From assembly GCF_022828475.1 (NCBI RefSeq), contig NZ_CP059557.1, positions 6,681,470 through 6,745,469 on the forward strand: a stretch of 64,000 nucleotides of DNA. The letters run 5' to 3'. The DNA comes from Saccharopolyspora gloriosae (GTDB taxonomy: Bacteria > Actinomycetota > Actinomycetes > Mycobacteriales > Pseudonocardiaceae). A program made the translations under genes and the position numbers. The notes below the pieces were generated by a model. The model saw only the letters and a program-made list of their open reading frames with translations, searched no databases and was not told the DNA's origin. The stretch's first letter is position 1. The number at the start of each line of letters is the position of its first letter. This document shows, in pieces, positions 1 to 64,000 of the stretch.

Positions 1-11
1 ATCGGCTCCGG

Positions 12-794
12 TCAGGACTGGTTCTCGGAATGCTCGGCGCGCTCGACGCGGACCGTCTCGTTGGTGTCCGCCGGGGAGGACGCGCCGGTGGCTCCCTTGA
101 GCTGACGGGTCGGCTCGGTCTCCGCGGCCTGCTCCGGCTCCGGCTCGTTCGGATCCGTTTCGAACGGGTCGATGATGTCGGCGAGTTCGCCCAGCGCGCG
201 CAGCAGCCGTTCCAGGCGGGCCGGGTCGGCGCCGTCGGGTTCGATGGCGGCCAGCACCCAGTCCTGCTCCAGCCACACCACGGTGACGTCGGGACCGACC
301 TCTTCGGCGGCCTCGACCAGTGCCGGGGTGACCAGCGGGCGGGCCGCGGCGACCTCGGTGACGAAGGCGTAGCGGGAGCCGACGGGTCCGAGCAGGTCCA
401 GCCCGGAGTCCTGCGGCACCGGCACGTCCGGCTGCCAGAGTTCGAGGATGGTGCTGACGCTGCGGCGGCAACGCACCCCGGCGAGCACGGTCGCGACCTT
501 GTTGTTCACGGTGAGGTCGAGCACGTAGACCTGGCGGCGGCCGTCGGCGGTGAACGTGGAACCGGCGACGACGTCCGTGGCGGTGCCGGTGCCGTGCTGC
601 GCGAGCGCGCCGCGTTCCCAGCGCGTCGGCAGCACTTGGTCGACTTCGGCGAACTGCCAACCGCGCAGCGCCGCCCAGCGACGCCGCTCCCGGTTGTTCG
701 GGGCGCGTCGTGTGCGGTCGGCGATCAGCAGCGCGACGCCCGCGGCGATCGCGAGGACGGCGACGAGGAACCAGACCCAGGCAGGGATACCCAC
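12..794 (-). CDS. Membrane-anchored protein of unknown function
   Basis: I do not recognise the family. From the GTG chosen here the protein has about 260 residues: a single hydrophobic segment at roughly residues 3-24, then an arginine-rich stop-transfer stretch (RTRR, RERRRW). The remaining 230 residues are therefore expected in the cytoplasm. The central part (about 40-215) is a mixed alpha/beta domain; the last 40 residues are an acidic tail rich in Glu, Thr and Pro. The frame stays open upstream to 971, but that extension is Arg/Pro-rich and low in information, so I start directly before the membrane segment. No strong ribosome binding site marks the start. The gene is monocistronic, with a relic permease upstream on the same strand. 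Confidence 0.6.
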   Translation of the reverse strand: MGIPAWVWFLVAVLAIAAGVALLIADRTRRAPNNRERRRWAALRGWQFAEVDQVLPTRWERGALAQHGTGTATDVVAGSTFTADGRRQVYVLDLTVNNKVATVLAGVRCRRSVSTILELWQPDVPVPQDSGLDLLGPVGSRYAFVTEVAAARPLVTPALVEAAEEVGPDVTVVWLEQDWVLAAIEPDGADPARLERLLRALGELADIIDPFETDPNEPEPEQAAETEPTRQLKGATGASSPADTNETVRVERAEHSENQS

Positions 795-1048
795 ACCGCG
801 CAGGGTAGTCCCGTCGCCATCTCCCGCGAAGATCGCCGGGGTCTCCGGGCGGGAATTGCGCCATCCGTGCGAGGTGCGCAGCACGGATGGCTCGGGAAGG
901 TCTCGCTCCGGATATGGCCGGGCTCTCGGCGCCCCGTCCGCGAACCCGTTCCGCGCAGCGGCCAGAGCCATCGGGTGTCGGTGGAGGGCGGTCGGCGACT
1001 CGCCGGAGACCGCACGAACGCGGCGATTCGGCGCGGAGGCCGGGAACG

Positions 1049-1094
1049 AAGAAGGACGGGAGCGGCGAACCGCTCCCGTCCTTGTCTTCTTCTC
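1049..1094. terminator. Bidirectional intrinsic terminator-like hairpin
   Basis: A perfect 13-bp stem with a CGAA tetraloop (arms 1053-1065 and 1070-1082) is flanked by GAAGAA on one side and TCTTCTT on the other. It lies just downstream of the decayed permease on the minus strand. The rest of 795-1141 shows no other gene or motif I can support. Confidence 0.65.
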
Positions 1095-1141
1095 TTATCG
1101 ACCGGCTGATCCGATCTCTGTAGCGGCCGATCGGGTGAACG

Positions 1142-1484
1142 TCAGACAGAAATCCGCCGCAGCCACCAAGCGGTGAACGCGAACAAGGCGAGCGCGGTCG
1201 CGACGAGCAGGCCCGCCTCGATGCCCTGGAAGATCCAGAACCGCTCCGCGGGGGTGGTAGCTCACGAGGTCACCGGGGTGACCGAGCACGAACGCGTCGC
1301 GCACGTCCTCATTGGTCCGCGTGGTCACCGGAGTCATGTAGTGCGGGCGAACCCCGATCCACACGAACAGCGACCACGCCACCGAGCAGACCAGGGTCGC
1401 CGCCATCGCCGGCACGGTCCGCCGCAGCAGCGCGCCGGACGCCATTCCGATCGCGAAGCCGCACAGGCAGTTCGCCGGGAACAC
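1142..1484 (-). pseudogene. Relic of an ABC-2-type transporter permease
   Basis: The reading frame beginning near 1484 encodes a segment typical of actinobacterial ABC-2 permeases (AIGMASGALLRRTVPAM followed by RPHYMTPVT). Near 1255 the homology moves to another frame, where PAERFWIFQGIEAGLL and a final hydrophobic helix ending in WWLRRISV run to a stop at 1142. The N-terminal half of the family is missing, and the stretch that normally separates the two matching segments is shortened. Truncation, internal loss and frame change together indicate a decayed gene rather than a single error. No partner ATPase gene is adjacent. The attribution rests on family patterns I recognise, not on a database search. 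Confidence 0.6.
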
Positions 1485-1589
1485 CAGGACGCGATTCGCG
1501 GCGCGGCGCGGCCCGCAATGATCCGTTCCTCCAGCACGTGCACGGGAGACGAGATCCGCGCTGTGGCCATCCGCACAAGCAATGTCGAA

Positions 1590-1608
1590 GTGGAATGTTC
1601 AATTCCAC
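1590..1608. promoter_or_regulatory. Inverted repeat upstream of the MFS exporter gene
   Basis: A perfect repeat GTGGAAT-N5-ATTCCAC lies 48 bp before the start codon of the MFS gene at 1657. Size and position suit a dimeric repressor such as TetR or MarR type. No regulator gene is adjacent, so the binding protein is unknown. Confidence 0.45.
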
Positions 1609-1656
1609 TCGTCGGTTGCCTCGATTCGGAATCATCGTCGCGCCCGGAGGAGCTCC

Positions 1657-2874
1657 ATGACCGCGCCCGAGGTCGCTCTCGACCGTCCCGTCCGCGCCCC
1701 GCGGGCAGTGCTCGCCCCGCATCGCGCGTTCTGGTTCGTCGGAGCGCTGCTGGCGCTGTTCCTGATGGCCTCCACCGCGCCGTCCCCGATGTACGCGATC
1801 TACCAGCAGCGCTGGGACTTCTCCGCGACCGTGCTGACCGAGGTGTTCGGCGCCTACATGATCGGCATCCTCGCCGCGCTGGTGCTGTTCGGCGCCGTGT
1901 CCGACCGGATCGGCAGGCGCCCGGTGCTGTTCGCCGCGCTGCTGCTGGAGATCGTGTCGATGCTGGTGCTCGCGTTCGCGCCCGACGTGGGGCCGTTGTT
2001 CCTCGGCCGGTTCCTGCAGGGCGTCGCGACCGGCGCGGCGACGGGCGCGATCAGCGGCTCACTGCTGGACTTCCAGCCGCCGGGCAGCAGCCGCGGCGCC
2101 ACCTTCAACGGGGTGGCCGCGGGTCTCGGCATGGCATTGGGTTCCGGTGTCGCCGGACTGCTGGTGCAGTTCGCGCCCGCGCCCACGATGCTGGCTTACC
2201 TGCTGCTCATCGTCGGTTTTGTGATCGCGTTGCCACTGGTGTGGTTGATGCCGGAGCCGGTGCGCGACCCGATCGCGCTGCGGCGCGCGTTGCGCCCGCA
2301 GCGCCCCGGAGTGCCCGCCGGGCGCGGCAAGGCGTTCGCGCTGCTGGCCACGACGATGCTCTCCGCCTGGACGATCGGCGGGATGTTCATGTCGCTCGGC
2401 CCCTCGGTGGCGAAGAGCCTGGTCGACGGCACGCCTTACCTGATCGGCGGGCTGGCGGTCGCAGCCATGACCGGCGTCGGCGCGGCCGCCCAGCTGTCGG
2501 CGTCCGGCTGGCTCGGGCAACGGGCGGTGCGCGTCGCCGCCCCGACGCTGATCGTCGGGCTCGCCACGGTCGCCGTGGCGGTGCTCAACGGGAGCGCGGC
2601 CACGTTCTTCGCCGGGTCCGCCGTGGTCGGCATCGGCTGGGGCCTGATGTTCATGGGTGGTTTCCGCCTGCTCACCGCACTGGCCGACCCGGACAACCGG
2701 GCCGCGACCGCCTCGATGATCTACATCGTGGCGTACCTGTCGGCAACGGTGCCCAGCGTGCTGCTCGGCATGCTGACCACCTACGCCGGCCTCACCACCT
2801 CGACCATCGTCTTCGCAGCCATCGCAGCCCTCTTCGCCACCATCGCCTGGGCCGGCACCTACATCCGCCACTGA
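1657..2874 (+). CDS. MFS transporter, probable drug or metabolite exporter
   Basis: This 405-residue protein has the twelve hydrophobic segments of a major facilitator. The loop between helices 2 and 3 carries the family motif (GAVSDRIGRRP, about residue 85). The short basic N terminus enters the membrane near residue 22. It most resembles small proton-coupled exporters; the substrate cannot be read from sequence. I start at the ATG preceded by GGAGGAG at 1647 rather than at the longer frame from 1582, whose extra residues are Arg/Ser-rich and lie over the inverted repeat at 1590-1608. The gene stands alone and its 3' end runs into repeat copy A. Confidence 0.85.
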   Translation: MTAPEVALDRPVRAPRAVLAPHRAFWFVGALLALFLMASTAPSPMYAIYQQRWDFSATVLTEVFGAYMIGILAALVLFGAVSDRIGRRPVLFAALLLEIVSMLVLAFAPDVGPLFLGRFLQGVATGAATGAISGSLLDFQPPGSSRGATFNGVAAGLGMALGSGVAGLLVQFAPAPTMLAYLLLIVGFVIALPLVWLMPEPVRDPIALRRALRPQRPGVPAGRGKAFALLATTMLSAWTIGGMFMSLGPSVAKSLVDGTPYLIGGLAVAAMTGVGAAAQLSASGWLGQRAVRVAAPTLIVGLATVAVAVLNGSAATFFAGSAVVGIGWGLMFMGGFRLLTALADPDNRAATASMIYIVAYLSATVPSVLLGMLTTYAGLTTSTIVFAAIAALFATIAWAGTYIRH

Positions 2875-2888
2875 CCCCTCGTCCGATC

Positions 2889-3173
2889 AGCGGCAAAGCC
2901 CGCGACCAGCGGACGAAGCAAGGACCGCCTCGCGGCGAACCGTGCTTTTAGCGACGAAGCCCGCGAAGGGCGAGCGAAGCCCCGCCTGCCTCGCGGCCGA
3001 AGGCCGTGCCTTGCGGCGAAGCCGTGCCTGGATGCGCGTCAGCGCATAGCCCACGTCACAAAGCCGACCACCGGCGGGTTCTCAGTTGGTCTCTCGCGAG
3101 GACAGCTTTTTCCCTCGTGGCGGAGCCACTAGGGAAAAAGATCCCGCAGCGAGAGACCAACTGAGGTTCCGCC
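2889..3173. repeat. Intergenic covarying-hairpin element, copy A
   Basis: The structured core is 3073-3173: GGCGG/CCGCC outer pairs, a GTT/GTT internal loop, then a perfect 17-bp stem (3081-3097 with 3149-3165). The apical hairpin is a second near-perfect stem, CTTTTTCCCT/AGGGAAAAAG (3106-3115, 3131-3140), capped by GTGGC-GGA-GCCAC. The left part (2889-3072) is made of GCGAAGCC/GGCCGAAGGCC-like units shared with copies B and E. The element fills the gap between two convergent genes and ends 24 bp beyond the clpB stop codon. See the findings for the comparison of copies. Confidence 0.8.
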
Positions 3174-3197
3174 ACCCGACCCCCCAAGCAGAAGGCG

Positions 3198-5780
3198 TCA
3201 ACCAGCCCGAACGACGAGAGCCGAGTTGTCGTCGGCTGTGTCGACCTGGACTTTGTCACCGTCGCGCACTTCGCCCGCGAGCAGCTGCTTCGCCAGTTGA
3301 TCGCCGATGGCCGACTGCACGAGGCGCCGCAGCGGACGGGCGCCGAAGACCGGGTCGAAGCCGTTGAGCGCCAACCAGTCCCGGGCCGCGGGCCGCACGT
3401 CCAAGGTCAGTCGCCGCTGGCTGAGCCGCTGCGCCAGCCGCTCCACCTGAATGTCCACAATGGATGTCAGCTCCGCGGTGGTCAGCGAGCGGAACACCAC
3501 CATGTCGTCGAGCCGGTTCAGGAACTCCGGCTTGAACTGCTGGCGCACCACCGAGAGCACCGCGTCGTCGCGTTGCTGCTCGGACAGGTTCGGGTCCGCG
3601 ATGGCCTGCGACCCGAGGTTCGAGGTGAGCACCAGGATCGTGTTGCGGAAGTCCACCGTGCGGCCCTGCCCGTCGGTGAGCCTGCCGTCGTCGAGCGCCT
3701 GCAGCAGCACGTCGAACACGTCGGGATGCGCCTTCTCCACCTCGTCGAACAGCACCACCGAATAGGGCCTGCGCCGCACCGACTCGGTGAGCTGGCCGCC
3801 CTGGTCGTAGCCGACGTAGCCGGGCGGGGCGCCGACCAGGCGGGCCACCGAGTGCTTCTCGGAGTACTCGCTCATGTCGATGCGGATCATCGCCCGCTCG
3901 TCGTCGAACAGGAACCCGGCGAGCGCCTTCGCCAACTCCGTCTTGCCGACGCCGGTCGGGCCGAGGAACAGGAACGAGCCGGTCGGCCGGTCGGGGTCGG
4001 CGACGCCCGCGCGGGTGCGCCGCACCGCGTCGGACACCGCGCGCACCGCCTCGCCCTGGCCGACGACGCGGCCTTCCAACTCGTCTTCCATGCGCAGCAG
4101 CTTCGTCGTCTCGCCTTCGAGCAGCCGCCCGGCGGGGATGCCGGTCCAGGAGCTGACCACGTCGGCGACGTCGTCAGGCGTGACCTCCTCCTGCAGCATC
4201 GCCTTGCGCTCGGTCTGCGCCTCGGTGGCGGTGGCGAGTTCCTTCTCCAGCGCGGGGATGCGGCCGTAGCGCAACTCGGCGGCCTTGCCGAGGTCGCCGT
4301 CGCGTTCGGCGCGGTCGGATTCGCCGCGCAGCTGTTCGAGCTGCGTCTTGAGGTCGCGGACCTTGTCGATCGACTCCTTCTCGCCCTGCCAGCGCGCGGT
4401 GAGCTCGGAGAGCTGTTCGCGCCGGTCGGCGAGCTCGCCGCGCAGGGTGGCGAGCCGTTCGACGGAGGCGACGTCGGCCTCCTTGGCCAGCGCCATCTCC
4501 TCGATCTCCAGGCGGCGCACCGCGCGCTCCACCTCGTCGATCTCCACCGGCCGCGAGTCGATCTCCATGCGCAGCCGGGACGCGGCCTCGTCGACGAGGT
4601 CGATGGCCTTGTCGGGCAGGAACCGAGCCGTGATGTAGCGGTCGGAGAGCGTCGCGGCGGCCACCAGCGCGCCGTCGGTGATCCGCACGCCGTGGTGCAC
4701 CTCGTAGCGCTCCTTGAGCCCGCGCAGGATCGCCACGGCGTCCTGCGGGCTCGGCTCGCCGACCATCACCTGCTGGAAGCGGCGTTCCAGCGCGGCGTCG
4801 GTCTCGATGTGCTCGCGGTACTCGTCGAGCGTGGTCGCCCCGACCATGCGGAGTTCGCCGCGCGCCAGCATCGGCTTGATCATGTTCCCGGCGTCCATGG
4901 CGCCTTCGCCGGTGGCACCGGCGCCGACGATGGTGTGCAGCTCGTCGATGAAGGTGACGACCTCGCCCGCGGAGTCGGTGATCTCCTTGAGCACCGCCTT
5001 GAGCCGCTCCTCGAACTCGCCGCGGTACTTCGCGCCCGCGATCATCGAGCCGAGGTCGAGCGCGACGACTCGCTTGCCGCGCAAGGATTCCGGCACGTCA
5101 CCGGCGACGATGCGCTGCGCGAGGCCTTCGACGATGGCGGTTTTGCCGACCCCGGGTTCACCGATGAGCACCGGGTTGTTCTTGGTCCGCCGGGACAGCA
5201 CCTGCACGACGCGGCGGATCTCGGAGTCACGGCCGATCACCGGGTCCAGGTCGCCGTTGCGGGCGCGGTCGGTGAGGTCCTGGCCGTACTTCTCCAGCGC
5301 CTTGAAGGTGCCTTCCGGGTCCGGGCTGGAGACCCGCGCGGAGCCGCGCACCTTGGCGAACGCCTCGCGCAGCGCGTCGGGTGTGGCGCCGTGCTTGCGC
5401 AGCAGGTCGCCGACCTGCCCGCCTTCGGCGGCGAGTCCCACCATCAAGTGCTCGGTGGAGACGTAGTCGTCGCCCATCTCGGTCGCGAGGTGCTGGGCGT
5501 GCGTCACCGCCTTGAGCGCGTCCCGGGACAGCTGCGGCGGGGAGACCGTGGATCCGGAGGCGGCGGGCAGTGCGTTGATCAGCGTCTCCACCTCGCGGCG
5601 GATCTCCGCCGGATCGGCCTCGACCGCCGTGAGCAGCGGTGCGGCGATGCCGTCGCCCTGTGCGAGCAGGGCGCCGAGCAGTCGGGCCGGACCGACGTCC
5701 GGGTTGCCCGCCACCGTGGCGGCCTGCGCCGCCGAGGAGATCGCCTGCTGGGTCTTGGTCGTCGGGTTGAAAGCGTCCAT
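3198..5780 (-). CDS. clpB: ATP-dependent protein disaggregase ClpB (Hsp104 family)
   Basis: ClpB extracts polypeptides from aggregates and hands them to DnaK-DnaJ-GrpE, encoded 17 kb away in this window. The 860 residues show the normal order: Clp N domain (about 1-145), first AAA+ module with Walker A GEPGVGKT at 207-214, the middle coiled coil (about 400-520), a second AAA+ module with GPTGVGKT near 605, and a C-terminal D2-small domain. Length is as expected. The start is the ATG of MDAFNP, preceded by GGTGGAGGA; seven extra in-frame residues upstream are unlikely. A HAIR operator (5893-5913) lies 113 bp upstream, so HspR repression with heat induction is expected. Repeat copy A sits directly behind the stop codon. 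Confidence 0.97.
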
Positions 5781-5892
5781 TCCTCCACCTCGCCAGGGCA
5801 TCGCTCACGAGTCACCATGCTCGCGCCGAACCGCCGTCGTGCACACCCGCCACAAGCCCCGACTCGACGAGCTCAGGTCATCCGGCAGGAAA

Positions 5893-5913
5893 GTTGAGCC
5901 TGTTGCACTCAAG
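5893..5913. promoter_or_regulatory. HAIR operator for HspR upstream of clpB
   Basis: GTTGAGC-N7-ACTCAAG matches the HspR-associated inverted repeat (consensus CTTGAGT-N7-ACTCAAG). The same half-sites with the same 7-nt spacer occur upstream of dnaK at 26474-26494. hspR itself is in the window at 21988-22452, so clpB and the dnaK operon form one regulon by established knowledge of actinobacteria. Confidence 0.85.
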
Positions 5914-5937
5914 CTTACATCCATTTCGCAATGTAAG
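5914..5937. promoter_or_regulatory. Second inverted repeat abutting the clpB HAIR site
   Basis: A perfect CTTACAT-N10-ATGTAAG repeat starts at the base directly after the HAIR element. It could be a site for a second regulator of clpB or of the divergent symporter gene. I do not recognise the binding family. The rest of the 298-bp divergent region carries no other clear motif. Confidence 0.45.
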
Positions 5938-6078
5938 CGGAACTTCGGCCGCGCGCCTCGATGTGCTCGCCCGTTCGGCCGAACTTCGATCACTCTCAGT
6001 CTCGAATCAGGTGTCAATTGGCGAGTGGATCCCCTAAAAGCATTGAGTCTTGAATGTCCGCTTGTCTAACTTTCCGCC

Positions 6079-7665
6079 ATGCCACCCGCATTCGGCTCGT
6101 CACTCACGAGCCCACCCCCGCACACCGACGTGCTCGCCGCTGAAAGCGGCCCCCTCTCCAGCGTCGAAGACACGATCAACACCGTCTTCGAACCGATCTC
6201 CGACGGGTTCTCGAACCTCGTGTTCGGCGAGCTCACGCTGTTCGGCGTCACGTTCCCGTGGGTCGTGGCCTGGCTCGCGATCGCCGCGGCCGTGTTCACC
6301 GTCGCCTTCGGCTTCATCCAGTTCCGCTCGCTCGGGCTGTCGCTCGCGCTGCTCCGCGGCAAGTACTCGCGCGACGACGACCCCGGCGAGATCACGCACT
6401 TCCAAGCACTGACCTCGGCGGTGTCGGCCACCGTCGGGCTGGGCAACATCGCGGGCGTGGGTGTGGCGGTCACCGTCGGCGGCGCGGGCGCCACCTTCTG
6501 GATGATCGTGTGCGGCCTGCTCGGCATGTGCACGAAGTTCGTGGAGTGCACCCTCGGCGTGAAGTACCGGGAGATCCACGAGGACGGCACCGTCACCGGC
6601 GGTCCGATGCAATACCTGCGCAAGGGCATCGCCGAGCGGTTCCCCGGCGCGTTCGGTGCCGGGCTGGGCAAGTCCCTCGCGGTGATCGCCGCGATCATGA
6701 TCCTGTTCTTCGGCATCGCCGGCGGCAACATGTTCCAGGCGAACCAGACCTTCGCGCAGCTGCGCAACGTCACCGGCGGCGATGAGGGCTGGCTCGCCAG
6801 CGACGGCGCGGCCCTGGTGTTCGGCGTCGTGCTCGCCACGCTGATCGGCGTGGTCATCATCGGCGGCATCAAGTCCATCGGCGCGGTCACCAGCAAGCTC
6901 GTGCCCGCGATGGCGATCATCTACGTGGGCGCCTGCCTGACCGTGATCGCGGTCAACATCACTGCGGTCCCGACCGCGTTCGGCGAGATCATCAGCGGTG
7001 CCTTCACCCCCGCCGCCGGGTTCGGCGGCGCGATCGGCGTGCTCATCATCGGTTTCCAGCGGGCCGCGTTCTCCAACGAGGCCGGACTGGGTTCGTCGTC
7101 GATCGCGCACTCCGCGGTCAAGACCCGCCACCCGGTCACCGAGGGCTTCGTCGCGCTGCTGGAACCGTTCGTCGACACCGTGATCGTCTGCACCATGACG
7201 GCGCTGACCATCGTCATCGCGAAGACGGAATTCTGGACCAGCGCGCAGCAGGACGTCATCAACGGCGGCGAGGCCCCGGACGGGGTCATCGTGACCTCCG
7301 ACGCGTTCGCCACGGTGCTGCCGTGGTTCCCGTACGTGCTGACGCTGGCCGTGGCGCTGTTCGCGATCTCCACGATCATCACCTGGGGCTACTACGGTCA
7401 GCGCGCCTGGCTGTTCCTGTTCGGCAAGAGCAAGGCGAAGGAGATCACCTACAACGTGATCTTCTGCATCAGCACCGTGATCGGTTCGGTGCTGACGCTG
7501 ACCAGCGTGCTGAACTTCGCCGACGCCGTGCTGTTCGCGCTGGCGCTGTTCAACATCATCGGCCTGTACCTGCTGATGCCGGTGGTCAAGCGCGAGCTCA
7601 AGAGCTTCCGCGAAAAGCTCCGCACCGGAGAGGTCGCGCCCGTCGACCGCTCGGACATCACCTGA
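6079..7665 (+). CDS. Sodium:alanine/glycine symporter, AGCS family
   Basis: The 528-residue membrane protein imports small neutral amino acids with sodium. About eleven hydrophobic segments follow a 60-residue N-terminal leader. The family signatures are clear: GLGNIAGVGVAV near residue 120 and RAAFSNEAGLGSSSIAH near residue 330, which hold the sodium and amino-acid sites in AGCS proteins. Length is at the upper end for the family because of the N-terminal extension. The gene is monocistronic, divergent from clpB, and followed by a good hairpin terminator at 7690-7724. The exact substrate (Ala, Gly or another small amino acid) is not decided by sequence. Confidence 0.92.
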   Translation: MPPAFGSSLTSPPPHTDVLAAESGPLSSVEDTINTVFEPISDGFSNLVFGELTLFGVTFPWVVAWLAIAAAVFTVAFGFIQFRSLGLSLALLRGKYSRDDDPGEITHFQALTSAVSATVGLGNIAGVGVAVTVGGAGATFWMIVCGLLGMCTKFVECTLGVKYREIHEDGTVTGGPMQYLRKGIAERFPGAFGAGLGKSLAVIAAIMILFFGIAGGNMFQANQTFAQLRNVTGGDEGWLASDGAALVFGVVLATLIGVVIIGGIKSIGAVTSKLVPAMAIIYVGACLTVIAVNITAVPTAFGEIISGAFTPAAGFGGAIGVLIIGFQRAAFSNEAGLGSSSIAHSAVKTRHPVTEGFVALLEPFVDTVIVCTMTALTIVIAKTEFWTSAQQDVINGGEAPDGVIVTSDAFATVLPWFPYVLTLAVALFAISTIITWGYYGQRAWLFLFGKSKAKEITYNVIFCISTVIGSVLTLTSVLNFADAVLFALALFNIIGLYLLMPVVKRELKSFREKLRTGEVAPVDRSDIT

Positions 7666-7689
7666 GCGACCGCTGCAGTTGGAGTCGAT

Positions 7690-7724
7690 GCCTCCTTTGA
7701 TCGGTCCCACCGGTCAAAGGAGGC
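7690..7724 (+). terminator. Hairpin terminator of the AGCS symporter gene
   Basis: GCCTCCTTTGA (7690-7700) pairs with TCAAAGGAGGC (7714-7724), with three further inner G-C pairs, 24 bp after the stop codon. There is no long T tract, as is common for high-GC actinobacterial terminators. Confidence 0.7.
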
Positions 7725-7742
7725 CTTCACCCGAGACGGACA

Positions 7743-7780
7743 CGAGGGGCCGCCCGCCGGTTGCGGCGGACGGCCCCTCG
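7743..7780 (-). terminator. Hairpin terminator of the YceI-domain gene
   Basis: CGAGGGGCCG (7743-7752) pairs perfectly with CGGCCCCTCG (7771-7780); the loop contains a further CCGCCG/CGGCGG stem. It lies 18 bp beyond the stop codon of the minus-strand YceI gene, back to back with the symporter terminator. Confidence 0.65.
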
Positions 7781-7797
7781 TCGTGGTGGGTCGTGCG

Positions 7798-8649
7798 TCA
7801 GTTCTGCTGCACGGCCTGGATGTCGATATCGACTCGCAGGGTCGTGCCGATCGCGGCGATGCCCGTGCGCAACGCCTGGTTGAACGTCATCGCGAAGTCC
7901 TCCCGCCGCAGCTCGGTCGTCGCCGAGGCGGAGGCGCGGGACCCGCCCCACGGGTCCGGCCCGACTCCCGCGTAGTGCGTGTCCAGCACCACCGGCTTGG
8001 TCATCCCGCACAGGGTGAGGTCCCCGGCCAGCTCCCAGCGTTCGCCGCCTGCGGGCCGCAGCCCGGTGCCGGTGAAGGTGATCTCCGGGTGCCGTTCGAC
8101 GTCGAGGAAGTCCTCGGCGCGCAGGTGCGCGTCGCGCTGCGCGTTCGCGGTGTCGACGCTGGCCGCGTCGATCCGCACGGACACGCCCGTCGACTCGATC
8201 GGCTCGCCGATCGACACCTCACCGCTGAACTCGGTGAACCGCCCGTGGATGCTGGTGATGCCCAGGTGCCGGGCGCTGACCCGGATCGACGAGTGCACCG
8301 GGTCGATCTCCCACCGCCCCGGTGCGGGCAGCTCGGCGCCCCCGGCACGCCGCAGTTCGAGCACGCCGAGCGCGGCGTCCTGCCCGCCGCGCACCAGCGT
8401 GGTGCGGGCGACGGGTTCGTAGCCGACGGTCGACACGATCGCGGTGTAGGAACCGGGCGCGACCCCGGTCGCCACGGCCACGCCGTCCTCGCCGCTCTGC
8501 GCCCGTGCCGCCTGCGCGCCGCCGCCGTCGATGAGCGTGAGCGCGGCGCCGGGAACCGGCCAGCCGTCGCCGGTGCGCACCGTCGCCGTCACGGTGCCTG
8601 CTCCGTCGCCGTTGCTCACGTCGCTCCCCCTGCCTTGGACCGCGGTCAT
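7798..8649 (-). CDS. YceI-family lipocalin-like protein with N-terminal carboxypeptidase-regulatory-like domain
   Basis: YceI domains form a lipocalin-like barrel that binds isoprenoid-type lipids. Here the YceI domain covers about residues 105-283 of 283 (start WEIDPVHSSIRVSARHLGI, core DPWGGSRAS, end GTTLRVDIDIQAVQQN). Ahead of it, residues 15-95 form one beta-sandwich repeat of the carboxypeptidase-regulatory type (GYEPVARTTLV, GQDAALGVLEL). There is no signal peptide, so it should be cytoplasmic or attached to a partner. The ATG lies 2 nt after the MFS stop codon, so the two are co-transcribed and probably translationally coupled. The same accessory domain occurs three times in the MFS protein just upstream, suggesting shared origin and interaction. 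Confidence 0.85.
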   Translation of the reverse strand: MTAVQGRGSDVSNGDGAGTVTATVRTGDGWPVPGAALTLIDGGGAQAARAQSGEDGVAVATGVAPGSYTAIVSTVGYEPVARTTLVRGGQDAALGVLELRRAGGAELPAPGRWEIDPVHSSIRVSARHLGITSIHGRFTEFSGEVSIGEPIESTGVSVRIDAASVDTANAQRDAHLRAEDFLDVERHPEITFTGTGLRPAGGERWELAGDLTLCGMTKPVVLDTHYAGVGPDPWGGSRASASATTELRREDFAMTFNQALRTGIAAIGTTLRVDIDIQAVQQN

Positions 8650-8651
8650 GC

Positions 8652-11270
8652 TCAGTACCCCAACTCGACGTCGTGCGTGGCGCGCTGCCCGTCGAGCCGC
8701 AGCGGTGTCGCGACCGGCGGGTAACCGGTGGCGATGACCGTGTAGTCGCCGTCGGGCAGGTCGGTGAACGCGTAGGTGCCCTCGGCGTCGGTGGTGACGG
8801 CGGTGACGACCTCACCAGCGGCGTCGAGCAGCGTGACCCGCGCGTCCGGCACCGGAAGGCCGAGGTTCGCCGAGCGCACGACCCCGGTCAGCGCCGCGCC
8901 GGTCTGCAACGCCACGTCGAGCGCGGCGCTTTCGCCGTCGGCGACGACGACCGGGGTGGCGACGGGACGGAACCCTTCGGCGGTCGCGGTCAGCGCGTAG
9001 GAGCCGCCGACGAGATCGGTGAACTCGTAGCGCCCGTCGGTGCCGGTGGCGTTCGAGCCCACGACCTCACCGCGCAGGTCGGTGAGCACCACGGTGGCAC
9101 CGGAGATCTCGCGGTCTCCGCAGCGCACGACGCCCGCGACGGCACCGGAACCGAACATCCGCACGTTGTGCCGCACCGGGCGGTCGTTGACCACGACCAT
9201 CGAGGCGGTCGGCTGGTAGGTGCCTGCGGCGGCGATGAGCACGTAGGTCCCGCCGTGGGTGACGTCGAGCCGGTAGCCGCCGTCCTGATCGGTGCGGGCG
9301 CGTTCGACCTGCCTGCCGAGCGAATCGGTCAGCGTCAGCACCACCTCGGCGACCGGGTTGCCCGCGGAGTCCTGTGCCGAGCCGTGCACGAACAGTCCCG
9401 CGCCACCGTCGGCGAGGTCGCCCGCCAGATGGCGCCCCTGGACACCGTTGTTGTTCGTCGCGGGCGTCGTTGACCAGGAACGGGAGTGGTTGCCCACAGA
9501 GTTGTCCACAGGCTCGCCGAAGTGTGGGGCCGCTGCGTGCGGCACCCCCGCAAGCTGCGCAGAACCACTTTGGCGAGTGAGCGGCGCAGTCTCCTGGCCG
9601 ACCGAGTTGTCCACAGGGAGCGGTTGGTTGTCCACAGTTTCCGCGAGCACCTCGTCCTGGGATTCGATGGTGCTGCGCAGCGGGACCTCCTTGATGAACA
9701 CCACGGCCAGCAGCGTGACGACCGAGATGCAGGCGGAGACGAAGAAGATGTCCCCGATGGCGTCGCCGTAGGCGGCGCGCACGATCTCCTGCATCGGCCC
9801 TGGCAGCGCACCGACGTCCAGCGAGCCGCCGCCCGCGCCGCCACCGGCTCCGGCGGGGATGCCCATCCGGGTGAGCCCCTCGTTGACGTAGTCGGTGACC
9901 CGCGCGGCCAGCACCGCGCCGAGCACGGACACACCGGCCGAGCCGCCGAGCGTGCGGAAGAACGTGACGACCGAGGTCACCGAACCGACGTTCTTGCCGG
10001 TGGTGACGTTCTGCACGGTCAGCACCAGGTTCTGCATCAGCGAGCCGACGCCGATGCCCATCATCGCCAGGTACACGCCGACGAGCACGAGGTTCGTGGT
10101 GTGGTCCATGGTCGCCAGCAGGCCCATGCCCGCCACCAGCACGATGGAGCCGAAGATCAGGAACGGCTTCACCTTGCCGCTGCCGCGGGAGATGATCTGG
10201 CCGGAGATGGTGGAGGACAGGAACAGCCCCAGCACCATCGGCAACGTCATCAACCCGGCGTGGGTGGGGGTGAAGCTGCGGGCGATCTGGAAGTACTGGC
10301 CGAGGAACACCGAGCCGCCGAACATGGCGGTACCGACCGCGACGGTGCCGATGGTCGCCAGCGTCACCGTGGGGTTGCGGAACATGCTCAGCGGCACGAT
10401 CGGTTCGGGGAACCGGGACTCGATGATCACCGCGATGATCAGTGCGAGCACCCCGCCGCCGACGTAGGCGGCGGTCTCCGGCGAGGCCCAGGCGAACTGC
10501 TTGCCCGCCATCGACACCCACACCAGCAGCAGGCTCACGCCGCCGACGAGGAACAGCGCGCCGAACCAGTCGATGCGCACCGGCCGCTTGATCACCGGCA
10601 GCTTCAGCGTGCGGCCGAGCACGATGAACGCGATCACGGCGATCGGCACGGTCACCCAGAAGCACCAGCGCCAGCCGAGCCAGGAGGTGTCCACGATGAG
10701 CCCGCCGACCAGCGGTCCGCTGACCGTGGCGACCGCGAAGGCCGCACCGATGTAGCCGCTGTAGCGACCGCGTTCCCGCGGCGAGACCATGGCGGCGATC
10801 ACGACCTGGATCAGCGCCTGCAACCCGCCCATGCCGATGCCCTGCACGGCGCGGAAACCGATGAGCTGCGGCATCGTCTGCGCGAAGCCGCCGAGGACCG
10901 ATCCGAGCGTGAACACGGTGATCGCGATCTGGTACAGCAGCTTCTTGCTGAACAGGTCGGAGAGCTTGCCCCAGATCGGGGTGGAGGCCGTCGAGGTCAG
11001 CAGCATCGACGTGACGACCCAGGTGTACTGGCTCTGGCTACCGCCGAGGTCGGCCAAGATGCTCGGGAGCGCGTTGGACACGATCGTCGAGCTCAGGATG
11101 GCGACCAGCAGGGCCAGCATGAGCCCGGACATCGCCTCCAGGATCTGGCGATGCGTCATCGGCGAGTCGCTCGTGGCCTGGTGGCGGCCACCGCCCTGTG
11201 CCGGGTCGGTTCGGCCATCGGCCGATGCCGAGCTCGCCGGCGCGGCTTCGCCGATCGTCGAGCGGGTCAT
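8652..11270 (-). CDS. DHA2-family MFS efflux transporter fused to three carboxypeptidase-regulatory-like repeats
   Basis: The 872-residue protein has a 14-helix drug:proton antiporter of the EmrB/QacA type (about residues 40-545), with DLGGSQSQYTWVVTSMLL in the first loop and GIGMGGLQALIQVV in the helix-5 region. A disordered linker (about 550-615) contains the peptide VDNSVG twice. Then come three tandem beta-sandwich repeats, each with the pattern TDxxGxYxFTDLxxGxY (about 615-872). A 14-helix transporter should have both ends in the cytoplasm, so these normally surface-type domains may be cytoplasmic here. The fusion is unusual. The start overlaps the MarR stop by 4 nt. The linker DNA holds a cluster of DnaA-box-like nonamers. 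Confidence 0.88.
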   Translation of the reverse strand: MTRSTIGEAAPASSASADGRTDPAQGGGRHQATSDSPMTHRQILEAMSGLMLALLVAILSSTIVSNALPSILADLGGSQSQYTWVVTSMLLTSTASTPIWGKLSDLFSKKLLYQIAITVFTLGSVLGGFAQTMPQLIGFRAVQGIGMGGLQALIQVVIAAMVSPRERGRYSGYIGAAFAVATVSGPLVGGLIVDTSWLGWRWCFWVTVPIAVIAFIVLGRTLKLPVIKRPVRIDWFGALFLVGGVSLLLVWVSMAGKQFAWASPETAAYVGGGVLALIIAVIIESRFPEPIVPLSMFRNPTVTLATIGTVAVGTAMFGGSVFLGQYFQIARSFTPTHAGLMTLPMVLGLFLSSTISGQIISRGSGKVKPFLIFGSIVLVAGMGLLATMDHTTNLVLVGVYLAMMGIGVGSLMQNLVLTVQNVTTGKNVGSVTSVVTFFRTLGGSAGVSVLGAVLAARVTDYVNEGLTRMGIPAGAGGGAGGGSLDVGALPGPMQEIVRAAYGDAIGDIFFVSACISVVTLLAVVFIKEVPLRSTIESQDEVLAETVDNQPLPVDNSVGQETAPLTRQSGSAQLAGVPHAAAPHFGEPVDNSVGNHSRSWSTTPATNNNGVQGRHLAGDLADGGAGLFVHGSAQDSAGNPVAEVVLTLTDSLGRQVERARTDQDGGYRLDVTHGGTYVLIAAAGTYQPTASMVVVNDRPVRHNVRMFGSGAVAGVVRCGDREISGATVVLTDLRGEVVGSNATGTDGRYEFTDLVGGSYALTATAEGFRPVATPVVVADGESAALDVALQTGAALTGVVRSANLGLPVPDARVTLLDAAGEVVTAVTTDAEGTYAFTDLPDGDYTVIATGYPPVATPLRLDGQRATHDVELGY
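9490..9636. other. Cluster of four DnaA-box-like nonamers inside the MFS linker
   Basis: TTGTCCACA occurs at 9502-9510, 9607-9615 and 9628-9636, and TTGCCCACA at 9490-9498, all in the same orientation. TTGTCCACA is the preferred DnaA box of high-GC actinobacteria. The cluster lies in a poorly conserved, disordered part of the coding region. Whether DnaA binds is unknown. Confidence 0.5.
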
Positions 11271-11815
11271 CGAATTCCTTTCTGCGACGACGCGTCGGGG
11301 CGTCGGTCATCGGCGGGCACCGGCCGCTTGGCGGCCAGGTGCGAGGTATCGGCGTGCTGCTCTTCGGGCAGCACCGCCCGACGGATGTCGGCGGCGGCGA
11401 CGCCGAGCAGCTCGGCCAGGTCGCGCACTTTCGTCTCGTCCCAGTCGCGCAGCGCTTCGCTGAGCCACTCGGCGCGGTGTTGTTCGATGCGGGCCAGCGC
11501 CTGCTCGCCTTCTTCGGTGGCGCGCAGCAGGGAGACCCGGCGGTCTTGGGGGTCGGCGCGGCGGCTGATCAGCCCGGCGTGTTCGAGCTGGGAGACCTGT
11601 CGGCTGACCACGGAGGCGTCCACGATGCGATGCGCGGCGAGGTCGGAGGCTCGTGACTCCCCACAGTGCACGAGCTCACCGAGCAGTCCGCTCGCCGCGT
11701 AGGGCAGGTCGGTCTGGGCGTGTTGGTTGAGGTTCTGCACCGCGACCTGCTTGAGGCCCAGCAGCGCGCGGAGGGGCCGCAGCAGTTCGCTGCACGTTTC
11801 CGGCGTCGGTCCCAC
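11267..11815 (-). CDS. MarR-family repressor of the efflux operon
   Basis: A 182-residue winged-helix regulator. The recognition region SRASDLAAHRIVDASVVSRQVSQLEHAGLI and the wing ADPQDRRVSLLRATEEG are typical of MarR (about residues 58-115). It is the first gene of the MarR - MFS fusion - YceI operon, and its stop codon overlaps the MFS start (11267-11270). The GTG start is chosen because AAGGAGTG precedes it by 6-8 nt. Two copies of the inverted repeat AGTTGC-N5-GCAACT lie 15 and 43 bp upstream, so it very probably represses its own operon. Ligands of such regulators are usually phenolic or drug-like compounds exported by the pump. Confidence 0.9.
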   Translation of the reverse strand: MGPTPETCSELLRPLRALLGLKQVAVQNLNQHAQTDLPYAASGLLGELVHCGESRASDLAAHRIVDASVVSRQVSQLEHAGLISRRADPQDRRVSLLRATEEGEQALARIEQHRAEWLSEALRDWDETKVRDLAELLGVAAADIRRAVLPEEQHADTSHLAAKRPVPADDRRPDASSQKGIR

Positions 11816-11829
11816 GAAGCCACTCCTTT

Positions 11830-11874
11830 AGTTGCTGCACGCAACTATAAATATGTTAGTTGCAGACGGCAACT
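11830..11874. promoter_or_regulatory. Paired MarR operators
   Basis: AGTTGC-TGCAC-GCAACT (11830-11846) and AGTTGC-AGACG-GCAACT (11858-11874) are two perfect repeats with centres 28 bp apart, embedded in an AT-rich promoter directly before marR. The 28-bp spacing is nearly three helical turns, so two dimers could bind on almost the same face. Confidence 0.75.
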
Positions 11875-11912
11875 TACTGAGGAGTGGCCTACCCCACGAC
11901 CTCCGGACGGAG

Positions 11913-12974
11913 CTACGGCACCAGAGCCACCCGCGGGACACGAGCCCGCTCGGCGAACGCCACCGCAGCGTCCACTTCGCCGAGCGGGAAGGAACGCGGG
12001 ACCAGCGCCGCGAAGTCGGCGTGCCGGGCGCCGCGGGCGAGGAAGTCGACGGCCGAGACCAGATCGTCCGCGCCGTAGTTGTGCGAGCCGCTGACGGTGA
12101 GCAGCCGCCGCACCACCGACTCGGCGCTCAACCCCACCGGGTCGGCAGGCGACACCGACCCCACCAGCGCCAGGTGGCCGCCGATGGCCAGCAACTCCCA
12201 CGAAGAGCGGATCGCCGCGTTGCTGCCGGACAGTTCGAGCACGGCCACCGCACCCTCCCCACCGCTGAGCCGCCGGACCGCCGCCGCGGCACCGTCCGGG
12301 CCGGTCACCTCGGCGGCACCGAACGCACCGGCCGCGTCGCGGCGGCCGGCGTCCGGGTCGCACGCCACGATCGAGCGCACACCGAGATGCCGCAGGTAGG
12401 CGACGGCGGTCAGGCCGAGCATCCCGCAGCCCTGCACCACGACCACGCCCGCCGGATCCGGGTCGGCGCGGTGCACCGCGCCGACCACCGTCGCGGTGGC
12501 GCAGTTCGCCGGGGTGATCACCGCGTCCGGCACGTCCGGAGGCACCTCGACGAGGCCGGTCCCCGCGAGCAGGTGGCAGTGATCGGCGAATCCGCCGTTG
12601 AGCGCCCACGCGTCCGTGCAGGCGGCGTGCCCGTACTTGTGCTGCTCCGTGCACTTCTGCGGCAACCCGCGGCGGCACCGCGCGCAGCTCCCGCACGCGG
12701 TGCCGATCGTCCAGGTGAGCCGCATCCCCGGCTCGACGGATGCACCGGAACGAGTGCGCGCCGCCGGACCGGCGGCCACCACCTCACCGACGGCCTCATG
12801 CCCGAGCACCGCGGGCAACGGAGTGGGCCGATCACCGCGCAGCGTGTGCAGGTCGCTGCCGCAGATCGTCGCCATCCGAACCCGCACCAGCACTTCGCCC
12901 GCCCCGAGCTCCGGATGCGCGAACTCCCGGAGCAGGAAGCGCTCCCCGTCCCACACCGCCGCCCGCGCCGTCAC
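11913..12974 (-). CDS. Zinc-dependent alcohol dehydrogenase of the phosphonate-cluster type (HpnZ/TIGR03366-like)
   Basis: Medium-chain dehydrogenase of 353 residues. CGSDLHTLRGD with GHEAVG supplies the catalytic zinc ligands; the four-cysteine structural zinc site is CGSCARCRRGLPQKC; the nucleotide fold has GCGMLGLTAVAYL. The GTG start overlaps the stop codon of phnE (GTGA), so it is the last gene of the phosphonate operon. Dehydrogenases of this subgroup are known almost only from phosphonate gene clusters, and oxidation of a phosphonate-derived alcohol is a reasonable role, but the substrate is inferred from context. The next gene downstream belongs to the separate MarR operon. Confidence 0.85.
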   Translation of the reverse strand: MTARAAVWDGERFLLREFAHPELGAGEVLVRVRMATICGSDLHTLRGDRPTPLPAVLGHEAVGEVVAAGPAARTRSGASVEPGMRLTWTIGTACGSCARCRRGLPQKCTEQHKYGHAACTDAWALNGGFADHCHLLAGTGLVEVPPDVPDAVITPANCATATVVGAVHRADPDPAGVVVVQGCGMLGLTAVAYLRHLGVRSIVACDPDAGRRDAAGAFGAAEVTGPDGAAAAVRRLSGGEGAVAVLELSGSNAAIRSSWELLAIGGHLALVGSVSPADPVGLSAESVVRRLLTVSGSHNYGADDLVSAVDFLARGARHADFAALVPRSFPLGEVDAAVAFAERARVPRVALVP

Positions 12975-14587
12975 CGCAGCGCCTTGCGCAGCCACAACGC
13001 GAGCAGCTCGATGAGCAGCACAACGCCGAACGACAGCAGCAGCACCGTCGTGACCACCCCGAACTCCAGCACTCTCGACGCGTTGAGCAGGTAGAAGCCG
13101 ATGCCTCCCGCGCCCACCAGGCCGAGCAGCGTGGCCGACCGGACGTTGGTGTCGAGCTGGTAGAGCACGTGCGCGAGGAACGCGGGCACCGCCTGCGGCA
13201 GCGTCGCCGCGAAGAACACCTGCGTGCGGGACGCGCCGGTCGCGCGCACCGCCTGCTCGACGTCGCGGTCCACCTCCTCCAGCGAGTCCGCGACCAGCTT
13301 GCCGAGCAGGCCGACCGCGCCCACGGCGAGCGCCAGCGCGCCCGCGACCGCACCCAGCCCGGTGATCACCACGAAGATGATCGCCAGCACCAGCTCCGGG
13401 ATCCCCCGAACGGCCAGCACGATCCCGCGGAACGTCCGGGCGACCGCGCGGTTCGGCGCGACGTTCTCGGCGGCGAGCGCACCGATCGGCAGGGCGAGCA
13501 CCGCGCCCAGCAACGTCGCGGCCAACGCGATCTTGATGGTCACCAGCAGTTCGGCCAGCAGCTCGCCGAAGATCCCGCCGGTCTCCGGCGGCCAGAACAG
13601 CGCCAGCGCCGGGCCGAGGTCGGTGACCGCACGAGCGAACTGGCCACCCGAAATCCCCGCACCCCACACCGCTGCCACCAGCGACGCCACCGCGAGCACC
13701 AGGTAGCTCGCCGCGCGTACCCGCGCGAACGTCCACGGCACCGAAATGCCGGATCCGCGCGGCACCGCGCGCGGGCGGCCGCCGAGCAATGCTCGCCGCA
13801 ACGCCCCGGACAGCAGCTCCACGACCACGCACAGCGCGAGCACCACCAGCGCCAACGCCATTCCCCGCTGGTAGTCGAGCTCGCCGAGGGCGTGCGCGAT
13901 CTCCATGCCGATGCCGCCGACCCCGACGAACCCGAGCACCACCGACACCCGCAGGTTGATGTCCAGCCGGTGCAGCGAGGTCGCGATGAACGAAGGCAGC
14001 ACCTGCGGCAGCACGCCGGCCGCCAACTCCTGCACGCGCCCGCCGCCCGCGGCCCGGATCGCGGTGCGCGGGCCTTCGTCGAGGTGCTCGATGGCGTCGG
14101 CGTAGAGCTTGCCGATCATGCCGATCGAGTGCAGTCCCATCGCCAGCACTCCGGTCAGCCCGCCGAAGCCGAACACCCGGAAGAACACGATCGCCAGCAC
14201 GACGTCCGGCACCGCCCGCGCCGCGACGATCAGCCCGCGGGCACCGTGCCGAGTCACCCTGCCCGGTGTCGTGTTCACCGCCGCGAACACCGCGATCACC
14301 CCGCTGAGCAGACTGGCGAGCACGGTCGCGGTCACCACGATGGCCAGCGTCCGACCGCACATCGCCAGCAGCTCGCCCACCGGCGGGAAGTCCAGCGGCA
14401 CCGTGCGGGCGAGGAAGTCGGCGGCGTTGCCCGCGCTGTCGATCAGCGTCGCCAAGTTGAGCCGCAGGTCGGCGACCGCCCACACTCCGGCACCGAGCAG
14501 CGCGAGCAGCACCGGTGCCGCGCCGACGCGACCGGGTCGCGGTCGCGGACGGGCAAGCGAGGGGCGCGCCGAGAGCTGCGCCGTCAC
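12971..14587 (-). CDS. phnE: Phosphonate ABC transporter permease, tandem-fused PhnE-PhnE
   Basis: The 538 residues contain two complete PhnE permease domains in one chain (about 1-255 and 270-538). Each has its own EAA-type loop: GMIGKLYADAIEHLDEGP in the first half and GLLGKLVADSLEEVDRDV in the second. Each half also has the motif LRVSVVLGFVGVGGIG or VRSATLLGLVGAGGIG. With PhnC and PhnD it forms an importer whose membrane part is normally a dimer, so the fusion supplies both halves from one gene. The GTG start overlaps the phnC stop and its own stop overlaps the dehydrogenase start. Fused PhnE proteins are known in actinobacteria. Confidence 0.93.
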   Translation of the reverse strand: MTAQLSARPSLARPRPRPGRVGAAPVLLALLGAGVWAVADLRLNLATLIDSAGNAADFLARTVPLDFPPVGELLAMCGRTLAIVVTATVLASLLSGVIAVFAAVNTTPGRVTRHGARGLIVAARAVPDVVLAIVFFRVFGFGGLTGVLAMGLHSIGMIGKLYADAIEHLDEGPRTAIRAAGGGRVQELAAGVLPQVLPSFIATSLHRLDINLRVSVVLGFVGVGGIGMEIAHALGELDYQRGMALALVVLALCVVVELLSGALRRALLGGRPRAVPRGSGISVPWTFARVRAASYLVLAVASLVAAVWGAGISGGQFARAVTDLGPALALFWPPETGGIFGELLAELLVTIKIALAATLLGAVLALPIGALAAENVAPNRAVARTFRGIVLAVRGIPELVLAIIFVVITGLGAVAGALALAVGAVGLLGKLVADSLEEVDRDVEQAVRATGASRTQVFFAATLPQAVPAFLAHVLYQLDTNVRSATLLGLVGAGGIGFYLLNASRVLEFGVVTTVLLLSFGVVLLIELLALWLRKALR

Positions 14588-15348
14588 GTCGCGGCCCCCA
14601 CGTGCTCCAGGCTCGTGTAGACCGACATGGCCGCCTCGCGACCGAGACCGTCGACCGGCGTGTCCAGCACTACCGAGCCGCCGCGCAACCCGATCACCCG
14701 GTCGCCCCAGGACAGCGCCAGGTCGACCTGGTGCAGGCTGCACAGCACCGTCAGCCCGTCCTGCCGGGCGATGTCGCTGATCAGCCGCATCACCTGCGCG
14801 GCGGACTCGGGATCGAGCGAGGCCACCGGCTCGTCGGCGAGCAGCACCTCCGGCCGTTGGATGAGCGCCCGCGCCACCGCGGCCCGCTGCTGCTGGCCGC
14901 CGGAGAGCGTGTCGGCCCGCTGGAACGCGTGGTCGCGCAGCCCGACCCGTTCCAGTTGTTCCAATCCCGCCCAGCGCACCCGCTTCGGATAGGTGGGCAG
15001 CCCGAGCCGGGGACCGCGCAGCGAGCCGAGCGCCCCGGTGCACACGTTCTCCAGCACGCTCATCGCCCCGACCAGGTGGAACTGCTGGAACACAAAGCCG
15101 ACGCGCCGCCGCAGCCGCCGCAGCTCGGCTCCGCCGAGCGCCGCCACATCGGTGCCGAGCACCGTGACGCGACCGGACGTCGGCCGGTGCAGACCGTCCA
15201 CGTGCCGCAGCAGCGTGGACTTGCCGGAGCCGGACAGGCCCAGCAGCACCGCGATCTCCCCGGCTCGCACGGTCACCGACACCCCGTCCAGGGCGACCAG
15301 GTCGCGCCCGAACTCCTTGCGCACGTCGTCGAACTCGATGGCGGTCAT
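14584..15348 (-). CDS. phnC: Phosphonate ABC transporter ATP-binding protein
   Basis: A complete 254-residue ABC ATPase. Walker A GLSGSGKST is near residue 38, the signature LSGGQQQR near 150, and Walker B VLLADEPVASLDP near 170, with a switch histidine in LCSLHQVD. Residues FGRDLVALDGVSVTVRAGE and the order phnD-phnC-phnE assign it to the phosphonate group. It powers import by the fused PhnE. The ATG overlaps the phnD stop (ATGA), and its own stop overlaps the phnE start. Confidence 0.95.
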   Translation of the reverse strand: MTAIEFDDVRKEFGRDLVALDGVSVTVRAGEIAVLLGLSGSGKSTLLRHVDGLHRPTSGRVTVLGTDVAALGGAELRRLRRRVGFVFQQFHLVGAMSVLENVCTGALGSLRGPRLGLPTYPKRVRWAGLEQLERVGLRDHAFQRADTLSGGQQQRAAVARALIQRPEVLLADEPVASLDPESAAQVMRLISDIARQDGLTVLCSLHQVDLALSWGDRVIGLRGGSVVLDTPVDGLGREAAMSVYTSLEHVGAAT

Positions 15349-16262
15349 GAGCACTGCTCGTCGCGCGTCGTGCGGCACACGTCCCGGATGCCGTCGTAGA
15401 AGGAGTCGTCGACGCCGGTGAAGCCCCAGCCGTTCTGGTCGCCGATCGGGCATTCCCCGGCGCACAGCCCGCGTTCCCGCAGGCGATCGCTGTTGGCCTG
15501 CTCGCCCAGCGCCCGGGTGATCTTCTCCCGCAGCGCCGGATCGAGGTCGTCTGACAGCGCCACCGGGTCGGACGGGATCACCGGCGAGCGCCACAGCACT
15601 CGGAGCTCACCCGGCTTCAACTGGCCCTTCTCGATGAGCTGCCGGTCGACCATCGTGTCGTAGGCGAACCCGGCGTCGCAGTCACCGTGCGCGACGGCCA
15701 GCGCCGCCGCGTCGTGCCCGCCGCTGAAGACCGGCCGCGTGCCCTGCTCCGGGTCGACCCCGGCTTGCAGCAGCCCCGCCTTCGGGTAGAGGTGCCCGGA
15801 GGTGGAGGTCGGGTCGACGAAGCAGACCTGCTTGTCCCGGAAACCGGCGAGGTCGGTGATCCCGCTGTCCGGCCGGGTGATCGCGTAGGAGCGGTAGCCC
15901 GGCTCGACGCCCTTCTCCGCGACCTGCGCGGCGACCGCGGTGGCGGGCACGCCCTTGCTGCGGGCGAGCACGTAGGAGAACGGGCCGTACTTCGCGATGT
16001 CGATCTTCCCTGCGCGCTGACCCTCGATCACCGCGGCATAGTCGGTGGCCTGCTGGAACACGACCTTCTTGCCGGTCTCGGCGGCGATCAGGTCGATGAC
16101 GGGCTGGTAGTCCTGGCGCAGGCTCTGCGATTCCTCGCTGGGGATGGCGGCGAACACCAGCTCGTCATCCGAACCGGAGCCGCCGTCGGCGGCGCTCGGG
16201 CCGCACGCCGAGAGCAGCGCGGCGCAGGCGGTCAACGCCAGCATTCGGTGGATCTTGTTCAT
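15345..16262 (-). CDS. phnD: Phosphate/phosphonate-binding lipoprotein of the ABC importer
   Basis: The 305-residue substrate-binding protein has a lipoprotein signal peptide with lipobox LLSAC (Cys 20). The PhnD fold follows: IPSEESQSLRQDYQPVIDLI, then KYGPFSYVLARSKG, and the serine/threonine-rich phosphonate-binding loop VDPTSTSGHLYPKAGL. It sits on the outer face of the membrane and delivers ligand to PhnE/PhnC. A C-terminal extension with several cysteines (CAGEC, DVCRTTRDEQC) is unusual for PhnD and may form disulfides. The start overlaps the stop of the PhnX-like gene. The likely ligand is a 2-carbon aminophosphonate or derivative, judged only from the neighbouring enzymes. Confidence 0.93.
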   Translation of the reverse strand: MNKIHRMLALTACAALLSACGPSAADGGSGSDDELVFAAIPSEESQSLRQDYQPVIDLIAAETGKKVVFQQATDYAAVIEGQRAGKIDIAKYGPFSYVLARSKGVPATAVAAQVAEKGVEPGYRSYAITRPDSGITDLAGFRDKQVCFVDPTSTSGHLYPKAGLLQAGVDPEQGTRPVFSGGHDAAALAVAHGDCDAGFAYDTMVDRQLIEKGQLKPGELRVLWRSPVIPSDPVALSDDLDPALREKITRALGEQANSDRLRERGLCAGECPIGDQNGWGFTGVDDSFYDGIRDVCRTTRDEQCS

Positions 16263-16942
16263 CGGGAATGCTCCTTCCCGGCCAGCAGCTCCGGCAGGTC
16301 GTTGATCGAGTCGAGGCAGTGCCCGGCTCCGGCGCCGAGCAGGACGTCGCGGTCGTGCGCGCCGGTGCGCACTCCCGCGACTACGGAGGCACCGGCACGC
16401 AGGCCGGAGAGCACGTCATAAGCGGTGTCGCCGACCACGGCGACACGTCGGACGTCCGTCACGCCGAGCCGGAGCACGGCGGTGAGCACCATGTCGGGGT
16501 AGGGCCGCCCCCGGCCGGCCTCGGCGGGGCTGAGCGTCAGGTCGGCCAGTCCGTGCCAACCGAGCGCAGCAAGGATCCGATCCTGGGTTTCCGGAGAGAA
16601 GCCGGTGCTCAACGCGACCTTGATGCCATCGGCGCGCAGCAGGCGGATGGTCTCGGCGGCGCCGGGGATCTCGGTGCACGCCCCGGATCCGACCAGGTCG
16701 GCGTAAGCGGTCTCGAACGCGCGGTTGGCCCGCTGCGCGCGCTGCTCGTCCAGCAGGGCGCGGAAGACGACGATCTTCGACTCGCCCATCGTGCGGTGGA
16801 CGTGGTCCAGCATCGCCGGGAACTCCCGTCCCGGGACGCCCACCTCGGTGATGGCCGCGGTGAACGCCTGCTCGACCAGTCCGCCGTCGGCCACCGTGGT
16901 ACCCGCCATGTCCAGCACGGCGAGTTCGATTCCGCCGCTCAC
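16259..16942 (-). CDS. PhnX-like (phosphonatase-like) HAD hydrolase
   Basis: A 227-residue haloacid-dehalogenase-fold protein. Motif I is LAVLDMAGTTVADGG, motif II lies in KVALSTGFSPETQ, and motif III/IV is VVGDTAYDVLSGLRAGA. It belongs to the phosphonatase-like group (TIGR03351) rather than classic PhnX: the cap contains MGESK, which could supply the lysine that PhnX uses to form its Schiff base. The expected activity is C-P bond cleavage of a phosphonoacetaldehyde-like intermediate or phosphate removal; sequence does not choose. It starts with GTG overlapping the preceding FAD enzyme and ends overlapping phnD. Confidence 0.88.
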   Translation of the reverse strand: MSGGIELAVLDMAGTTVADGGLVEQAFTAAITEVGVPGREFPAMLDHVHRTMGESKIVVFRALLDEQRAQRANRAFETAYADLVGSGACTEIPGAAETIRLLRADGIKVALSTGFSPETQDRILAALGWHGLADLTLSPAEAGRGRPYPDMVLTAVLRLGVTDVRRVAVVGDTAYDVLSGLRAGASVVAGVRTGAHDRDVLLGAGAGHCLDSINDLPELLAGKEHSR

Positions 16943-18057
16943 AGCCCCGCCTCCGTCGCCGTGTCCGCCGCGATGGCAGGCGAGCAGGTCATGCCGCGGC
17001 CACCGGGGCCGGTGACCAGCCACACGCCGGGCGCCACTTCTTCGCGGTGCACGAGCCGCCCGCCGTCGAGGCACTGCGCGTAGACACCCGCCCACCTCCG
17101 CCGGATCTCGGGTGCGGGCCGCCCGAGCAGCTCCGCCACCCGTTCCCGCAGGTGCTCGTAGGGCTCCTCGGTCACGTCGAACGGGAACGGCTCCTCGTAG
17201 GCGTGCGTGTCGCCGATGGTGAGCCCGCCGTCGAGGCGCTGGACCATGAGCAGCTGCATCGCGTGCTCGGCGGCGACCGGGGACTGCGGCTCCGCTGCGG
17301 TCAGCTCGTCGAGCGCGGCGCCCCGGTAGGCCGGGTAGTAGCGGAGGCTGTCGCCGTCGGCGACGGACGTGGTCAGCGGCTCGTCCAGCGGCGCGGTCTG
17401 CATCATCTGCAACCGGACGCGGCGCACCGGCGGTTCCGGCGCCAGCTCGCGGATCGGGCCGCTGAGCACGGCTCCCGTGCAGAGCACGACCACGTCGGCG
17501 GTGTGCCGCTGCCCGTGGTCGTCGCGGACGGAACCCTCGGCGACCTCGACCACCTCCCTGCCCGGCAGCCACCGGTAGCGGCCGGTCGCCGCCAGGTGCG
17601 CGCGCAGCGCGGGCTGCGCGGTGCGCGGCTCGACGGCGGCGTCGCGCTCCGACCACAGCGCGCCGCGCATCTCGCCGCGCAGCGCCGGGTTGATCGACCG
17701 CGCCTTGCCGGGGGAGAGCAGCGTGGTGCCGCGCGCCGCCGCGTCCGGTCCGGCGGCGAACCGCTCGCCGACGGCCAGCTCGCCGTCCGTTCGGAGCACG
17801 GTGAGCGAACCGTTCGCGCGGAATCCGAGGCCCGGCACCGACTCGGCGATCCGCTCCCAGTGGTCTCGGGCGCGCTGCGCCGCTTCCACCTCCGGCCCGG
17901 CGGCCCGGCCGCTGACCCAGACGAGCCCGAAGTTGCGCACCGACGCGCCGCGCGCCTCCGGTTCCCGTTCGAGCTGGACCACTTCATGACCGCGTTCGAG
18001 GGCCTGCCAGGCGTGCATGGTCCCCAGCACGCCGCCGCCCACCACTATTACTCGCAC
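16939..18057 (-). CDS. FAD-dependent oxidoreductase of the phosphonate-cluster type (TIGR03364/HpnW-like)
   Basis: The 372-residue DAO-fold enzyme begins with the dinucleotide motif VVGGGVLGTMHAWQALERG and ends with the second FAD contact GPGGRGMTCSPAIAA. The DAO family includes glycine and sarcosine oxidases, so oxidative deamination or N-dealkylation of an aminophosphonate is the likely reaction, with the aldehyde passed to the PhnX-like hydrolase. It is the first gene of the six-gene operon, and its stop codon overlaps the next start. A GntR/HutC regulator lies 132 bp upstream on the same strand with an operator-like site between. Substrate is inferred from neighbours. Confidence 0.88.
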   Translation of the reverse strand: MRVIVVGGGVLGTMHAWQALERGHEVVQLEREPEARGASVRNFGLVWVSGRAAGPEVEAAQRARDHWERIAESVPGLGFRANGSLTVLRTDGELAVGERFAAGPDAAARGTTLLSPGKARSINPALRGEMRGALWSERDAAVEPRTAQPALRAHLAATGRYRWLPGREVVEVAEGSVRDDHGQRHTADVVVLCTGAVLSGPIRELAPEPPVRRVRLQMMQTAPLDEPLTTSVADGDSLRYYPAYRGAALDELTAAEPQSPVAAEHAMQLLMVQRLDGGLTIGDTHAYEEPFPFDVTEEPYEHLRERVAELLGRPAPEIRRRWAGVYAQCLDGGRLVHREEVAPGVWLVTGPGGRGMTCSPAIAADTATEAGL

Positions 18058-18132
18058 GGCGACGAGCCTGCGGTCCGGCGACCAATGCGCCGTGGACCGA
18101 TGGGGAACCCGCGGTGAACGAGCCCGAAATCT

Positions 18133-18144
18133 TGGACTAGATCA
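18133..18144. promoter_or_regulatory. HutC/GntR-type operator candidate before the phosphonate operon
   Basis: TGGACTAGATCA agrees at 8 of 12 positions with its own reverse complement and resembles the TGGTCTAGACCA-like sites of HutC-subfamily regulators such as PhnF. It lies 76 bp upstream of the FAD oxidoreductase start, between that gene and the GntR gene. Confidence 0.4.
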
Positions 18145-18189
18145 GTTACCTTTTTGTGACATTGGAGCTGCGGGCAGGAACTCGAACGA

Positions 18190-18960
18190 TCAGTCGGCCC
18201 GCAAGTGGGCTTCGAAGCTGAACCGGTCACCGCGGAACAGCGACCGCACCCGCTCGATCGGCAGCCCGTCGGCGCCCTGCGACACGCGGTGGATCAGCAT
18301 CATCGGCAACGAAGGGTTGGTACCGAGCAGCAGCGCCTCGCGCGGCGTGGACAGCACCGTCTCCACCCGCTCGCGGGCCTCCGCGAACACGACGCCGTAC
18401 CGCTCGCCGAGGAACGCGTACAACGAGCTGTCCGGCTCGAACTCCGCAGGCAGCCCGGGAAAGCGCGCCGCGGGCAGATAAGTCGACTTCAAACCGATCC
18501 GTTCCCCATCGGCCATCAGCACCCGCTCGATGTGCAGCACGTCGGCGCCCGCCTCGATGCGCAGGTCCGCGGCGAGTTCGGGATCAGCGGCGACGACCTC
18601 GGAGGTGACCAGCAGGCGACTCGGCCGCAGCCCCCTGCTGCGGACGCCTTCGGTGTAGCTGACCAGTGCCAGCGGCTGCACCAGCTTCGGCGGGGCGACC
18701 ACGCTCCGGCTGCCCTGCCTGCGCTGCAACCGGCCTTCCAGCACCAGCTCGCCCACGGCCTGCCGCAACGTCACGCGGGACACGCCGTAGCGCTCGGCCA
18801 GCTCGCGTTCAGGCGGGAGCGACGCGCCTTCGCCCAGCTCCTCCACGAGCGCGACCAGGCTCGCCTTCACCTCGTAGTAGCGCGGCACCCGGCCGTGCTC
18901 CGGGATACCGCCCCGCACCGGCTCGCCCGCTCGATGCGGCGGTCTCGACTCGTCGCGCAC
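18190..18960 (-). CDS. GntR-family regulator, HutC subfamily
   Basis: About 256 residues from the GTG chosen here. The N-terminal winged helix contains LPPERELAERYGVSRVTLRQ and LVLEGRLQRRQGSRSVV; the C-terminal UTRA effector domain follows from about residue 105 (FSFEAHLRAD at the end). Members next to phosphonate clusters respond to phosphonates or phosphate status. It precedes the phosphonate operon in the same direction, 132 bp away, and the operator candidate at 18133-18144 lies between them. The frame is open to 18993, and starts at 18891 (VPRYYEV) or 18993 are also possible; none has a clear ribosome binding site. Confidence 0.85.
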   Translation of the reverse strand: MRDESRPPHRAGEPVRGGIPEHGRVPRYYEVKASLVALVEELGEGASLPPERELAERYGVSRVTLRQAVGELVLEGRLQRRQGSRSVVAPPKLVQPLALVSYTEGVRSRGLRPSRLLVTSEVVAADPELAADLRIEAGADVLHIERVLMADGERIGLKSTYLPAARFPGLPAEFEPDSSLYAFLGERYGVVFAEARERVETVLSTPREALLLGTNPSLPMMLIHRVSQGADGLPIERVRSLFRGDRFSFEAHLRAD

Positions 18961-19015
18961 GCACGGCAGCCTAGAGACCTGGCGAATCCCCACCGCAGGT
19001 CGGCTCGGCGGGTGC

Positions 19016-19510
19016 TCAGAACATCCGGTTGAGCTGGGACAGCAGGCGGGAGAGGTCTTGGAGGTCCGTGGTGGACCAGTGGGCGAACTCGCCGTGCATG
19101 TGCTTGCGCCGCTGCTTGCGGACCTGGGCCAGCCGGGAGCGGCCGGAGGCGGACAGCTGGATGCGCCGCGCTCTGCCGTCGTCCGGGTCCGGTACCCGTT
19201 CCAGCAGGTCCAGCTCGACGAGGGTCGCGATCTGCCTGCTCACCGTGGACTTGTCCAGCCCGGTGCGGTCCGCGACGTCCATGCCGCGCAGCGATCCGGC
19301 GTCGTCGACCATCAGCAGCAGGCTGTAGGAGGCCGGGTCGAGGTCGGGATGCACCTGCGAGGCCACCGTCATCGAGAAGTTGCGGGCACGCCGGAACATC
19401 ATCACCAGCTCGCGTTCGACCGCTTCGGCCGCACCTCGCCGTTCCCGGTCTTCGGTCCTGCCGGAACCCGTCGCCGGACTGTCCGCCGGCGTCTCGATCC
19501 GCTCGATCAC
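19016..19510 (-). CDS. MarR-family transcriptional regulator
   Basis: A 164-residue winged-helix protein. Recognition region GMDVADRTGLDKSTVSRQIATLVELDLL and wing PDPDDGRARRIQLSASGRSRL are typical. The GTG at 19510 is preferred because GGAGAG lies 5 nt upstream; an ATG at 19537 is the alternative. The frame continues to 19816, but that part overlaps repeat copy D and translates to Arg-rich sequence. It is monocistronic, with the GntR gene 55 bp downstream, and the likely target is unknown. Confidence 0.82.
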   Translation of the reverse strand: MIERIETPADSPATGSGRTEDRERRGAAEAVERELVMMFRRARNFSMTVASQVHPDLDPASYSLLLMVDDAGSLRGMDVADRTGLDKSTVSRQIATLVELDLLERVPDPDDGRARRIQLSASGRSRLAQVRKQRRKHMHGEFAHWSTTDLQDLSRLLSQLNRMF

Positions 19511-19684
19511 GGCACTCTCCGCCCGCCGTCGGTGCATTGACGCATCGCTTCCGCGCGACACCAGTGTCCCGTTCGCCCAGTATCCCGTTCTCCAGGGGTG
19601 CACCCGCACCCTGGGGGCTCGCCGGAGCGTCCGCGTCCCGCCGGGCACCCGCAGATCCCGACGGAGCGATCTTGTAGTCGTTGT

Positions 19685-19828
19685 CTTGCCAGCGGCGAAG
19701 CCGATGAGCAGCGACCACCTCGGCACGAGGACCACCGGCGGGTTCTCGATGAGCCTCTCGCGAGAACGACTTTTCCCTCGGGGCGGAGCCACGAGATCTC
19801 GCGGCGAGAGGCTCACCGAGGTTCCGCT
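19685..19828. repeat. Intergenic covarying-hairpin element, copy D
   Basis: Core 19737-19828. The left arm (CTCGA-TGAGCCT-CTCGC, 19745-19761) pairs with the right arm (GCGAG-AGGCTCA-CCGAG, 19804-19820); the variable 7-mer is fully complementary. The apical hairpin is damaged: its left strand CTTTTCCCTC and GGGCGGAGCCAC remain but the GGGAAAAG partner is gone. The left module (AGCGGCGAAGCCGATGAGCA) matches copies C and F. The right edge lies 32 bp beyond the stop codon of the PPOX gene at 19861. Confidence 0.75.
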
Positions 19829-19860
19829 GCCCGGACACCCGCACCGGCCGGAAAAGGGGC

Positions 19861-20568
19861 TCAGGGAACGAAGTAATTGCCTGCTTTGCGTTTGGGGTCG
19901 TCTGTTCCCCAGCTGCGTTTGCGCAGTACCGGGACCATTCGCGGGATGTGCTTGCGGCAGTGGATGTAGGCCTCTTCCACCTCGACGACCACCCAGCGCT
20001 CAGGAGTGCGGCCGCGGTCGAACTCGACGGGCAGCTGCGGGTGCAGCTCGCGCAGCTCGGCGTCCTCCACGATCCGCGCACCGCCGTTGACGTGCAGACC
20101 GATCAGATCTTCGGCGAAGTCGACCATGAGCAGGCCGATGTGCGGGTTCTCGCTGATGTTGCCGAGGCTGGCGAACACGCCGTTGCCGCGGTACTCGGGA
20201 TAGGCGAGGTGGCGGTCGTCGAGGACCTCGATGAAACCGGGCGGACCGGCGCGGAGGCTGGAGTCGCATTCCCCGTGGCCGTCGGCGGTGGCCACGAAGG
20301 CCATCTCGATCCGGCCGATGAACTCGCGCATCCGGGCGTTGAGGTGGTCGAGGACCTGGTCGTCGTAGAAGCGCCGCGCGCGCTTCTCGGTTCCGTAGGC
20401 GGTCTGCAGCAGATGCTCGCCGTCGGATCCGGGCAGGTCGGCGGGGTCCCGCCGGTCGGCGTCCGGGCCGCGTCGGCCCGGTTCGCGCCGGAACGCTTCG
20501 TCCGCGCGGACTCCGGCGGACTCCGCGTCGGCCGGGCAGGCGGTGTGAGTTTCGGGGCGCACGCGCAC
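19861..20568 (-). CDS. Pyridoxamine 5'-phosphate oxidase-like flavin-binding protein
   Basis: The 235-residue protein has the split-barrel flavin fold: IEMAFVATADGHGECDSSLRA opens the barrel (about residue 88) and HIGLLMVDFAEDLIGLHVNG follows. Proteins of this type bind FMN or F420 and reduce varied substrates; true PdxH motifs are absent. The first 60 residues are charged and low in information, so a shorter start is possible. It is divergent from the flavohemoprotein gene across a 222-bp promoter region. That pairing hints at a redox or nitrosative-stress role, which is inference only. Confidence 0.75.
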   Translation of the reverse strand: MRVRPETHTACPADAESAGVRADEAFRREPGRRGPDADRRDPADLPGSDGEHLLQTAYGTEKRARRFYDDQVLDHLNARMREFIGRIEMAFVATADGHGECDSSLRAGPPGFIEVLDDRHLAYPEYRGNGVFASLGNISENPHIGLLMVDFAEDLIGLHVNGGARIVEDAELRELHPQLPVEFDRGRTPERWVVVEVEEAYIHCRKHIPRMVPVLRKRSWGTDDPKRKAGNYFVP

Positions 20569-20790
20569 ACAGTGTCATGCGCGCGACAAAATCCACACCA
20601 TCAGCCGCAGGTTTCCCCGCTACATATCGAGGACGCCGACGGGGAGTAGTCGAAACGCCCGCAAACGTGTCATCAATAGTGTGAGGAGGCGACAAGGCGT
20701 TATGGTCCTGCACGTCGGGGGACATCGAACGCCAGCAGCAGTGTGCACCTATCGGATGCCACCCGAGTCCGTGGAGACCACGACCGAACC

Positions 20791-21957
20791 ATGTCAGCGA
20801 ACGCCGTACTGAGCCCAGGGCCTCGCCCGAACCGGCCGACACCGGAACGCGCGAGCCAGATGGTCCACTTGATCCGGGAGAGCTGGACCGGCGTCGAGGC
20901 ACGCACCGACGAGGTGGCCAGGTTCTTCTACGCGATGCTGTTCAGCATCGCCCCCCGCACCCGCGAGCTGTTCGCCGCCAACATGGAATCCCAGCGCGAC
21001 CGGCTGATGCGGGCGCTGGTGCACATCATCCAGATGATCGACCGGCCCGACGACCTGCTGCCGTTCCTGCACCAGCTCGGCCGGGACCACCGCAAGTTCG
21101 GCGTGGTCTCCGAGCACTACGAGGCGGTCGGCACCGCACTGCTCGCCGCGATCAAGAAGCACTCCGGCACCGACTGGACCCAGCAGGTGGAACGCGCCTG
21201 GGCTGAGGCGTACACGGTGCTGGCCACCGCGATGATCAGCGCGGCGAACGAGGACAACGGTCCCGCCTGGTACGACGGCGAGGTCATCGGCCACACCCGG
21301 CTGACCCGCGATCTCGCGGTGATCCGGGTGCAGACCGACCACCCGGTTCCCTACCACCCGGGCCAGTACGTCAGCGTCGAAGTGCCGCAGCGCCCACGAC
21401 TGTGGCGCTACCTGACTCCCGCGAACCAGCCCGGCGAGGACGGCGTTCTGGAGTTCCACGTTCGCACCGTGGACGGCGGCTGGGTCAGCCGCGCCCTGGT
21501 CGGGCACGCCCAGCGCGGTGATCGGTGGCGGATCGGTTCGCCGATGGGTCAGCTGCACGTCGACCGCGAATTCGAACGGGACGTGCTGATGGTCGCGGGC
21601 GGCACCGGTCTCGCCCCGATGCGGTCGATCGTCGAAGACTTGGCCCAGTACGGCCAGAACCCGCGGGTCCGCCTGTACTACGGGGGCTACGCGCCCGAAG
21701 ACCTCTACGACCTGGCGAATCTGCAGCGGGTGGCGATGACCAACCCGTGGTTCACGGTGACCCCGGTGCTGGAGGAACCGGCGGGGACCGGCGCCGAACA
21801 GGGCACGCTGGCCGAAGCGGTGGCACGTCACGACTGGTCCCAGCACGAAGTGCTCATCGCGGGATCACCGGCGATGGTCCGAGCCACCGTGTCGAAACTC
21901 CTGGTCACCGGAGTGCCGCTGGACCAGATCCACTACGACCCGTTCGCCCTGGACTGA
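20791..21957 (+). CDS. Flavohemoprotein-like protein (globin plus FAD/NAD reductase)
   Basis: The 388 residues join a globin domain (about 15-150) to a ferredoxin-reductase-type FAD/NAD module. In the globin, FFYAMLF carries the B10-type tyrosine and LGRDHRKFGVVSEHYEAVG the proximal histidine. The reductase has the FAD motif LWRYLTPANQP and the NAD motif MVAGGTGLAPMRSIVEDL. The canonical flavin motif RxYS is altered (RYLTP), as in a subset of actinobacterial members. The classic activity is NO dioxygenation. I use the ATG at 20791; the upstream GTG frame from 20743 adds 16 unlikely residues. It may belong to the variant subclass whose role is lactate oxidation rather than NO removal. Confidence 0.88.
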   Translation: MSANAVLSPGPRPNRPTPERASQMVHLIRESWTGVEARTDEVARFFYAMLFSIAPRTRELFAANMESQRDRLMRALVHIIQMIDRPDDLLPFLHQLGRDHRKFGVVSEHYEAVGTALLAAIKKHSGTDWTQQVERAWAEAYTVLATAMISAANEDNGPAWYDGEVIGHTRLTRDLAVIRVQTDHPVPYHPGQYVSVEVPQRPRLWRYLTPANQPGEDGVLEFHVRTVDGGWVSRALVGHAQRGDRWRIGSPMGQLHVDREFERDVLMVAGGTGLAPMRSIVEDLAQYGQNPRVRLYYGGYAPEDLYDLANLQRVAMTNPWFTVTPVLEEPAGTGAEQGTLAEAVARHDWSQHEVLIAGSPAMVRATVSKLLVTGVPLDQIHYDPFALD

Positions 21958-21987
21958 CTCGTCCCGCGGGGCTCGGGGACACCGAGC

Positions 21988-22452
21988 TCAGCGGCGACGG
22001 GAGTCCGGCTTCCAGACGACCAAGGCGGTTTCCTGCTGCACGGGGACGAGGTCTCGGCGGTAGGAAGCGTGCACTTGAGCCGCGGTCTGCTCGACGGACG
22101 CGTAGGCGGCGGTGAGTTCGTCCATCAGGCCCTGCACCTTGTCGCGCAGCGCGTCGACCTCGTTCTCCAGCTCGATGATGCGCTTCACCCCGGCGAGGTT
22201 GACGCCTTCCTCCTGCGAGAGTCGCTGCACTTCGCGCAGCAGCGCGATGTCCCGCGCCGAGTAGCGCCGTCCGCCCGCCGGGGTGCGCCCCGGCGAGACC
22301 AGGCCGAGCCGGTCGTAACTGCGCAGCGTCTGGGCGTGCAACCCGGAGAGCTCCGCGGCCACTGAGATCACGAACACCGGCGTGTCCTCATTGGCCCCTG
22401 GTGGGAAACCGATCGTCACGTTCAGCCGAGCGCCGCGTGGACCGTTACCCAT
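21988..22452 (-). CDS. hspR: Heat-shock repressor HspR (MerR-type)
   Basis: The 154-residue protein has a MerR-like DNA-binding domain (ISVAAELSGLHAQTLRSYDRLGLV, then TPAGGRRYSARDIALL) and a coiled-coil dimerisation helix (residues 80-115). It represses dnaK-operon and clpB promoters through HAIR sites, with DnaK as co-repressor, by established knowledge of Streptomyces HspR. It is the last gene of dnaK-grpE-dnaJ-hspR; the ATG lies 2 nt after the dnaJ stop and is preceded by GGGAGG. HAIR sites are visible upstream of dnaK (two) and clpB (one). The N terminus carries a 25-residue extension before the helix-turn-helix. Confidence 0.95.
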   Translation of the reverse strand: MGNGPRGARLNVTIGFPPGANEDTPVFVISVAAELSGLHAQTLRSYDRLGLVSPGRTPAGGRRYSARDIALLREVQRLSQEEGVNLAGVKRIIELENEVDALRDKVQGLMDELTAAYASVEQTAAQVHASYRRDLVPVQQETALVVWKPDSRRR

Positions 22453-22454
22453 GC

Positions 22455-23663
22455 CTACCTCCCGAGCAGCTCGTCCCACTCCGCACGCGGATCGTGCTCC
22501 GCCGTGGCCTCCGCATAGGACCGCAACGCCTCCGCGGCTGAATCGTCCAAAGTGGATGGCACGACGACCTGCAGGGTGACCAGCAGGTCACCGCTGCCGC
22601 CGGATTTCCGGCCGACACCTTTGCCGCGCACCCGCAGCGTCCGCCCGCTGGCGGTACCGGGCTGCACCTTCAGCGAGACCTTCCCGTCGAGGGTCGGCAC
22701 AGTCAAAGTAGTGCCCAGCGCCAACTCGGGGAAGGTCACCGGAACCGTCACCGTCAGATCATCACCGGATCGTCCGAACACCCGGTGCGCGTTGACGTGC
22801 ACGACCACAAAAAGGTCGCCGCCCGCCGCGCCGTTGCGCCCCGGCTCGCCCTGACCGGCCAGCCGGATCCGCTGGCCGTCGTTGACGCCTGCCGGGATGC
22901 GCACGGTCAACGTGCGAGATCGAGTGGCGACGCCCTCGCCCCGGCAGTCCGGGCAGGGGTCGTCGATGATCTGCCCTTTGCCGCGGCAGTCCGGGCAGGG
23001 CTCGCTGAACGCGAACGCCCCCTGGTTGCGGGTCACCAGCCCCGCGCCGGAACACGTGCTGCACGTGCGCGGCCGGGTACCGGCCTTCGCACCCGAGCCG
23101 TGACAGGTCAGGCAGGTGGCCGGGCTGGACAGCCGCAATGGGACCGTCGCGCCGCGCACCGCCTCGGCGAAGTCGATTCGGACCTCGGTCTCGACGTCCG
23201 CACCTCGCTGCGGCCTGCTCGCGGTGGAACCGCCACGGTGCCTGCCCGCGCCGCCACCGCCGAACAGCCCGCCGAACAGGTCGCCGATCCCGCCGGTGCC
23301 CGCTCCGGCCCCACCGGGCCGAGCGCCGCTGCCGAACAGGTCGCCCAGGTCGAAACCGCCGGCGCCACCGGCGCCCGCTCCGGAACCGAAGCCCCCGAAA
23401 CCACCTTGATTACCGCCGAAGCCGCTGCCGAACAGGCGGCGAGCCTCGTCGTACTGCTTGCGCTTCTCCGGGTCGGAGAGCACCCCGTACGCCTCGGAGA
23501 CGGCTTTGAACTTCGATTCGGCCTTGCTGTTGCCGGGGTTGGCGTCGGGGTGGTTCTCCCGCGCCAGCTTCCGGTAGGCCTTTTTGATCTCGTCGGTCGT
23601 CGCGTCGGACGAAACGCCCAGCTCGCCGTAGAAGTCCTTGTCGAGCCATTCCCTGGCACTCAC
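22455..23663 (-). CDS. dnaJ: Chaperone protein DnaJ (type I Hsp40)
   Basis: DnaJ stimulates DnaK ATPase and presents clients. Of 402 residues, 1-75 form the J domain with the HPD motif (ENHPDANPG), about 80-150 a long Gly/Phe-rich linker, and about 165-230 the zinc domain with four CxxCxGxG motifs ([32 protein letters not shown]). The C-terminal substrate domains end in EWDELLGR. The GTG start is preceded by AAGGAGG. A 12-bp hairpin in the grpE-dnaJ gap may lower its expression relative to dnaK. hspR follows after 2 nt. Confidence 0.96.
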
Positions 23664-23760
23664 CGGGCGCCCCTCCTTTCGCTTCGCTGTCGTGCCGCAC
23701 CGGCCTGCGGTGCGGGTGCGGACCCGACCCCGCCCGGCGCGAATGGCCAGGCGAGGCCAC

Positions 23761-23800
23761 GCGGAACGCGACCTCCCGTGTTGGTGACGTCGCGTTCCGC
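23761..23800 (-). terminator. Intercistronic hairpin between grpE and dnaJ
   Basis: GCGGAACGCGAC (23761-23772) and GTCGCGTTCCGC (23789-23800) form a perfect 12-bp stem with a 16-nt loop. It begins 18 bp after the grpE stop codon, within the dnaK operon. It could act as a partial terminator or an RNA-stability element. Confidence 0.6.
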
Positions 23801-23817
23801 CGAGCGGGGTCGTGGTC

Positions 23818-24540
23818 TCACTGTGCCGTGTCCTCGCCGGTCTCGGCACCGCTCTCCGGTGGTGCCGCGGCCGCCGGCTCGTGGTCGGTGACGGCGACCA
23901 TCGCCGGCCGCAGCACCCGGTCACCGAACCGGTAGCCGCGACGCAGGACGGTCGTGACGGTCGGCCCCGACACCTCGGGAGAGGTGTCGTGCTGCACCGC
24001 CTCGTGCACCGACGGGTCGAACTCGTCGCCTTCCGTGCCGAACGGCTCCAGGCCCGCGTTGGTCAGCGAACCCGTCAGCTTGTCGGCCACCGCCTTGAAC
24101 GCACCGGTGAGGTCGCCGTGCGACTCGGCCCGTTCCAGGTCGTCGAGCACGGTGAGCAGGTCACCGGCGACCGACGCCTTCGCGGCGTTGACCACCGACT
24201 CCCGGTCGCGCTCGACGCGCCTGCGGTAGTTGGCGTACTCGGCCGTGACCCGCTTGAGGTCCTCGGTGAGTTCGTCGACCTGCTTCTGCAGGCCGGCGTC
24301 CGCGCCGTCGACCTCGGGCTCCTCGGGTGCGCCCTCGACGGACGTGCCTTCGGCGACCTTGGCCAGTTCCTCGTCCAGCGTGCCGGACATGCTCTCTGCC
24401 ACCTGCCCCTGCTCGGTGGCGGCCCGGGGTTCACCGGTCTGCGGATCGATCCGCCTGCGGTCCCGGACCACCACCGGCTCCTGCTCGCCGTCCTGCGGCG
24501 GCTGCTGCCGGTCGGAGTTGCCTGAGCTCTCGGAGGTCAC
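23818..24540 (-). CDS. grpE: Nucleotide exchange factor GrpE
   Basis: GrpE releases ADP from DnaK. The 240-residue protein has an acidic disordered N terminus, a long coiled coil (about 80-130, [26 protein letters not shown]), and the beta wing with the family signature [12 protein letters not shown] and [20 protein letters not shown]. An acidic Ala/Pro/Glu tail closes the protein. The GTG start overlaps the dnaK stop by 4 nt, so translation is coupled. dnaJ follows after a 154-bp gap with a hairpin. Confidence 0.95.
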
Positions 24541-26426
24541 TTCTTCTTCTTTTCGTCCTCGTCGTCCACGATCTCGGCGTCCACCACGTCGTCGGCGCCA
24601 CCGCTGGTCGCGCTCGCACCGGCCGCTCCGGTGGCACCGGCCGCTCCGGCGTCGCCTTCGGCTCCGGCCGCGTCCGCGGCCGCACCGGCGTCGGCGTAGA
24701 GGGCCTGGCCCAGCGCCTGGGACTCGGTGGCGAGCTTCTCCACCGCGGCCTTGATCGCGGCGACGTCCTCGCCCTTGAGCGCTTCGTTGACCTCGTCGAC
24801 GGCCGACTTGACCTTGGTCTTGGTCTCCTCGGGCAGCTGCTCGTCGTTGTCGGTGAGCACCTTCTGCGTCTGGTAGACGAGGGTCTCCGCCTGGTTGCGG
24901 GCCTCGGCCTCTTCACGACGCTGCTTGTCCTCGTCGGCGTGCGCCTCGGCGTCGGAGACCATCCGGTCGATGTCCTCCTTCGGCAGCGCGGAGCCGCCGG
25001 TGATGGTCATCGACTGTTCCTTGCCGGTGCCGAGGTCCTTGGCATTGACGTGCACGATGCCGTTGGCGTCGATGTCGAAGGACACCTCGATCTGCGGCAC
25101 GCCACGCGGCGACGGCGGCAGCCCGGTGAGCTCGAACATGCCGAGCTTCTTGTTGTGCGCCGCGATCTCGCGCTCGCCCTGGAAGACCTGGATCTGCACG
25201 GACGGCTGGTTGTCGTCAGCGGTCGTGAAGGTCTCGGAACGCTTCGTGGGGATCGTGGTGTTGCGCTCGATCAGCTTGGTCATGATGCCGCCCTTGGTCT
25301 CGATGCCCAGGGACAGCGGAGTGACGTCCAGCAGCAGGACGTCCTTGACCTCACCGCGCAGCACACCGGCCTGCAGGGCGGCGCCGACGGCGACGACCTC
25401 GTCCGGGTTCACGCCCTTGTTCGGCTCCCGGCCGTCGGTGAGCTCCTTGACCAGGTCGGTGACGGCGGGCATCCGGGTGGAGCCGCCGACGAGCACCACG
25501 TGGTCGACGTCGGCGATCTTCACGCCCGCGTCGCGCACCACGGCCTCGAACGGTTTGCGGGTGCGCTCCAGCAGGTCGGAGGTGATGCGCTGGAACTCCG
25601 CACGGGACAGCGTCTCGTCGAGGAACATCGGGTTCTTCTCGGAGTCCACCGTGATGTACGGCAGGTTGATGTTGGCCGTGGAGGAGCTGGAGAGCTCGAT
25701 CTTGGCCTTCTCCGCGGCTTCCTTGATCCGCTGCAAGGCCATCTTGTCCTTGGTCAGATCAATGCCGTTGGAGTTCTTGAACTTGTCGACCAGCCAGTCG
25801 ACGATGCGCTCGTCCCAGTCGTCACCACCGAGGTGGTTGTCACCACTGGTGGCGCGGACCTCGACGACGCCTTCGCCGATCTCCAGCAGGGACACGTCGA
25901 ACGTGCCGCCACCGAGGTCGAAGACCAGGATCGTCTGTTCCTTCTCGCCCTTGTCCAAGCCGTAGGCCAGCGCGGCGGCGGTCGGCTCGTTGACGATGCG
26001 CAGCACGTTGAGCCCGGCGATCTGGCCGGCCTCCTTGGTGGCCTGCCGCTGGGCGTCCTCGAAGTAGGCCGGGACGGTGATCACCGCGTCGGTGACGTCG
26101 TCACCCAAGTAGGACTCGGCGTCGCGCTTGAGCTTCATCAGCACTCGCGCGCTGATCTCCTGCGGCGTGTACGCCTTGTCGTCGATCTCCGTCTTCCAGT
26201 CGGTGCCCATGTGGCGCTTGACCGACCGGATGGTGCGGTCGACGTTCGTCACCGCCTGGTTCTTCGCCGGCTGCCCGGTGAGGATCTCGCCGTTCTTCGC
26301 GAAGGCGACGATGGACGGCGTCGTCCGCGAGCCCTCGGAGTTGGCGATGACCGTCGATTCACCGCCTTCGAGGACGGAAACGACGGAGTTGGTCGTCCCC
26401 AGGTCGATACCGACCGCTCGCGACAT
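24537..26426 (-). CDS. dnaK: Molecular chaperone DnaK (Hsp70)
   Basis: The 629-residue protein shows all Hsp70 landmarks. The ATPase domain covers 1-380 ([35 protein letters not shown]-type phosphate loop, [12 protein letters not shown]). The substrate domain starts with [17 protein letters not shown], and a helical lid and an Ala/Gly-rich tail follow, ending EDEKKKK. It is the first gene of the operon. Upstream lie two HAIR repeats (26474-26494 and 26529-26549), so HspR represses it until heat or misfolded protein titrates DnaK. A strong GGAGGAACC ribosome binding site precedes the ATG. Confidence 0.98.
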
Positions 26427-26473
26427 GGATGGTTCCTCCTGCTCTTGCTCATGCGCCCAGGACCGGATAGTCC

Positions 26474-26494
26474 GTTGAGCCTTGCCGACTCAAG
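26474..26494. promoter_or_regulatory. HAIR operator 1 of the dnaK operon
   Basis: GTTGAGC-N7-ACTCAAG is identical in both half-sites to the clpB HAIR at 5893-5913. It lies 48 bp upstream of the dnaK start. Confidence 0.88.
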
Positions 26495-26528
26495 TTTTAC
26501 CGACAGGAATCGGCAGCCGTCAAATCGG

Positions 26529-26549
26529 GTTGAGCGCGGGACGCTCAAT
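26529..26549. promoter_or_regulatory. HAIR operator 2 of the dnaK operon
   Basis: GTTGAGC-GCGGGAC-GCTCAAT keeps the 7-nt spacer and most half-site bases. Its centre is 55 bp upstream of the first HAIR, about five helical turns, so both sites would face the same side. Confidence 0.7.
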
Positions 26550-26668
26550 GTTTCTGCCTGGACAACGGCTGAGCTGCACCGGAAGTTCCCGGCGGGCCGT
26601 GAAAACTCGATGTTCCGCACGCCACACGACCCCGGGGCCGCTGCCGGAACCGGACGAATCCCCGGACG

Positions 26669-27445
26669 TCAGCCGTGGTCGACCTCGATCGAGCCGGTCC
26701 CGGTGCTCAGTTCGAGCCGCCGCGGCGAGTTCGGATCGGTGGTCACGTCGATGTCCTGCGAGCCGGTGCCGGTGTCGGAGTCGACCCGGTACGCCTCGTC
26801 CGGCACTTCGAGTCCGATGCCGCCGGTACCGGTCGTCGCCCGCACGACCCGGGGTCCGGTCAGTTCCAGGTCGATCGTGCCCGTGTCGGCGCGGGCCGTG
26901 ATGTTCCCGCCACCGAGGTCCTCGCCGTCGATCCCGCCGCTGCCGGTCGTCACGTCCACATCGCCGTCGACGTCGCGCAGTTCGACCCCACCAGCGGATC
27001 CGCGCACCCGCACCGGCCCGGCCACGTCGGACACCCGCACCGACCCCGCGGAGGTCTCGACGTCAACGGACTTCATCCCGGCGACCTCCAGCCCGCCCGA
27101 ATCACCGGTGCCCGTGACCGGCACCGGAGCGGGCAGCGTCACCTCGTAGTCGACCGAGCAGTCTGCGCCGCACGCCGCCAGCACGAGCGCGCCGCCCTCG
27201 ACCCGGTGGCTGGTCCCGTCATCGCCGCCCAGCCAGTCGCGCACCTGCTCGCGCACTTCGGCCCGAGCTCCGGGCCGGTACTCGATCCGCACCTCCCCGG
27301 CGGATTCGGCGAGCCGGACCTCGGTGATCCCGGACAGCGGCGTGACGCTCTCGCGGCCGCTCTGACCTCCCCAGCCCCAGCTCACGACCGTGCCCGCGAT
27401 CAGCAGGCAGGACGCACCGGCGACCGCCAGCCCCGTCCGCACCAT
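26669..27445 (-). CDS. DUF4097-family beta-helix protein, membrane-anchored
   Basis: The 258-residue protein has an N-terminal signal/anchor (about residues 5-25), then a repeated beta-strand pattern typical of DUF4097 'putative adhesin' domains (EVAGMKSVDVETSAGSV, VELRDVDGDVDVTTGSGGI, RADTGTIDLELTGPR, STGTGSIEV). Such domains often sit on the outer face of the membrane and take part in envelope-stress sensing; no function is proven. One cysteine pair (CGADC) could form a disulfide. It is monocistronic in this window, separated from dnaK by the HAIR-containing promoter region and from the TetR gene by 82 bp. Confidence 0.8.
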   Translation of the reverse strand: MVRTGLAVAGASCLLIAGTVVSWGWGGQSGRESVTPLSGITEVRLAESAGEVRIEYRPGARAEVREQVRDWLGGDDGTSHRVEGGALVLAACGADCSVDYEVTLPAPVPVTGTGDSGGLEVAGMKSVDVETSAGSVRVSDVAGPVRVRGSAGGVELRDVDGDVDVTTGSGGIDGEDLGGGNITARADTGTIDLELTGPRVVRATTGTGGIGLEVPDEAYRVDSDTGTGSQDIDVTTDPNSPRRLELSTGTGSIEVDHG

Positions 27446-27527
27446 GATCGTTCCCCCTCGTACGACGATGCATCCGCACAGTAACGGCCGCGACCACGGT
27501 CCGGAACCGAGCTGCCCGCGATCCTGG

Positions 27528-28133
27528 TCAGCCCGTGACCTCGCCGACTTCCCGCAGGTACGACATCGGTTGCAGCAGGAAGTGCAGTGCGGGCTCGAAG
27601 TCCGCCGCGACCGGCGGTTCGTCGGCGATGAGGGCCTGCATCATCAGCCCGTCGATCGCGGCGAACAGCGCCTTGACGATGCCCTCGTCGGCGCCGCGCC
27701 CCTCGTTGATCTCGCTCGCGCCGACCTCGATCCACCGCCGGGCCGCCGGACGCAGCGCGGGCCTGCGGGCGGCGAGCAGGTACAGCTCGTACTCGGCGAT
27801 GGTGCGCGCCCGCCGCTCGTTGATCATCTCCGCCAGGTTCTCCGCGATGGTCTTCGCCCACGCGCGCCCGTCCTCCGGCGTGCGCTCGCGCATCCGCGCG
27901 ATGTCCGCGATGAGCAGTTCCGCGCTCTCCAGCAGCGTCGCCACCAGCAGTTCGTCGATGCCAGTGAAGTAGTAGGAGATCGACGCGGGCGGCACGCCGG
28001 CCTCCCTGGCGATGGCGCGGTGGCTGACCCCGGCCACCCCGTCGCGCTCCACGACGCGGGTGGTCGCGTCGAGGATGGCGCGGCGACGGCGTTCCCCCTT
28101 GGCGAGGCGGCCGTCGGTGTGCTCGACGGTCAA
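27528..28133 (-). CDS. TetR-family regulator of the adjacent SMR efflux gene
   Basis: The 201-residue protein has the TetR helix-turn-helix near residues 25-70 (ILDATTRVVERDGVAGVSHR, AREAGVPPASISYYFTG) and an all-helical ligand domain. The apparent TTG start overlaps the stop codon of the upstream SMR gene (TTGA), so the pair is one operon. TetR-SMR pairs usually control cationic-drug efflux. The probable operator is the inverted repeat at 28486-28502 in front of the SMR gene. A slightly later start is possible because TTG is rare. Confidence 0.88.
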   Translation of the reverse strand: MTVEHTDGRLAKGERRRRAILDATTRVVERDGVAGVSHRAIAREAGVPPASISYYFTGIDELLVATLLESAELLIADIARMRERTPEDGRAWAKTIAENLAEMINERRARTIAEYELYLLAARRPALRPAARRWIEVGASEINEGRGADEGIVKALFAAIDGLMMQALIADEPPVAADFEPALHFLLQPMSYLREVGEVTG

Positions 28134-28453
28134 TGCGCACCGCCGAGTTCGAGCGCCACGACGCCGCCGATGATCAGCGCGAGGCCGCCGAGCTGCACGG
28201 CGGTGATGCTCTCGCCGAGGAACGCCACGCCGATCAGCGCGATGAGCGCGACCCCTGCACCCGACCAGATCGCGTAGACGACACCGACCGGCAGGCCCAT
28301 CTTGAGCACCATCCCGAGCGCGACGAACGCGGCGCCGTAGCCGATCACCACCATGATCGAGGGAAACGGCTTGCTGAAGCCCTCGGAGAGCTTCAACGAC
28401 ACGGTGCCCACCACTTCGGAGCAGATGGCAAACACCAGCATCAGGTACGCCAC
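28130..28453 (-). CDS. Small multidrug resistance (SMR) efflux protein
   Basis: A 107-residue, four-helix membrane protein. The essential membrane glutamate is at position 13 (FAICSEVVGTVSLKLSEGF), and the PVGVVYAIWSGAGVALIALIG and GLALIIGGVVALEL segments are conserved. SMR proteins act as dual-topology dimers exchanging protons for cationic drugs or guanidinium. I start at the GTG preceded by GAGGAGG; the frame to 28594 adds a poor leader. The stop overlaps the start of the TetR gene. Whether it is a QacE-type drug pump or a Gdx-type guanidinium exporter is not certain. Confidence 0.9.
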   Translation of the reverse strand: MAYLMLVFAICSEVVGTVSLKLSEGFSKPFPSIMVVIGYGAAFVALGMVLKMGLPVGVVYAIWSGAGVALIALIGVAFLGESITAVQLGGLALIIGGVVALELGGAH

Positions 28454-28485
28454 CTGATCCTCCTCGCGAGAAACCTGAACGTGTG

Positions 28486-28502
28486 CCCTAGTTGTTCCAG
28501 GG
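28486..28502. promoter_or_regulatory. Inverted repeat before the SMR-TetR operon
   Basis: CCCTAG-N5-CCAGGG-type dyad (CCCT at 28486-28489, AGGG at 28499-28502), 33 bp upstream of the SMR start and next to TATATC. Likely TetR operator. Confidence 0.4.
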
Positions 28503-28535
28503 TATATCAATCCCGCGTGGCCTCGGCAGGTCTGT

Positions 28536-28994
28536 TCAGCGGTCGAGCTCGCCCCGGGGCGGCCCTTCGGCGCCGTCGGAGTCCTCGGAGCCACCGAACA
28601 GCGCCTGCGACCCGAGCACCGCGGCCCAGATCCCCATCGGGAAGATCGGGAAGAAGAAGATCCAGCCGCCGGTCGCCAACGAGATCACCAGCCAGATCCC
28701 GGTCAGCAGGAACGCGACCTGAGCCCATTCCCGCCACTGCTTCTCCATACCGCGCCAGGGCCGCTTGACGGGAGGCTTCGCGGGTTCGGCCACGGGAGCG
28801 GGCGCCGAATCCGGCAGGTCCGCGGTCAGCGGCACCAAGTCGGCCCGGGTGACTGCCGCGTAGGCGTCCCGGACCCGCTCGTCGTATTCGGCCAGGCCGA
28901 GCCGCCCCTCGTCGAACGCCACCCGCAGCCGCTCGGCGACCTGCTGGCGATCGGCATCGGAAGCGCGCACCGCCGGGCGCTCGGCGTCGTCCAT
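28536..28994 (-). CDS. DUF1707 (SHOCT-like) domain membrane protein
   Basis: Residues 8-62 form the DUF1707 domain, with the invariant RASDADRQQVAERLRVAFDEGRL and EYDERVRDAYAAVTRADL segments. After a Pro/Ala linker a hydrophobic hairpin (about 105-140) anchors the 152-residue protein. DUF1707 proteins are common in actinobacteria and are often near sensors and transporters; their function is not settled. The ATG has a GGGGGAG ribosome binding site. It lies downstream of the GAP-family gene on the same strand, with 107 bp between. Confidence 0.88.
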   Translation of the reverse strand: MDDAERPAVRASDADRQQVAERLRVAFDEGRLGLAEYDERVRDAYAAVTRADLVPLTADLPDSAPAPVAEPAKPPVKRPWRGMEKQWREWAQVAFLLTGIWLVISLATGGWIFFFPIFPMGIWAAVLGSQALFGGSEDSDGAEGPPRGELDR

Positions 28995-29101
28995 TGCTCC
29001 CCCTGAACTCGATGAGGCCGCGACTGGCCGGTCGTCGGTTACCCGAGAGAACTCCGAGGATACGCGGTCGGCGCGCCCTCGGAGGACCGTTCGATCAACC
29101 A

Positions 29102-29773
29102 TCAGCTCAGCCCGAACACGCCGAGGTAGTACTGCACTCCGCGGCTCGCGAGCAGGAACCCGACGATCCCGAGCAACCAGAGCCAGGTGTCGTCCTTCTT
29201 CTCCGCCCGCTTGTCCAGCCACCGCCGCATCCGCGGCCGCAGCGTCCGCTCGAACATGCCGAACCCGGCCATGAGCAGCAGCGGCGGCAGCACGAAGATC
29301 GCCACGTAGCTCGCCAGCAACGGCAGCGCGACCAGCGCGTCCGACGTGAAGCCGCGCAGGATCCCGAGCGCGCCGAGGTAAGGCAGTGCGGTGCTGAACT
29401 CGGCGATCGTGATGGTCACGCCGACCCCGAACACCGCTCCCAGCGGCAGCCGCTCGGGGAGCTTCGGCAGTCCGCGCTTGGCCGATTCCGGCGGGAACAG
29501 CGCGTAGAGCAGCATCGCCGAACCGCCCAGCGCGGCGAGCGCGTAACCGGCGCGCTCGGCGAACTCGGTGTCTGCGATGCGCAGGAATCCGTCCAGCCCG
29601 AAGTAGATCAACAGCCCGAGCAGGAGGTAAGTGGTGAAAATCGCACTGACGTAAGTCAGCACCCGAGTCCGGAATGGACCACCGCGCAACAGCAGGAACA
29701 AGGTGACCGCCAGCGCGGACGGATTGAGCGCGTCCAGCAGGGACAATCCGTAGAACCCCAGTAAAGACGACAT
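29102..29773 (-). CDS. GAP-family (Sap-like) integral membrane protein
   Basis: The 223-residue protein has six predicted helices and the family opening LLDALNPSALAVTLFLLL followed by the charged loop GGPFRTRVLTYVSAIFTTYL. The GAP family includes mycobacterial proteins that help move glycolipids such as sulfolipid-1 to the surface. A lipid or small-molecule transport role is the usual inference; the NPSA motif also recalls LysE-type exporters. It is divergent from the etfD gene with a 197-bp promoter region between. Confidence 0.8.
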   Translation of the reverse strand: MSSLLGFYGLSLLDALNPSALAVTLFLLLRGGPFRTRVLTYVSAIFTTYLLLGLLIYFGLDGFLRIADTEFAERAGYALAALGGSAMLLYALFPPESAKRGLPKLPERLPLGAVFGVGVTITIAEFSTALPYLGALGILRGFTSDALVALPLLASYVAIFVLPPLLLMAGFGMFERTLRPRMRRWLDKRAEKKDDTWLWLLGIVGFLLASRGVQYYLGVFGLS

Positions 29774-29970
29774 GCCAGCCCCCAGGCTCGAAACCAGAAA
29801 CCTGGGCGATCGTACAACATAAAGTGGGGCGATCGGCCAACTAGTTTTTCGGGAAGCCGTTGCGCAGAATCACCCCCTGTTCCCACCACGGCGTAGCCCC
29901 GCTGGTTACCGGCTAGTAATAAGGCGTACGCTCCTCAAACGGACAACCCCCGAACATGGAGGCCGCGAGC

Positions 29971-32316
29971 ATGGGTGCTCTGCAGCTGGTCCTGGGCTTG
30001 ATCTGCCTGGCGGTTACGGCCGTCGCGGTGGTGATGGTGACGCGGACCGTGCGGCGGATGATGTCGTCCATCCGCCTCGGACAACCGGACCCGACCAGGC
30101 GTGGCCCATTCGGGGCGAGGTTCGGGAACATGCTCAAGGAGGTCTTGGGCCACACCAAGATGCTCAAGTGGGGCCACGTCGGTGTGGCGCACTGGTTCGT
30201 GATGGCCGGCTTCGGCGGCCTGAGCCTGAGCGTGCTGGAGGCCTACTTCGAGGTCTTCGTCCCCACCTTCGAAACCCCGGTGCTGAGCTGGTTCGGCCCG
30301 TGGAACCTGATCGTCGAACTGCTCGGCATCACCACGGTGCTCGGCGGTTTCTGGCTGATCGCGGTGCGCCAGCTCAACCACCCGCGCCGCGCGGGCCGCG
30401 TGTCGCGGTTCCAGGGCTCCAACTTCGGCCAGGCGTACTTCGTCGAGGCCGTCGTGGTGCTGGAAGGCTTCGGCATCATGGGCCTGCGCGCGTTCAAGCA
30501 GGCATCGGACCTGTTCGAGGCGCCGCTGTGGTCCTCGCCGATCACCTACGCGCTGGGTGCCGTCCTGCCTTCGAGCACGGCGGCGATCTCCCTCTTCGCC
30601 GGGTTCAAGATCCTGTCCGCGATGATCTGGGTCATCGTCATCGCCTCGAACATCACGATGGGCGTGGCGTGGCACCGGTTCACCGCGTTCTTCAACATCT
30701 ACTTCAAGCGCGAGGTCGGCGACGGCCGGGCGCTGGGCGCGCTGCAGCCGATGATGTCCGGCGGCAAGGAGCTCGACTTCGAGGAAGCCGACCCCGACGA
30801 GGACGTGTTCGGCGTCGGCAAGGTCGAGGACTTCAAGTGGAAGGGCTGGCTGGACTTCACGACCTGCACCGAGTGCGGTCGCTGCCAGTCGCAGTGCCCC
30901 GCGTGGAACACCGCGAAGCCGCTGTCGCCGAAGCTGCTGGTCACCTCGCTGCGCGACCACGCCTACGCGAAGGCCCCGTACCTGCTGGCCGGTGGCGGCA
31001 AGGACATGGCGGGCGACGAGGTCGGCATCACCGGCGACGGCGCCGAGGAGAAGCTGGCGAGCATCAACGCGCTGGCGCTGGCCGAGGCCGAGCGCCCGCT
31101 GGTCGGCGGCCCCGAGGAGATGGGCGTCATCGACCCCGAGGTCCTGTGGGGCTGCACCAACTGCGGCGCCTGCGTCGAGCAGTGCCCGGTGGACATCGAG
31201 CACGTCGACCACATCGTCGACATGCGCCGCTACCAGGTGCTGATCGAGTCGAACTTCCCCACCGAGCTCGGCGGGATGTTCAAGAACCTGGAGAACAAGG
31301 GCAACCCGTGGGGCCAGAACGCCAAGGACCGGTTGAACTGGACCGAGGAACTGGACTTCGAGGTCCCGGTCTTCGACGGTGAGCTCGCCGAGGACACCGA
31401 GTACGTGTTCTGGGTCGGCTGCGCCGGTGCCTTCGAGGACCGCGCGAAGAAGACCACCCGTGCGGTGTCCGAGCTGCTGCACATGGCCGGGGTGAAGTAC
31501 ACGGTGCTCGGCGGCGAGGAGACCTGCACCGGTGACCCGGCCAGGCGAGCGGGCAACGAGTTCCTGTTCCAGATGCTCGCGCAGCAGAACGTCGAGACGC
31601 TGAACTCGGTGTTCGAGGGCCGTGAGCCCGGCAAGCGCAAGATCGTCGCCACGTGCGCGCACTGCTTCAACAGCCTCGCCAACGAGTACTCGCAGCTCGG
31701 CGGGAACTTCGAGGTCGTGCACCACACGCAGCTGCTGAACAAGCTGGTCCGCGAGAAGCGCCTCACCCCGGTCGCCCCGGTCGCCGAGGACGTGACCTAC
31801 CACGACCCCTGCTTCCTGGGTCGGCACAACAAGGTCTACACGCCGCCGCGTGACCTGGTCGGCGCCTCCGGTGCGAACTTCCGCGAGATGCCGCGCCACG
31901 GCGACCGCTCCATGTGCTGCGGCGCGGGCGGCGCCCGGATGTGGATGGAGGAGAAGACCGGCAAGCGCATCAACGTGGAGCGCGTCGACGAGGCGCTGGG
32001 CACCGCGCCCCAGAAGATCGCCACCGGCTGCCCGTTCTGCCGCGTGATGCTCAACGACGGCCTCACCGCCCGCCAGAACGAAGGCGCGGCGTCGGAGAAC
32101 GTCGAGATCGTCGACGTCGCACAGCTGCTGCTGTCGTCGGTGAAGCGCGGCGGCGACGGCGCCTCGGCCCCGGTCGCCGAGTCCGACGGCGAGGCCGACT
32201 CCGCGGGCAAGGCCGAGATCGGCGGCGAAGCCGAGGTCAACGGCAAGGCCGACGTCCCCACCGACGCCGACCCCACCGGCACCCCGCTCCCGGACCAGGA
32301 CAAGTCCGACAGCTGA
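29971..32316 (+). CDS. etfD: Membrane iron-sulfur oxidoreductase, Rv0338c/EtfD type
   Basis: The 781-residue protein combines about six N-terminal membrane helices (1-245) with two 4Fe-4S clusters (CTECGRCQSQCPAW near 285, CTNCGACVEQCPVD near 390) and two CCG domains (VGCAGAFEDRAKK and MCCGAGGARMWMEE). This is the architecture of Rv0338c of M. tuberculosis, which takes electrons from the EtfBA flavoprotein during fatty-acid oxidation and passes them to the quinone pool. The C-terminal 60 residues are an acidic Ala/Asp/Gly repeat not needed for the core. The ATG at 29971 is chosen over 29956 because GGAGG lies 9 nt upstream of it. A strong terminator follows. Gene order near dcd and dnaK matches mycobacteria. 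Confidence 0.88.
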   Translation: MGALQLVLGLICLAVTAVAVVMVTRTVRRMMSSIRLGQPDPTRRGPFGARFGNMLKEVLGHTKMLKWGHVGVAHWFVMAGFGGLSLSVLEAYFEVFVPTFETPVLSWFGPWNLIVELLGITTVLGGFWLIAVRQLNHPRRAGRVSRFQGSNFGQAYFVEAVVVLEGFGIMGLRAFKQASDLFEAPLWSSPITYALGAVLPSSTAAISLFAGFKILSAMIWVIVIASNITMGVAWHRFTAFFNIYFKREVGDGRALGALQPMMSGGKELDFEEADPDEDVFGVGKVEDFKWKGWLDFTTCTECGRCQSQCPAWNTAKPLSPKLLVTSLRDHAYAKAPYLLAGGGKDMAGDEVGITGDGAEEKLASINALALAEAERPLVGGPEEMGVIDPEVLWGCTNCGACVEQCPVDIEHVDHIVDMRRYQVLIESNFPTELGGMFKNLENKGNPWGQNAKDRLNWTEELDFEVPVFDGELAEDTEYVFWVGCAGAFEDRAKKTTRAVSELLHMAGVKYTVLGGEETCTGDPARRAGNEFLFQMLAQQNVETLNSVFEGREPGKRKIVATCAHCFNSLANEYSQLGGNFEVVHHTQLLNKLVREKRLTPVAPVAEDVTYHDPCFLGRHNKVYTPPRDLVGASGANFREMPRHGDRSMCCGAGGARMWMEEKTGKRINVERVDEALGTAPQKIATGCPFCRVMLNDGLTARQNEGAASENVEIVDVAQLLLSSVKRGGDGASAPVAESDGEADSAGKAEIGGEAEVNGKADVPTDADPTGTPLPDQDKSDS

Positions 32317-32327
32317 CCCGCAACGCG

Positions 32328-32364
32328 AAGAAGGGGCAGGCCCACAACGGGCCTGCCCCTTCTT
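32328..32364. terminator. Strong intrinsic terminator after etfD
   Basis: A perfect 16-bp stem (32328-32343 with 32349-32364) and an ACAAC loop start 12 bp after the stop codon and run into TCTTGTT. The AAGAAG/CTTCTT ends let it work in both directions, also ending the small secreted-protein gene at 32431. Confidence 0.9.
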
Positions 32365-32430
32365 CTTGTTCAACCGCTGGGTCCCGGTGAGGTGGCGGGA
32401 CCGTCGCGGTCGTTCGTGCGGTACCTGGCG

Positions 32431-32667
32431 TCAGCCTGCGATCTTTCCGGCGACGAAGTCGCTCACCGGCAAGCCCTTGTGGTAACCGGCCTTGCTGCCG
32501 TTTCCTGCTCCGTTGCCGTTGACGCCGCTCTGGTGCACGCCGACGTTGGTGCCGTCCTGGTTGTTGGTGACGTACCCGTCGGCGAGCGCCGCGGGGGCGG
32601 CGAGGGCGCTCAGGCCGAGCATGATCCCGGCGGTGGCTGCGGTCTTCGCGAACTTCGAGAGCTGCAT
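32431..32667 (-). CDS. Small secreted protein of unknown function
   Basis: A 78-residue protein with a clear signal peptide (MQLSKFAKTAATAGIMLGLSA, cleavage after ALADG near residue 30). The mature part is only about 48 residues, rich in Gly, Asn and Val (TNNQDGTNVGVHQSGVNGNG), with no cysteine. The ATG has a good GGAGAGG site. The Asn/Gly-rich pattern recalls chaplin-like surface peptides but the chaplin motif is absent, so I do not assign it. It faces the etfD terminator tail to tail. Confidence 0.65.
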   Translation of the reverse strand: MQLSKFAKTAATAGIMLGLSALAAPAALADGYVTNNQDGTNVGVHQSGVNGNGAGNGSKAGYHKGLPVSDFVAGKIAG

Positions 32668-32916
32668 GAGTACCTCTCCGTCGTCCAGTCGGTTCGGCGT
32701 CGATCTGCATCGATCGCCGGGATCAGTCCTACGGGGTGAAGGTCGACTCGGCGCGCTCCAGCGGCCACTGCCACCCGACCCGGTGGTCCTAATCGCGAGA
32801 ACGGGGCTACCTTCGCCGCCACCGAGCACAAGCGGTAACCAAGCATCGACCACACGTTCGAGTGCTTGATTCGAAAACGCTTGCACCGCTGGAGAACGAC
32901 TCGGCAACGTGGAGCC

Positions 32917-33555
32917 ATGAGTACTGTGGAAGCGGAAGGGGTGATGACCATGGCCGCCGCGTTGGACCACGAACCGACCGAGTTCGACCCGCTGGTCGAC
33001 CTGTACGGCGTATGGACCCCTGAGCTTGCCGACCGGTACTTGCCGATTCCCGGGATGCCCCCGGTGAAGTACGAGTGCCTGGACGGAAAGCTGATTTTGA
33101 GCCCTTACGAAGGTTCGGCGAACATCTATGCGGCCGACGAGATCTTCGTCCGCCTACGCCGCCCCGCCCGTGACCTTGGCGGTGGCGCCTACACCACGCT
33201 GAACGTCCAGCTCGCATCCAACCGCTGGATCCAGCCGGACTTCACCGTGCTCCGCGAACCGGCGAGAGGCCGAGTCTGGATTCCTGCGGAACAGACATTG
33301 CTGGTGGGCGAGTGCGTGTCACCGTCGAGCCGCAAGGCGGACCGGATCGACAAGCCCGCACGCTGTGCCGAGGCGGGCATTGAGTTCTTCATGCGGGTCG
33401 AAGTGTCTTACGCACGCCAGCAAGCAGAGGTCGTGTTGCTGCGCTTGAACGACGCTGGATACCAAGTGCACACCAAGTCACTGGCCGGGTCGCGATTCGA
33501 GACGGACGTCCCATTCCCGTTGTCATTCGACCCGGCCGAGCTGCTGGAGGACTGA
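32917..33555 (+). CDS. Uma2-family (DUF820) putative restriction-fold endonuclease
   Basis: The 212-residue protein belongs to the Uma2 group with the PD-(D/E)XK fold. YECLDGKLILSPYEGS supplies the E-x-x-x-G-x-L start, and QPDFTVLRE plus LLVGECVSPSSRKADRIDKPARCAEAGIEFFMRVE give the D...ExK-like core. Uma2 proteins are abundant in actinobacteria and cyanobacteria and their role is unknown; many are associated with mobile DNA. The ATG at 32917 is used; the frame open from 32866 adds a basic, unlikely leader. No partner gene is adjacent. Confidence 0.85.
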   Translation: MSTVEAEGVMTMAAALDHEPTEFDPLVDLYGVWTPELADRYLPIPGMPPVKYECLDGKLILSPYEGSANIYAADEIFVRLRRPARDLGGGAYTTLNVQLASNRWIQPDFTVLREPARGRVWIPAEQTLLVGECVSPSSRKADRIDKPARCAEAGIEFFMRVEVSYARQQAEVVLLRLNDAGYQVHTKSLAGSRFETDVPFPLSFDPAELLED

Positions 33556-33570
33556 TCAGCCCGGCGAGAC

Positions 33571-33780
33571 CTAGTGCGGTAAGCATTGGAGGAACGAGCG
33601 CCATGCTCCGGGGGTGAAGGCGAGGGCGGGGCCGTGTGGCGCCTTCGAGTCCCGCACCGCCACGGCAGATCCGGCGAACGCCACCTCGACGCAAGCGTTT
33701 CCAGAACCGCCACCGGACCGGCTGCTCTTCCGCCATGTGGCCTCAGTCGAAGCAACTTCGACGCGTGCGGCTTTTCGCAT
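33571..33780 (-). CDS. Orphan DUF397-domain protein
   Basis: A 69-residue DUF397 protein: ATWRKSSRSGGGSGNACVEVA followed by VAVRDSKAPHGPALAFTPGAW. DUF397 proteins normally sit beside an XRE-type helix-turn-helix regulator with which they act as a pair controlling development or antibiotic genes. No such regulator is adjacent. It runs tail to tail with the Uma2 gene, 15 bp apart, and its 5' end overlaps a degraded plus-strand coding remnant, so its local context looks rearranged. Confidence 0.75.
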   Translation of the reverse strand: MRKAARVEVASTEATWRKSSRSGGGSGNACVEVAFAGSAVAVRDSKAPHGPALAFTPGAWRSFLQCLPH

Positions 33781-33972
33781 GCCGAAATCGACCCCGACAC
33801 CGACGAGCCCGACCCCGAACAGATCCGCCTCTGGGGCATGGAACTGCCGGAAGGCCACGCGGTCGTCTACTGGCGCGCAGAAGGCAAGAGCCGATTCGCC
33901 ACCTTCGGCTCCGCGAGCCGAGCCGCCCAACGCTTCGGCCCGCTCTACGACCTCGCCCTCATCTACCCCTGA
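33757..33972 (+). pseudogene. C-terminal remnant of an unidentified protein, antisense to the DUF397 start
   Basis: The frame ends with a convincing protein segment (DEPDPEQIRLWGMELPEG, AVVYWRAEGKSRFATFGS, RFGPLYDLALIYP). Upstream of about 33757 the frame turns into the antisense of DUF397 and has no plausible start with a ribosome binding site. It looks like the surviving C-terminal 70 residues of a longer gene cut when DUF397 arrived. The family is not recognised. Confidence 0.45.
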
Positions 33973-34000
33973 GCGGCCCGCCCCGCCCGCACCGCATGCA

Positions 34001-34231
34001 AGTGAACGGACCTCCCACTGGACGAACGGTCCGTTCACTCACGCCTCGTGCCGCGCCGTCTGATCACTCCGCATCCCCGGCCGGCGGTGTTCCGAAGTGA
34101 ACGGACCGTTCGCCCAATCCCGTTGGACGAACGGTCCGTTGACTCATCTCCGACGCCGCTGGTGATCGTCGGGGCGGTTCGGGTGAACGGACCGTTTGCC
34201 CGAACTCGTTGGACGAACGGTCCGTTCACTC
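34001..34231. repeat. Array of three long hairpins (GTGAACGGACCGTT family)
   Basis: Three units at about 34001-34040, 34096-34145 and 34182-34231. Units 2 and 3 each form a near-perfect stem: GTGAACGGACCGTTCG pairs with CGAACGGTCCGTTGAC in unit 2 (one mismatch) around a 15-nt loop ending GTTGGA. Unit 1 has a shortened left arm. The array fills the gap behind the epoxide hydrolase stop codon (34259) and may end its transcript. Degenerate half-copies occur at 35494 and 58753. Confidence 0.75.
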
Positions 34232-34258
34232 GGAAACCGAAGCCGCTTCCGGTCGCGG

Positions 34259-35422
34259 TCAGCGGGGCAGTGAGGTGAAGAACTCGCGGACGTCGGTGGT
34301 GAACAGGTCCGGGACCTCGGCGGCGGCGAAGGTGCCGCCTCGGTCGTACTCGGTCCAGCGCACGATGTTGTTGAGGCGTTCGGCGAACGGGCGCACCGGG
34401 GCGAGCACGTCCTTCGGGAACACCGCGACGCCGTGCGGAACCTCGCCGACTTCCAGCTGAGCCAGCGCGCCTTCGGATTCGGCGTGCTCTGCGGTGTCGG
34501 GAGTCTCCACGAAGGACCGCGCCGAGGAGTGGGCCGTGCCGGTCAGCCAGTACAGCATCACCGTGGTCAGGATCCGGTCGACGCCGAGCGCCTCGTCCGG
34601 GGACTCGACGCAGTCCGTCCATTCCCGCAGCGCACCGACGATCCACGCCAACTGCCCCACGGGGGAGTCCGCCAGTGAGAACGCCAGCGACCGCGGCTTG
34701 GTGGACTGGATCAGCTTGTAGCCGTAGAGCTCGTTCATGTAGCGCTCCCACGACGCCATCCGCGCGTGATCGGTTTCGGTGAGCTCCTCCATCTCGCCGG
34801 GAGCGCCGGTGGGGAACGTGATCAGCCCGTTGGTGTGCACGCCCACTACTCGTTCCGGTGCTCGGAGCGCGACCTCCCGGGAGATCCAGGTGCCCCAGTC
34901 GCCGCCCTGGACTCCGTAGCGCTCGTAGCCGAGGCGGCGCATCAGTTCGATCCACGCCCGCGCGATCCGCTCGGAGCCCCAGCCGAATTCCGTTGTGGGG
35001 CCGGAGAATCCGTACCCGGGTGGTGACGGGATGACCAGGTGGAACGCCTGAGCCCGAGCCGCGCCGTGTCCGCGCGGGTCGGTCAGCGGGCCGATCACGT
35101 CGAGGTATTCGGCGATCGAACTCGGCCAGCCGTGCGTGAGCAGCAGCGGCAGGGCGTCCGGTTCGGGTGAGCGGACGTGCAGGAGGTGCACCCGCTGCCC
35201 GTCGATTTCCGTGGTGAACTGCGGGTGTTCGTTGAGCAGCGCCTCCTGCGCTCGCCAGTCGTAGCCGTGCCGCCAGTGCTCGACCAGCCCCTTCAGGTAG
35301 TCGACCGGCGTCCCGTGCTCCCAGCCGCTGCCCGCGACCTCATCCGGCCAGCGAGTGCGCGCCAGCCGCTGCGCCAAATCGTCCAACTGCCGCTGCGGAA
35401 CCTCGACCCGAAACGCCTCCAC
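34259..35422 (-). CDS. Epoxide hydrolase (EHN-type alpha/beta hydrolase)
   Basis: The 387-residue protein has the N-terminal EHN cap ([25 protein letters not shown], 1-110) and the hydrolase core. Oxyanion motif HGWPSS is near 107, the nucleophile loop [20 protein letters not shown] near 190, and the end region has the histidine-poor [19 protein letters not shown] classical catalytic histidine is not obvious near the C terminus (the usual GGHF is replaced by [13 protein letters not shown]), which could make it inactive or divergent. The GTG start is followed by family-typical sequence. A CGTAC-TTT-GTACG repeat lies 30 bp upstream. Confidence 0.88.
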
Positions 35423-35451
35423 GCCACACCTTCCACGCCGCCCACCAGTTA

Positions 35452-35464
35452 CGTACTTTGTACG
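35452..35464. promoter_or_regulatory. Short palindrome before the epoxide hydrolase gene
   Basis: CGTAC-TTT-GTACG, 30 bp upstream of the GTG start and overlapping a TACGGTACACGTTACG stretch; suggests a TetR-type operator. No regulator is adjacent. Confidence 0.4.
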
Positions 35465-35493
35465 GTACACGTTACGCATCGGAGCCCGTTCCA

Positions 35494-35586
35494 GGTGAAT
35501 GACCTGTTCGACCGGTGGGAGCGGCCAACGGAGGCGTGCACGCGGGAGCCGACGTGGGGTGAACGGCCCATTTGACCGGTGAGAGT
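35494..35586. repeat. Two half-copies of the GTGAACGG repeat
   Basis: GTGAATGACCTGTTCGACCG (from 35494) and GTGAACGGCCCATTTGACCG (from 35559) are each followed by GTGGGAG or GTGAGAG. They share the left arm with the 34.0-34.2 kb hairpins but lack the complementary arm. The rest of 35423-35701 shows no gene. Confidence 0.5.
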
Positions 35587-35701
35587 GGGCGAAGAAGGCA
35601 TCGACCTCGCCGGGCGTTGATCTTGTGAGCGCGGTGGGGGCGGTCGCGGGAAGGGGCGGACATGCGAAGGCGCCCTGGGCGCCTTCGGTGAGCAGGAGCG
35701 G

Positions 35702-37108
35702 TCAGCTGCCCATTTCCTCCAGGGAGCGACCGTTGGTCTCCTTGAGGTAGCGCAGCACGAACACCAGCGAGACCACCGCGAACAGCGCGTACATGAAGTA
35801 CGTCGCGGGCAGATTCCAGTCCCGCATGCTCGGGAAGCTCACCGTGACCAGCCAGTTCGCCACCCAGTTCGTCATGGTGCCCACGGCCAGCGCGGCGGCG
35901 CGGATGCGCGGCGGGAACATCTCGCCGAGCAGCACCCACATCACCACGCCCCAGGACGAGGCGAAGAACAGCACGAACGCGCTCGCCGAGATCAGCGCTA
36001 CGACGCCCCAGCTCGGCGGCAGCACCGCATCCTCGCCGACGACCTCGGCGAAGCTGAACGCCCAGCCGGTGACCGCGAGCGACACGGCCATGCCGATGGA
36101 GCCGATGACCAGCAGCGGCTTGCGGCCGATCTTGTCGACCAGCGCGATGGCGATGAACGTGCCGAGGATGTTCACGATCGACGTGAACAGGCTCAGCAAC
36201 AGCGAGCTGCTCTCCTCGATGCCGACGGACTGCCACAGCGAAGACGAGTAGTAGAAGATCACGTTGATGCCGACGAACTGCTGCAGCGCGGCGATCGCCA
36301 TGCCGACCCAGACGATCGGCAGCATGCCGAACCGGCCGCGCAGGTCGGAGAGCTTCGGCTTGCGCTCGCCGAGCGCCCCGCGGATCTCGTCGATCTTCGA
36401 GTCGGGGTCACCGGGCTCGATCTTCGCGAGCACCTCGCGAGCCTTGTCGACCTGACCGGCGGCCACGAGATAACGCGGGGACTCCGGGATCAGCGACGAC
36501 ACGACCAGGTAGATCACCGCGGGAACCGCGGCCACGCCGAGCATCCACTGCCATGCCTGCAACGGCCCGAGCAGGTTCGAGGCGCTACCACCCGCCGCGG
36601 CCGCCAGGCCGTAGTTGACCAGCTGGGACAACGCGATGCCCAGCACGATCGCGAGCTGCTGCAATGAGGTCAGCCTGCCCCGATAGGCGGCCGGCGCCAC
36701 CTCCGCGATGTAGGCGGGGGCGATCACCGAGGCGATGCCGATGGCGATGCCGCCGACGATCCGCCAGATCGCCAGGTCCCAGATCGCGAACGGGACGGCC
36801 GAGGCGATCGCGCTGACGATGAACAACACCGCCGCGATCTGCATGACCCGGATGCGGCCGATCCGGTCGGCCAGACCACCCGCAATGGCCGCACCGACCG
36901 CCGAACCCAGCAGGGCCGACGAGACGACGAGACCGGTCAACGCCGATCCGACGTTGAAGTGAGCTTGAATGGCATCAACACCACCGTTGATCACGGATGT
37001 GTCGTAGCCGAAGAGGAAACCGCCGAGCGCCGCCGCGCCCGCGATCATCACAACGTGCCCCAGGTGCCCGGTTGGAGCACCGGGACCGCGCGACTGCGTT
37101 ACCGACAT
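35702..37108 (-). CDS. Sugar porter (MFS sugar transporter)
   Basis: Twelve-helix, 468-residue sugar:proton symporter. Family motifs are all present: GGFLFGYDTSVINGG in helix 1, GGLADRIGRIR between helices 2 and 3, RLTSLQQLAIVLGI in helix 5, IPESPRYLVAAGQ before the central loop, QQFVGINVIFYYS in helix 7, VDKIGRKPLLVIG, and the C-terminal KETNGRSLEEM. The ATG at 37108 has AGGAG upstream; the longer frame to 37297 overlaps the promoter. It is monocistronic. Which sugar it carries is not decided; xylose, arabinose and glucose permeases share these motifs. Confidence 0.93.
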   Translation of the reverse strand: MSVTQSRGPGAPTGHLGHVVMIAGAAALGGFLFGYDTSVINGGVDAIQAHFNVGSALTGLVVSSALLGSAVGAAIAGGLADRIGRIRVMQIAAVLFIVSAIASAVPFAIWDLAIWRIVGGIAIGIASVIAPAYIAEVAPAAYRGRLTSLQQLAIVLGIALSQLVNYGLAAAAGGSASNLLGPLQAWQWMLGVAAVPAVIYLVVSSLIPESPRYLVAAGQVDKAREVLAKIEPGDPDSKIDEIRGALGERKPKLSDLRGRFGMLPIVWVGMAIAALQQFVGINVIFYYSSSLWQSVGIEESSSLLLSLFTSIVNILGTFIAIALVDKIGRKPLLVIGSIGMAVSLAVTGWAFSFAEVVGEDAVLPPSWGVVALISASAFVLFFASSWGVVMWVLLGEMFPPRIRAAALAVGTMTNWVANWLVTVSFPSMRDWNLPATYFMYALFAVVSLVFVLRYLKETNGRSLEEMGS

Positions 37109-37249
37109 CGAGTTCTCCTGTGCCCGCTCGCCGGTCTGCCTCCTTGCACACCTGGGGAGAGCGCCGGGCTCTGGGGACTTTAGGGTCTGAACCACCTCTT
37201 TTCTTCCTCGATTCAGGGTGAGGATGCTCACCGTGGCGACTGAATCGTT

Positions 37250-37272
37250 CACGTGGTAATTACGTGCGCACG
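37250..37272. promoter_or_regulatory. Operator-like dyads upstream of the sugar porter gene
   Basis: CACGT-N7-ACGTG (37250-37266) overlaps the palindrome CGTGCGCACG (37263-37272), 142 bp upstream of the start codon. Candidate site for a sugar-responsive repressor. The remaining part of 37109-37474 shows no gene. Confidence 0.4.
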
Positions 37273-37474
37273 CAACGTGTGCGATCAACGGGGTCACCAG
37301 CGCCGATGCGGGCAGCGGAGCCGCCCGGGGGAACGATCTACCGCCGGAACGGGCAGCGGCGGCTACGCCGGAAGGTCATGCGCGAACGGCCGATCCGGCC
37401 GATCCGACCGGACGAGCGGGCCGCGAGTCCGGGCGTTCACCGCTCGGACGTTGCGGAAATGAAAGATCGCCGGG

Positions 37475-38059
37475 TCAGTCGCGGCGGGTCTCGACCCGCT
37501 GGAAGTTCAGGTGCGCGCGCGACGGCGTCGGCCCGCGCTGGCCCTGGTAGCGCGAACCTGCCCGCGCCGTGCCGTACGGGTGCTCGGCGGGACTGGAGAG
37601 CCGAAACAGGCAGAGCTGCCCGATCTTCATGCCCGGCCACAGCGTGATCGGCAGGTTGGCCACATTGGACAGTTCTAACGTGATGTGCCCGAAGAAGCCG
37701 GGGTCGATGAACCCTGCGGTGGAATGCGTGAGCAGCCCGAGCCGCCCGAGCGAGGACTTGCCCTCCAGCCGCCCGGCCAGATCGTCGGGCAGCCGCACCG
37801 ATTCGTAGGTGGACCCGAGGACGAATTCGCCGGGGTGCAGCACGAACGGGTCGTCACCGGTGACCTCCACCGGCGAGGTGAGTTCGTCCTGCTGCTGCGA
37901 GGGATCGATGTGGGTGTACTTCGAGTTGTCGAAGACCCGGAAGAACCGGTCCAGCCGCACGTCGATGCTGGACGGCTGGATCATGGCGACGTCGAACGGA
38001 TCAAGTTCGAGTCGGCCTTCGTCGAGCTCTTTGCGCAGGTCCCGGTCACTCAGCAGCAC
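37475..38059 (-). CDS. dcd: dCTP deaminase
   Basis: The 194-residue enzyme deaminates dCTP toward dUMP synthesis. Signatures: [17 protein letters not shown] (about 27-43), [21 protein letters not shown] and GHITLELSN, the last group holding the catalytic glutamate, and [15 protein letters not shown]. Length equals the family norm. The mycobacterial homologue also has dUTPase activity; sequence here does not tell. I use the GTG that gives the standard [12 protein letters not shown] start. tRNA-Gly lies divergently 79 bp away, the same linkage as in M. tuberculosis. Confidence 0.96.
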
Positions 38060-38137
38060 GCGCCCAGCGTATCCGCCGAACCCTGAGCGATCTTCGACGC
38101 CCGTCGTGTTAGAGTTGGCGACGCCGGAAACGGCACT

Positions 38138-38208
38138 GCGGATGTAGTTCAATGGTAGAACATCAGCTTCCCAAGCTGAATACGCGGGTTCGATTCCCGT
38201 CATCCGCT
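38138..38208 (+). tRNA. tRNA-Gly (anticodon CCC)
   Basis: The 71-nt sequence folds as a standard cloverleaf: acceptor GCGGATG/CATCCGC, D arm with AATGGTAGA, anticodon stem TCAGC/GCTGA with loop TTCCCAA (anticodon CCC), and T arm GCGGG-TTCGATT-CCCGT. The discriminator base is T and no CCA is encoded. A low-GC islet begins directly at its 3' end. Confidence 0.95.
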
Positions 38209-38477
38209 CAACAAAGGAAGGCCCAGGTCAGAGCGTCGATTCGCTCCACCTGGGCCTTCATCGTTCGTAGATCCTCCGGGACGTTCAACAACGTGCTGTG
38301 TTCAGTCAGCGCGTTCGCCGCTCCGTCGTCGTCATCGTGCACCCGCATCCGGAGCGCACCTCGTCGCACCGTCGCGAGCGCGGACGAGCCCGCAGACACC
38401 TCGAGCCGACCACGCCGTAACTCCTCAACCGATCGCGGGACTTCGCAGGAAAGAGGCGAGCGCCGACGGGCCGGCAT
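38208..38477 (-). CDS. Small hypothetical protein in the tRNA-Gly islet
   Basis: An 89-residue frame that stops exactly at the 3' end of tRNA-Gly and starts inside the end of the HNH gene. The sequence ([38 protein letters not shown]) is protein-like but matches no family I know. No clear ribosome binding site is visible; translational coupling to the HNH gene through the 53-nt overlap is possible. Moderate to low confidence that it is expressed. Confidence 0.4.
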
Positions 38478-38901
38478 ACTTCCGTCCCGCACGGTGGTGA
38501 CGCTCTTCTTGGATCAACCTCACCTTCCCATAGAGGACGCGGCTGAGAGACGGCAAGTCAGTCCAGTTCCTCAAGATCTCTGCATCGGTGAATTCCCGCT
38601 GGCTGACCGCCCAGCCCGTGAGATCCTCCCTTGCGGTGAGGTTATCCATGACAGGAAGACTCTCGACCAGCCCCTGGATTGCTGCAAGGCATGCCCCGAC
38701 CGGCCAAGAGTTGAACAGAATCCGATCCTTCAGATCATGGCAATCAAGACAGGCCGGCACGACGTCTCGGCCACCCGCAACCCTGGGCACAGGAAAGTGG
38801 TCGTGTTCATGGCGGCCCTCGACCTTTACATCACAGTAGAAGCACACCGCACACGAACACTTGCGCGTCCTGGCCAACTGACGTGCTTGTTTCGGATCCA
38901 T
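38425..38901 (-). CDS. HNH-endonuclease-like zinc protein
   Basis: 158 residues from the ATG that follows GAGGGG. The HNH core is visible: CFYCDVKVEGRHEHDHFPVP followed by GGRDVVPACLDCHDLKD, giving two CxxC zinc pairs and the HxxDH catalytic histidine. Stand-alone HNH proteins are common in mobile DNA; nicking or homing roles are possible but not shown. The gene lies in a stretch of clearly lower GC next to tRNA-Gly. The frame is open further upstream to 39054, overlapping the neighbouring gene. Confidence 0.65.
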   Translation of the reverse strand: MDPKQARQLARTRKCSCAVCFYCDVKVEGRHEHDHFPVPRVAGGRDVVPACLDCHDLKDRILFNSWPVGACLAAIQGLVESLPVMDNLTAREDLTGWAVSQREFTDAEILRNWTDLPSLSRVLYGKVRLIQEERHHRAGRKYAGPSALASFLRSPAIG

Positions 38902-38981
38902 TCGCCCCTCGATGCAGCAAAGACGGGTGATCAACTGAGCGGTCCGCCACCATTGGTTTCGTGCTGCGAACATGGTCGCTG

Positions 38982-39620
38982 TCAACGGATCGGTAGCGAA
39001 GTGGCGAGAGTGGCCACGCCGTCCATGTCCGCCGACGACGGCGAACCGTTCCACGGTTCGACCTCTGCGATGAGCACTGTCGTCCGGCTCTGCCGTGAGT
39101 CGTAGTTCAGGCCGGTGAAGCGTGGTGCGCCGAGAGCCGGGATCTCACGGCCGAGATCCGAGATGTTGCCGGTACCGTGACGATCGGCGAGCCTGCGTAG
39201 CTTTCTAGCAGTACCGGAAGTGGGCATGTCGGTCCACGACACGGCGACCAGCATCTCGTTCCCCTTCCCATCAGCTGCGGTGAACATGACCCGCCGCAAC
39301 GACGAGCACCGGTTCCGCAAGAAGAATTCCTGAACTTCGCCGTAGGAATGCGCGACGCAGGACCCTGATTCGTGCTCACGCAACTTGTTCTTGATCGACA
39401 GCTTTCCGCTTCGCGGACGTTCAGATTTCGACGAGGACTTCGTAGTAGATGAAGCTCCACCGCCAGTCGTCACTGTTGCGCCGAGAGTTCCTGTACCGGC
39501 GCCGGTCAGCAGCAACGCCGTCACAACGGCCGCTATTGCCGGGCCTGATCTCGGATCCGAACGCTTGTGCGCGCGAACGAACGTTCCATCCTTCTTCTGG
39601 TGCGCCTTGACGTCGACCAC
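38982..39620 (-). CDS. Hypothetical protein with N-terminal basic motif and membrane segment
   Basis: About 212 residues from the GTG used here. The N terminus carries KAHQKKDGTFVRAHKRSDP, a basic motif seen in small actinobacterial hypothetical proteins, then one membrane segment (about 28-50, AAVVTALLLTGAG). A Ser/Thr/Lys-rich linker follows, then an extracellular domain of about 130 residues with two cysteines (GSCVAHSYGEV, NRCSSLRRVMF). It could be an anchored surface protein. It shares strand and low GC with the HNH gene 80 bp downstream. Function unknown. Confidence 0.6.
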   Translation of the reverse strand: MVDVKAHQKKDGTFVRAHKRSDPRSGPAIAAVVTALLLTGAGTGTLGATVTTGGGASSTTKSSSKSERPRSGKLSIKNKLREHESGSCVAHSYGEVQEFFLRNRCSSLRRVMFTAADGKGNEMLVAVSWTDMPTSGTARKLRRLADRHGTGNISDLGREIPALGAPRFTGLNYDSRQSRTTVLIAEVEPWNGSPSSADMDGVATLATSLPIR

Positions 39621-39744
39621 GTGAACCCCAGTTCTCCGATTCCCCCGACTTCCGATCGCGCAATATATCGACGCAGTCCGACACCCAGGAAAGGACTCCC
39701 CTTCGTGCACTCCAGAACCCGCGCGGAATCGACAGCGAATCCAC

Positions 39745-40311
39745 TCACGATCGAGGTGGGACGTGGGTGTCGAGGTTGGTGAGGATCAGGCGCCACGGGA
39801 TCTTCTGGCCGAGTCCGCTGCGGGGTTCGTGCGGCTGCCACAGATCGTCGCCGGTGAGCAGGTGCACCCCGGCCTCCTGCAAGGTCGAGGTGTGCGATTT
39901 CCACGCCGGGTGGCGGTGGTGCGCGGCGTTGACGGTGGGGAAGACGACCACCGGCGCCGTGCCTTCACCGATCGCTTCGACCGCAGTGGTCATCGCCTGG
40001 CTGTCGCCCAAGCCCAGCGCCAGCTTGCTGACCGTGTTGGCCGTCGCCGGGCACACCAGGAAGCAGTCGATCGGCGGGTGCGGGCTCGGTTCGGACGGCA
40101 GCCGCGACTCGACTCGGCACGGCAGGCCGGTGACCTCCGCGATCCGGTCGACCTCGCCCGACGCGGCCAACCAGGACCCGGCGGTCGGGGTGAGCGTCAC
40201 CGCGACCCGCCAGCCGCGCTCCAATGCGGGCTCGATCAACCCGGTGCGGATGTTCTCCACCCCGCCCGCCGCCGATCCGATCAAGGCCAGAGTGCGCGTC
40301 GCGTCGATCAC
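39745..40311 (-). CDS. Flavoprotein of the phosphopantothenoylcysteine-decarboxylase (HFCD) fold
   Basis: 188 residues. The fold is indicated by LALIGSAAGGVENIRTGLIEPALERGW, VTLTPTAGSWL, CFLVCPATANTVSKLALGLGDSQAM and PVVVFPTVNAAHHRHPAW, matching HFCD flavoproteins that oxidatively decarboxylate C-terminal cysteines or pantothenoylcysteine. It lacks the synthetase half of CoaBC, so it is not the housekeeping enzyme; similar stand-alone proteins occur in many actinomycetes without known substrate. GTG start; the upstream neighbour (GtrA) is 68 bp away and may be co-transcribed. Confidence 0.8.
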   Translation of the reverse strand: MIDATRTLALIGSAAGGVENIRTGLIEPALERGWRVAVTLTPTAGSWLAASGEVDRIAEVTGLPCRVESRLPSEPSPHPPIDCFLVCPATANTVSKLALGLGDSQAMTTAVEAIGEGTAPVVVFPTVNAAHHRHPAWKSHTSTLQEAGVHLLTGDDLWQPHEPRSGLGQKIPWRLILTNLDTHVPPRS

Positions 40312-40379
40312 CCGGCCATCATGACCGAATCGGGACCTCGGCGTGGCGGACGGGCTCGGAAGCGGTGAGATCGCCTCAG

Positions 40380-40862
40380 TCAGCTGCGGAAGATGAGCAG
40401 GCGCTGGGTGAGGAAGTTGAACGAGGTGCCGATGCCCTGCGACAGCACCCAGGCGATCGTGATCTGCCACGGCGACACCGGCAGCGCGTGCCGCGCCAGC
40501 GAGTAGATCGTGAGGATGAGCACGAAGGTCGCGCCGTAGACGAGGGCCACCGCGATCGCCTCCCTCGTGTCGCGACGGGAGACGAAGGTCCAGCGGCGGT
40601 TGAGCAGGTAGGCGGTGGTGCTGCCGAGGACGAAGCTCAGGGCGCGCGCCGGTTCCTGCCACACCCCGAACGCGACCATGAGCAGCAGGCTCCCGTAGTC
40701 GGCGGCCGCGCTGACGACACCCACCATGCCGAACCGCAGGAGCTGGCCGAGGAGCCCGTTCGGCTTCGGCAGGGTGGACCGCTCCGCTGTTCCCGCTGGC
40801 AACGCGCCCCCAATGACCGGTTTCGCCCATTCCACGTTACCCGAACGGGCGAGCGCGATCAC
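40380..40862 (-). CDS. GtrA-family membrane protein
   Basis: The 160-residue protein has four helices and the GtrA hallmarks: LLRFGMVGVVSAAADYGSLLL, ALSFVLGSTTAYLLNRRWTFVS, and the final SFNFLTQRLLIFRS. GtrA proteins help flip or transfer polyprenyl-linked sugars for cell-wall decoration. A 30-residue N-terminal extension precedes helix 1; a later GTG start is possible. The amidohydrolase stop upstream is 36 bp away on the same strand. Confidence 0.88.
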   Translation of the reverse strand: MIALARSGNVEWAKPVIGGALPAGTAERSTLPKPNGLLGQLLRFGMVGVVSAAADYGSLLLMVAFGVWQEPARALSFVLGSTTAYLLNRRWTFVSRRDTREAIAVALVYGATFVLILTIYSLARHALPVSPWQITIAWVLSQGIGTSFNFLTQRLLIFRS

Positions 40863-40898
40863 CGATCCGACATCGGCTAGCGAACGTTGCCTCGCTGG

Positions 40899-42230
40899 TC
40901 AGCCGCGGACGTGCTGGGCGGCGGTGCGGGCCGCGGCTTGGACGGCGCGGCGGTCGACCCGGGTGGGTTCGCGGTCGTGCAGGACCTCGGTGCCCGCCAC
41001 CCACACGTCGCGCACGCAACGCGAACCGGCCGCCCACACCAGATTCGACAGCAGCTGCTCGTCCGGAGTGTCGAGGCCCGTCGCGAACGCCGGGTTGTCC
41101 ACGTCCAGGTGCACGATGTCGCCCCACCGGCCCGGTTCCAGCGCGCCGATGTCCTCGCGGTGCAGCGCCGCCGCACCGCCACGGGTCGCGGCGAGCAGCG
41201 CCCCCCGCGCACTGAGCGCAGTGGCGTCCCCTGTGGACAGTCGGGCGAGCATGCCCGCCAGCTGCACCTCTTCCCACAGGTCCAGGTCATCGTTGCTGGA
41301 CGGCCCGTCGGTGCCGAGCCCGACCGGGATGCCCGCGGCGAGCATGTCGACCAGCCGCGCGATGCCGGAGGCGAGCTTCGCGTTGGAACCGGGGCAGTGC
41401 GCGATGCCGGTGCCCCGGTCGGCGAACAGCTTGATGTCGGCGTCCGACAGGTGCACGCAGTGCGCGGCGAGCACTCGGCCGTCCAGCACGCCCACCTCGT
41501 CGAGCAAGGCCGGCACCGAACCGAACTTCTCCCGCTGTTCCCGGTCCTCGTCGGCGGCCTCGGCGACGTGCACCTGCACGAGCGCGTCGCGCTGCTGCGC
41601 GGACTCACCGATGAACCGCAACGCCTCCGGCGGCAGCGTGTACGCGGAATGCGCGCCGTAACCCAATTCCACCCGGTCCGCCGGGCCGAACCGGGTGCCG
41701 TCCACGTCGATCCACCGGCTGATGCCGTCGACCATGCCCTGCCACGAACCCATTCCCTCCAGGCCCGGCGCGGCGATCACGGCGGGCGCCAGCACCACGC
41801 GGGAACCGACGCTGAGCACCGCCTCGGCCACGGACTCCCCGGAGAAGTACATCTCGGCGCTGGTGGTGACCCCGGCGCGCAACATCTCCACGGCGCCGAG
41901 CTCCATGCCCGCGCGGATGTCACCGGGCCGCAGCCGCGCCTCCGCCGGCCAGATCACCTCGCTCAGCCAGCGCAGCAACGGCAGGTCACCGCCCATGCCG
42001 CGCAGCAACGTCATCGGGCTGTGCGCGTGCGCGTTGATCAGTCCGGGCAGCAGGATGCCGTTGCACTCGCGCACATCGGTGTCCTGAGCGCGCTGCGGCG
42101 CACCCTCGCGGGGGCCGCAGTAGCTCACCCGCCCCTGCTCGTCGACGTCCACCACGCCGTCACGGATCACCGAACCAGCGGCATCACCGGGAAATACGAC
42201 GGGAGCGTAAAGGCGCAGAGCAGTCGACAT
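40899..42230 (-). CDS. Amidohydrolase (chlorohydrolase/SAH-MTA-deaminase-type nucleobase deaminase)
   Basis: The 443-residue metal-dependent hydrolase has the TIM-barrel metal ligands in order: NAHAHSPMTLLRG, QVHVAEAADEDRE, AAHCVHLSDADI and GLGTDGPSSNDDLDLWEE. These are the hallmarks of the AtzB/MtaD/guanine-deaminase branch, which deaminates purine-type rings. Exact substrate (8-oxoguanine, guanine, S-adenosylhomocysteine) cannot be read. The ATG at 42230 removes a short unlikely leader. Repeat copy C lies upstream, between this gene and the response regulator. Confidence 0.9.
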   Translation of the reverse strand: MSTALRLYAPVVFPGDAAGSVIRDGVVDVDEQGRVSYCGPREGAPQRAQDTDVRECNGILLPGLINAHAHSPMTLLRGMGGDLPLLRWLSEVIWPAEARLRPGDIRAGMELGAVEMLRAGVTTSAEMYFSGESVAEAVLSVGSRVVLAPAVIAAPGLEGMGSWQGMVDGISRWIDVDGTRFGPADRVELGYGAHSAYTLPPEALRFIGESAQQRDALVQVHVAEAADEDREQREKFGSVPALLDEVGVLDGRVLAAHCVHLSDADIKLFADRGTGIAHCPGSNAKLASGIARLVDMLAAGIPVGLGTDGPSSNDDLDLWEEVQLAGMLARLSTGDATALSARGALLAATRGGAAALHREDIGALEPGRWGDIVHLDVDNPAFATGLDTPDEQLLSNLVWAAGSRCVRDVWVAGTEVLHDREPTRVDRRAVQAAARTAAQHVRG

Positions 42231-42338
42231 GAACGCATTCTGCCGCAGCCCCGCGCAGCCCAGGAACCACACCTATGAGGTGAACCGCAACACCCCATGG
42301 GTCCCGGAAAGCCTGGCGTGCGCCGAGGATTGAGTCGT

Positions 42339-42490
42339 CTTGTCAGCGGCGCAGCCGCTGAGCAGTGACCACGCACGCAGACCGGCCACCGGCGGGTTCT
42401 CAGTGGCTTCCTCGCGAGGACGGCTTTTCCCTCGTGGCGGAGCCACTCGGGAAAAGGCTCCAGCAGTGAGGAAGCCACCGAGGTTCCGCT
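42339..42490. repeat. Intergenic covarying-hairpin element, copy C
   Basis: Core 42391-42490. Left arm CTCAG-TGGCTTC-CTCGC (42399-42415) pairs with GTGAG-GAAGCCA-CCGAG (42466-42482): the 7-mer is fully complementary, the flanks have one mismatch and one G-U. The apical hairpin CTTTTCCC/GGGAAAAG with GTGGC-GGA-GCCAC is intact. The left module TGTCAGCGGCGCAGCCGCTG plus GAGCAGTGACC matches copies D, F and G. The right edge lies 30 bp past the response-regulator stop codon. Confidence 0.8.
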
Positions 42491-42520
42491 ACCCGGACAC
42501 CAAGGCGCCCCTGCGAGGGA

Positions 42521-43180
42521 TCAGTCCTCCATCAAGCCTGTTCGCCAGGCCCAGGACGCGGTTTCGACTCGGTTGCGGGCGCCGATCTTGTTCTGGGCCG
42601 CCGCCAGGTGGGTCTTCACCGTGGACAGCGACATGAACAGCTCGCCGCCGATCTCCACGTTGGTCAAGCCGCGCGCCGTCGCCCGGACCACGTCGAGCTC
42701 CCGCTCGGTGAGCGCGTCCTGCAGCGGCTCCACGGTGCGGCGCGGGCGTTCCGGCGGCTTCGCGAAGTGCTTCAGCAGGCGCACCGTGATCTGCGGCGAC
42801 ACCAGGGCGTCCCCGCGCGTCGCGGCGTGGATCGCCTCGATCAGCAGCGCCGGACCTGCGTCCTTGAGCAGGAATCCGCTGGCCCCGTTCGCCAACGCCG
42901 TGGCCACGTACTCGTCGAGGTCGAAAGTGGTCACCACGACCACCTTGATCGGATCTGCCACGTCGGGGCCTGCGAGCTGCTTGGTGGCTTCCAAGCCGTC
43001 CAGGCCGGGCATCCGGATGTCCATCAGGCACACGTCGGGCCGCAGCTCCTTGGCGCGGCTCACCGCGTCCAGCCCGTTCGCGACATCGGCGACGACCTCG
43101 ATGGAATCCTGCGAATCCAGGATCATCCGGAAGCCCGCCCGCACCATTTCCTGATCGTCCGCGATCAGCACCCGGATCAT
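42521..43180 (-). CDS. NarL/LuxR-family response regulator
   Basis: 219 residues: receiver domain 1-120 with phospho-acceptor in DVCLMDIRMPGLDG and conserved Lys in GFLLKDA; LuxR-type helix-turn-helix at about 150-210 (LTERELDVVRATARGLTNVEIGGELFMSLSTVKTHL). It lies 34 bp after the histidine kinase gene on the same strand and is its evident partner. Target genes are unknown; the divergent dead ABC ATPase homologue upstream of the kinase is one candidate. Confidence 0.94.
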   Translation of the reverse strand: MIRVLIADDQEMVRAGFRMILDSQDSIEVVADVANGLDAVSRAKELRPDVCLMDIRMPGLDGLEATKQLAGPDVADPIKVVVVTTFDLDEYVATALANGASGFLLKDAGPALLIEAIHAATRGDALVSPQITVRLLKHFAKPPERPRRTVEPLQDALTERELDVVRATARGLTNVEIGGELFMSLSTVKTHLAAAQNKIGARNRVETASWAWRTGLMED

Positions 43181-43214
43181 GGGTTCACTCTCCTCGTCGT
43201 GCGCCACGTCGCAC

Positions 43215-44933
43215 TTACCCGGCCGAACGTTCGACCAGCGGCAGCCACGCTTCGACCCGCCAGCCGCCGCCCTCGCCGGGACCCGCGCTGAACCGGCCGC
43301 CGAGCAACTCGATGCGCTCGCGCATGCCGACGAGACCGTATCCTCCGGAGCCGCCCACGGGTGCGGTGCGCCTGCCGGAACCGTTGTCGGTGATCCGAAT
43401 GTGCAGGTGTTCCTGCGGACAACGCACCGAGACGAGGAGTTCGGTGGCGTCCGGGGCGTGCTTGCCCGCGTTCGTCAACGACTCCTGCACGAGCCGCAAC
43501 GCGGAACGCGCCACCTCCTGCGGCACCTCGCGGTCGAGTTCGAGCAGCAGCCGCGCCTTCGGCCCCGCACCGTCCACAAGGGATTTGAGGTCGCCTGCGA
43601 GGTCGGTGCTGGCCTGTTCGGTGGCGCCACTGGTGCCCGCTGGTTCCGCGCCGCGCATGCTGGCGACGAGTCTGCGCATCGCCACCAGCGCCTCGGTGCC
43701 ACTGCTCGCGATGCGTTCCATCGCTTCGGCGGCGGCCTCCGGTTTCTGCGCGGCCACCATCTGCGCGGCCTGGGCCTGCACCACGATTCCGGTGACGTGG
43801 TGGGCGACGACGTCGTGCAGTTCTCGCGCCAGCGCAAGCCGTTCCGCCTGCTGGGCCTGCTCCACCGCGGTCTCCACGGTCCGCGTTCGCTCGCCGTCGC
43901 GGGTGCGGAAGTACAGCCCCGCCCCGACCGACAGCGCCAGCAGCAGGCCGCCGAGCGCGAGGATCTGCAACCCGCTGCTGATCTCCATCCAGGAACCGTC
44001 CGCCCAGTCGAGCACCACGGCGATCAGCGCGGAACCGACCAGCGCGCAACCGCCGACCCAGGCTTTCCGGGGTGCGGCGTGCCGGACCAGGTACGCCATC
44101 AGCAGCATCCCGGCCGCCGTGGCCGTGATCGGCAGCGGCGGCAGGATCGCCGAGCTGCCTCCGCCCGCCGTGACCAGCACGTTCACTACGCCCATGCAGG
44201 CCAGCGCGGTGGCGCCCAGCAGCGAGGCCTCGAGCGGGCGCAGCGGTGCGATCACCGCGAGCACCGCCAGCACCACCGCTCCCAGCAGCATGGCGGCCGA
44301 GCCGGGGCCGTCCCCGAGGTAGGTGGAGGCTTCCGCGAACACCAGCACCGACAGCGCGGCGATCATCGGCCACTGCCTGCTGAACAATTCCAGCAACGGG
44401 GTCCGCGTGACCGTCGGCTGCCAACCGCGCAGGTAGGTCCCGGTGCCCATGGCCAGCAGCAACTGCAACAGCCCGAACGCGAAGGTTCGGGTGTCCGGCA
44501 TCGAGGAGCGCACGACCAGCGACACCAGGCAGGCCAGCACCAGAGCGCTGGTGATCGGCAGCGCCTTCAACGGCGGCAGCCTCCGGTGCGCGAACAGCAC
44601 CAGCAGCACACCCGCAGCGTTCTCGGTGGGAAGGATCGCGCCCAGCCCCACCGGAGGCAGCTCGGCGCCGGACACGCGGAACAGTCCTGAGGACAGCACC
44701 AGCACCGCCGCCGCGGCCAGCCCGCACAACGCCGGATGCGAGCGGCCCCGCACCGCCAGCAACGCGAGCAGCGCCGCTCCCGGTAGGGCGATCAGTTCAG
44801 GGCCGCCGCTCTGCATGGCGAACGCGATGTCCGCGCAGCACAACAACGTCATCAGCGTGGCGAGGACCCACCGCGCCCGCACGAGACGACTGAGTCGCTG
44901 CGCCAACGTGGGGGACGTCGGACTGGAGCTCAC
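43215..44933 (-). CDS. Sensor histidine kinase, NarL-partner (HisKA_3) type
   Basis: The 572-residue kinase has about ten N-terminal hydrophobic segments in paired groups (1-320), so sensing is probably within the membrane. The HisKA_3 dimerisation segment is RLALARELHDVVAHHVTGIVVQAQAA with the phosphorylated His in ELHDVVAHH, and the ATPase domain has VRITDNGSG and GYGLVGMRERIELLGG. GTG start. It precedes its response regulator. The divergent gene at 45113 shares its promoter region. Confidence 0.93.
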   Translation of the reverse strand: MSSSPTSPTLAQRLSRLVRARWVLATLMTLLCCADIAFAMQSGGPELIALPGAALLALLAVRGRSHPALCGLAAAAVLVLSSGLFRVSGAELPPVGLGAILPTENAAGVLLVLFAHRRLPPLKALPITSALVLACLVSLVVRSSMPDTRTFAFGLLQLLLAMGTGTYLRGWQPTVTRTPLLELFSRQWPMIAALSVLVFAEASTYLGDGPGSAAMLLGAVVLAVLAVIAPLRPLEASLLGATALACMGVVNVLVTAGGGSSAILPPLPITATAAGMLLMAYLVRHAAPRKAWVGGCALVGSALIAVVLDWADGSWMEISSGLQILALGGLLLALSVGAGLYFRTRDGERTRTVETAVEQAQQAERLALARELHDVVAHHVTGIVVQAQAAQMVAAQKPEAAAEAMERIASSGTEALVAMRRLVASMRGAEPAGTSGATEQASTDLAGDLKSLVDGAGPKARLLLELDREVPQEVARSALRLVQESLTNAGKHAPDATELLVSVRCPQEHLHIRITDNGSGRRTAPVGGSGGYGLVGMRERIELLGGRFSAGPGEGGGWRVEAWLPLVERSAG

Positions 44934-45112
44934 GACGCGACCCTAATCCCCGAATCCCGCCGCCCGGCTTGGCCGAACGGCTCGAAAGGCTTGGCCGATC
45001 GGTCGACGAGGGATGTCCCTCCGCACGACGCACCGAACCACTCGCCCGCGAGAAGGTTTTTCCATACCCCAGTGGCGATCCGGTGCGAACCGGCAGGAGA
45101 GAGGAGCGGACA

Positions 45113-45829
45113 TTGTCGACTGCATCGACGACCCCACTGCTGGAGGCGCGGAACCTGACCACGCTGCCCCAGTTGTTCGGAGTGGACTTCACCTTGGAGC
45201 GCGGCGCGGTCGCCACGCTCGACGGCCCGACCCCGGAGGCGCGGACGGCGCTGGTGCACGCGCTCGCCGGCCTGCGCCACCCCGACGAGGGAGCGGTGCT
45301 GCTCGACGGGGTACGGCTCGACCGGCTCACCGACCACGAGCTGAGCGAGGTGCGGCGGCGCGACTTCGGCTTCTTGTTCAGCGACGGGATGCTGGTTCCC
45401 GAGCTCAACGCTCAGGAGAACTGCGCGCTGCCGCAGATGCTGGCAGGGACCGATCGCGCGGAGGCGATGGCGCGTGCGCTGCGCGTGCTGCGGGACTTCG
45501 GCCTCGACGAGATGCGCGAGCGCTTCCCCGGCCAGCTCTCCGCGGCTCAGGTGCAGCGGCTGACCGTCGCACGAGCGATGGCGCACCGGCCGAAGGTGCT
45601 CTTCGCGGACGACCCGTCGCTGACCGAGTCCACCATTTCAGCACTCGTGGACACGGCCCGAGAGGCGGAGATCGCGGTGGTGCTGGCGACGGCGGAACCT
45701 TCGCTCACCGTCCGAGCGCAACGCCCGGTCCGGCTCAACACCCGAGCCAAGCGCACCCGCTCCGCACTCAGCGTCCCCGCCCAACGGCCCGTACGCCTCA
45801 GCGAAGGCACCCTCGACCTGGCCGCATGA
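45113..45829 (+). CDS. ABC-ATPase homologue lacking all catalytic motifs
   Basis: The 238-residue protein aligns over its full length with LolD/MacB-type ABC ATPases but each key motif is degraded. Walker A reads DGPTPEARTALV instead of GxxGxGKST; the Q-loop is FLFSDG instead of FQ; the signature is LSAAQVQRLTVARAMAHRP instead of LSGGQ; Walker B is VLFADDPS, and the switch His is replaced in LATAEPS. The frame is intact, so the protein is probably made but cannot hydrolyse ATP. The TTG start is 7 nt after GAGGAG. No permease is adjacent. The C-terminal 45 residues repeat RAQRPVRL twice. It is divergent from the two-component system. Confidence 0.8.
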   Translation: MSTASTTPLLEARNLTTLPQLFGVDFTLERGAVATLDGPTPEARTALVHALAGLRHPDEGAVLLDGVRLDRLTDHELSEVRRRDFGFLFSDGMLVPELNAQENCALPQMLAGTDRAEAMARALRVLRDFGLDEMRERFPGQLSAAQVQRLTVARAMAHRPKVLFADDPSLTESTISALVDTAREAEIAVVLATAEPSLTVRAQRPVRLNTRAKRTRSALSVPAQRPVRLSEGTLDLAA

Positions 45830-45837
45830 CCCCCTTA

Positions 45838-46060
45838 CGGCAAAAGCCGTGCTTTCAGCGGCGAAGCCCGCAAAGGGCAGGCGAAGCCACGCCTGCCTCG
45901 CGGCCAAAGGCCGTGCCTGTATGTGCGAAGCACATAGCCCACGTCAAAAAAACGACCACCCGCGGGTTCTCAGCTGTCTTCTCGCGAGGACAGCTTTTTC
46001 CTCGTGGCGGAGCCACTAGGGAAAAAGATCCCGCAGCGAGAAGACAGCTGAGGTTCCGCC
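45838..46060. repeat. Intergenic covarying-hairpin element, copy B
   Basis: Core 45961-46060. The left arm CTCAG-CTGTCTT-CTCGC (45969-45985) pairs perfectly with GCGAG-AAGACAG-CTGAG (46036-46052). The apical hairpin has CTTTTTCC, GTGGC-GGA-GCCAC and GGGAAAAAG, with one C lost on the left strand. The left module (GCGAAGCC and GGCCAAAGGCC units, ATGTGCGAAGCACATAGCCCACG) matches copies A and E. It fills the gap between convergent genes and ends 26 bp past the trmB stop codon. Confidence 0.8.
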
Positions 46061-46086
46061 ACCCGGACACCCAAGCAACAAGAGCC

Positions 46087-46800
46087 CTACACCCGCTCAA
46101 AGATCAAGTCGTGGACGGTGCGGTCTTCGTCGTGGGCTCGGTTCTCGAACTTCGTGACGGGTCGCCACTCCGGCCGCGGCGCCCAGCCGCCCGGCTCGTC
46201 CGCGTACCGATTGCGCAGCTCCGGTTCCGCCGAGCACACCTCGAGCATCTGCTCGGCGTAGCTCTCCCAGTCGGTGGCCATGTGCACGAAACCACCCGGG
46301 GCCAGCCGGGACGCGATCAGCGCCACCGTTTCCGGCTGCACCAGCCGACGTTTGTGGTGGCGCTTCTTCGGCCACGGGTCCGGGAAGAAGATCCGCACGC
46401 CCGACAGCGAACCCGGCTCGAAGTGCTCGCGCAGCAGCACCACCGCATCCCCGCGCAGCAACCGCAGGTTGCCCAGCTCCAGGTGCTCCGCGCGCAGCAG
46501 CAGCTGCGCCAGGCCCGGCTTGTAGACCTCCACGGCCAGGTGATCGACCTCGGGTGCGGCGGCGGCCAGTTGCGCCGTCGTCTCGCCCATACCGGGGCCG
46601 ATCTCCAGGACGACGGGCGCGGTCCGCCCGAACCAGGCCGTCGTGTCGAGCGGCCCCGGGGGCAGCTCGTCGACGGAGTCGCCCATCGCGGGCCAGTGCC
46701 GATCCCACGCCCGCTGCTGTCCGACGGTCATCCGAGCGCCGCGCTGGACATAGCTCACGATCGTGCGACGATGCTGGACCTGCTGGTCAGAAGTGCTCAC
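46087..46800 (-). CDS. trmB: tRNA (guanine-N7-)-methyltransferase
   Basis: The 237-residue enzyme forms m7G46 in tRNA. The SAM site VVLEIGPGMGETTAQLAAAAP lies near residue 65, and the catalytic/tRNA-binding motif FFPDPWPKKRHHKRRLVQP near 140; TKFENRAHDEDRTVHDLIFE closes the family core. The 20-residue N-terminal extension (TIVSYVQRGARMTVGQQRAW) is common in actinobacteria. GTG start chosen because the frame before it has no site. The next gene upstream, also minus strand, is 36 bp away. Confidence 0.95.
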   Translation of the reverse strand: MSTSDQQVQHRRTIVSYVQRGARMTVGQQRAWDRHWPAMGDSVDELPPGPLDTTAWFGRTAPVVLEIGPGMGETTAQLAAAAPEVDHLAVEVYKPGLAQLLLRAEHLELGNLRLLRGDAVVLLREHFEPGSLSGVRIFFPDPWPKKRHHKRRLVQPETVALIASRLAPGGFVHMATDWESYAEQMLEVCSAEPELRNRYADEPGGWAPRPEWRPVTKFENRAHDEDRTVHDLIFERV

Positions 46801-46836
46801 AGGAGACCAGTATCGCAAACCCGCCCGGCCGGTCGG

Positions 46837-47406
46837 CTACCAGGATTCAACGACGGGCAACGCGGCCAGCAGCCCGTCGGGGCCGCTCAGCGGCAACGGC
46901 TGCGGCGGCCCGTCGGTGTGGGCGGCGACCACTTGGATCCAACCGGTGTGCTGGTCGGTGAGCGCCACCGTCGTCGGCGCCCGCCGGGCGCCGCGTTCGG
47001 AGGGGCCGTACTCCCAATATCCGGTTTCGCCGATGCCCGCCCAGGGCACGAAGAACCAGCCGCCGCGGCTTGCCAGCAGCCGATGCACATCGTCTTCGAG
47101 GGCGAAGCCCTCCTCGCGGGAGGCGAGTTCGCCGCGGTCCAGCGCACGCAGCCACCACGGTGCGGGCAGCGGGCTCGCCGGGCCGTGCAGCTTCCGGTAG
47201 AGATCGAGCACCTTCTGCTCGGGGGCGGTGTGGATCCAGCTGCGGCGCACCGATGCGGGCGCGGCGGCTTCGGCGACGGTCGGGTGCGCTTCGGTGGCCA
47301 GTGACCACTCCAGGCGCGGCACGGCCACCAGTTGCACGTCGGTTTGGGAACGCCGGTCAAGCAGCGGGTTGCGCCGCTCCGGCGAGCACTCGGTCGAATG
47401 CACCAT
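46837..47406 (-). CDS. Conserved hypothetical protein upstream of trmB
   Basis: A 189-residue soluble protein without signal peptide. Tryptophan and aromatic residues are frequent (GGWFFVPWAGIGETGYWEYG, TVALTDQHTGWIQVVAAH), suggesting a compact beta-rich fold. I do not recognise the family. The ATG is preceded by AGGTGGG. It is co-directional with trmB, 36 bp apart, so co-transcription is likely; a shared function is not implied. Its promoter region is divergent with the universal stress protein gene. Confidence 0.65.
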   Translation of the reverse strand: MVHSTECSPERRNPLLDRRSQTDVQLVAVPRLEWSLATEAHPTVAEAAAPASVRRSWIHTAPEQKVLDLYRKLHGPASPLPAPWWLRALDRGELASREEGFALEDDVHRLLASRGGWFFVPWAGIGETGYWEYGPSERGARRAPTTVALTDQHTGWIQVVAAHTDGPPQPLPLSGPDGLLAALPVVESW

Positions 47407-47628
47407 GGCCCACCTATCTGCTGTTGGGAACTCACGAGAACCGCTGTGGCGGTCGTCGTGGCGCATGCACCTCAGCGGCGTTGGTGTGGAAACACGCGTC
47501 CTTACATATGCATTACCACACTTCTCGCGTTCACGTGAAGTTTTCGATCATAGTTGTGAATCATTACATAACGGACTCGTTCGAGTCCTCAAGTCGACAG
47601 CGCGACCGGAAGGGGGTGAAGTGGAGGT

Positions 47629-48096
47629 GTGGTGGAACGCACAGTTCAGCGGGTCGAGATCGAGGGCGGAGTCGCCGTCGGCGTCGACGGTTCGGCGTCA
47701 TCACTGCGCGCCCTGGAGGTAGCGGCGCACGAGGCGGACCTGCGCAGCGGTGCGCTGCACGTAGTGCGCGCGTGGAGCATGCGCACCGCCCCGCGCCCGG
47801 CCGGCTGTCCGCCGGGAACGGTGCCCAGCATGGACGCCTACCAGCAGTCCGTCGACGAATCCACCGAGAAGATCGTCCACGACCACCTAGGCCCGAAACC
47901 ATTGGTCCCGATCCAGCGCCACATCGTGCACTCCCCATCTCCCCAGGCCTTGCTGTCAGCATCCCGAGGAGCAGAAATCCTCGTGGTGGGCCACAGAGGC
48001 CGCGGCGGCTTCGCGGGACTCCTCCTCGGCTCGGTCGCGGAACAATGCGTCCGCCACGCAGCCTGCCCGGTCCTGGTCGTCCGCCCCGCCATCTGA
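47629..48096 (+). CDS. Universal stress protein (UspA fold, ATP-binding type)
   Basis: The 155-residue single-domain protein begins its fold with GGVAVGVDGSASSLRALEVAA and ends with VVGHRGRGGFAGLLLGSVAEQ, matching the ATP-binding G-2x-G-9x-G-S pattern, then CPVLVVRPAI. Single-domain ATP-type Usp proteins in actinobacteria are often controlled by dormancy or redox regulators. GTG start, with AGGGGGTGAAGTGGAGG upstream. The promoter region (47407-47628) is unusually AT-rich for this window, with TACATATGCATTACC and TTACATAACGG. Repeat copy E follows 20 bp after the stop. Confidence 0.85.
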   Translation: MVERTVQRVEIEGGVAVGVDGSASSLRALEVAAHEADLRSGALHVVRAWSMRTAPRPAGCPPGTVPSMDAYQQSVDESTEKIVHDHLGPKPLVPIQRHIVHSPSPQALLSASRGAEILVVGHRGRGGFAGLLLGSVAEQCVRHAACPVLVVRPAI

Positions 48097-48116
48097 CGGC
48101 GCCCTCGAAGTCTCGA

Positions 48117-48508
48117 CAACGAAGCCGTACCGCTGCCAAGAGCGGCGAAGCCCTACCCTGCGACCGAATGCCGTGCCACGCGGCGCAGCCGTGCCTTGCG
48201 GCGCAGCCGTGCAGTCGGCGGCGAAGCCCGCCAAGGGCAAAGCGAAGCAAGCCTGCCTCACGGCCGAAGGCCATGCCTTGCGGCGAAGCCGTGCCTTGCG
48301 GCGAAGCCGTGCCTTCCGGCCGAAGGCCATGCCCTGCGGCGAAGCCGTGCCGGTATGCGCGCAGCGCACAGCCCACGCACGCAAAACGACCACCGGCGGG
48401 TTCTCAGCGGACTTCTCGCGAGGACAGCAGCCCGGCCCCAAATTTCGCCGTGTATCGGACATACATCAGAAATGGATCCCGCAGCGAGAAGGCCGCCGAG
48501 GTTCCGCT
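48117..48508. repeat. Intergenic covarying-hairpin element, copy E, with expanded 18-bp tandem units
   Basis: Core about 48394-48508. Left arm CTCAG-CGGACTT-CTCGC (48403-48419) pairs with GCGAG-AAGGCCG-CCGAG (48484-48500) with one mismatch in the 7-mer. The apical hairpin is the second type: ATTTC, TGTAT-CGGAC-ATACA, GAAAT. The left module is the longest copy; units GCCTTGCGGCGAAGCCGT stand head to tail at 48275-48292 and 48293-48310, with variants at 48193-48210, 48311-48330 and 48331-48348. No minus-strand gene is recognised just right of it, unlike the other copies. Confidence 0.75.
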
Positions 48509-48585
48509 ACCCGGACACCCCAGCAACAAGAGCCCTGGAAGTAATCACTAAAGACGACCTTCCACGCACCACACCAACCACAGAT

Positions 48586-48709
48586 CGAGCCAGGGGAAGG
48601 TTCTAAACCAACCTTCCATCCCCACACGCCAAGCCAGGGAAGGCCCTAAAACCCACGTCCACACGCCAAGCCGAACAAGACTCCAAAACCCCCACCCACA
48701 CGCCAAGCC
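48586..48709. repeat. Degenerate tandem repeat, 37-bp period
   Basis: CACACGCCAAGCC recurs at 48623-48635, 48660-48672 and 48697-48709, exactly 37 bp apart, with less similar spacers (AAGGCCCTAAAACCCAC, CAAGACTCCAAAACCCC). A weaker unit precedes them. From here to 49092 I see no gene; minus-strand frames such as 48548-48853 translate to Trp/Gly-rich repeat sequence. Confidence 0.6.
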
Positions 48710-49092
48710 GTGGGCGTTTCTGAAGAAGTCCGGAAAGCACAGGGCCCGGGCCATCCCCCGAATGACAGCCCGGGCCCTCCCCCGTCCCGACCGCCGGCGC
48801 CCCCGAGCGCTAATGCAGTCGGTCGATTCTGTTGTGCCGTACGGCCTTCGCACCCGCTGGCGCGTTGACCGTGCCGGAGGTGTCGAGCCAGGCTCGGCAC
48901 CTTGGTCTCTGATCTGCCACGACTAGTCCACTGTGTCCGGACCGGTGACCGATAGGTTGCGGCCTGCCCGGAATCCGGTCGGAACTGTGATCACGGCTCG
49001 ATCTTGCCGAGATCCTATCTGCTGGCGTGATCAGCCTCTCCAGCGGGATGGGTAACGGCGCGACGGTTCGCGCCGTCCCGCTCCGTGCCGGT

Positions 49093-49818
49093 TCAGGCGT
49101 CGCGCCGGTGCACTACGGCGGCCGCGACTCCGAGCACCGCGAACGCGATGACGGCGAAGTAGGCCAGCGATGCCCACGGCCCCAGCGGCGAGTTTCCGCC
49201 CATGAGGTCGGATTGCAGGAAGCGCGATGCCGCCACGAACGGCATCCAGTCCACGAGGTCCTCCCCGATGTTCGGCACCAGCCCGAGGAGCCGTTCCACC
49301 AGCAGGGACCACACGATCAGCAGGGTCACCGCGCCCGCGGATTGGCGCAGCAGCGCGCCGACGCCGACGGCGAGCACCGCGGACAGCGCGAACAGCGGTC
49401 CGACACCGACGATCTGGCGCCATTCGCCCGCGGTGTCGATGGCCAGTTCCGGTCCGGCGGCGAACGCCTGGGCCACGCCCCAGGAGCCGAACGAGGCGAT
49501 CTCACCGACCACGAACGCCAGTGCCGCGACGACACCTGCTTTCGCGACCAGCACCGCGACCCGGTTGGGCGCGGCTTGGAAGGTGGCTCGGATGGTGCCG
49601 AAGCGGTATTCGGTGGTCACGGCCAGCGCCGCGAGCACCAGCACGACCATCAGGCCGAACTGGTAGCCCATGAGCGCTTGGTCCACCGTGATGCCTTCGT
49701 CGGCGGAGAGGCCCATCATCGCGGCGAAGCCGATGGTGAGCGCGAGTGCGGTGACCGAGCACCACCAGGGTGATCGGGTGGAGAACAGCTTGATGCGTTC
49801 CACGGCGAGCAGCGTCAT
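49093..49818 (-). CDS. ABC-2-type transporter permease
   Basis: The 241-residue protein has six hydrophobic helices and the ABC-2 loop motif ALAVTTEYRFGTIRATFQAAPNR after helix 2, which contacts the ATPase. The ATG overlaps the stop codon of the ATPase gene upstream (49815-49818), so the two form one exporter. Substrates of such small heterologous pairs are often peptides or drugs; unknown here. Nothing recognisable follows downstream for about 0.5 kb except repeats. Confidence 0.9.
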   Translation of the reverse strand: MTLLAVERIKLFSTRSPWWCSVTALALTIGFAAMMGLSADEGITVDQALMGYQFGLMVVLVLAALAVTTEYRFGTIRATFQAAPNRVAVLVAKAGVVAALAFVVGEIASFGSWGVAQAFAAGPELAIDTAGEWRQIVGVGPLFALSAVLAVGVGALLRQSAGAVTLLIVWSLLVERLLGLVPNIGEDLVDWMPFVAASRFLQSDLMGGNSPLGPWASLAYFAVIAFAVLGVAAAVVHRRDA

Positions 49819-50764
49819 CGGGCGTCCTCCCCGGCGGTGGCGAGCACGCCGCCGAAATCGGTCTGGTACTCCACGGCTTGGCTGGTGAGCTGCATGAACG
49901 CTTCTTCCAACGAGCCTTGCTGCGGAGCGAGTTCGTGCAGCACGAGCTGGTGCGCGGCGGCGAGTTCACCGATCTGGTCGGTTTCGGCACCGGTGACGAC
50001 GATGGTGTCCGGTTTCGCCGCGTCGAACGGGAGCACGGTGCGGCCTTCGACGGCGAGCAGTTCGCGCAGCCGGGCGGCGTGCGGGGAGCGGACCTTCAGC
50101 GATCCGGTGCCGGCGCCCGCCACGAATTCCTCGGTGCTGCACTGGGCGATCAGTTCGCCTTTGCCGACGACGACGAGGTTTTCAGCGGTCAGCGCCATTT
50201 CGGACAGCAGGTGGCTGGAGACGAACACGGTGCGGCCTTCGTCGGCGAGTTGCCGCATGAACCGGCGGATCCAGTGAATGCCCTCCGGGTCGAGTCCGTT
50301 GACGGGTTCGTCGAACAGCAGGATCTTCGGGTCCCCGAGCAGCGCGGCGGCGATGCCGAGGCGCTGCGACATGCCGAGCGAGAAGCCGCCCGCACGGCGC
50401 TTGGCCACTGCGGTGAGCCCCACCATCTCGAGCACTTCGTCGACGCGGCTCATCGGGATTCGGTTGGACCGCGCGAGCCAGCTCAGGTGGGCGTGCGCGG
50501 ATCGGTTCGGGTGGACCCACTTGGCGTCGATCAACGCTCCGACGGTGCGCAGCGGTTCGGTGAGCTCGTGGTAGTCCTTGCCGTCGACGCGGACCGTTCC
50601 GGCGGTGGGGCGGTCCAAGCCGAGGATCATGCGCATCGTGGTGGACTTGCCCGCACCGTTGGGACCGAGGAATCCGGTCACGGTGCCGGGCTGGACGGTG
50701 AACGACAGGTCGTTGACCGCGACCGTCGATCCGTAGCGTTTGGTGAGGCGACAGCCTCGATCAT
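49815..50764 (-). pseudogene. ABC transporter ATP-binding protein, frame broken near the start
   Basis: From 50681 down the frame encodes a normal DrrA-type ATPase: Walker A GPNGAGKSTT, signature FSLGMSQRLGIAAALLGDP, Walker B ILLFDEPVNGLDP, switch His in FVSSHLL. The missing N terminus is present in another frame from the ATG at 50764, with a GGGGAGAG site. Adding one base near 50750 would restore LTKRYGSTVAVNDLSFTV in frame. I therefore read this as one intact gene with a single-base deletion, probably a sequencing error, like several neighbours. A shortened product starting near 50681 would lack the A-loop. It pairs with the permease at 49093. Confidence 0.85.
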
Positions 50765-50969
50765 GGTCTCTCCCCTTGCAGGCGGTCCTCTCGGCGGTGC
50801 TCCGAGCGACGAGAGGAAACTCTGCCGCACTGCTCCGGTCGAGTGCCTCAGTCGTCCGGCCAGCGCGCTACGCCTATCGGCCAAGTTCTCGCGGGCTCGG
50901 CTCCTCCGCGCGAACGAATCACCGAGCGGCCAGGTCAGCGTCCTGGGCGGGTCGTGTTCGAGCGACGGT

Positions 50970-51766
50970 TCACGGGAACCAGCGGGCGAGGGCGAGGGCC
51001 GCGCCGTCCTCGGTGACGGGCGGCGTCACTTCGGTCGCGGCCGCGCGCACTTCGGCCGGGCCTGTCCCATGGCGACGCTGTGCGCGCCCAGCGCAGCATC
51101 TGCACGTCGTTGGTGCCGTCGCCGGCGGCGAAGGTGTCTCGGCCGCCACCCCGAGTTCGGTGCGCAGCTTCTCCAGCGCGGAGCCCTTGGTCACTCCGGC
51201 GGGCACCAGCGTCACCCACGGCTCGTAGTGGTCGATGGTCACGGTGCAGCCGGGCAGTTCCACCCCGGCGAGCGCGTCGGTGACTTCTTCGGGTCGTGGC
51301 CTTCCCAGTTCGCGATGAGTCGCGGCACCGGTGCGGCGAACAGTTCGTCCAGGTCGGCGAGCCGCTGCGGACCGTGCAGCTGGTATTCGCGGAAGGGGCT
51401 GGTGACGAGGCTGCCGGTGCCGATCTGCTCGGCGGCGTAGATCGCTCCCGGCAGCAGCGAGGTGAGCCGCGCGTGCACCGGCGCCGGGTCGAAGGTCTCC
51501 ACCGCGAGGGCGGCTCCGGTGGAGGCGTCGAGGGTGACCGCGCCGTTCGAGCAGAGCGCGACTCCGCCGGTCAGCCCCAGTTCGTCGAGCACCGGCAGGG
51601 TACCGAGCATGCTGCGCCCGGTGGCGATCACCACGTGCGCGCCGGACGACGCGACGCGGCGGACGGCTTCGCGCACCGGCGCCGAGATGGTCTGCGGTTC
51701 GGGGTCGAGCAGCGTTCCGTCCACGTCGAGCGCGACGAGCCTGGGTTTCCATGCGGCAGCGGGCAC
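50970..51766 (-). pseudogene. Cof-type HAD phosphatase, interrupted by several frame changes
   Basis: The start is intact: LVALDVDGTLLDPEPQTIS (motif I) and VVIATGRSMLGTLPVL (motif II). Homology then passes through three frames: EEVTDALAGVELPGC and YEPWVTLVPAGVTKGSALEKL in one, TFAAGDGTNDVQMLRWA (motif IV) in the next, then back to TEVTPPVTEDGAALALARW before the stop. Four added single bases (near 51305, 51142, 51085 and 51060) would rebuild a normal protein of about 265 residues. Cof-type enzymes dephosphorylate sugar phosphates or flavins. It lies between the ABC exporter and the response regulator on the same strand. Confidence 0.8.
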
Positions 51767-51828
51767 GCCGCCCAGGCTAGCCGTTCACCAGCACGGACGT
51801 ACTGCCCCGGCGACACGCCTCACGCCGG

Positions 51829-52483
51829 TCACCGTTCGCCGAGCCGGACCAGTCCGGTCTCGTAGGCGACGATCACGGCCTGCACCCGGTCACGGACGCC
51901 GAGCTTCGCCAGCACCCGGCCGAGGTGGGTCTTCACCGTGGCCTCGGAGACGTGCAGCGACTCGGCCAGTTCCTGGTTGTTCAGCCCTTTTCCCACCAGC
52001 GCCAGCACTTCTCGTTCCCGCTCGGTCAGCACGTCCAGCGCGGAACGGTCGCGGCGGCCCGTGTCGGAGGTGTCCAGGAACCGTTCCAGCAGTCGCCGGG
52101 TGACGCTGGCGCGACGACGGCGTCGCCGGTGGCGACGGAGCGCACCGCGGTCACCAGGTTCTCCGGCGGGATGTCCTTGAGCAGGAATCCGCTGGCTCCA
52201 CCGCGCAGCGCGGCCAGCGCGTACTCGTCGAGGTCGAAGGTGGTGAGCACCAGGACTTTCGCGTCGGTGTCGGCGAGGATCCGCCGGTGGCCTCGATGCC
52301 GTCCAGCACCGGCATCCGCACGTCCATCAGCACCACGTCCGGGTGGACCTGCCGGGCGATCCGCACGGCGTGGGCACCGTCTCCGGCTTCGCCGACGACT
52401 TCGAGGTCCGGGTGGGCGTCGAGCACCATGCGGAACCCCATGCGCATCAGCTCCTGGTCGTCGACGAGCAGCACTCGGATCAT
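51829..52483 (-). pseudogene. NarL/LuxR response regulator, two frame changes
   Basis: The receiver starts normally ([20 protein letters not shown]) with phospho-acceptor in [14 protein letters not shown]. The frame is lost near 52287; [21 protein letters not shown] and [12 protein letters not shown] continue in a second frame, and LTEREREVLALVGKGLNNQELAESLHV with the rest of the LuxR domain in a third, after a change near 52120. At both points the expected CCC is written CC. With two restored bases the protein is about 219 residues and normal. It is the likely partner of the kinase at 54276-55473, with a GT39-like gene between. Confidence 0.85.
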
Positions 52484-52587
52484 GGCCTCGAGGGTAATTT
52501 CGACGCCCCCTCGGTTGGAGCCGTTCGGCGAACGAATCTGTGCGCTGGAGGGAAAACCTTCCACATCCGCCGCGGGGTCCGTTCAGA

Positions 52588-54112
52588 TCACTCGGACGGG
52601 ACTCCTGCCGCGGCCGGTGGCGCGGTGGTCGAGGTCGGGTCGTGCTTCATTCCGACGTGCCACAGGTCGTGCCACAGCCGGTCCCACGGGCGCTTCGGGT
52701 CCGCCACCTCCCACACCGGGGTGCCCTCGTAGTGCGTCGGCAGCGAAGTGTCCACTGTGTCCACTCGGCGCACGGAGCCGAAGTGGTGGAGGAGGAACTC
52801 GCGGTCCGATCCCACGTAGATCGCGCTCCGGGTGCCGTCGGCGGTCTGCCGAACGGCCAGAACCCGCGGCTCGCGCTGTGGACCGCGACGTCGCCGTGGT
52901 GGCGCACCGCGCTCGCCACCCAGTAGTCCTCGTGATGACCGGCGCCCGGTGTTCCCGCGCGTTGCGCTCGACGATCGCGGTGAGTTCCGGCCAGCCCACA
53001 CTGCCGGTGCCCACCAGGTCGAAGCGCGGGATGAGCGCGACCGGCAGCACCGGCAACGTCGCGAGGACCGCCACCAGCGCGGAAACCCCGTAGACCCGCG
53101 CGGACAGCCACCGCGCCCGAAACTCGACGGCTCCGACCGCGAACAGCAGCCCGTAGAAACCCGCCAGGTAGTACGGCCGCGATTCCGTCAGCGCCACCAG
53201 CCCGGTGACTCCGATGATCGTCCAGGCGAGGAAGCGGTACGGCCGCAGCGCCGGTGCGCGCAGCAGCCGCCAGAAACCGAGGCACAGCAGCACGCCGCCC
53301 GGAATTCCCGCGCACAGCACCACCGACGGGATCAACAACGGGCCGAAGGAGCTCTCCTGCTCGATCGCTTCGCTCATCGCGAGCTGCGGCCACCCGTGCG
53401 CCGCCTGCCACCACAACGTCGGCGCGGCGGTCAGCAGGGCCACCGCCGCGCCCGCCCACAGCAGCGGCGTGCGCAGCAGCGACCGCGGCCCGGCGCACAG
53501 CAGCACCACGCCCAGCACCAGCCAGAGGACCGGGATCAGCAGCTTGACCTGCATCGCGAGGGCCGTGCAGGCTCCGGCGGCGAACAGCGGCCAGTCCTGG
53601 CGAACGCCCTGATCGCGCATTCGCACCCAGCGGACCAGCAGCCACAGCACCACGGTCCACAGCACCGGGTCGAAGGAGACGGTCGCCAGCATGTGCCCGC
53701 CGCCCAGGGTCTGTCCGGCGACCGCCCACGCCCCGCCCGCCAGCAGCTGTGCCCGGCGATCACCGCCGAGCTCCCTCGCGAGCAAAGCCGTCACCACCAC
53801 CCCCGCACCGGCGGCGACGGCGGGGAGCAACCGCAACGCGAGCAGCGAACCGGGGAAGACGGTGTCGGCTAGCAGCGCGATCAACGGCACCAGCGGCGGC
53901 TGGTCCACGTATCCCCAGTCCAAGTGGTGCCCGGCGGCGAGGAAGTACAACTCGTCGGCGTAATAGCCGTAGCGCCCGCTCGCGAGCAGCAGCACCGCGG
54001 TGACGGCCGTCGCGATCAGCAGCAGCGGGCCGGTGGCGAGCTCGGGCACCCCGGAGCGGGTCGGTGCCGCGACGGGCGGCGCGGCGGAACGTTCGGCGAG
54101 TGCGGTCGACAT
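52588..54112 (-). pseudogene. GT39/ArnT-like membrane glycosyltransferase, two frame changes near the C terminus
   Basis: The N-terminal 390 residues are intact: acidic first loop YGYYADELYFLAAGHHLDWGYVDQPPLVPL, which holds the catalytic Asp/Glu of PMT/ArnT-type enzymes, and about eleven helices. After [12 protein letters not shown] the frame changes near 52932 ([20 protein letters not shown]) and again near 52875 ([35 protein letters not shown]), running to the stop at 52588. Two restored bases give a protein of about 510 residues, normal for the family. It uses polyprenyl-phosphate sugars outside the membrane. It lies between a sensor kinase gene and its regulator. Confidence 0.82.
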
Positions 54113-54275
54113 GACGACTTCCCAGGGCCGGTCGGGCGCGGACCGGCCCAGACTCCGGCGTGGGAGGCTGCACTCGCGTCGGCCTGAGCGTTGATTCCGG
54201 CCTCGCCGCAGGTCCCGCCCCGGTGGGACGCGGCGTCATCCCGCCGTCGCAGTCCGATCGACCGCGTCAGCGGGA

Positions 54276-55473
54276 TCAGGCGGCGTCGGAGTGCGGCAGC
54301 GGCAGCACTGCCAGCACCCGCCACCCGCCTTCCGGCCGGGGGCCAGCGGTCAGGGTGCCGCCGTACAACGCGGCCCGCTCCCACATTCCGGCGAGCCCGC
54401 CGCCCGCGGAGATCACGTCAGCCGACTCCGGGGCCGTCGTCCCCGTCGTTCCGTCGTCGCAGATGTCGACCGTGACGACGCGGTCGTCGACGGTCACCCA
54501 CACCACCGTCGCGCCGCCACCGTGCTTGAGCACGTTGGTCAGCGCTTCCTGCACGATCCGGTGCACCGCCAGGCCGAGACCCGTCGGCAACTCCTCGACG
54601 TTCCCCGTGAGTTCGAGCCGCACCGGCAGGTCGGGACGCCGCACGCCGTCGACCAGTTCGCGCAGGCTCGCCGCCGCGGGCTGCGGAGCCCACTGCCCCT
54701 CCTCCAGCGGATCCCGCAGCACGTCCAGCAGGCCGCGCAGTTCGGCGAGCGCCGTCCGGCCGGTGGTCCCGATCGCGCGGATCGCCCGGATGGCCTGCTC
54801 CGGATCGGCGCGCAGGGTGTAGGCCGCGCCGTCGGACTGCGCGATCATCACGGTGAGCGAGTGCGCGAGCACGTCGTGGATCTCGCGGGCGATGCGGTTG
54901 CGCTCCTCGGCGACGGCCAGCCGCGCCTGCCGATCGCGCTCGGACTTCGCTCGCCGCAAGCGTTCCTCCACCTCCCGCAGGTGCGCGCGGCGGGCGGCGA
55001 CGACCTCGGCGAAGGCCCAGGCCAGCGCGGTCACCACCAGGTAGAACGACGTCCCCCACAACGCCGCGACGAAACGGCTCGGAATTCGGGAGCGGCCCGA
55101 CGGTGACCAACGCGGCCAGCACGATCAGGTTGAGCCCCACCGCCAGCACGGCGCCCAACCTCCGCTTCCCGGTGGTGATCAGGCCGTACAACACCAGGAA
55201 CGCGGCCACCTGTCCCGGGGTGTACTGCAGCTTCGCCCCCAGGACGAAGGTCGTTCCGAACGCCCCGGCGAGGACCCCGGCCGTGGCCGACGCCGGCGCC
55301 CGGCGGCGAATCGCGACCGGGCCGCACGCGAGCACTTCGATGAGGACCAGCACGGGCCACGGCACGCCGGGCACGATGGGTTCGGAGATCAGGAAGACGA
55401 CGAACAACAGGCCCGCTGCGGCGCCGTCCAGCACCGCCGAGTGCTCTCGCGTCCACCCGCTCCGTTTCCGCAC
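54276..55473 (-). pseudogene. Sensor histidine kinase (HisKA_3 type), one frame change
   Basis: The first 130 residues form membrane helices (SAVLDGAAAGLLFVVFLI, AVLAVGLNLIVLAALVTVG). Near 55070 the frame changes; in the new frame FYLVVTALAWAFAEVVAAR leads to the phosphorylation segment AREIHDVLAHSLTVMIAQSDG and the ATPase motifs CDDGTTG and GGLAGMWERAALYGG. The shift here is +1 (or -2), unlike the neighbours. Restored, the kinase has about 400 residues. The GTG at 55473 gives the start RKRSGW; an upstream GTG at 55497 is the alternative. Partner regulator: 51829-52483. Confidence 0.82.
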
Positions 55474-55572
55474 CGAACCAGCGTAGGCGCGGATCACCGC
55501 AGATTCGTCATCCTCGCGGCGCTTCCGCGTCCACCTGGAGTCGTAGGCGCGACCCCACTCGGGTAGTGCGGA

Positions 55573-55983
55573 TCAGCTTGTGCGCGGGTGGGATTGCGCG
55601 TCGAAGTGGTCGCTGGTGCGGGACGCGATGTCCTCTTGGAGGGCCTTCTCCCGCTGCTTGGAGCGCAGGCGGGCGAGGATCCAGATGGTGATGCCGTGCG
55701 CCGCCGCCAGCACGAGCAGCAGCATGCCGATGCGGGTGATCACGACGTAGAACGGGTCGTCGCCACCTACCTTGACCGTGGACAGCAGGGCGACCACGCC
55801 GAGCGCCGTCAGGTGGAACAGGACGGTGACCAGTTGGTTCACCGAACCCGCGACCTTCCCGTCCGGGTAAGCCGCGGCCAGGTAGGTCGTGCCGTCGCGG
55901 CGCAGCAGCCAACCGTCGACGAAGACGAGCACGATGCCGATGATCAGGAAAGCGAGGGTGTGTCCGGTTTCCACGGGTATCAC
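55573..55983 (-). CDS. Four-helix membrane protein of unknown function
   Basis: A 136-residue protein with four hydrophobic segments (about 8-25, 45-65, 75-95 and 98-112) and a charged cytoplasmic tail (RLRSKQREKALQEDIASR). Short loops such as RRDGTTYLAAAYPDG connect the helices. I do not recognise the family; it is of the type often annotated as conserved actinobacterial membrane protein. The GTG at 55983 gives a short leader before helix 1; a GTG at 55974 is equally possible. It is monocistronic. Confidence 0.65.
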   Translation of the reverse strand: MIPVETGHTLAFLIIGIVLVFVDGWLLRRDGTTYLAAAYPDGKVAGSVNQLVTVLFHLTALGVVALLSTVKVGGDDPFYVVITRIGMLLLVLAAAHGITIWILARLRSKQREKALQEDIASRTSDHFDAQSHPRTS

Positions 55984-56111
55984 CGAATTCCGTTGTCGAG
56001 TGCGCGGTGCGCAGGTCCGTGCACTCGCCGGGTCCCCACCTTGATCTCCGCACAAACGATGTTCGCGGTTGTGCACTCGGACGGCCCAACGCGCGCCGGG
56101 GATTCGTCGCC

Positions 56112-56182
56112 TCGCCATCGGAGCAGTGACCACGCACGCAGGCCGCCGGCGGGTTCTCCGCGCAGTGCCGCTCGGCGGGGCC
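56112..56182. repeat. Partial copy (G) of the intergenic covarying-hairpin element
   Basis: GAGCAGTGACCACGCACGCAG and CCGCCGGCGGGTTCTC match the left module and left outer stem of copy C. The right half is not recognisable: after CTCCGCGCAGTGCC the sequence is GC-rich and lacks the complementary arm. It lies in the 305-bp gap upstream of the dynamin gene, with no other feature there. Confidence 0.5.
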
Positions 56183-56288
56183 ACTTGCGATGGCCCCCGC
56201 AGTTCACCCGGCCACCAACGCGGAACGACCGCAAAAGGGCTCCGTGACAGGATGGCCGCGATCACAGGCCCAGTTCGGGGAGGCAGGG

Positions 56289-57841
56289 GTGAGTTCGGCG
56301 GGCGAGCAGCAGCACTCGGCGGGTCCGCTGTCGGCTTCGGTCGCGCGGATGTGCACCGGGCTGCGCGCCCAGGTCTCCGAGCACACGGCGGCGGGCTTCG
56401 ACGAGGTGCTGCGCCGGTTGTCGGCACCGCTGCAGGTGGCGGTGGTGGGCCGGATCAAGTCCGGCAAGTCGACCTTGGTGAACGCGCTGATCGGCAGGCG
56501 GGTCGCGCCGACCGATGTCGGCGAGTGCACCCGGCTGGTGACCCGCTTCCAGTACGGCACGGTCGATCGGGTCGAAGTGGTCTTCCACGACGGAACCAAG
56601 CAGGCCGTTCCGTTCGACGCCGACGGCGGAATCCCGAGCCGGCTCGGCGTGGAACCGGAGCAGGTGTCGCATCTGGAGGCGTACCTGACCAACGCCGTGC
56701 TGCGCGACCTCACCGTGATCGACACTCCCGGTCTCGGTTCGCTGGACGCCGACTCGGTGGCGCGGACCGAGCAGCTGCTCGGCGCCCGGGAGCCGAACGA
56801 CGATCTCGATCCGGTGTCGCAGGGTGCGGTCGCCGGGCGGAGGCGGTGGTCTACGTGGTGACGCAGGCGGTGCGCGCCGACGACCAGCACGCGCTGAACG
56901 TGTTCACCGCGGCCACCGCGGGCCGGGAGGCCGGGCCGGTGAACGCGATCGCCGTGCTGAACAAGGCCGACACCGTCGAACCGGACTCGGTGCCCGGTTC
57001 CGACGGCGACGTGTGGCGGGCGGCGGCGGCGCTGGCCGCGGAGCAGGCGGCGCTGCTCGGGCCGCGGGTGGCGGAGGTGCTGCCGGTGATCGGGCTGCTC
57101 GCGGAGACCGCGGAGACCGGCGGGTTCACCTCCGCCGACGCCGAGGTGCTGCGCGCGTTGACCGAGCTGGACGAGGCGACCCGCCAGACGATGCTGATGT
57201 CCGCGGACCTGTTCACCAGTTGGGACTGCGAGATTCCCGAGCGCGACCGGTCCCGGCTGCTGGAGCGGCTGGACCTGTACGGGGTGCGGCGGGCGCTGGC
57301 GGAGCTCGACGCGGATTCGGCGATCACGGCGGGTGCGCTGCGCCGGGCGCTGCTGGAGTGCTCCGGGCTGGCGGGGGTGCTGAGCAGGCTGGACGAGGTG
57401 TTCCGGGCTCGCGCCGACGGGATCAAGGCCGCCGCCGCGCTGGGCTCGGTGACGGCTCTCGCGCACGCCTCCGGTGATGCGGGCGAGCGGCAGCGAGTGC
57501 ACGACGCGATCGAGGTGCTGCTGACTCGGCCGGAGGCGCACCAGCTGCGGTTGCTGGAGGCGTTGACGCTGGTCGTCTCGGGTTCGGTGGAACTTCCTGA
57601 CGATCTCACGGAGGAGGTGCTGCGGATCGGCGGCAGCACCGATCCCGGTGCGCGGCTGGGGCTGGCGGGGCGGCCGCAGCACGAACTCGTCCAGTTCGCG
57701 ATGGAACGGGCCAACTGGTGGCGTTCGTACGCCTCGTTCGGGGCGACGCCGGCGCAGAGCCGCATCGCGTTCGTGGTGCACCGGGCTTATTTCCTGATCT
57801 GGCAGCAACTTCAGCCAGGACAGGTTCGACTACCCGGCTGA
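56289..57841 (+). pseudogene. Dynamin-like GTPase (IniC-like), one frame change
   Basis: The N-terminal part encodes the GTPase start: G1 VVGRIKSGKSTLVNALIG, G2-region threonines, and G3 VIDTPGLGSLDADS. Near 56835 one G is missing from a G run (GCCGGGCGG where GCCGGGGCGG would keep frame). The second frame continues with AEAVVYVVTQAVRADDQH, G4 AIAVLNKADTVEPDS and a long helical stalk to the end QLQPGQVRLPG. Restored length is about 517 residues, close to mycobacterial IniC (about 490). No strong membrane segment is seen, as in IniC. GTG start with GGGGAGG upstream. A GrpE-like gene follows 52 bp later. Confidence 0.82.
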
Positions 57842-57893
57842 TCATCGACCACCTGGCGGTGCTCAGCCCTCGGCGAGCGGAGAGGACTCGGCG

Positions 57894-58352
57894 GTGCGGG
57901 ACTGGCTTCGACGGCGATCTTCACCCGATCGTGGAACCGAGCGCGAGGCCACCACGTCGGAACCGGGCGCGGACGAACCCGCGGAGCCGGACGCCGAGTT
58001 GGGGGCTGACATGACCGCCGTGCACATCGACCCGCTCGACCGGGCACGCTCGGAACGCGCCACGTTGATCAGATTGTGCTTGTACGCACTGGACCGAGCT
58101 CGCAGCAACGGCGTCGCCGAACGGCTCGCGGACGGACTCGACGACATCGGCGTGGCCCGGCTGCGCCCGGACGGGCAGCCGTTCGACCCGGCATGGCACG
58201 AAGCGGGCGGCACGGTCCCCACGGATGATCCCGCCTTGGACGGGATCATCGCCGAGACCGAGGTGCTCGGATTCGCCGACCGCGACCAGGTGCTGCGGGC
58301 GCCGATCGTCACCGTGTACCAGCTGCGGTCGGGAACATCCGGAACGAGCTGA
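57894..58352 (+). CDS. GrpE-like small protein of the dynamin locus
   Basis: A 152-residue protein. The second half (LYALDRARSNGVAERLADGL, DDIGVARLRPDGQPFDPAWH, FADRDQVLRAPIVTVYQLRSG) resembles the beta-wing part of GrpE, including an FDP-x-x-H motif like FDPSVHEA of true GrpE; the long coiled coil is mostly missing. Such proteins are found next to Hsp70-like and dynamin genes in actinobacteria. The housekeeping GrpE is encoded at 23818-24540, so this is a specialised relative. GTG start with GGAGAGGA. Its end overlaps the antisense small membrane-protein gene by 44 bp. Confidence 0.7.
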   Translation: MRDWLRRRSSPDRGTEREATTSEPGADEPAEPDAELGADMTAVHIDPLDRARSERATLIRLCLYALDRARSNGVAERLADGLDDIGVARLRPDGQPFDPAWHEAGGTVPTDDPALDGIIAETEVLGFADRDQVLRAPIVTVYQLRSGTSGTS

Positions 58353-58503
58353 CCCACTGCCGGATGCTCATCCGGTTTCGTTCGGGCCGCGCAGCGGACT
58401 CCTGGCGTTCGGTGAGGTCGGGCAGCACGGAGCTGATCGACATCAGGAGCAGGACGGCGAACGCGAGGATCAGGCCGATTGCCGTACCGATGGTGGTGAG
58501 CAT
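58309..58503 (-). CDS. Small single-pass membrane protein
   Basis: A 64-residue frame with one hydrophobic N-terminal helix (TIGTAIGLILAFAVLLLMSIS) and a charged tail (DLTERQESAARPERNR). A near-ideal AAGGAGG site lies 8 nt before the ATG, which argues for expression despite the small size and the 44-bp tail-to-tail overlap with the GrpE-like gene. Function unknown. Confidence 0.6.
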   Translation of the reverse strand: MLTTIGTAIGLILAFAVLLLMSISSVLPDLTERQESAARPERNRMSIRQWVSSFRMFPTAAGTR

Positions 58504-59126
58504 GTTGTGCCTCCTTGTCGGTGCCTTGGCCGCTGGTTCCGCGGTGTGACATAAGAATCGCCGGTCACCGGGGGTTCGCGGATCAGCCGACAGGCTCGTC
58601 GGGCCTACTACCTCTGGTCAGTGCCCTGCCACGGCACACCTGGCCGATCGGCCGAGGCGCACACCCGAATCCCGGCCCCACCCGACTCGGCCCGAACACC
58701 CCCTTCAACGGGCGGGAGAGGCAGAAGAGGCACTCACCTGCAACCCGACCTGGCGTGAATCGCGCCTTTGACCAGTAGGAACAGGCGCAGGAGCACGCAC
58801 CCGAGAGCCGGAGTGAACGGCCCCTTCGACCAGTAGGAGTCGGTGAAGGAGGCATTGACCTGGGTGTCGGTGTGGAGTGGACGGCGCCGTCGACCTTCGG
58901 GGCGCTGGAGGGGGATTGACCTCGGCGGGGTGCGGGGGTGCGATCGGAGGTACGGGCTGGGCTGGAGGGCTGCGGCGAACGGGAGCGGTCGCACCGCACG
59001 ATTAGGTGGTCATCGATCGGCCCGGTGCGACGCCGCGTGCGGCAACCGGGTCATGAGCTGGTCGAGTCGGGTGGACCGCGCGTGAACCCGGCCGCGGCCG
59101 GGGATGCGGGCGGTACATTTCACGCC
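58504..59126. other. Gene-free interval between the GrpE-like gene and the second dynamin gene
   Basis: No coding frame with a plausible start is seen on either strand. The interval contains the half-copies at 58753-58845 and Gly/Arg-rich GC repeats near 58860-58990. It ends in the hairpin at 59127-59172. Confidence 0.6.
58753..58845. repeat. Two half-copies of the GTGAACGG repeat
   Basis: GTGAATCGCGCCTTTGACCA (from about 58755) and GTGAACGGCCCCTTCGACCA (from 58813), each followed by GTAGGA(G/A). They are similar to the pair at 35494-35586 and to the left arms of the hairpin array at 34001-34231. The following GTGAAGGAGGCATTGACC is reminiscent of the terminator stem at 7690-7724. Confidence 0.5.
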
Positions 59127-59172
59127 CGCGCCGGATCCCACCGGCTCCAGCGGTGAGATCCGCACCGGCGCG
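59127..59172. promoter_or_regulatory. Long hairpin just upstream of the second dynamin gene
   Basis: CGCGCCGG (59127-59134) pairs with CCGGCGCG (59165-59172); inside, GGATC pairs with GATCC and CACCG with CGGTG, with a 3-nt bulge. It ends 30 bp before the start codon and would lie in the 5' leader. It may be an mRNA structure controlling expression or a terminator of upstream transcription. Confidence 0.5.
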
Positions 59173-59201
59173 GCACCCGATCCAGTGACAGGAGCGTGCG
59201 C

Positions 59202-61070
59202 ATGACTTCGGCCGGCCCGGCGACCGGGGTGCCCGTGGCGGCCACCGCCTTGCCCCAGCAGGTCAAGCAGACCAGGGACAAGCTGTTCGCGCTGTTACGG
59301 GAGGCCGCGCCGTCCTCGGCGGACTGGGTGGACGAGGTGCGGCGTTCCCGGCCGCGAGTGCCGAGCGTGGTCGTGGTCGGCGAGACGAACCGGGGCAAGA
59401 GTTCCCTGGTGAACGCGCTGATCGACAGCCCTGGACTGTCCCCTGTGGATGCTTCGGTGGCGACGTCGACCTACCTGGAGTTCCGGCACGGTGAACAGTG
59501 GCGCGGGATCGCCTGCTATCCGGCCGAGCCGACGCCCGTCGAGTTCACCGTCGACGAGCTGTCGTCCTGGGCCTCCGCGCGCGGAGCGCTGCCCGTCGAC
59601 TCCCTGCCGCCCCGGCACCTGCGCATCGAGGCACCACTGGACACGCTCACCAAACTGACCATTGTGGACACTCCCGGCGTGGGCGGCCTGGACTCCATCC
59701 ACGGCGAACTCGCCGCCGAAGCCGCCTCCGCCGCCACCGCCCTGCTGTTCGTCGCCGACGCGTCCGCACCCTTCACCCGCGGCGAACTGGACTTCCTGCA
59801 CGGCGCGGCGGACCGGGTCGAGACCGTGGTGTTCGCGCTCGCCAAGACCGACCAGCACCGGGGCTGGCGACAGGTGCTGGAGGAGAACCGCAGGCTGCTG
59901 GCCGAGCACGCGCCGCGATTCGCGGACCTGCCGATCCACCCGGTCTCGGCGCGGATGCTGGAACTCGCGGCGCAGGCGCCGACCGAGCAGGCCGCCGTCA
60001 TGCTGCGGGAACGCTCCGGCGTGACCGAGCTGCGTTCCGCGCTGGAACAGCTCGTCGGCGGCCGGGCCGCGATGCTCGGCGAAGCGAACACGATGCGCGC
60101 GCTGTCCACCGTGCTCGGCGAGTTGACGGTGCGGCTCGCCGCCGAGCAGCGGGCGCTGACCGTGGGCGAGGACGAAGCCGAGACGCTGCGAGCCCGCCGC
60201 GACGAGCTCGCCGCGTCCCGGCGCTCCTCCACTCGCGGCTGGCAGCTGAAGCTGCGCGGGGAGATCCAGCGCACCCGCGTCGAAGCGGGTCACGAGGTGA
60301 CGCGCCAGATGCGGGAGGTGCAGAGCTGGTTCCGCCGCGCCATCGACACCGCCGAGCACGGCGCGCTCACCGCCCTGCCGCACCAGGTGGACACCGCGCT
60401 GCAAATGGTGTCGTCCCGGGTGTCGGCGCTGTTGTCGGCCCGGCTGGCGAAGGTGGCGGAGGTGTCCCTGGCGGAACTGTTCTCCGCCGAGGAACTCGAC
60501 GTGATCCGCTCCCAGTTCGCCCGCGGCGCCCAGACGCCCATCGCGCTGCGGCCGCCGGACAAGCGCGCACCGACCGCTGAGGACAAGCTGCTGGTGTTCA
60601 TGGGCATCTCCGGCGGCCTCGGCGTGGGTCGCGCGGCGGCGATGCCGCTGGCCGGGATCGGCGTGGGCGTGCTGAACCCGGTGGTGCTGCCGGTGACGAT
60701 CGTGCTGGGGCTCGGCGCGGGCTGGTGGATGGCGCGCACCCGCAAGCACGCCGCCGACAAGCAGCACCTCAAGCAGTGGCTCACCGAAGCCATCGCCGAC
60801 GCGCGATCAGCACTGGACCAGCTGGTGTCCGAGCAGCTCATCGAGGCCGAACAGCAGTTGTCGCTGGCCCTCGACGACGCGCTGGGCAGGCGCATCGAGT
60901 CGATCGAGGCGGAGCTGCGAGAGGTCGACAAGGCGCTGAAGATGGACGCCGCCGAACGCAGCCGCCGCTTGCACACCGCCGAGCAGCGCCTGGCCGAGGC
61001 CACCTCCGGCCGAGACCGCGCCGAACACCTCCTAGCCGCCATCCGCGGCCTCCGCGACCGTGCTGAGTAA
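59202..61070 (+). CDS. Dynamin-like GTPase (IniA-like)
   Basis: The 622-residue protein has a complete dynamin GTPase head: G1 VVVGETNRGKSSLVNALI near residue 58, G2 threonine in ASVATSTYLEF, G3 IVDTPGVGGLDS, G4 FALAKTDQ. A long helical stalk follows, then a pair of membrane segments (about 468-510, GVGRAAAMPLAGIGVGVLNP and VLPVTIVLGLGAGWWM) and a C-terminal coiled coil. This matches mycobacterial IniA (about 640 residues), which remodels membranes and confers tolerance to cell-wall drugs. The ATG is 7 nt after AGGAG. It forms a set with the IniC-like GTPase and GrpE-like protein upstream; an IniB-like partner is not seen. Confidence 0.85.
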   Translation: MTSAGPATGVPVAATALPQQVKQTRDKLFALLREAAPSSADWVDEVRRSRPRVPSVVVVGETNRGKSSLVNALIDSPGLSPVDASVATSTYLEFRHGEQWRGIACYPAEPTPVEFTVDELSSWASARGALPVDSLPPRHLRIEAPLDTLTKLTIVDTPGVGGLDSIHGELAAEAASAATALLFVADASAPFTRGELDFLHGAADRVETVVFALAKTDQHRGWRQVLEENRRLLAEHAPRFADLPIHPVSARMLELAAQAPTEQAAVMLRERSGVTELRSALEQLVGGRAAMLGEANTMRALSTVLGELTVRLAAEQRALTVGEDEAETLRARRDELAASRRSSTRGWQLKLRGEIQRTRVEAGHEVTRQMREVQSWFRRAIDTAEHGALTALPHQVDTALQMVSSRVSALLSARLAKVAEVSLAELFSAEELDVIRSQFARGAQTPIALRPPDKRAPTAEDKLLVFMGISGGLGVGRAAAMPLAGIGVGVLNPVVLPVTIVLGLGAGWWMARTRKHAADKQHLKQWLTEAIADARSALDQLVSEQLIEAEQQLSLALDDALGRRIESIEAELREVDKALKMDAAERSRRLHTAEQRLAEATSGRDRAEHLLAAIRGLRDRAE

Positions 61071-61130
61071 GCCGCGGAGGCTTCCCAGGTCCCGCTAGGA
61101 GACCACCAGAATGATCTTTCGTTCTTCTTC

Positions 61131-61284
61131 TTGTCAGCGGCGAAGCCGATGAGCAGTGACCAGCTTGAGCAAAAGGACCACCGGCGGGTGCTCAGCGGCC
61201 TTTTCGCGAGGACAACGATTTCGCCATGTATCGGACATACATCAGAAATCGATCCCGCAGCGAGAAGGTCGCTGAGATTCCGCT
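61131..61284. repeat. Intergenic covarying-hairpin element, copy F
   Basis: Core 61183-61284. Left arm CTCAG-CGGCCTT-TTCGC (61191-61207) pairs with GCGAG-AAGGTCG-CTGAG (61260-61276); the single 7-mer difference is a G-U pair. The apical hairpin is the second type, GATTTC, ATGTAT-CGGAC-ATACAT, GAAATC, nearly identical to copy E. The left module (TTGTCAGCGGCGAAGCCGAT, GAGCAGTGACC) matches copies C and D. It lies between convergent genes, 34 bp past the oxidoreductase stop codon. Confidence 0.8.
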
Positions 61285-61318
61285 ACCCGGGCACCTACGC
61301 AGGCCACTCCGAAAGGGA

Positions 61319-62260
61319 TCAAGGCAGCAAGATCAGTTTTCCGCCTGGGTGGCCTTCGATCGAGAGGCGATGGGCTTCGGCGGCTTCGGCCAGCGGGAAG
61401 GTGCGGGCGATGGGGACTTCGAGCTTCCCGGAGGCCGCGAGCGGCAGCAGCCGCTCCCACGCCTTGCCCCGGATCTCCGTTCCCGGGTCCGCCCCCGGGC
61501 CGCCGCCGACGAGCTTGATCCCGTCCTCGCCGCGGTGGAAGGCGGCGGCGCTGACGACCCGATCCGGCGATACGAGCGCCAGCGACGCGTCGATCGCCTC
61601 GTCGGTGCCCGAAGCGTCGATCGCCCCGGAGATCCCGTCGGCCGCCGCCGCGCGCACCCGCTCGACCAGCCCGTCGCCGTAGCGCACCGGGGTGATCCCG
61701 TAGCCGCGCAGCCACTCGGCGCGCGCCGCACCCGCCGTGCCGACGACCCGCGCGCCCGCGGCCACCGCCAGCTGGGCGGCCAGCACGCCGACCGCGCCGG
61801 ACGCGCCGTGGACCAGCACCGTCTCGCCGTCCACGTCGCCGAGCAGCGACAGCATGTGCACGGCGGTGCCACCGGCGAGCAGCAGCCCGGCCGCGGCGTC
61901 CCAGGACAGCCCGGCCGGTTTCGGCACCGCGTTGCTCGCGCGCACCGTCACCGAACTCGCGTAGGCGCCGGAAGCGGGATGCACCACGACCTCGTCGCCC
62001 ACCGAGATCGGTCCCGCCTTGCCGGTGGCGTCCTCGCCGACGGCGGTGACCACCCCGGCGAGCTCGTTGCCCACCGGCAGCGGCAACTTGTCCGGGTCCG
62101 AGCCGAACGCACCGCTGTAGAGCTTGAAGTCGATCGGATTCACCCCGATCGCGCGAACGTCGACGGTGATCCGGCCCGCGGCGGGCTCGGAAACCTCGGT
62201 GTCGACGACGGACAGCACTTCCGGGCCACCGAACGCGGTGGCGACGACCTGTTCAGCCAT
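61319..62260 (-). CDS. NADP-dependent quinone oxidoreductase (zeta-crystallin-like MDR)
   Basis: The 313-residue medium-chain reductase has no zinc ligands. It has the GroES-like start (GGPEVLSVVDTEVSEP, VNPIDFKLYSGAFG), the NADP motif VLVHGASGAVGVLAAQLAVAAG (AxxGxxG type) and the terminal FPLAEAAEAHRLSIEGHPGGKL. It reduces quinones or enones with NADPH. The ATG gives the family-typical MAEQVVATAFGG start. Upstream frames to 63073 are antisense of the next gene. It is convergent with the dynamin gene. Confidence 0.92.
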   Translation of the reverse strand: MAEQVVATAFGGPEVLSVVDTEVSEPAAGRITVDVRAIGVNPIDFKLYSGAFGSDPDKLPLPVGNELAGVVTAVGEDATGKAGPISVGDEVVVHPASGAYASSVTVRASNAVPKPAGLSWDAAAGLLLAGGTAVHMLSLLGDVDGETVLVHGASGAVGVLAAQLAVAAGARVVGTAGAARAEWLRGYGITPVRYGDGLVERVRAAAADGISGAIDASGTDEAIDASLALVSPDRVVSAAAFHRGEDGIKLVGGGPGADPGTEIRGKAWERLLPLAASGKLEVPIARTFPLAEAAEAHRLSIEGHPGGKLILLP

Positions 62261-62395
62261 ATCGGTGCGAACGCCCGCGGGCACGGGGATGATTCCCGCC
62301 CGTTTCACCCGAGTCGGTACCGGAGCGGAACCGGGCGGCCCTACGCTGCGTCGTAACGCTGAGCCGCGGGAAACGGCCGGAAGTGGGGTCGACAG

Positions 62396-63115
62396 ATGTA
62401 CATCGAGGAGACCGGCGCGGGAGACGGCGACATCAAGGTCACCGTCGAGGGCGCGGAGTACACCGCCGAGGCGAACTACGACCTCGACGGCGACGGCGTG
62501 GACGACACGGTCACGATCCTGACCGACGACGGCCACGTGTCCTACGCCGACGAGGACGCCGACGGGCTGGCCGACGTCATGCGCACGGTCGATTCCCGAG
62601 GTGAGGTCGTCGGCCAGGCCCGCTACGACGCGGCCGGGGGCGACTGGGTCGCCGAGCAGCCGCAGCAGCACCCGGGCGAGGGCGACCCGCGCAGGCAGGG
62701 CGGCGCGTCGATGGTGATCGACGCCCCTGGCGGCGAGCAGCAGATCGGCCCCGCCACCGAGGACACCGACAACGACGGCCGAGCCGACACCGCCGTGGTG
62801 ACGACCGAGAACGCGACGTTGCTGGCCACCGACGTGGACGGGGACGGCTCGGCGGATCAGCTGGTGGAGATCGGCAACACCGGCGAGGTCACCATCACCC
62901 ACCACACCGGCGCCGGTCAGTGGACGGTCGTCGAGCAGGGTCGGCTCGACCAGCAGGGGCAGTACACCCCCGCCCCGCATCCGGTCGCCGGCGCGACGGA
63001 CGACGCGACCTGGACCTTCGACGACCCGGAGCCGCCGCCGCAGGAGCCGCGGCCGCAGCAGGTCTCGCAGCACCCGCAGGACGTGTGCTCCGATTCGGAC
63101 GCCGCCTGGAGCTGA
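62396..63115 (+). CDS. Acidic Asp-repeat protein (DUF6802-like)
   Basis: A 239-residue, strongly acidic protein without signal peptide. It contains Asp-rich calcium-type repeats: YDLDGDGVDDTVTILTDDGH, YADEDADGLADVM, EDTDNDGRADTAVV and TDVDGDGSADQLVEI, spaced like FG-GAP or EF-hand-like DxDxDG loops. A Pro/Gln-rich tail ends with a single Cys. Similar proteins are common in Pseudonocardiaceae, often annotated DUF6802. The function is unknown; calcium binding and a cell-surface or scaffold role are inferences. It is divergent from the quinone reductase and upstream of pckG. Confidence 0.7.
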   Translation: MYIEETGAGDGDIKVTVEGAEYTAEANYDLDGDGVDDTVTILTDDGHVSYADEDADGLADVMRTVDSRGEVVGQARYDAAGGDWVAEQPQQHPGEGDPRRQGGASMVIDAPGGEQQIGPATEDTDNDGRADTAVVTTENATLLATDVDGDGSADQLVEIGNTGEVTITHHTGAGQWTVVEQGRLDQQGQYTPAPHPVAGATDDATWTFDDPEPPPQEPRPQQVSQHPQDVCSDSDAAWS

Positions 63116-63528
63116 TCGGCCGAATTCGCCCTATCCGGTGCAATTCGGGTGCCTTTCCGCGCCCGCACGCCGCCCGTCGACGGCCCGCACCGGAGGGCGA
63201 GCGGCCATTCGATGGTCGTTGACGCGTTACCTCTCGTTCGCGGCAGTGTCCGCTTCGCCGGAAATCCTTGGTCATCCAGGCGTCCCGGCGCGCGAATTTT
63301 CGTCTAGACCTCTGCATCGGCGGGGTACTGAATCGATCCCCTTATCGTTCCTGTGAGAGAACCGACACAGCTGATCTCCATTGCGAGCGCCCGGCACCGT
63401 TAACCTCGGTGCATCCCTTTCCATTCCGCCCGTTCTGCGGGTGGGGCGGAGCATTCTCTGAACACGCCGGCGGCACCGCCGTCGGACAGGATTCCGGGCT
63501 GTGGCGCCCAGTCAGGAGACACGAAGCG
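63116..63528. other. Intergenic region upstream of pckG
   Basis: A 413-bp gap without a credible gene. It presumably holds the pckG promoter; I see AT-richer patches near 63290-63360 but no operator or riboswitch that I can name. Confidence 0.5.
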
Positions 63529-64000
63529 ATGACCGCCTTGACCATCCCCGGTCTCGACCAGGCACCGACCCGGCACGCACGCCTGCTGTCGTGGGTGCGC
63601 GAGGTCGCCGAGCTGACCACGCCCGATCAGGTGGTGTGGTGTGACGGCTCCCAGCAGGAGTGGACACGGCTGACCGACGAGCTGGTCGAAGCGGGCACCT
63701 TCACCCGGCTGGAGAAGAAGCCGAACTCGTTCTGGGCCGCATCCGACCCGAGCGACGTCGCGCGCGTCGAGGAGCGGACCTACATCTGCTCGCAGGAGCG
63801 CAAGGACGCGGGCGTGACCAACAACTGGATGCAGCCCGACGAGATGAAAGCGATCATGACCGAGCTCTACCGGGGCTCGATGCGCGGTCGCACCATGTAC
63901 GTCATCCCGTTCTGCATGGGTCCGCTCGACGCCGAGCAGCCGAAGCTGGGCGTAGAGATCACCGACAGCGCCTACGTGGTGACCTCGATGCACATCATGA
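63529..64000 (+). CDS. pckG: Phosphoenolpyruvate carboxykinase (GTP), 5' part
   Basis: Truncated by the window end after 157 codons. The translated start ([36 protein letters not shown]) and segments such as [19 protein letters not shown] and [14 protein letters not shown] are characteristic of GTP-dependent PEPCK. The enzyme converts oxaloacetate to PEP in gluconeogenesis. The full protein is normally about 610 residues. The ATG follows CAGGAGACACGAAGCG. Its position a few genes from trmB parallels M. tuberculosis. Confidence 0.95.

Follow-up and report, generated by a model that had tools for sequence, protein, structure and literature searches.

A covarying three-helix hairpin of Saccharopolyspora gloriosae is part of a MITE-like element, with a predicted RNA role at gene ends

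The six dispersed hairpin copies of the window (the whole 64,000-nt stretch of S. gloriosae DNA analysed here) are probably the structured part of a non-autonomous MITE of one bacterial family, carrying a predicted RNA hairpin that would help insertions at gene ends to be tolerated. The hairpin is a component of a MITE-like family and no stand-alone element, and structural constraint on its covarying stem is well supported; the RNA role is our best inference and no demonstration.

All six copies listed by a previous sequence-only reading of this DNA are present, all on the plus strand. Copy A has its three-stem palindrome at 3073..3173 (arms TTGGTCT/AGACCAA), scored by the covariance model at 111.4 bits for 3076-3172; to its left lie a small hairpin 1 at 3032..3047 (ATGCGC-GTCA-GCGCAT, from the sequence, coordinates hand-counted) and, left of that, an array of mini-hairpins with mostly GAA loops at 2900..3031 (by eye, left limit approximate), and its right tail at 3174..3197 reaches the stop TGA (minus strand, 3198-3200) of the ORF 3198-5801. 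The mobile unit of copy B spans 45834..46090, limits that come from the empty sites in the relatives G120 and G137 and from further matches of ~245 bp that recur at other places in both genomes; it holds hairpin 1 at 45921..45935 (ATGTGC-GAA-GCACAT, likewise read from the letters and counted by hand), the palindrome at 45961..46060 (arms CTGTCTT/AAGACAG, a covariance-model match) and a right tail at 46061..46086 reaching the stop TAG of the minus-strand ORF that ends at 46087. Copy C, of the older left type, has hairpin 1 at 42343..42361 (TCAGCGGC-GCA-GCCGCTGA) and its palindrome at 42391..42490 (arms TGGCTTC/GAAGCCA). The palindrome of copy D (19737..19828, arms TGAGCCT/AGGCTCA) has a degenerate loop and lies 32 nt past a TGA stop, that of copy E (48394..48508, arms CGGACTT/AAGGCCG, one mismatch) faces a gene end 583 nt off, and that of copy F lies at 61183..61284 (arms CGGCCTT/AAGGTCG). 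The 7-mers previously placed between CTCAG and CTCGC are right for copies B to F; in copy A the arm is TTGGTCT, the TGGTCTC given before being one base out of register. The tally of four perfect copies, one G-U pair and one mismatch also holds, with perfect right partners in A, B, C and D, one G-U in F and one A-G mismatch in E. CTCGC is replaced by CTCGA in the flank of copy D and by TTCGC in that of copy F. Plus-strand RNA folds of the six copies gave z values of -2.3 to -10.4 against shuffles, the weakest being copy E, for which 4 of 200 shuffles folded equally well.

Beyond the earlier reading, the unit is longer, its right end mostly points toward a stop codon, and covariation extends to its inner and apical stems. 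This longer unit (family size roughly 235-255 bp), whose right part is the palindrome, runs, in the orientation of that reading, from a left end through small hairpin 1 (such as GCGGC-GAA-GCCG or ATGTGC-GAA-GCACAT), then a linker of ~25-30 nt and the palindrome to a tail of 25-30 nt. Three helices make up the palindrome: an outer one (GGGTTCTCAG, the 7-nt arm and CTCGC), one inner and one apical. The left part of S. gloriosae copies is of two types: an older type O, which starts with a decayed terminal inverted repeat (TIR), and a younger type Y, with mini-hairpin arrays, to which copies A, B and E of the window belong.

The pattern CTCAGN7CTCGC occurred 256 times forward and 263 times reverse in the 6.88-Mb genome (a single palindrome may score once per strand), against 15 and 24 for a reversed control pattern. 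Searching 1,264,000 bases (the window plus 60 systematic 20-kb stretches) with a profile based on the six copies of the window plus 30 fetched ones yielded 71 non-overlapping copies, 62 of them full-length. The exact pattern TTCTCAGN7CTCGCGAGGAC was present in 44 of 297 genomes and 13 of 46 genera of the bacterial family of its hosts, which we take to be the Pseudonocardiaceae, and, among 394 genomes drawn from the class, in the S. gloriosae genome alone. The covariance model and search of related genomes that had been proposed gave matches in 8 of the 150 genomes sampled from the order, each belonging to the same bacterial family. A scan of named genomes gave at least 120 stretches, and the 80 of them listed were from Saccharopolyspora and Amycolatopsis bartoniae. 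Carriage by plasmids or phages was considered and rejected, since neither collection gave a match to the element. Consistently with the earlier failure to recognise a named family, Rfam 15 at the gathering score returned a tRNA from the window and no match to the element; the two Rfam matches around copy B were both far below that score.

The nature of the carrier is clearest in S. rosea, where it is a MITE-like element with IS5-type ends. Six S. rosea units measured 235-237 bp and carried TIRs of ~17 bp (GTGCCTGTCTTTGAACT/GAGCCTGTCTTCGAACT), other units ranging from 123 to 342 bp; several units are nested within other copies. TGA preceded 48 and TCA 25 of the 84 distinct TIR ends in loci L141-L290 (together 73 of 84), and 15 of the 27 S. 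rosea units with both TIRs had identical 3-bp flanks (8 TGA, 7 TCA); among the other 12, seven combined a TGA flank with a TCA flank and five had neither arrangement. The same genome holds an IS1031-like insertion sequence (IS) of 962 bp with the TIR GTGCCTGTCTTTGATCT, found inside element copies, which encodes a 277-aa IS5-family transposase (nine matches of 99-100% across all 277 residues in this genome); its flanks, compared in two copies, were TGA on both sides in one and TCA in the other. The S. gloriosae genome has no close relative of this transposase (best E 9.7e-10). It has a second IS of 908 bp, in four copies, with a 280-aa transposase, the TIR GGGGTCCTTKCAGAATG and TTA flanks on both sides in 4 of 4 copies; one of these copies is inserted into hairpin 1 of an element. 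NF033580 scored above its cut-off for both transposases (231 bits for the 280-aa one), and their domain matches were PF01609 and PF13340. Both IS combine an IS5-type DDE transposase with a TNA target and a 3-bp duplication; in the available text of PMC12016507 the IS1031 group of the IS5 family has a TNA target and the IR GAACCTGTCTAGTATCT, and the bacterial IS5 transposons compared in that of PMC4482050 have an ANT, not a TNA, target.

In S. gloriosae the ends of the older copies are decayed. Type O ends scored on average 16.8 in local alignment with the end of the 908-bp IS, against 10.2 for random 55-mers, a weak match in which 7 of 31 reached a score of 20 or more (random 0.3%). TIRs are present in S. 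rosea and degenerate in the older S. gloriosae copies; the ends match an autonomous element of the same host in S. rosea and only partly in S. gloriosae. The TIR search of the type Y copies A, B and E gave no recognisable TIRs or target duplication.

Short dispersed units of this kind were present or absent at orthologous sites in relatives. Copy B is absent from G120 and G137, where ~32 bp separate the flank matches, compared with 268 in the window (BLAST of 42001-62000). By aligned flanks, G120 has an element at the site of copy C, which is empty in G046, G079, G101 and G137. The site of copy F holds no element in G046, G079 or G101, and G120 and G137 carry one there in the opposite orientation. 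Across 35 locus-by-genome comparisons with G120 and G137, 22 sites were occupied (15 in the same orientation, 7 inverted), 9 were empty and 4 had no recognised copy. The sequence-only reading had set a MITE with a transposase against its own proposal. This alternative is largely true, given the empty sites, the TIRs with T(G/C)A flanks and IS5-family IS whose ends match in S. rosea and are similar in S. gloriosae; the covariation still stands. A DDE transposase requires the TIRs only, so mobility by itself does not explain it.

Occupied sites did not preserve the arms: 0 of the 22 orthologous occupied sites had identical arms, and at locus L065:2281 the core is the same in three species but each has its own, perfectly paired arm set. 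At the 15 same-orientation orthologous pairs the left parts were slightly closer (0.793 vs 0.726, p = 0.003), and arms and core were not closer at those pairs, so that these parts keep no locus memory. In our reading of this pattern, copies turn over quickly at sites that they prefer, and copy lineages change their arms while keeping them paired; copies may also have been replaced in place by gene conversion.

To follow the three helices we aligned one copy per distinct arm pair (83-87 nt, no pairing filter), which retained 105 of 342 matches after exclusion of arm-pair repeats, copies of other length and copies too close to a locus end; the 342 were found through conserved segments (at most 5 mismatches in 28) and are biased toward intact copies. 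With the structure of copy A, 90.2% of 3960 cells were standard pairs, compared with 76.3% after shuffling and 41.6-49.1% with the structure slid. The covariation score of the 105 copies was 0.377, against 0.141 shuffled (a control that ignores relatedness) and at most 0.105 slid. Double changes occurred in 18 of the 27 predicted pairs, placed in the arms (columns 11-17), the inner helix (mainly columns 32-37) and the apical helix (columns 45-47); taken alone, the count of pairs with a double change under the copy A structure (20) was not above that of shuffles (18.7). An earlier alignment, made from 64 divergent copies, was set aside for its poor quality; the two strands differed little in it (-5.7 vs -2.0, the strand of the sequence-only reading, hereafter the reader strand, being lower in 41 of 64).

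Because the shuffle control keeps no relatedness, an independent case matters. The covariance model (E up to 1e-4, strict filters) found a single match per genome in three genomes of genus g34; the model had been built without the g34 and g39 matches. Those of G067 and G095 lie at the same place, behind a gene that we call gatB-like from its translation, and that of G033 lies elsewhere. Over 98 nt the G067 and G095 copies differ at four positions, which form two compensatory pairs (T-A/C-G and C-G/T-A); randomly placed, four changes filled two stem pairs in 19 of 400,000 trials. The compensatory evolution first noticed in six copies is thereby borne out. It may go further, and we entertain as a serious though tentative possibility that the MITE contains a new structured RNA family: a strand-specific three-helix RNA that several genera of a single actinobacterial family have in common and that lies close behind stops, with arms that form largely species-specific vocabularies and, in one genus, an apparently vertical copy behind the gatB-like gene.

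Neighbouring genes were called with a purpose-made codon-usage gene caller. A gene's stop codon faced the right end in 49 of the 62 full copies, and in 39 of these 49 the palindrome began 10-46 nt behind it. The 60 copies with both neighbours called lay between convergent (24), co-oriented (33) or divergent (3) genes; divergent gaps were depleted (3 of 60 vs 27% of gaps of at least 100 bp, p = 1e-5), and co-oriented copies favoured one orientation (23 vs 10, p = 0.035). TGA was not enriched at the facing stops (41 of 49 vs 881 of 1023 genes). At 83 S. rosea locus ends we counted 50 TGA, 26 TCA and 7 with neither, 17 of the TGA being the exact stop of a called gene. A called stop stood at one end of 8 of 27 S. 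rosea units, a share that is 18% among extragenic T(G/C)A sites (p = 0.10); the T(G/C)A target alone is thus no significant explanation of the stop-codon placement; the idea that a TNA target by itself puts copies behind stops was rejected on this result.

Such placement might mean that the element is an intrinsic terminator or another 3'-end element kept for the host. The distance of 10-46 nt past the stop fits this proposal, as do the retention of the copy behind the gatB-like gene in two species and the occupancy, in the relative, of 22 of the 31 sites scored as occupied or empty, though the copies differ. However, terminator-like sites in 42001-62000 were no commoner than in shuffles (6 vs 7.4), two of the six lying in copy B and none in C, E or F; a classical terminator already stands ahead of the element at L055, L065 and L067 (by eye); and 9 of the 35 comparisons found the site empty in the relative. 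We regard host-maintained termination as possible but doubtful.

The strand on which the pairing is conserved bears on whether the hairpin acts as RNA or as DNA. On the reader strand, the 38 pairs contained 367 cells with G.T and 80 with A.C; without the two fixed wobbles the counts were 172 vs 78, and with column 14 also removed 138 vs 77. The fixed G.T pairs are at columns 3-99 (97 of 105 copies) and 5-97 (98 of 105). RNAalifold assigned the reader strand a consensus energy of -42.6 kcal/mol, compared with -14.4 for the opposite strand, and single-sequence RNA energy was lower for the reader strand in 86 of 105 copies. Unique arm pairs outside the genus showed a wobble bias of 66:15 (30:14 without arm position 4), and arms within the own genus showed no wobble polarity (S. 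gloriosae 11:10, G120 2:0, G137 2:5). The fixed wobbles and the consensus fold are evidence against a symmetric double-strand cruciform as the sole function, and they speak for a function as a single strand, as in RNA, rather than as a cruciform. The earlier choice between a selected RNA and a cruciform is thus narrowed: one strand is favoured by the fixed G-U pairs and the fold, but the arms of the own genus show no strand preference.

That lack of polarity is one reason to weigh a hairpin acting as DNA, in which a cruciform or a single-stranded hairpin would be bound by a protein in mobilisation or chromosome organisation, and covariation would keep DNA pairing. The palindrome is very stable and near-symmetric, the young copies have no recognisable TIRs, so another route of end recognition may exist, and G.T is a better tolerated mismatch in DNA too. 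Yet fixed G.T pairs and a one-strand consensus fold are not predicted by a double-strand cruciform, and the genome has no PF01797 (Y1) transposase (among HUH families, the search covered Y1). A DNA function seems to us rather unlikely.

The arms stand apart from the rest of the unit in their rate of change. Their length was 7 in 220 of 221 left and 147 of 150 right arms, and per-site divergence among 34 S. gloriosae type Y copies (those of modal length among 44, a set that includes pattern-fetched copies) was 0.433 in the arms, 0.000 in the constant stem, 0.046 in the loop and 0.118 in the flanks. As many as 101 copy pairs were identical across all 71 non-arm sites and differed at 8 or more of the 14 arm sites. 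Tested against 13 other polymorphic sites in S. gloriosae copies, arm class gave a shuffle p of 0.01-0.05 at 5 of them and no association at the others. Arm-to-arm copying, by which a replicating palindrome would template its own correction with no selection on structure, could produce such pairs of copies, and also the G067/G095 locus with its two exact compensatory pairs and no further change in 98 nt. It leaves unexplained the invariant constant stem segments of the same 34 copies, the fixed arm length and the conserved wobble pairs, and we judge it unlikely.

In the account that we prefer, a mobile unit bearing a predicted RNA hairpin, the unit would survive mainly at gene ends by loss of insertions in genes and promoters, and its T(G/C)A target might help by duplicating a TGA stop, an effect that was not significant. 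Transcripts crossing the element from left to right would form the RNA hairpin, its most likely role; as a processing site or a barrier it could make a gene-end insertion tolerable and so allow the element to spread. The arms may change freely provided that pairing is kept.

Folded MITEs are already known. BOX, RUP and SPRITE of pneumococcus, Correia of Neisseria and ERIC resemble the present element as small, dispersed, folded mobile repeats with nested insertions, but differ in sequence and host, and the folds of BOX and RUP are described, in the available parts of the sources, with hybridised TIRs, whereas the fold of the present element is internal. According to the available parts of PMC3049150 and PMC10969869, BOX overlaps the 3' end of 36 annotated CDSs and supplies their stop codon, ERIC at the 3' ends of Yersinia genes alters transcript levels, and Correia transcripts are cut by RNase III. 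The words 'compensat' and 'covari' are absent from PMC3049150, and the available part of PMC2267715 makes no mention of Streptomyces or Saccharopolyspora. The top title and abstract matches in the open-licence literature held no description of the present element, and none of the matches listed for Saccharopolyspora and MITE concerned, by title, a bacterial repeat. REP/REPIN repeats moved by a RAYT (Y1) transposase, which are likewise dispersed extragenic palindromes in hundreds of copies, can be dismissed with near certainty, for a PF01797 search of the S. gloriosae genome gave no match (5 of 14 control genomes were positive), the unit is longer, and its ends are IS5-type instead, with TIRs in S. 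rosea.

Also among its closest known counterparts are MITEs of the IS5/IS1031 group, with which the element shares TIRs (GAGCCTGTC/GTGCCTGTC), TNA flanks (TGA and TCA; TTA for the own IS), an IS5_3 transposase (NF033580) and short units. Unlike them, its interior is a conserved three-helix fold with compensatory changes, its copies lie mostly close behind stops, and its younger S. gloriosae copies lack recognisable TIRs. The hundreds of natural copies, with dozens of arm variants per genome, are a resource with which the question whether small bacterial repeats carry selected RNAs becomes directly testable, in a host group that includes antibiotic producers and in which a hairpin near many gene ends may shape transcript ends. 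MITEs are usually taken for decayed remnants of transposon ends that fold as a side effect of having TIRs; in the present element the detectable structural constraint acts, in several genera, on the interior and not on the TIRs.

Mini-hairpin arrays, consisting of GTGCCTTGCGGCGAAGCC and its variants with loops that are mostly GAA, lie to the left of the type Y copies (those with the younger left type). In the window they occupy 2900-3031 and also precede copies B and E on the left, and many other loci have them. Array length differs among these copies, and the mini-hairpin stems vary too, with pairing that, judged by eye, is retained. On the right, one group of copies, the E type, shares a longer extension (GAGCCCTGGAAGTAATCACTAAA...) containing repeated CACACGCCAAGCC modules, which spans 48509 to about 49000 in the window and is also present in the sampled loci L065 (near 15800-15970), L025 and L030.

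In genus g39, the covariance model matched 26 and 27 times in G038 and G072 (L406 and L407; 27 candidates scored), whereas the exact sequence pattern had no match in this genus.

At L404 and L405, a copy kept in two species of one genus stands directly 3' of a gene that, from its sequence, we take to be gatB-like, and has perhaps been domesticated. A groEL-like gene (MAKELRFDRQAR) has another copy (L077, near 800-1050) on its upstream side, at a distance of about 100 bp.

Copies also receive insertions. In copy L059:17224, a different kind of insertion sequence splits the right tail (L059, near 17220-18480), and TAGC appears to be repeated where the two meet. Among the S. rosea units, element copies sit within other copies (L263, L265, L268 and L276), inserted at the conserved CTGAG/CTCAG of the host copy, which includes a TNA target.
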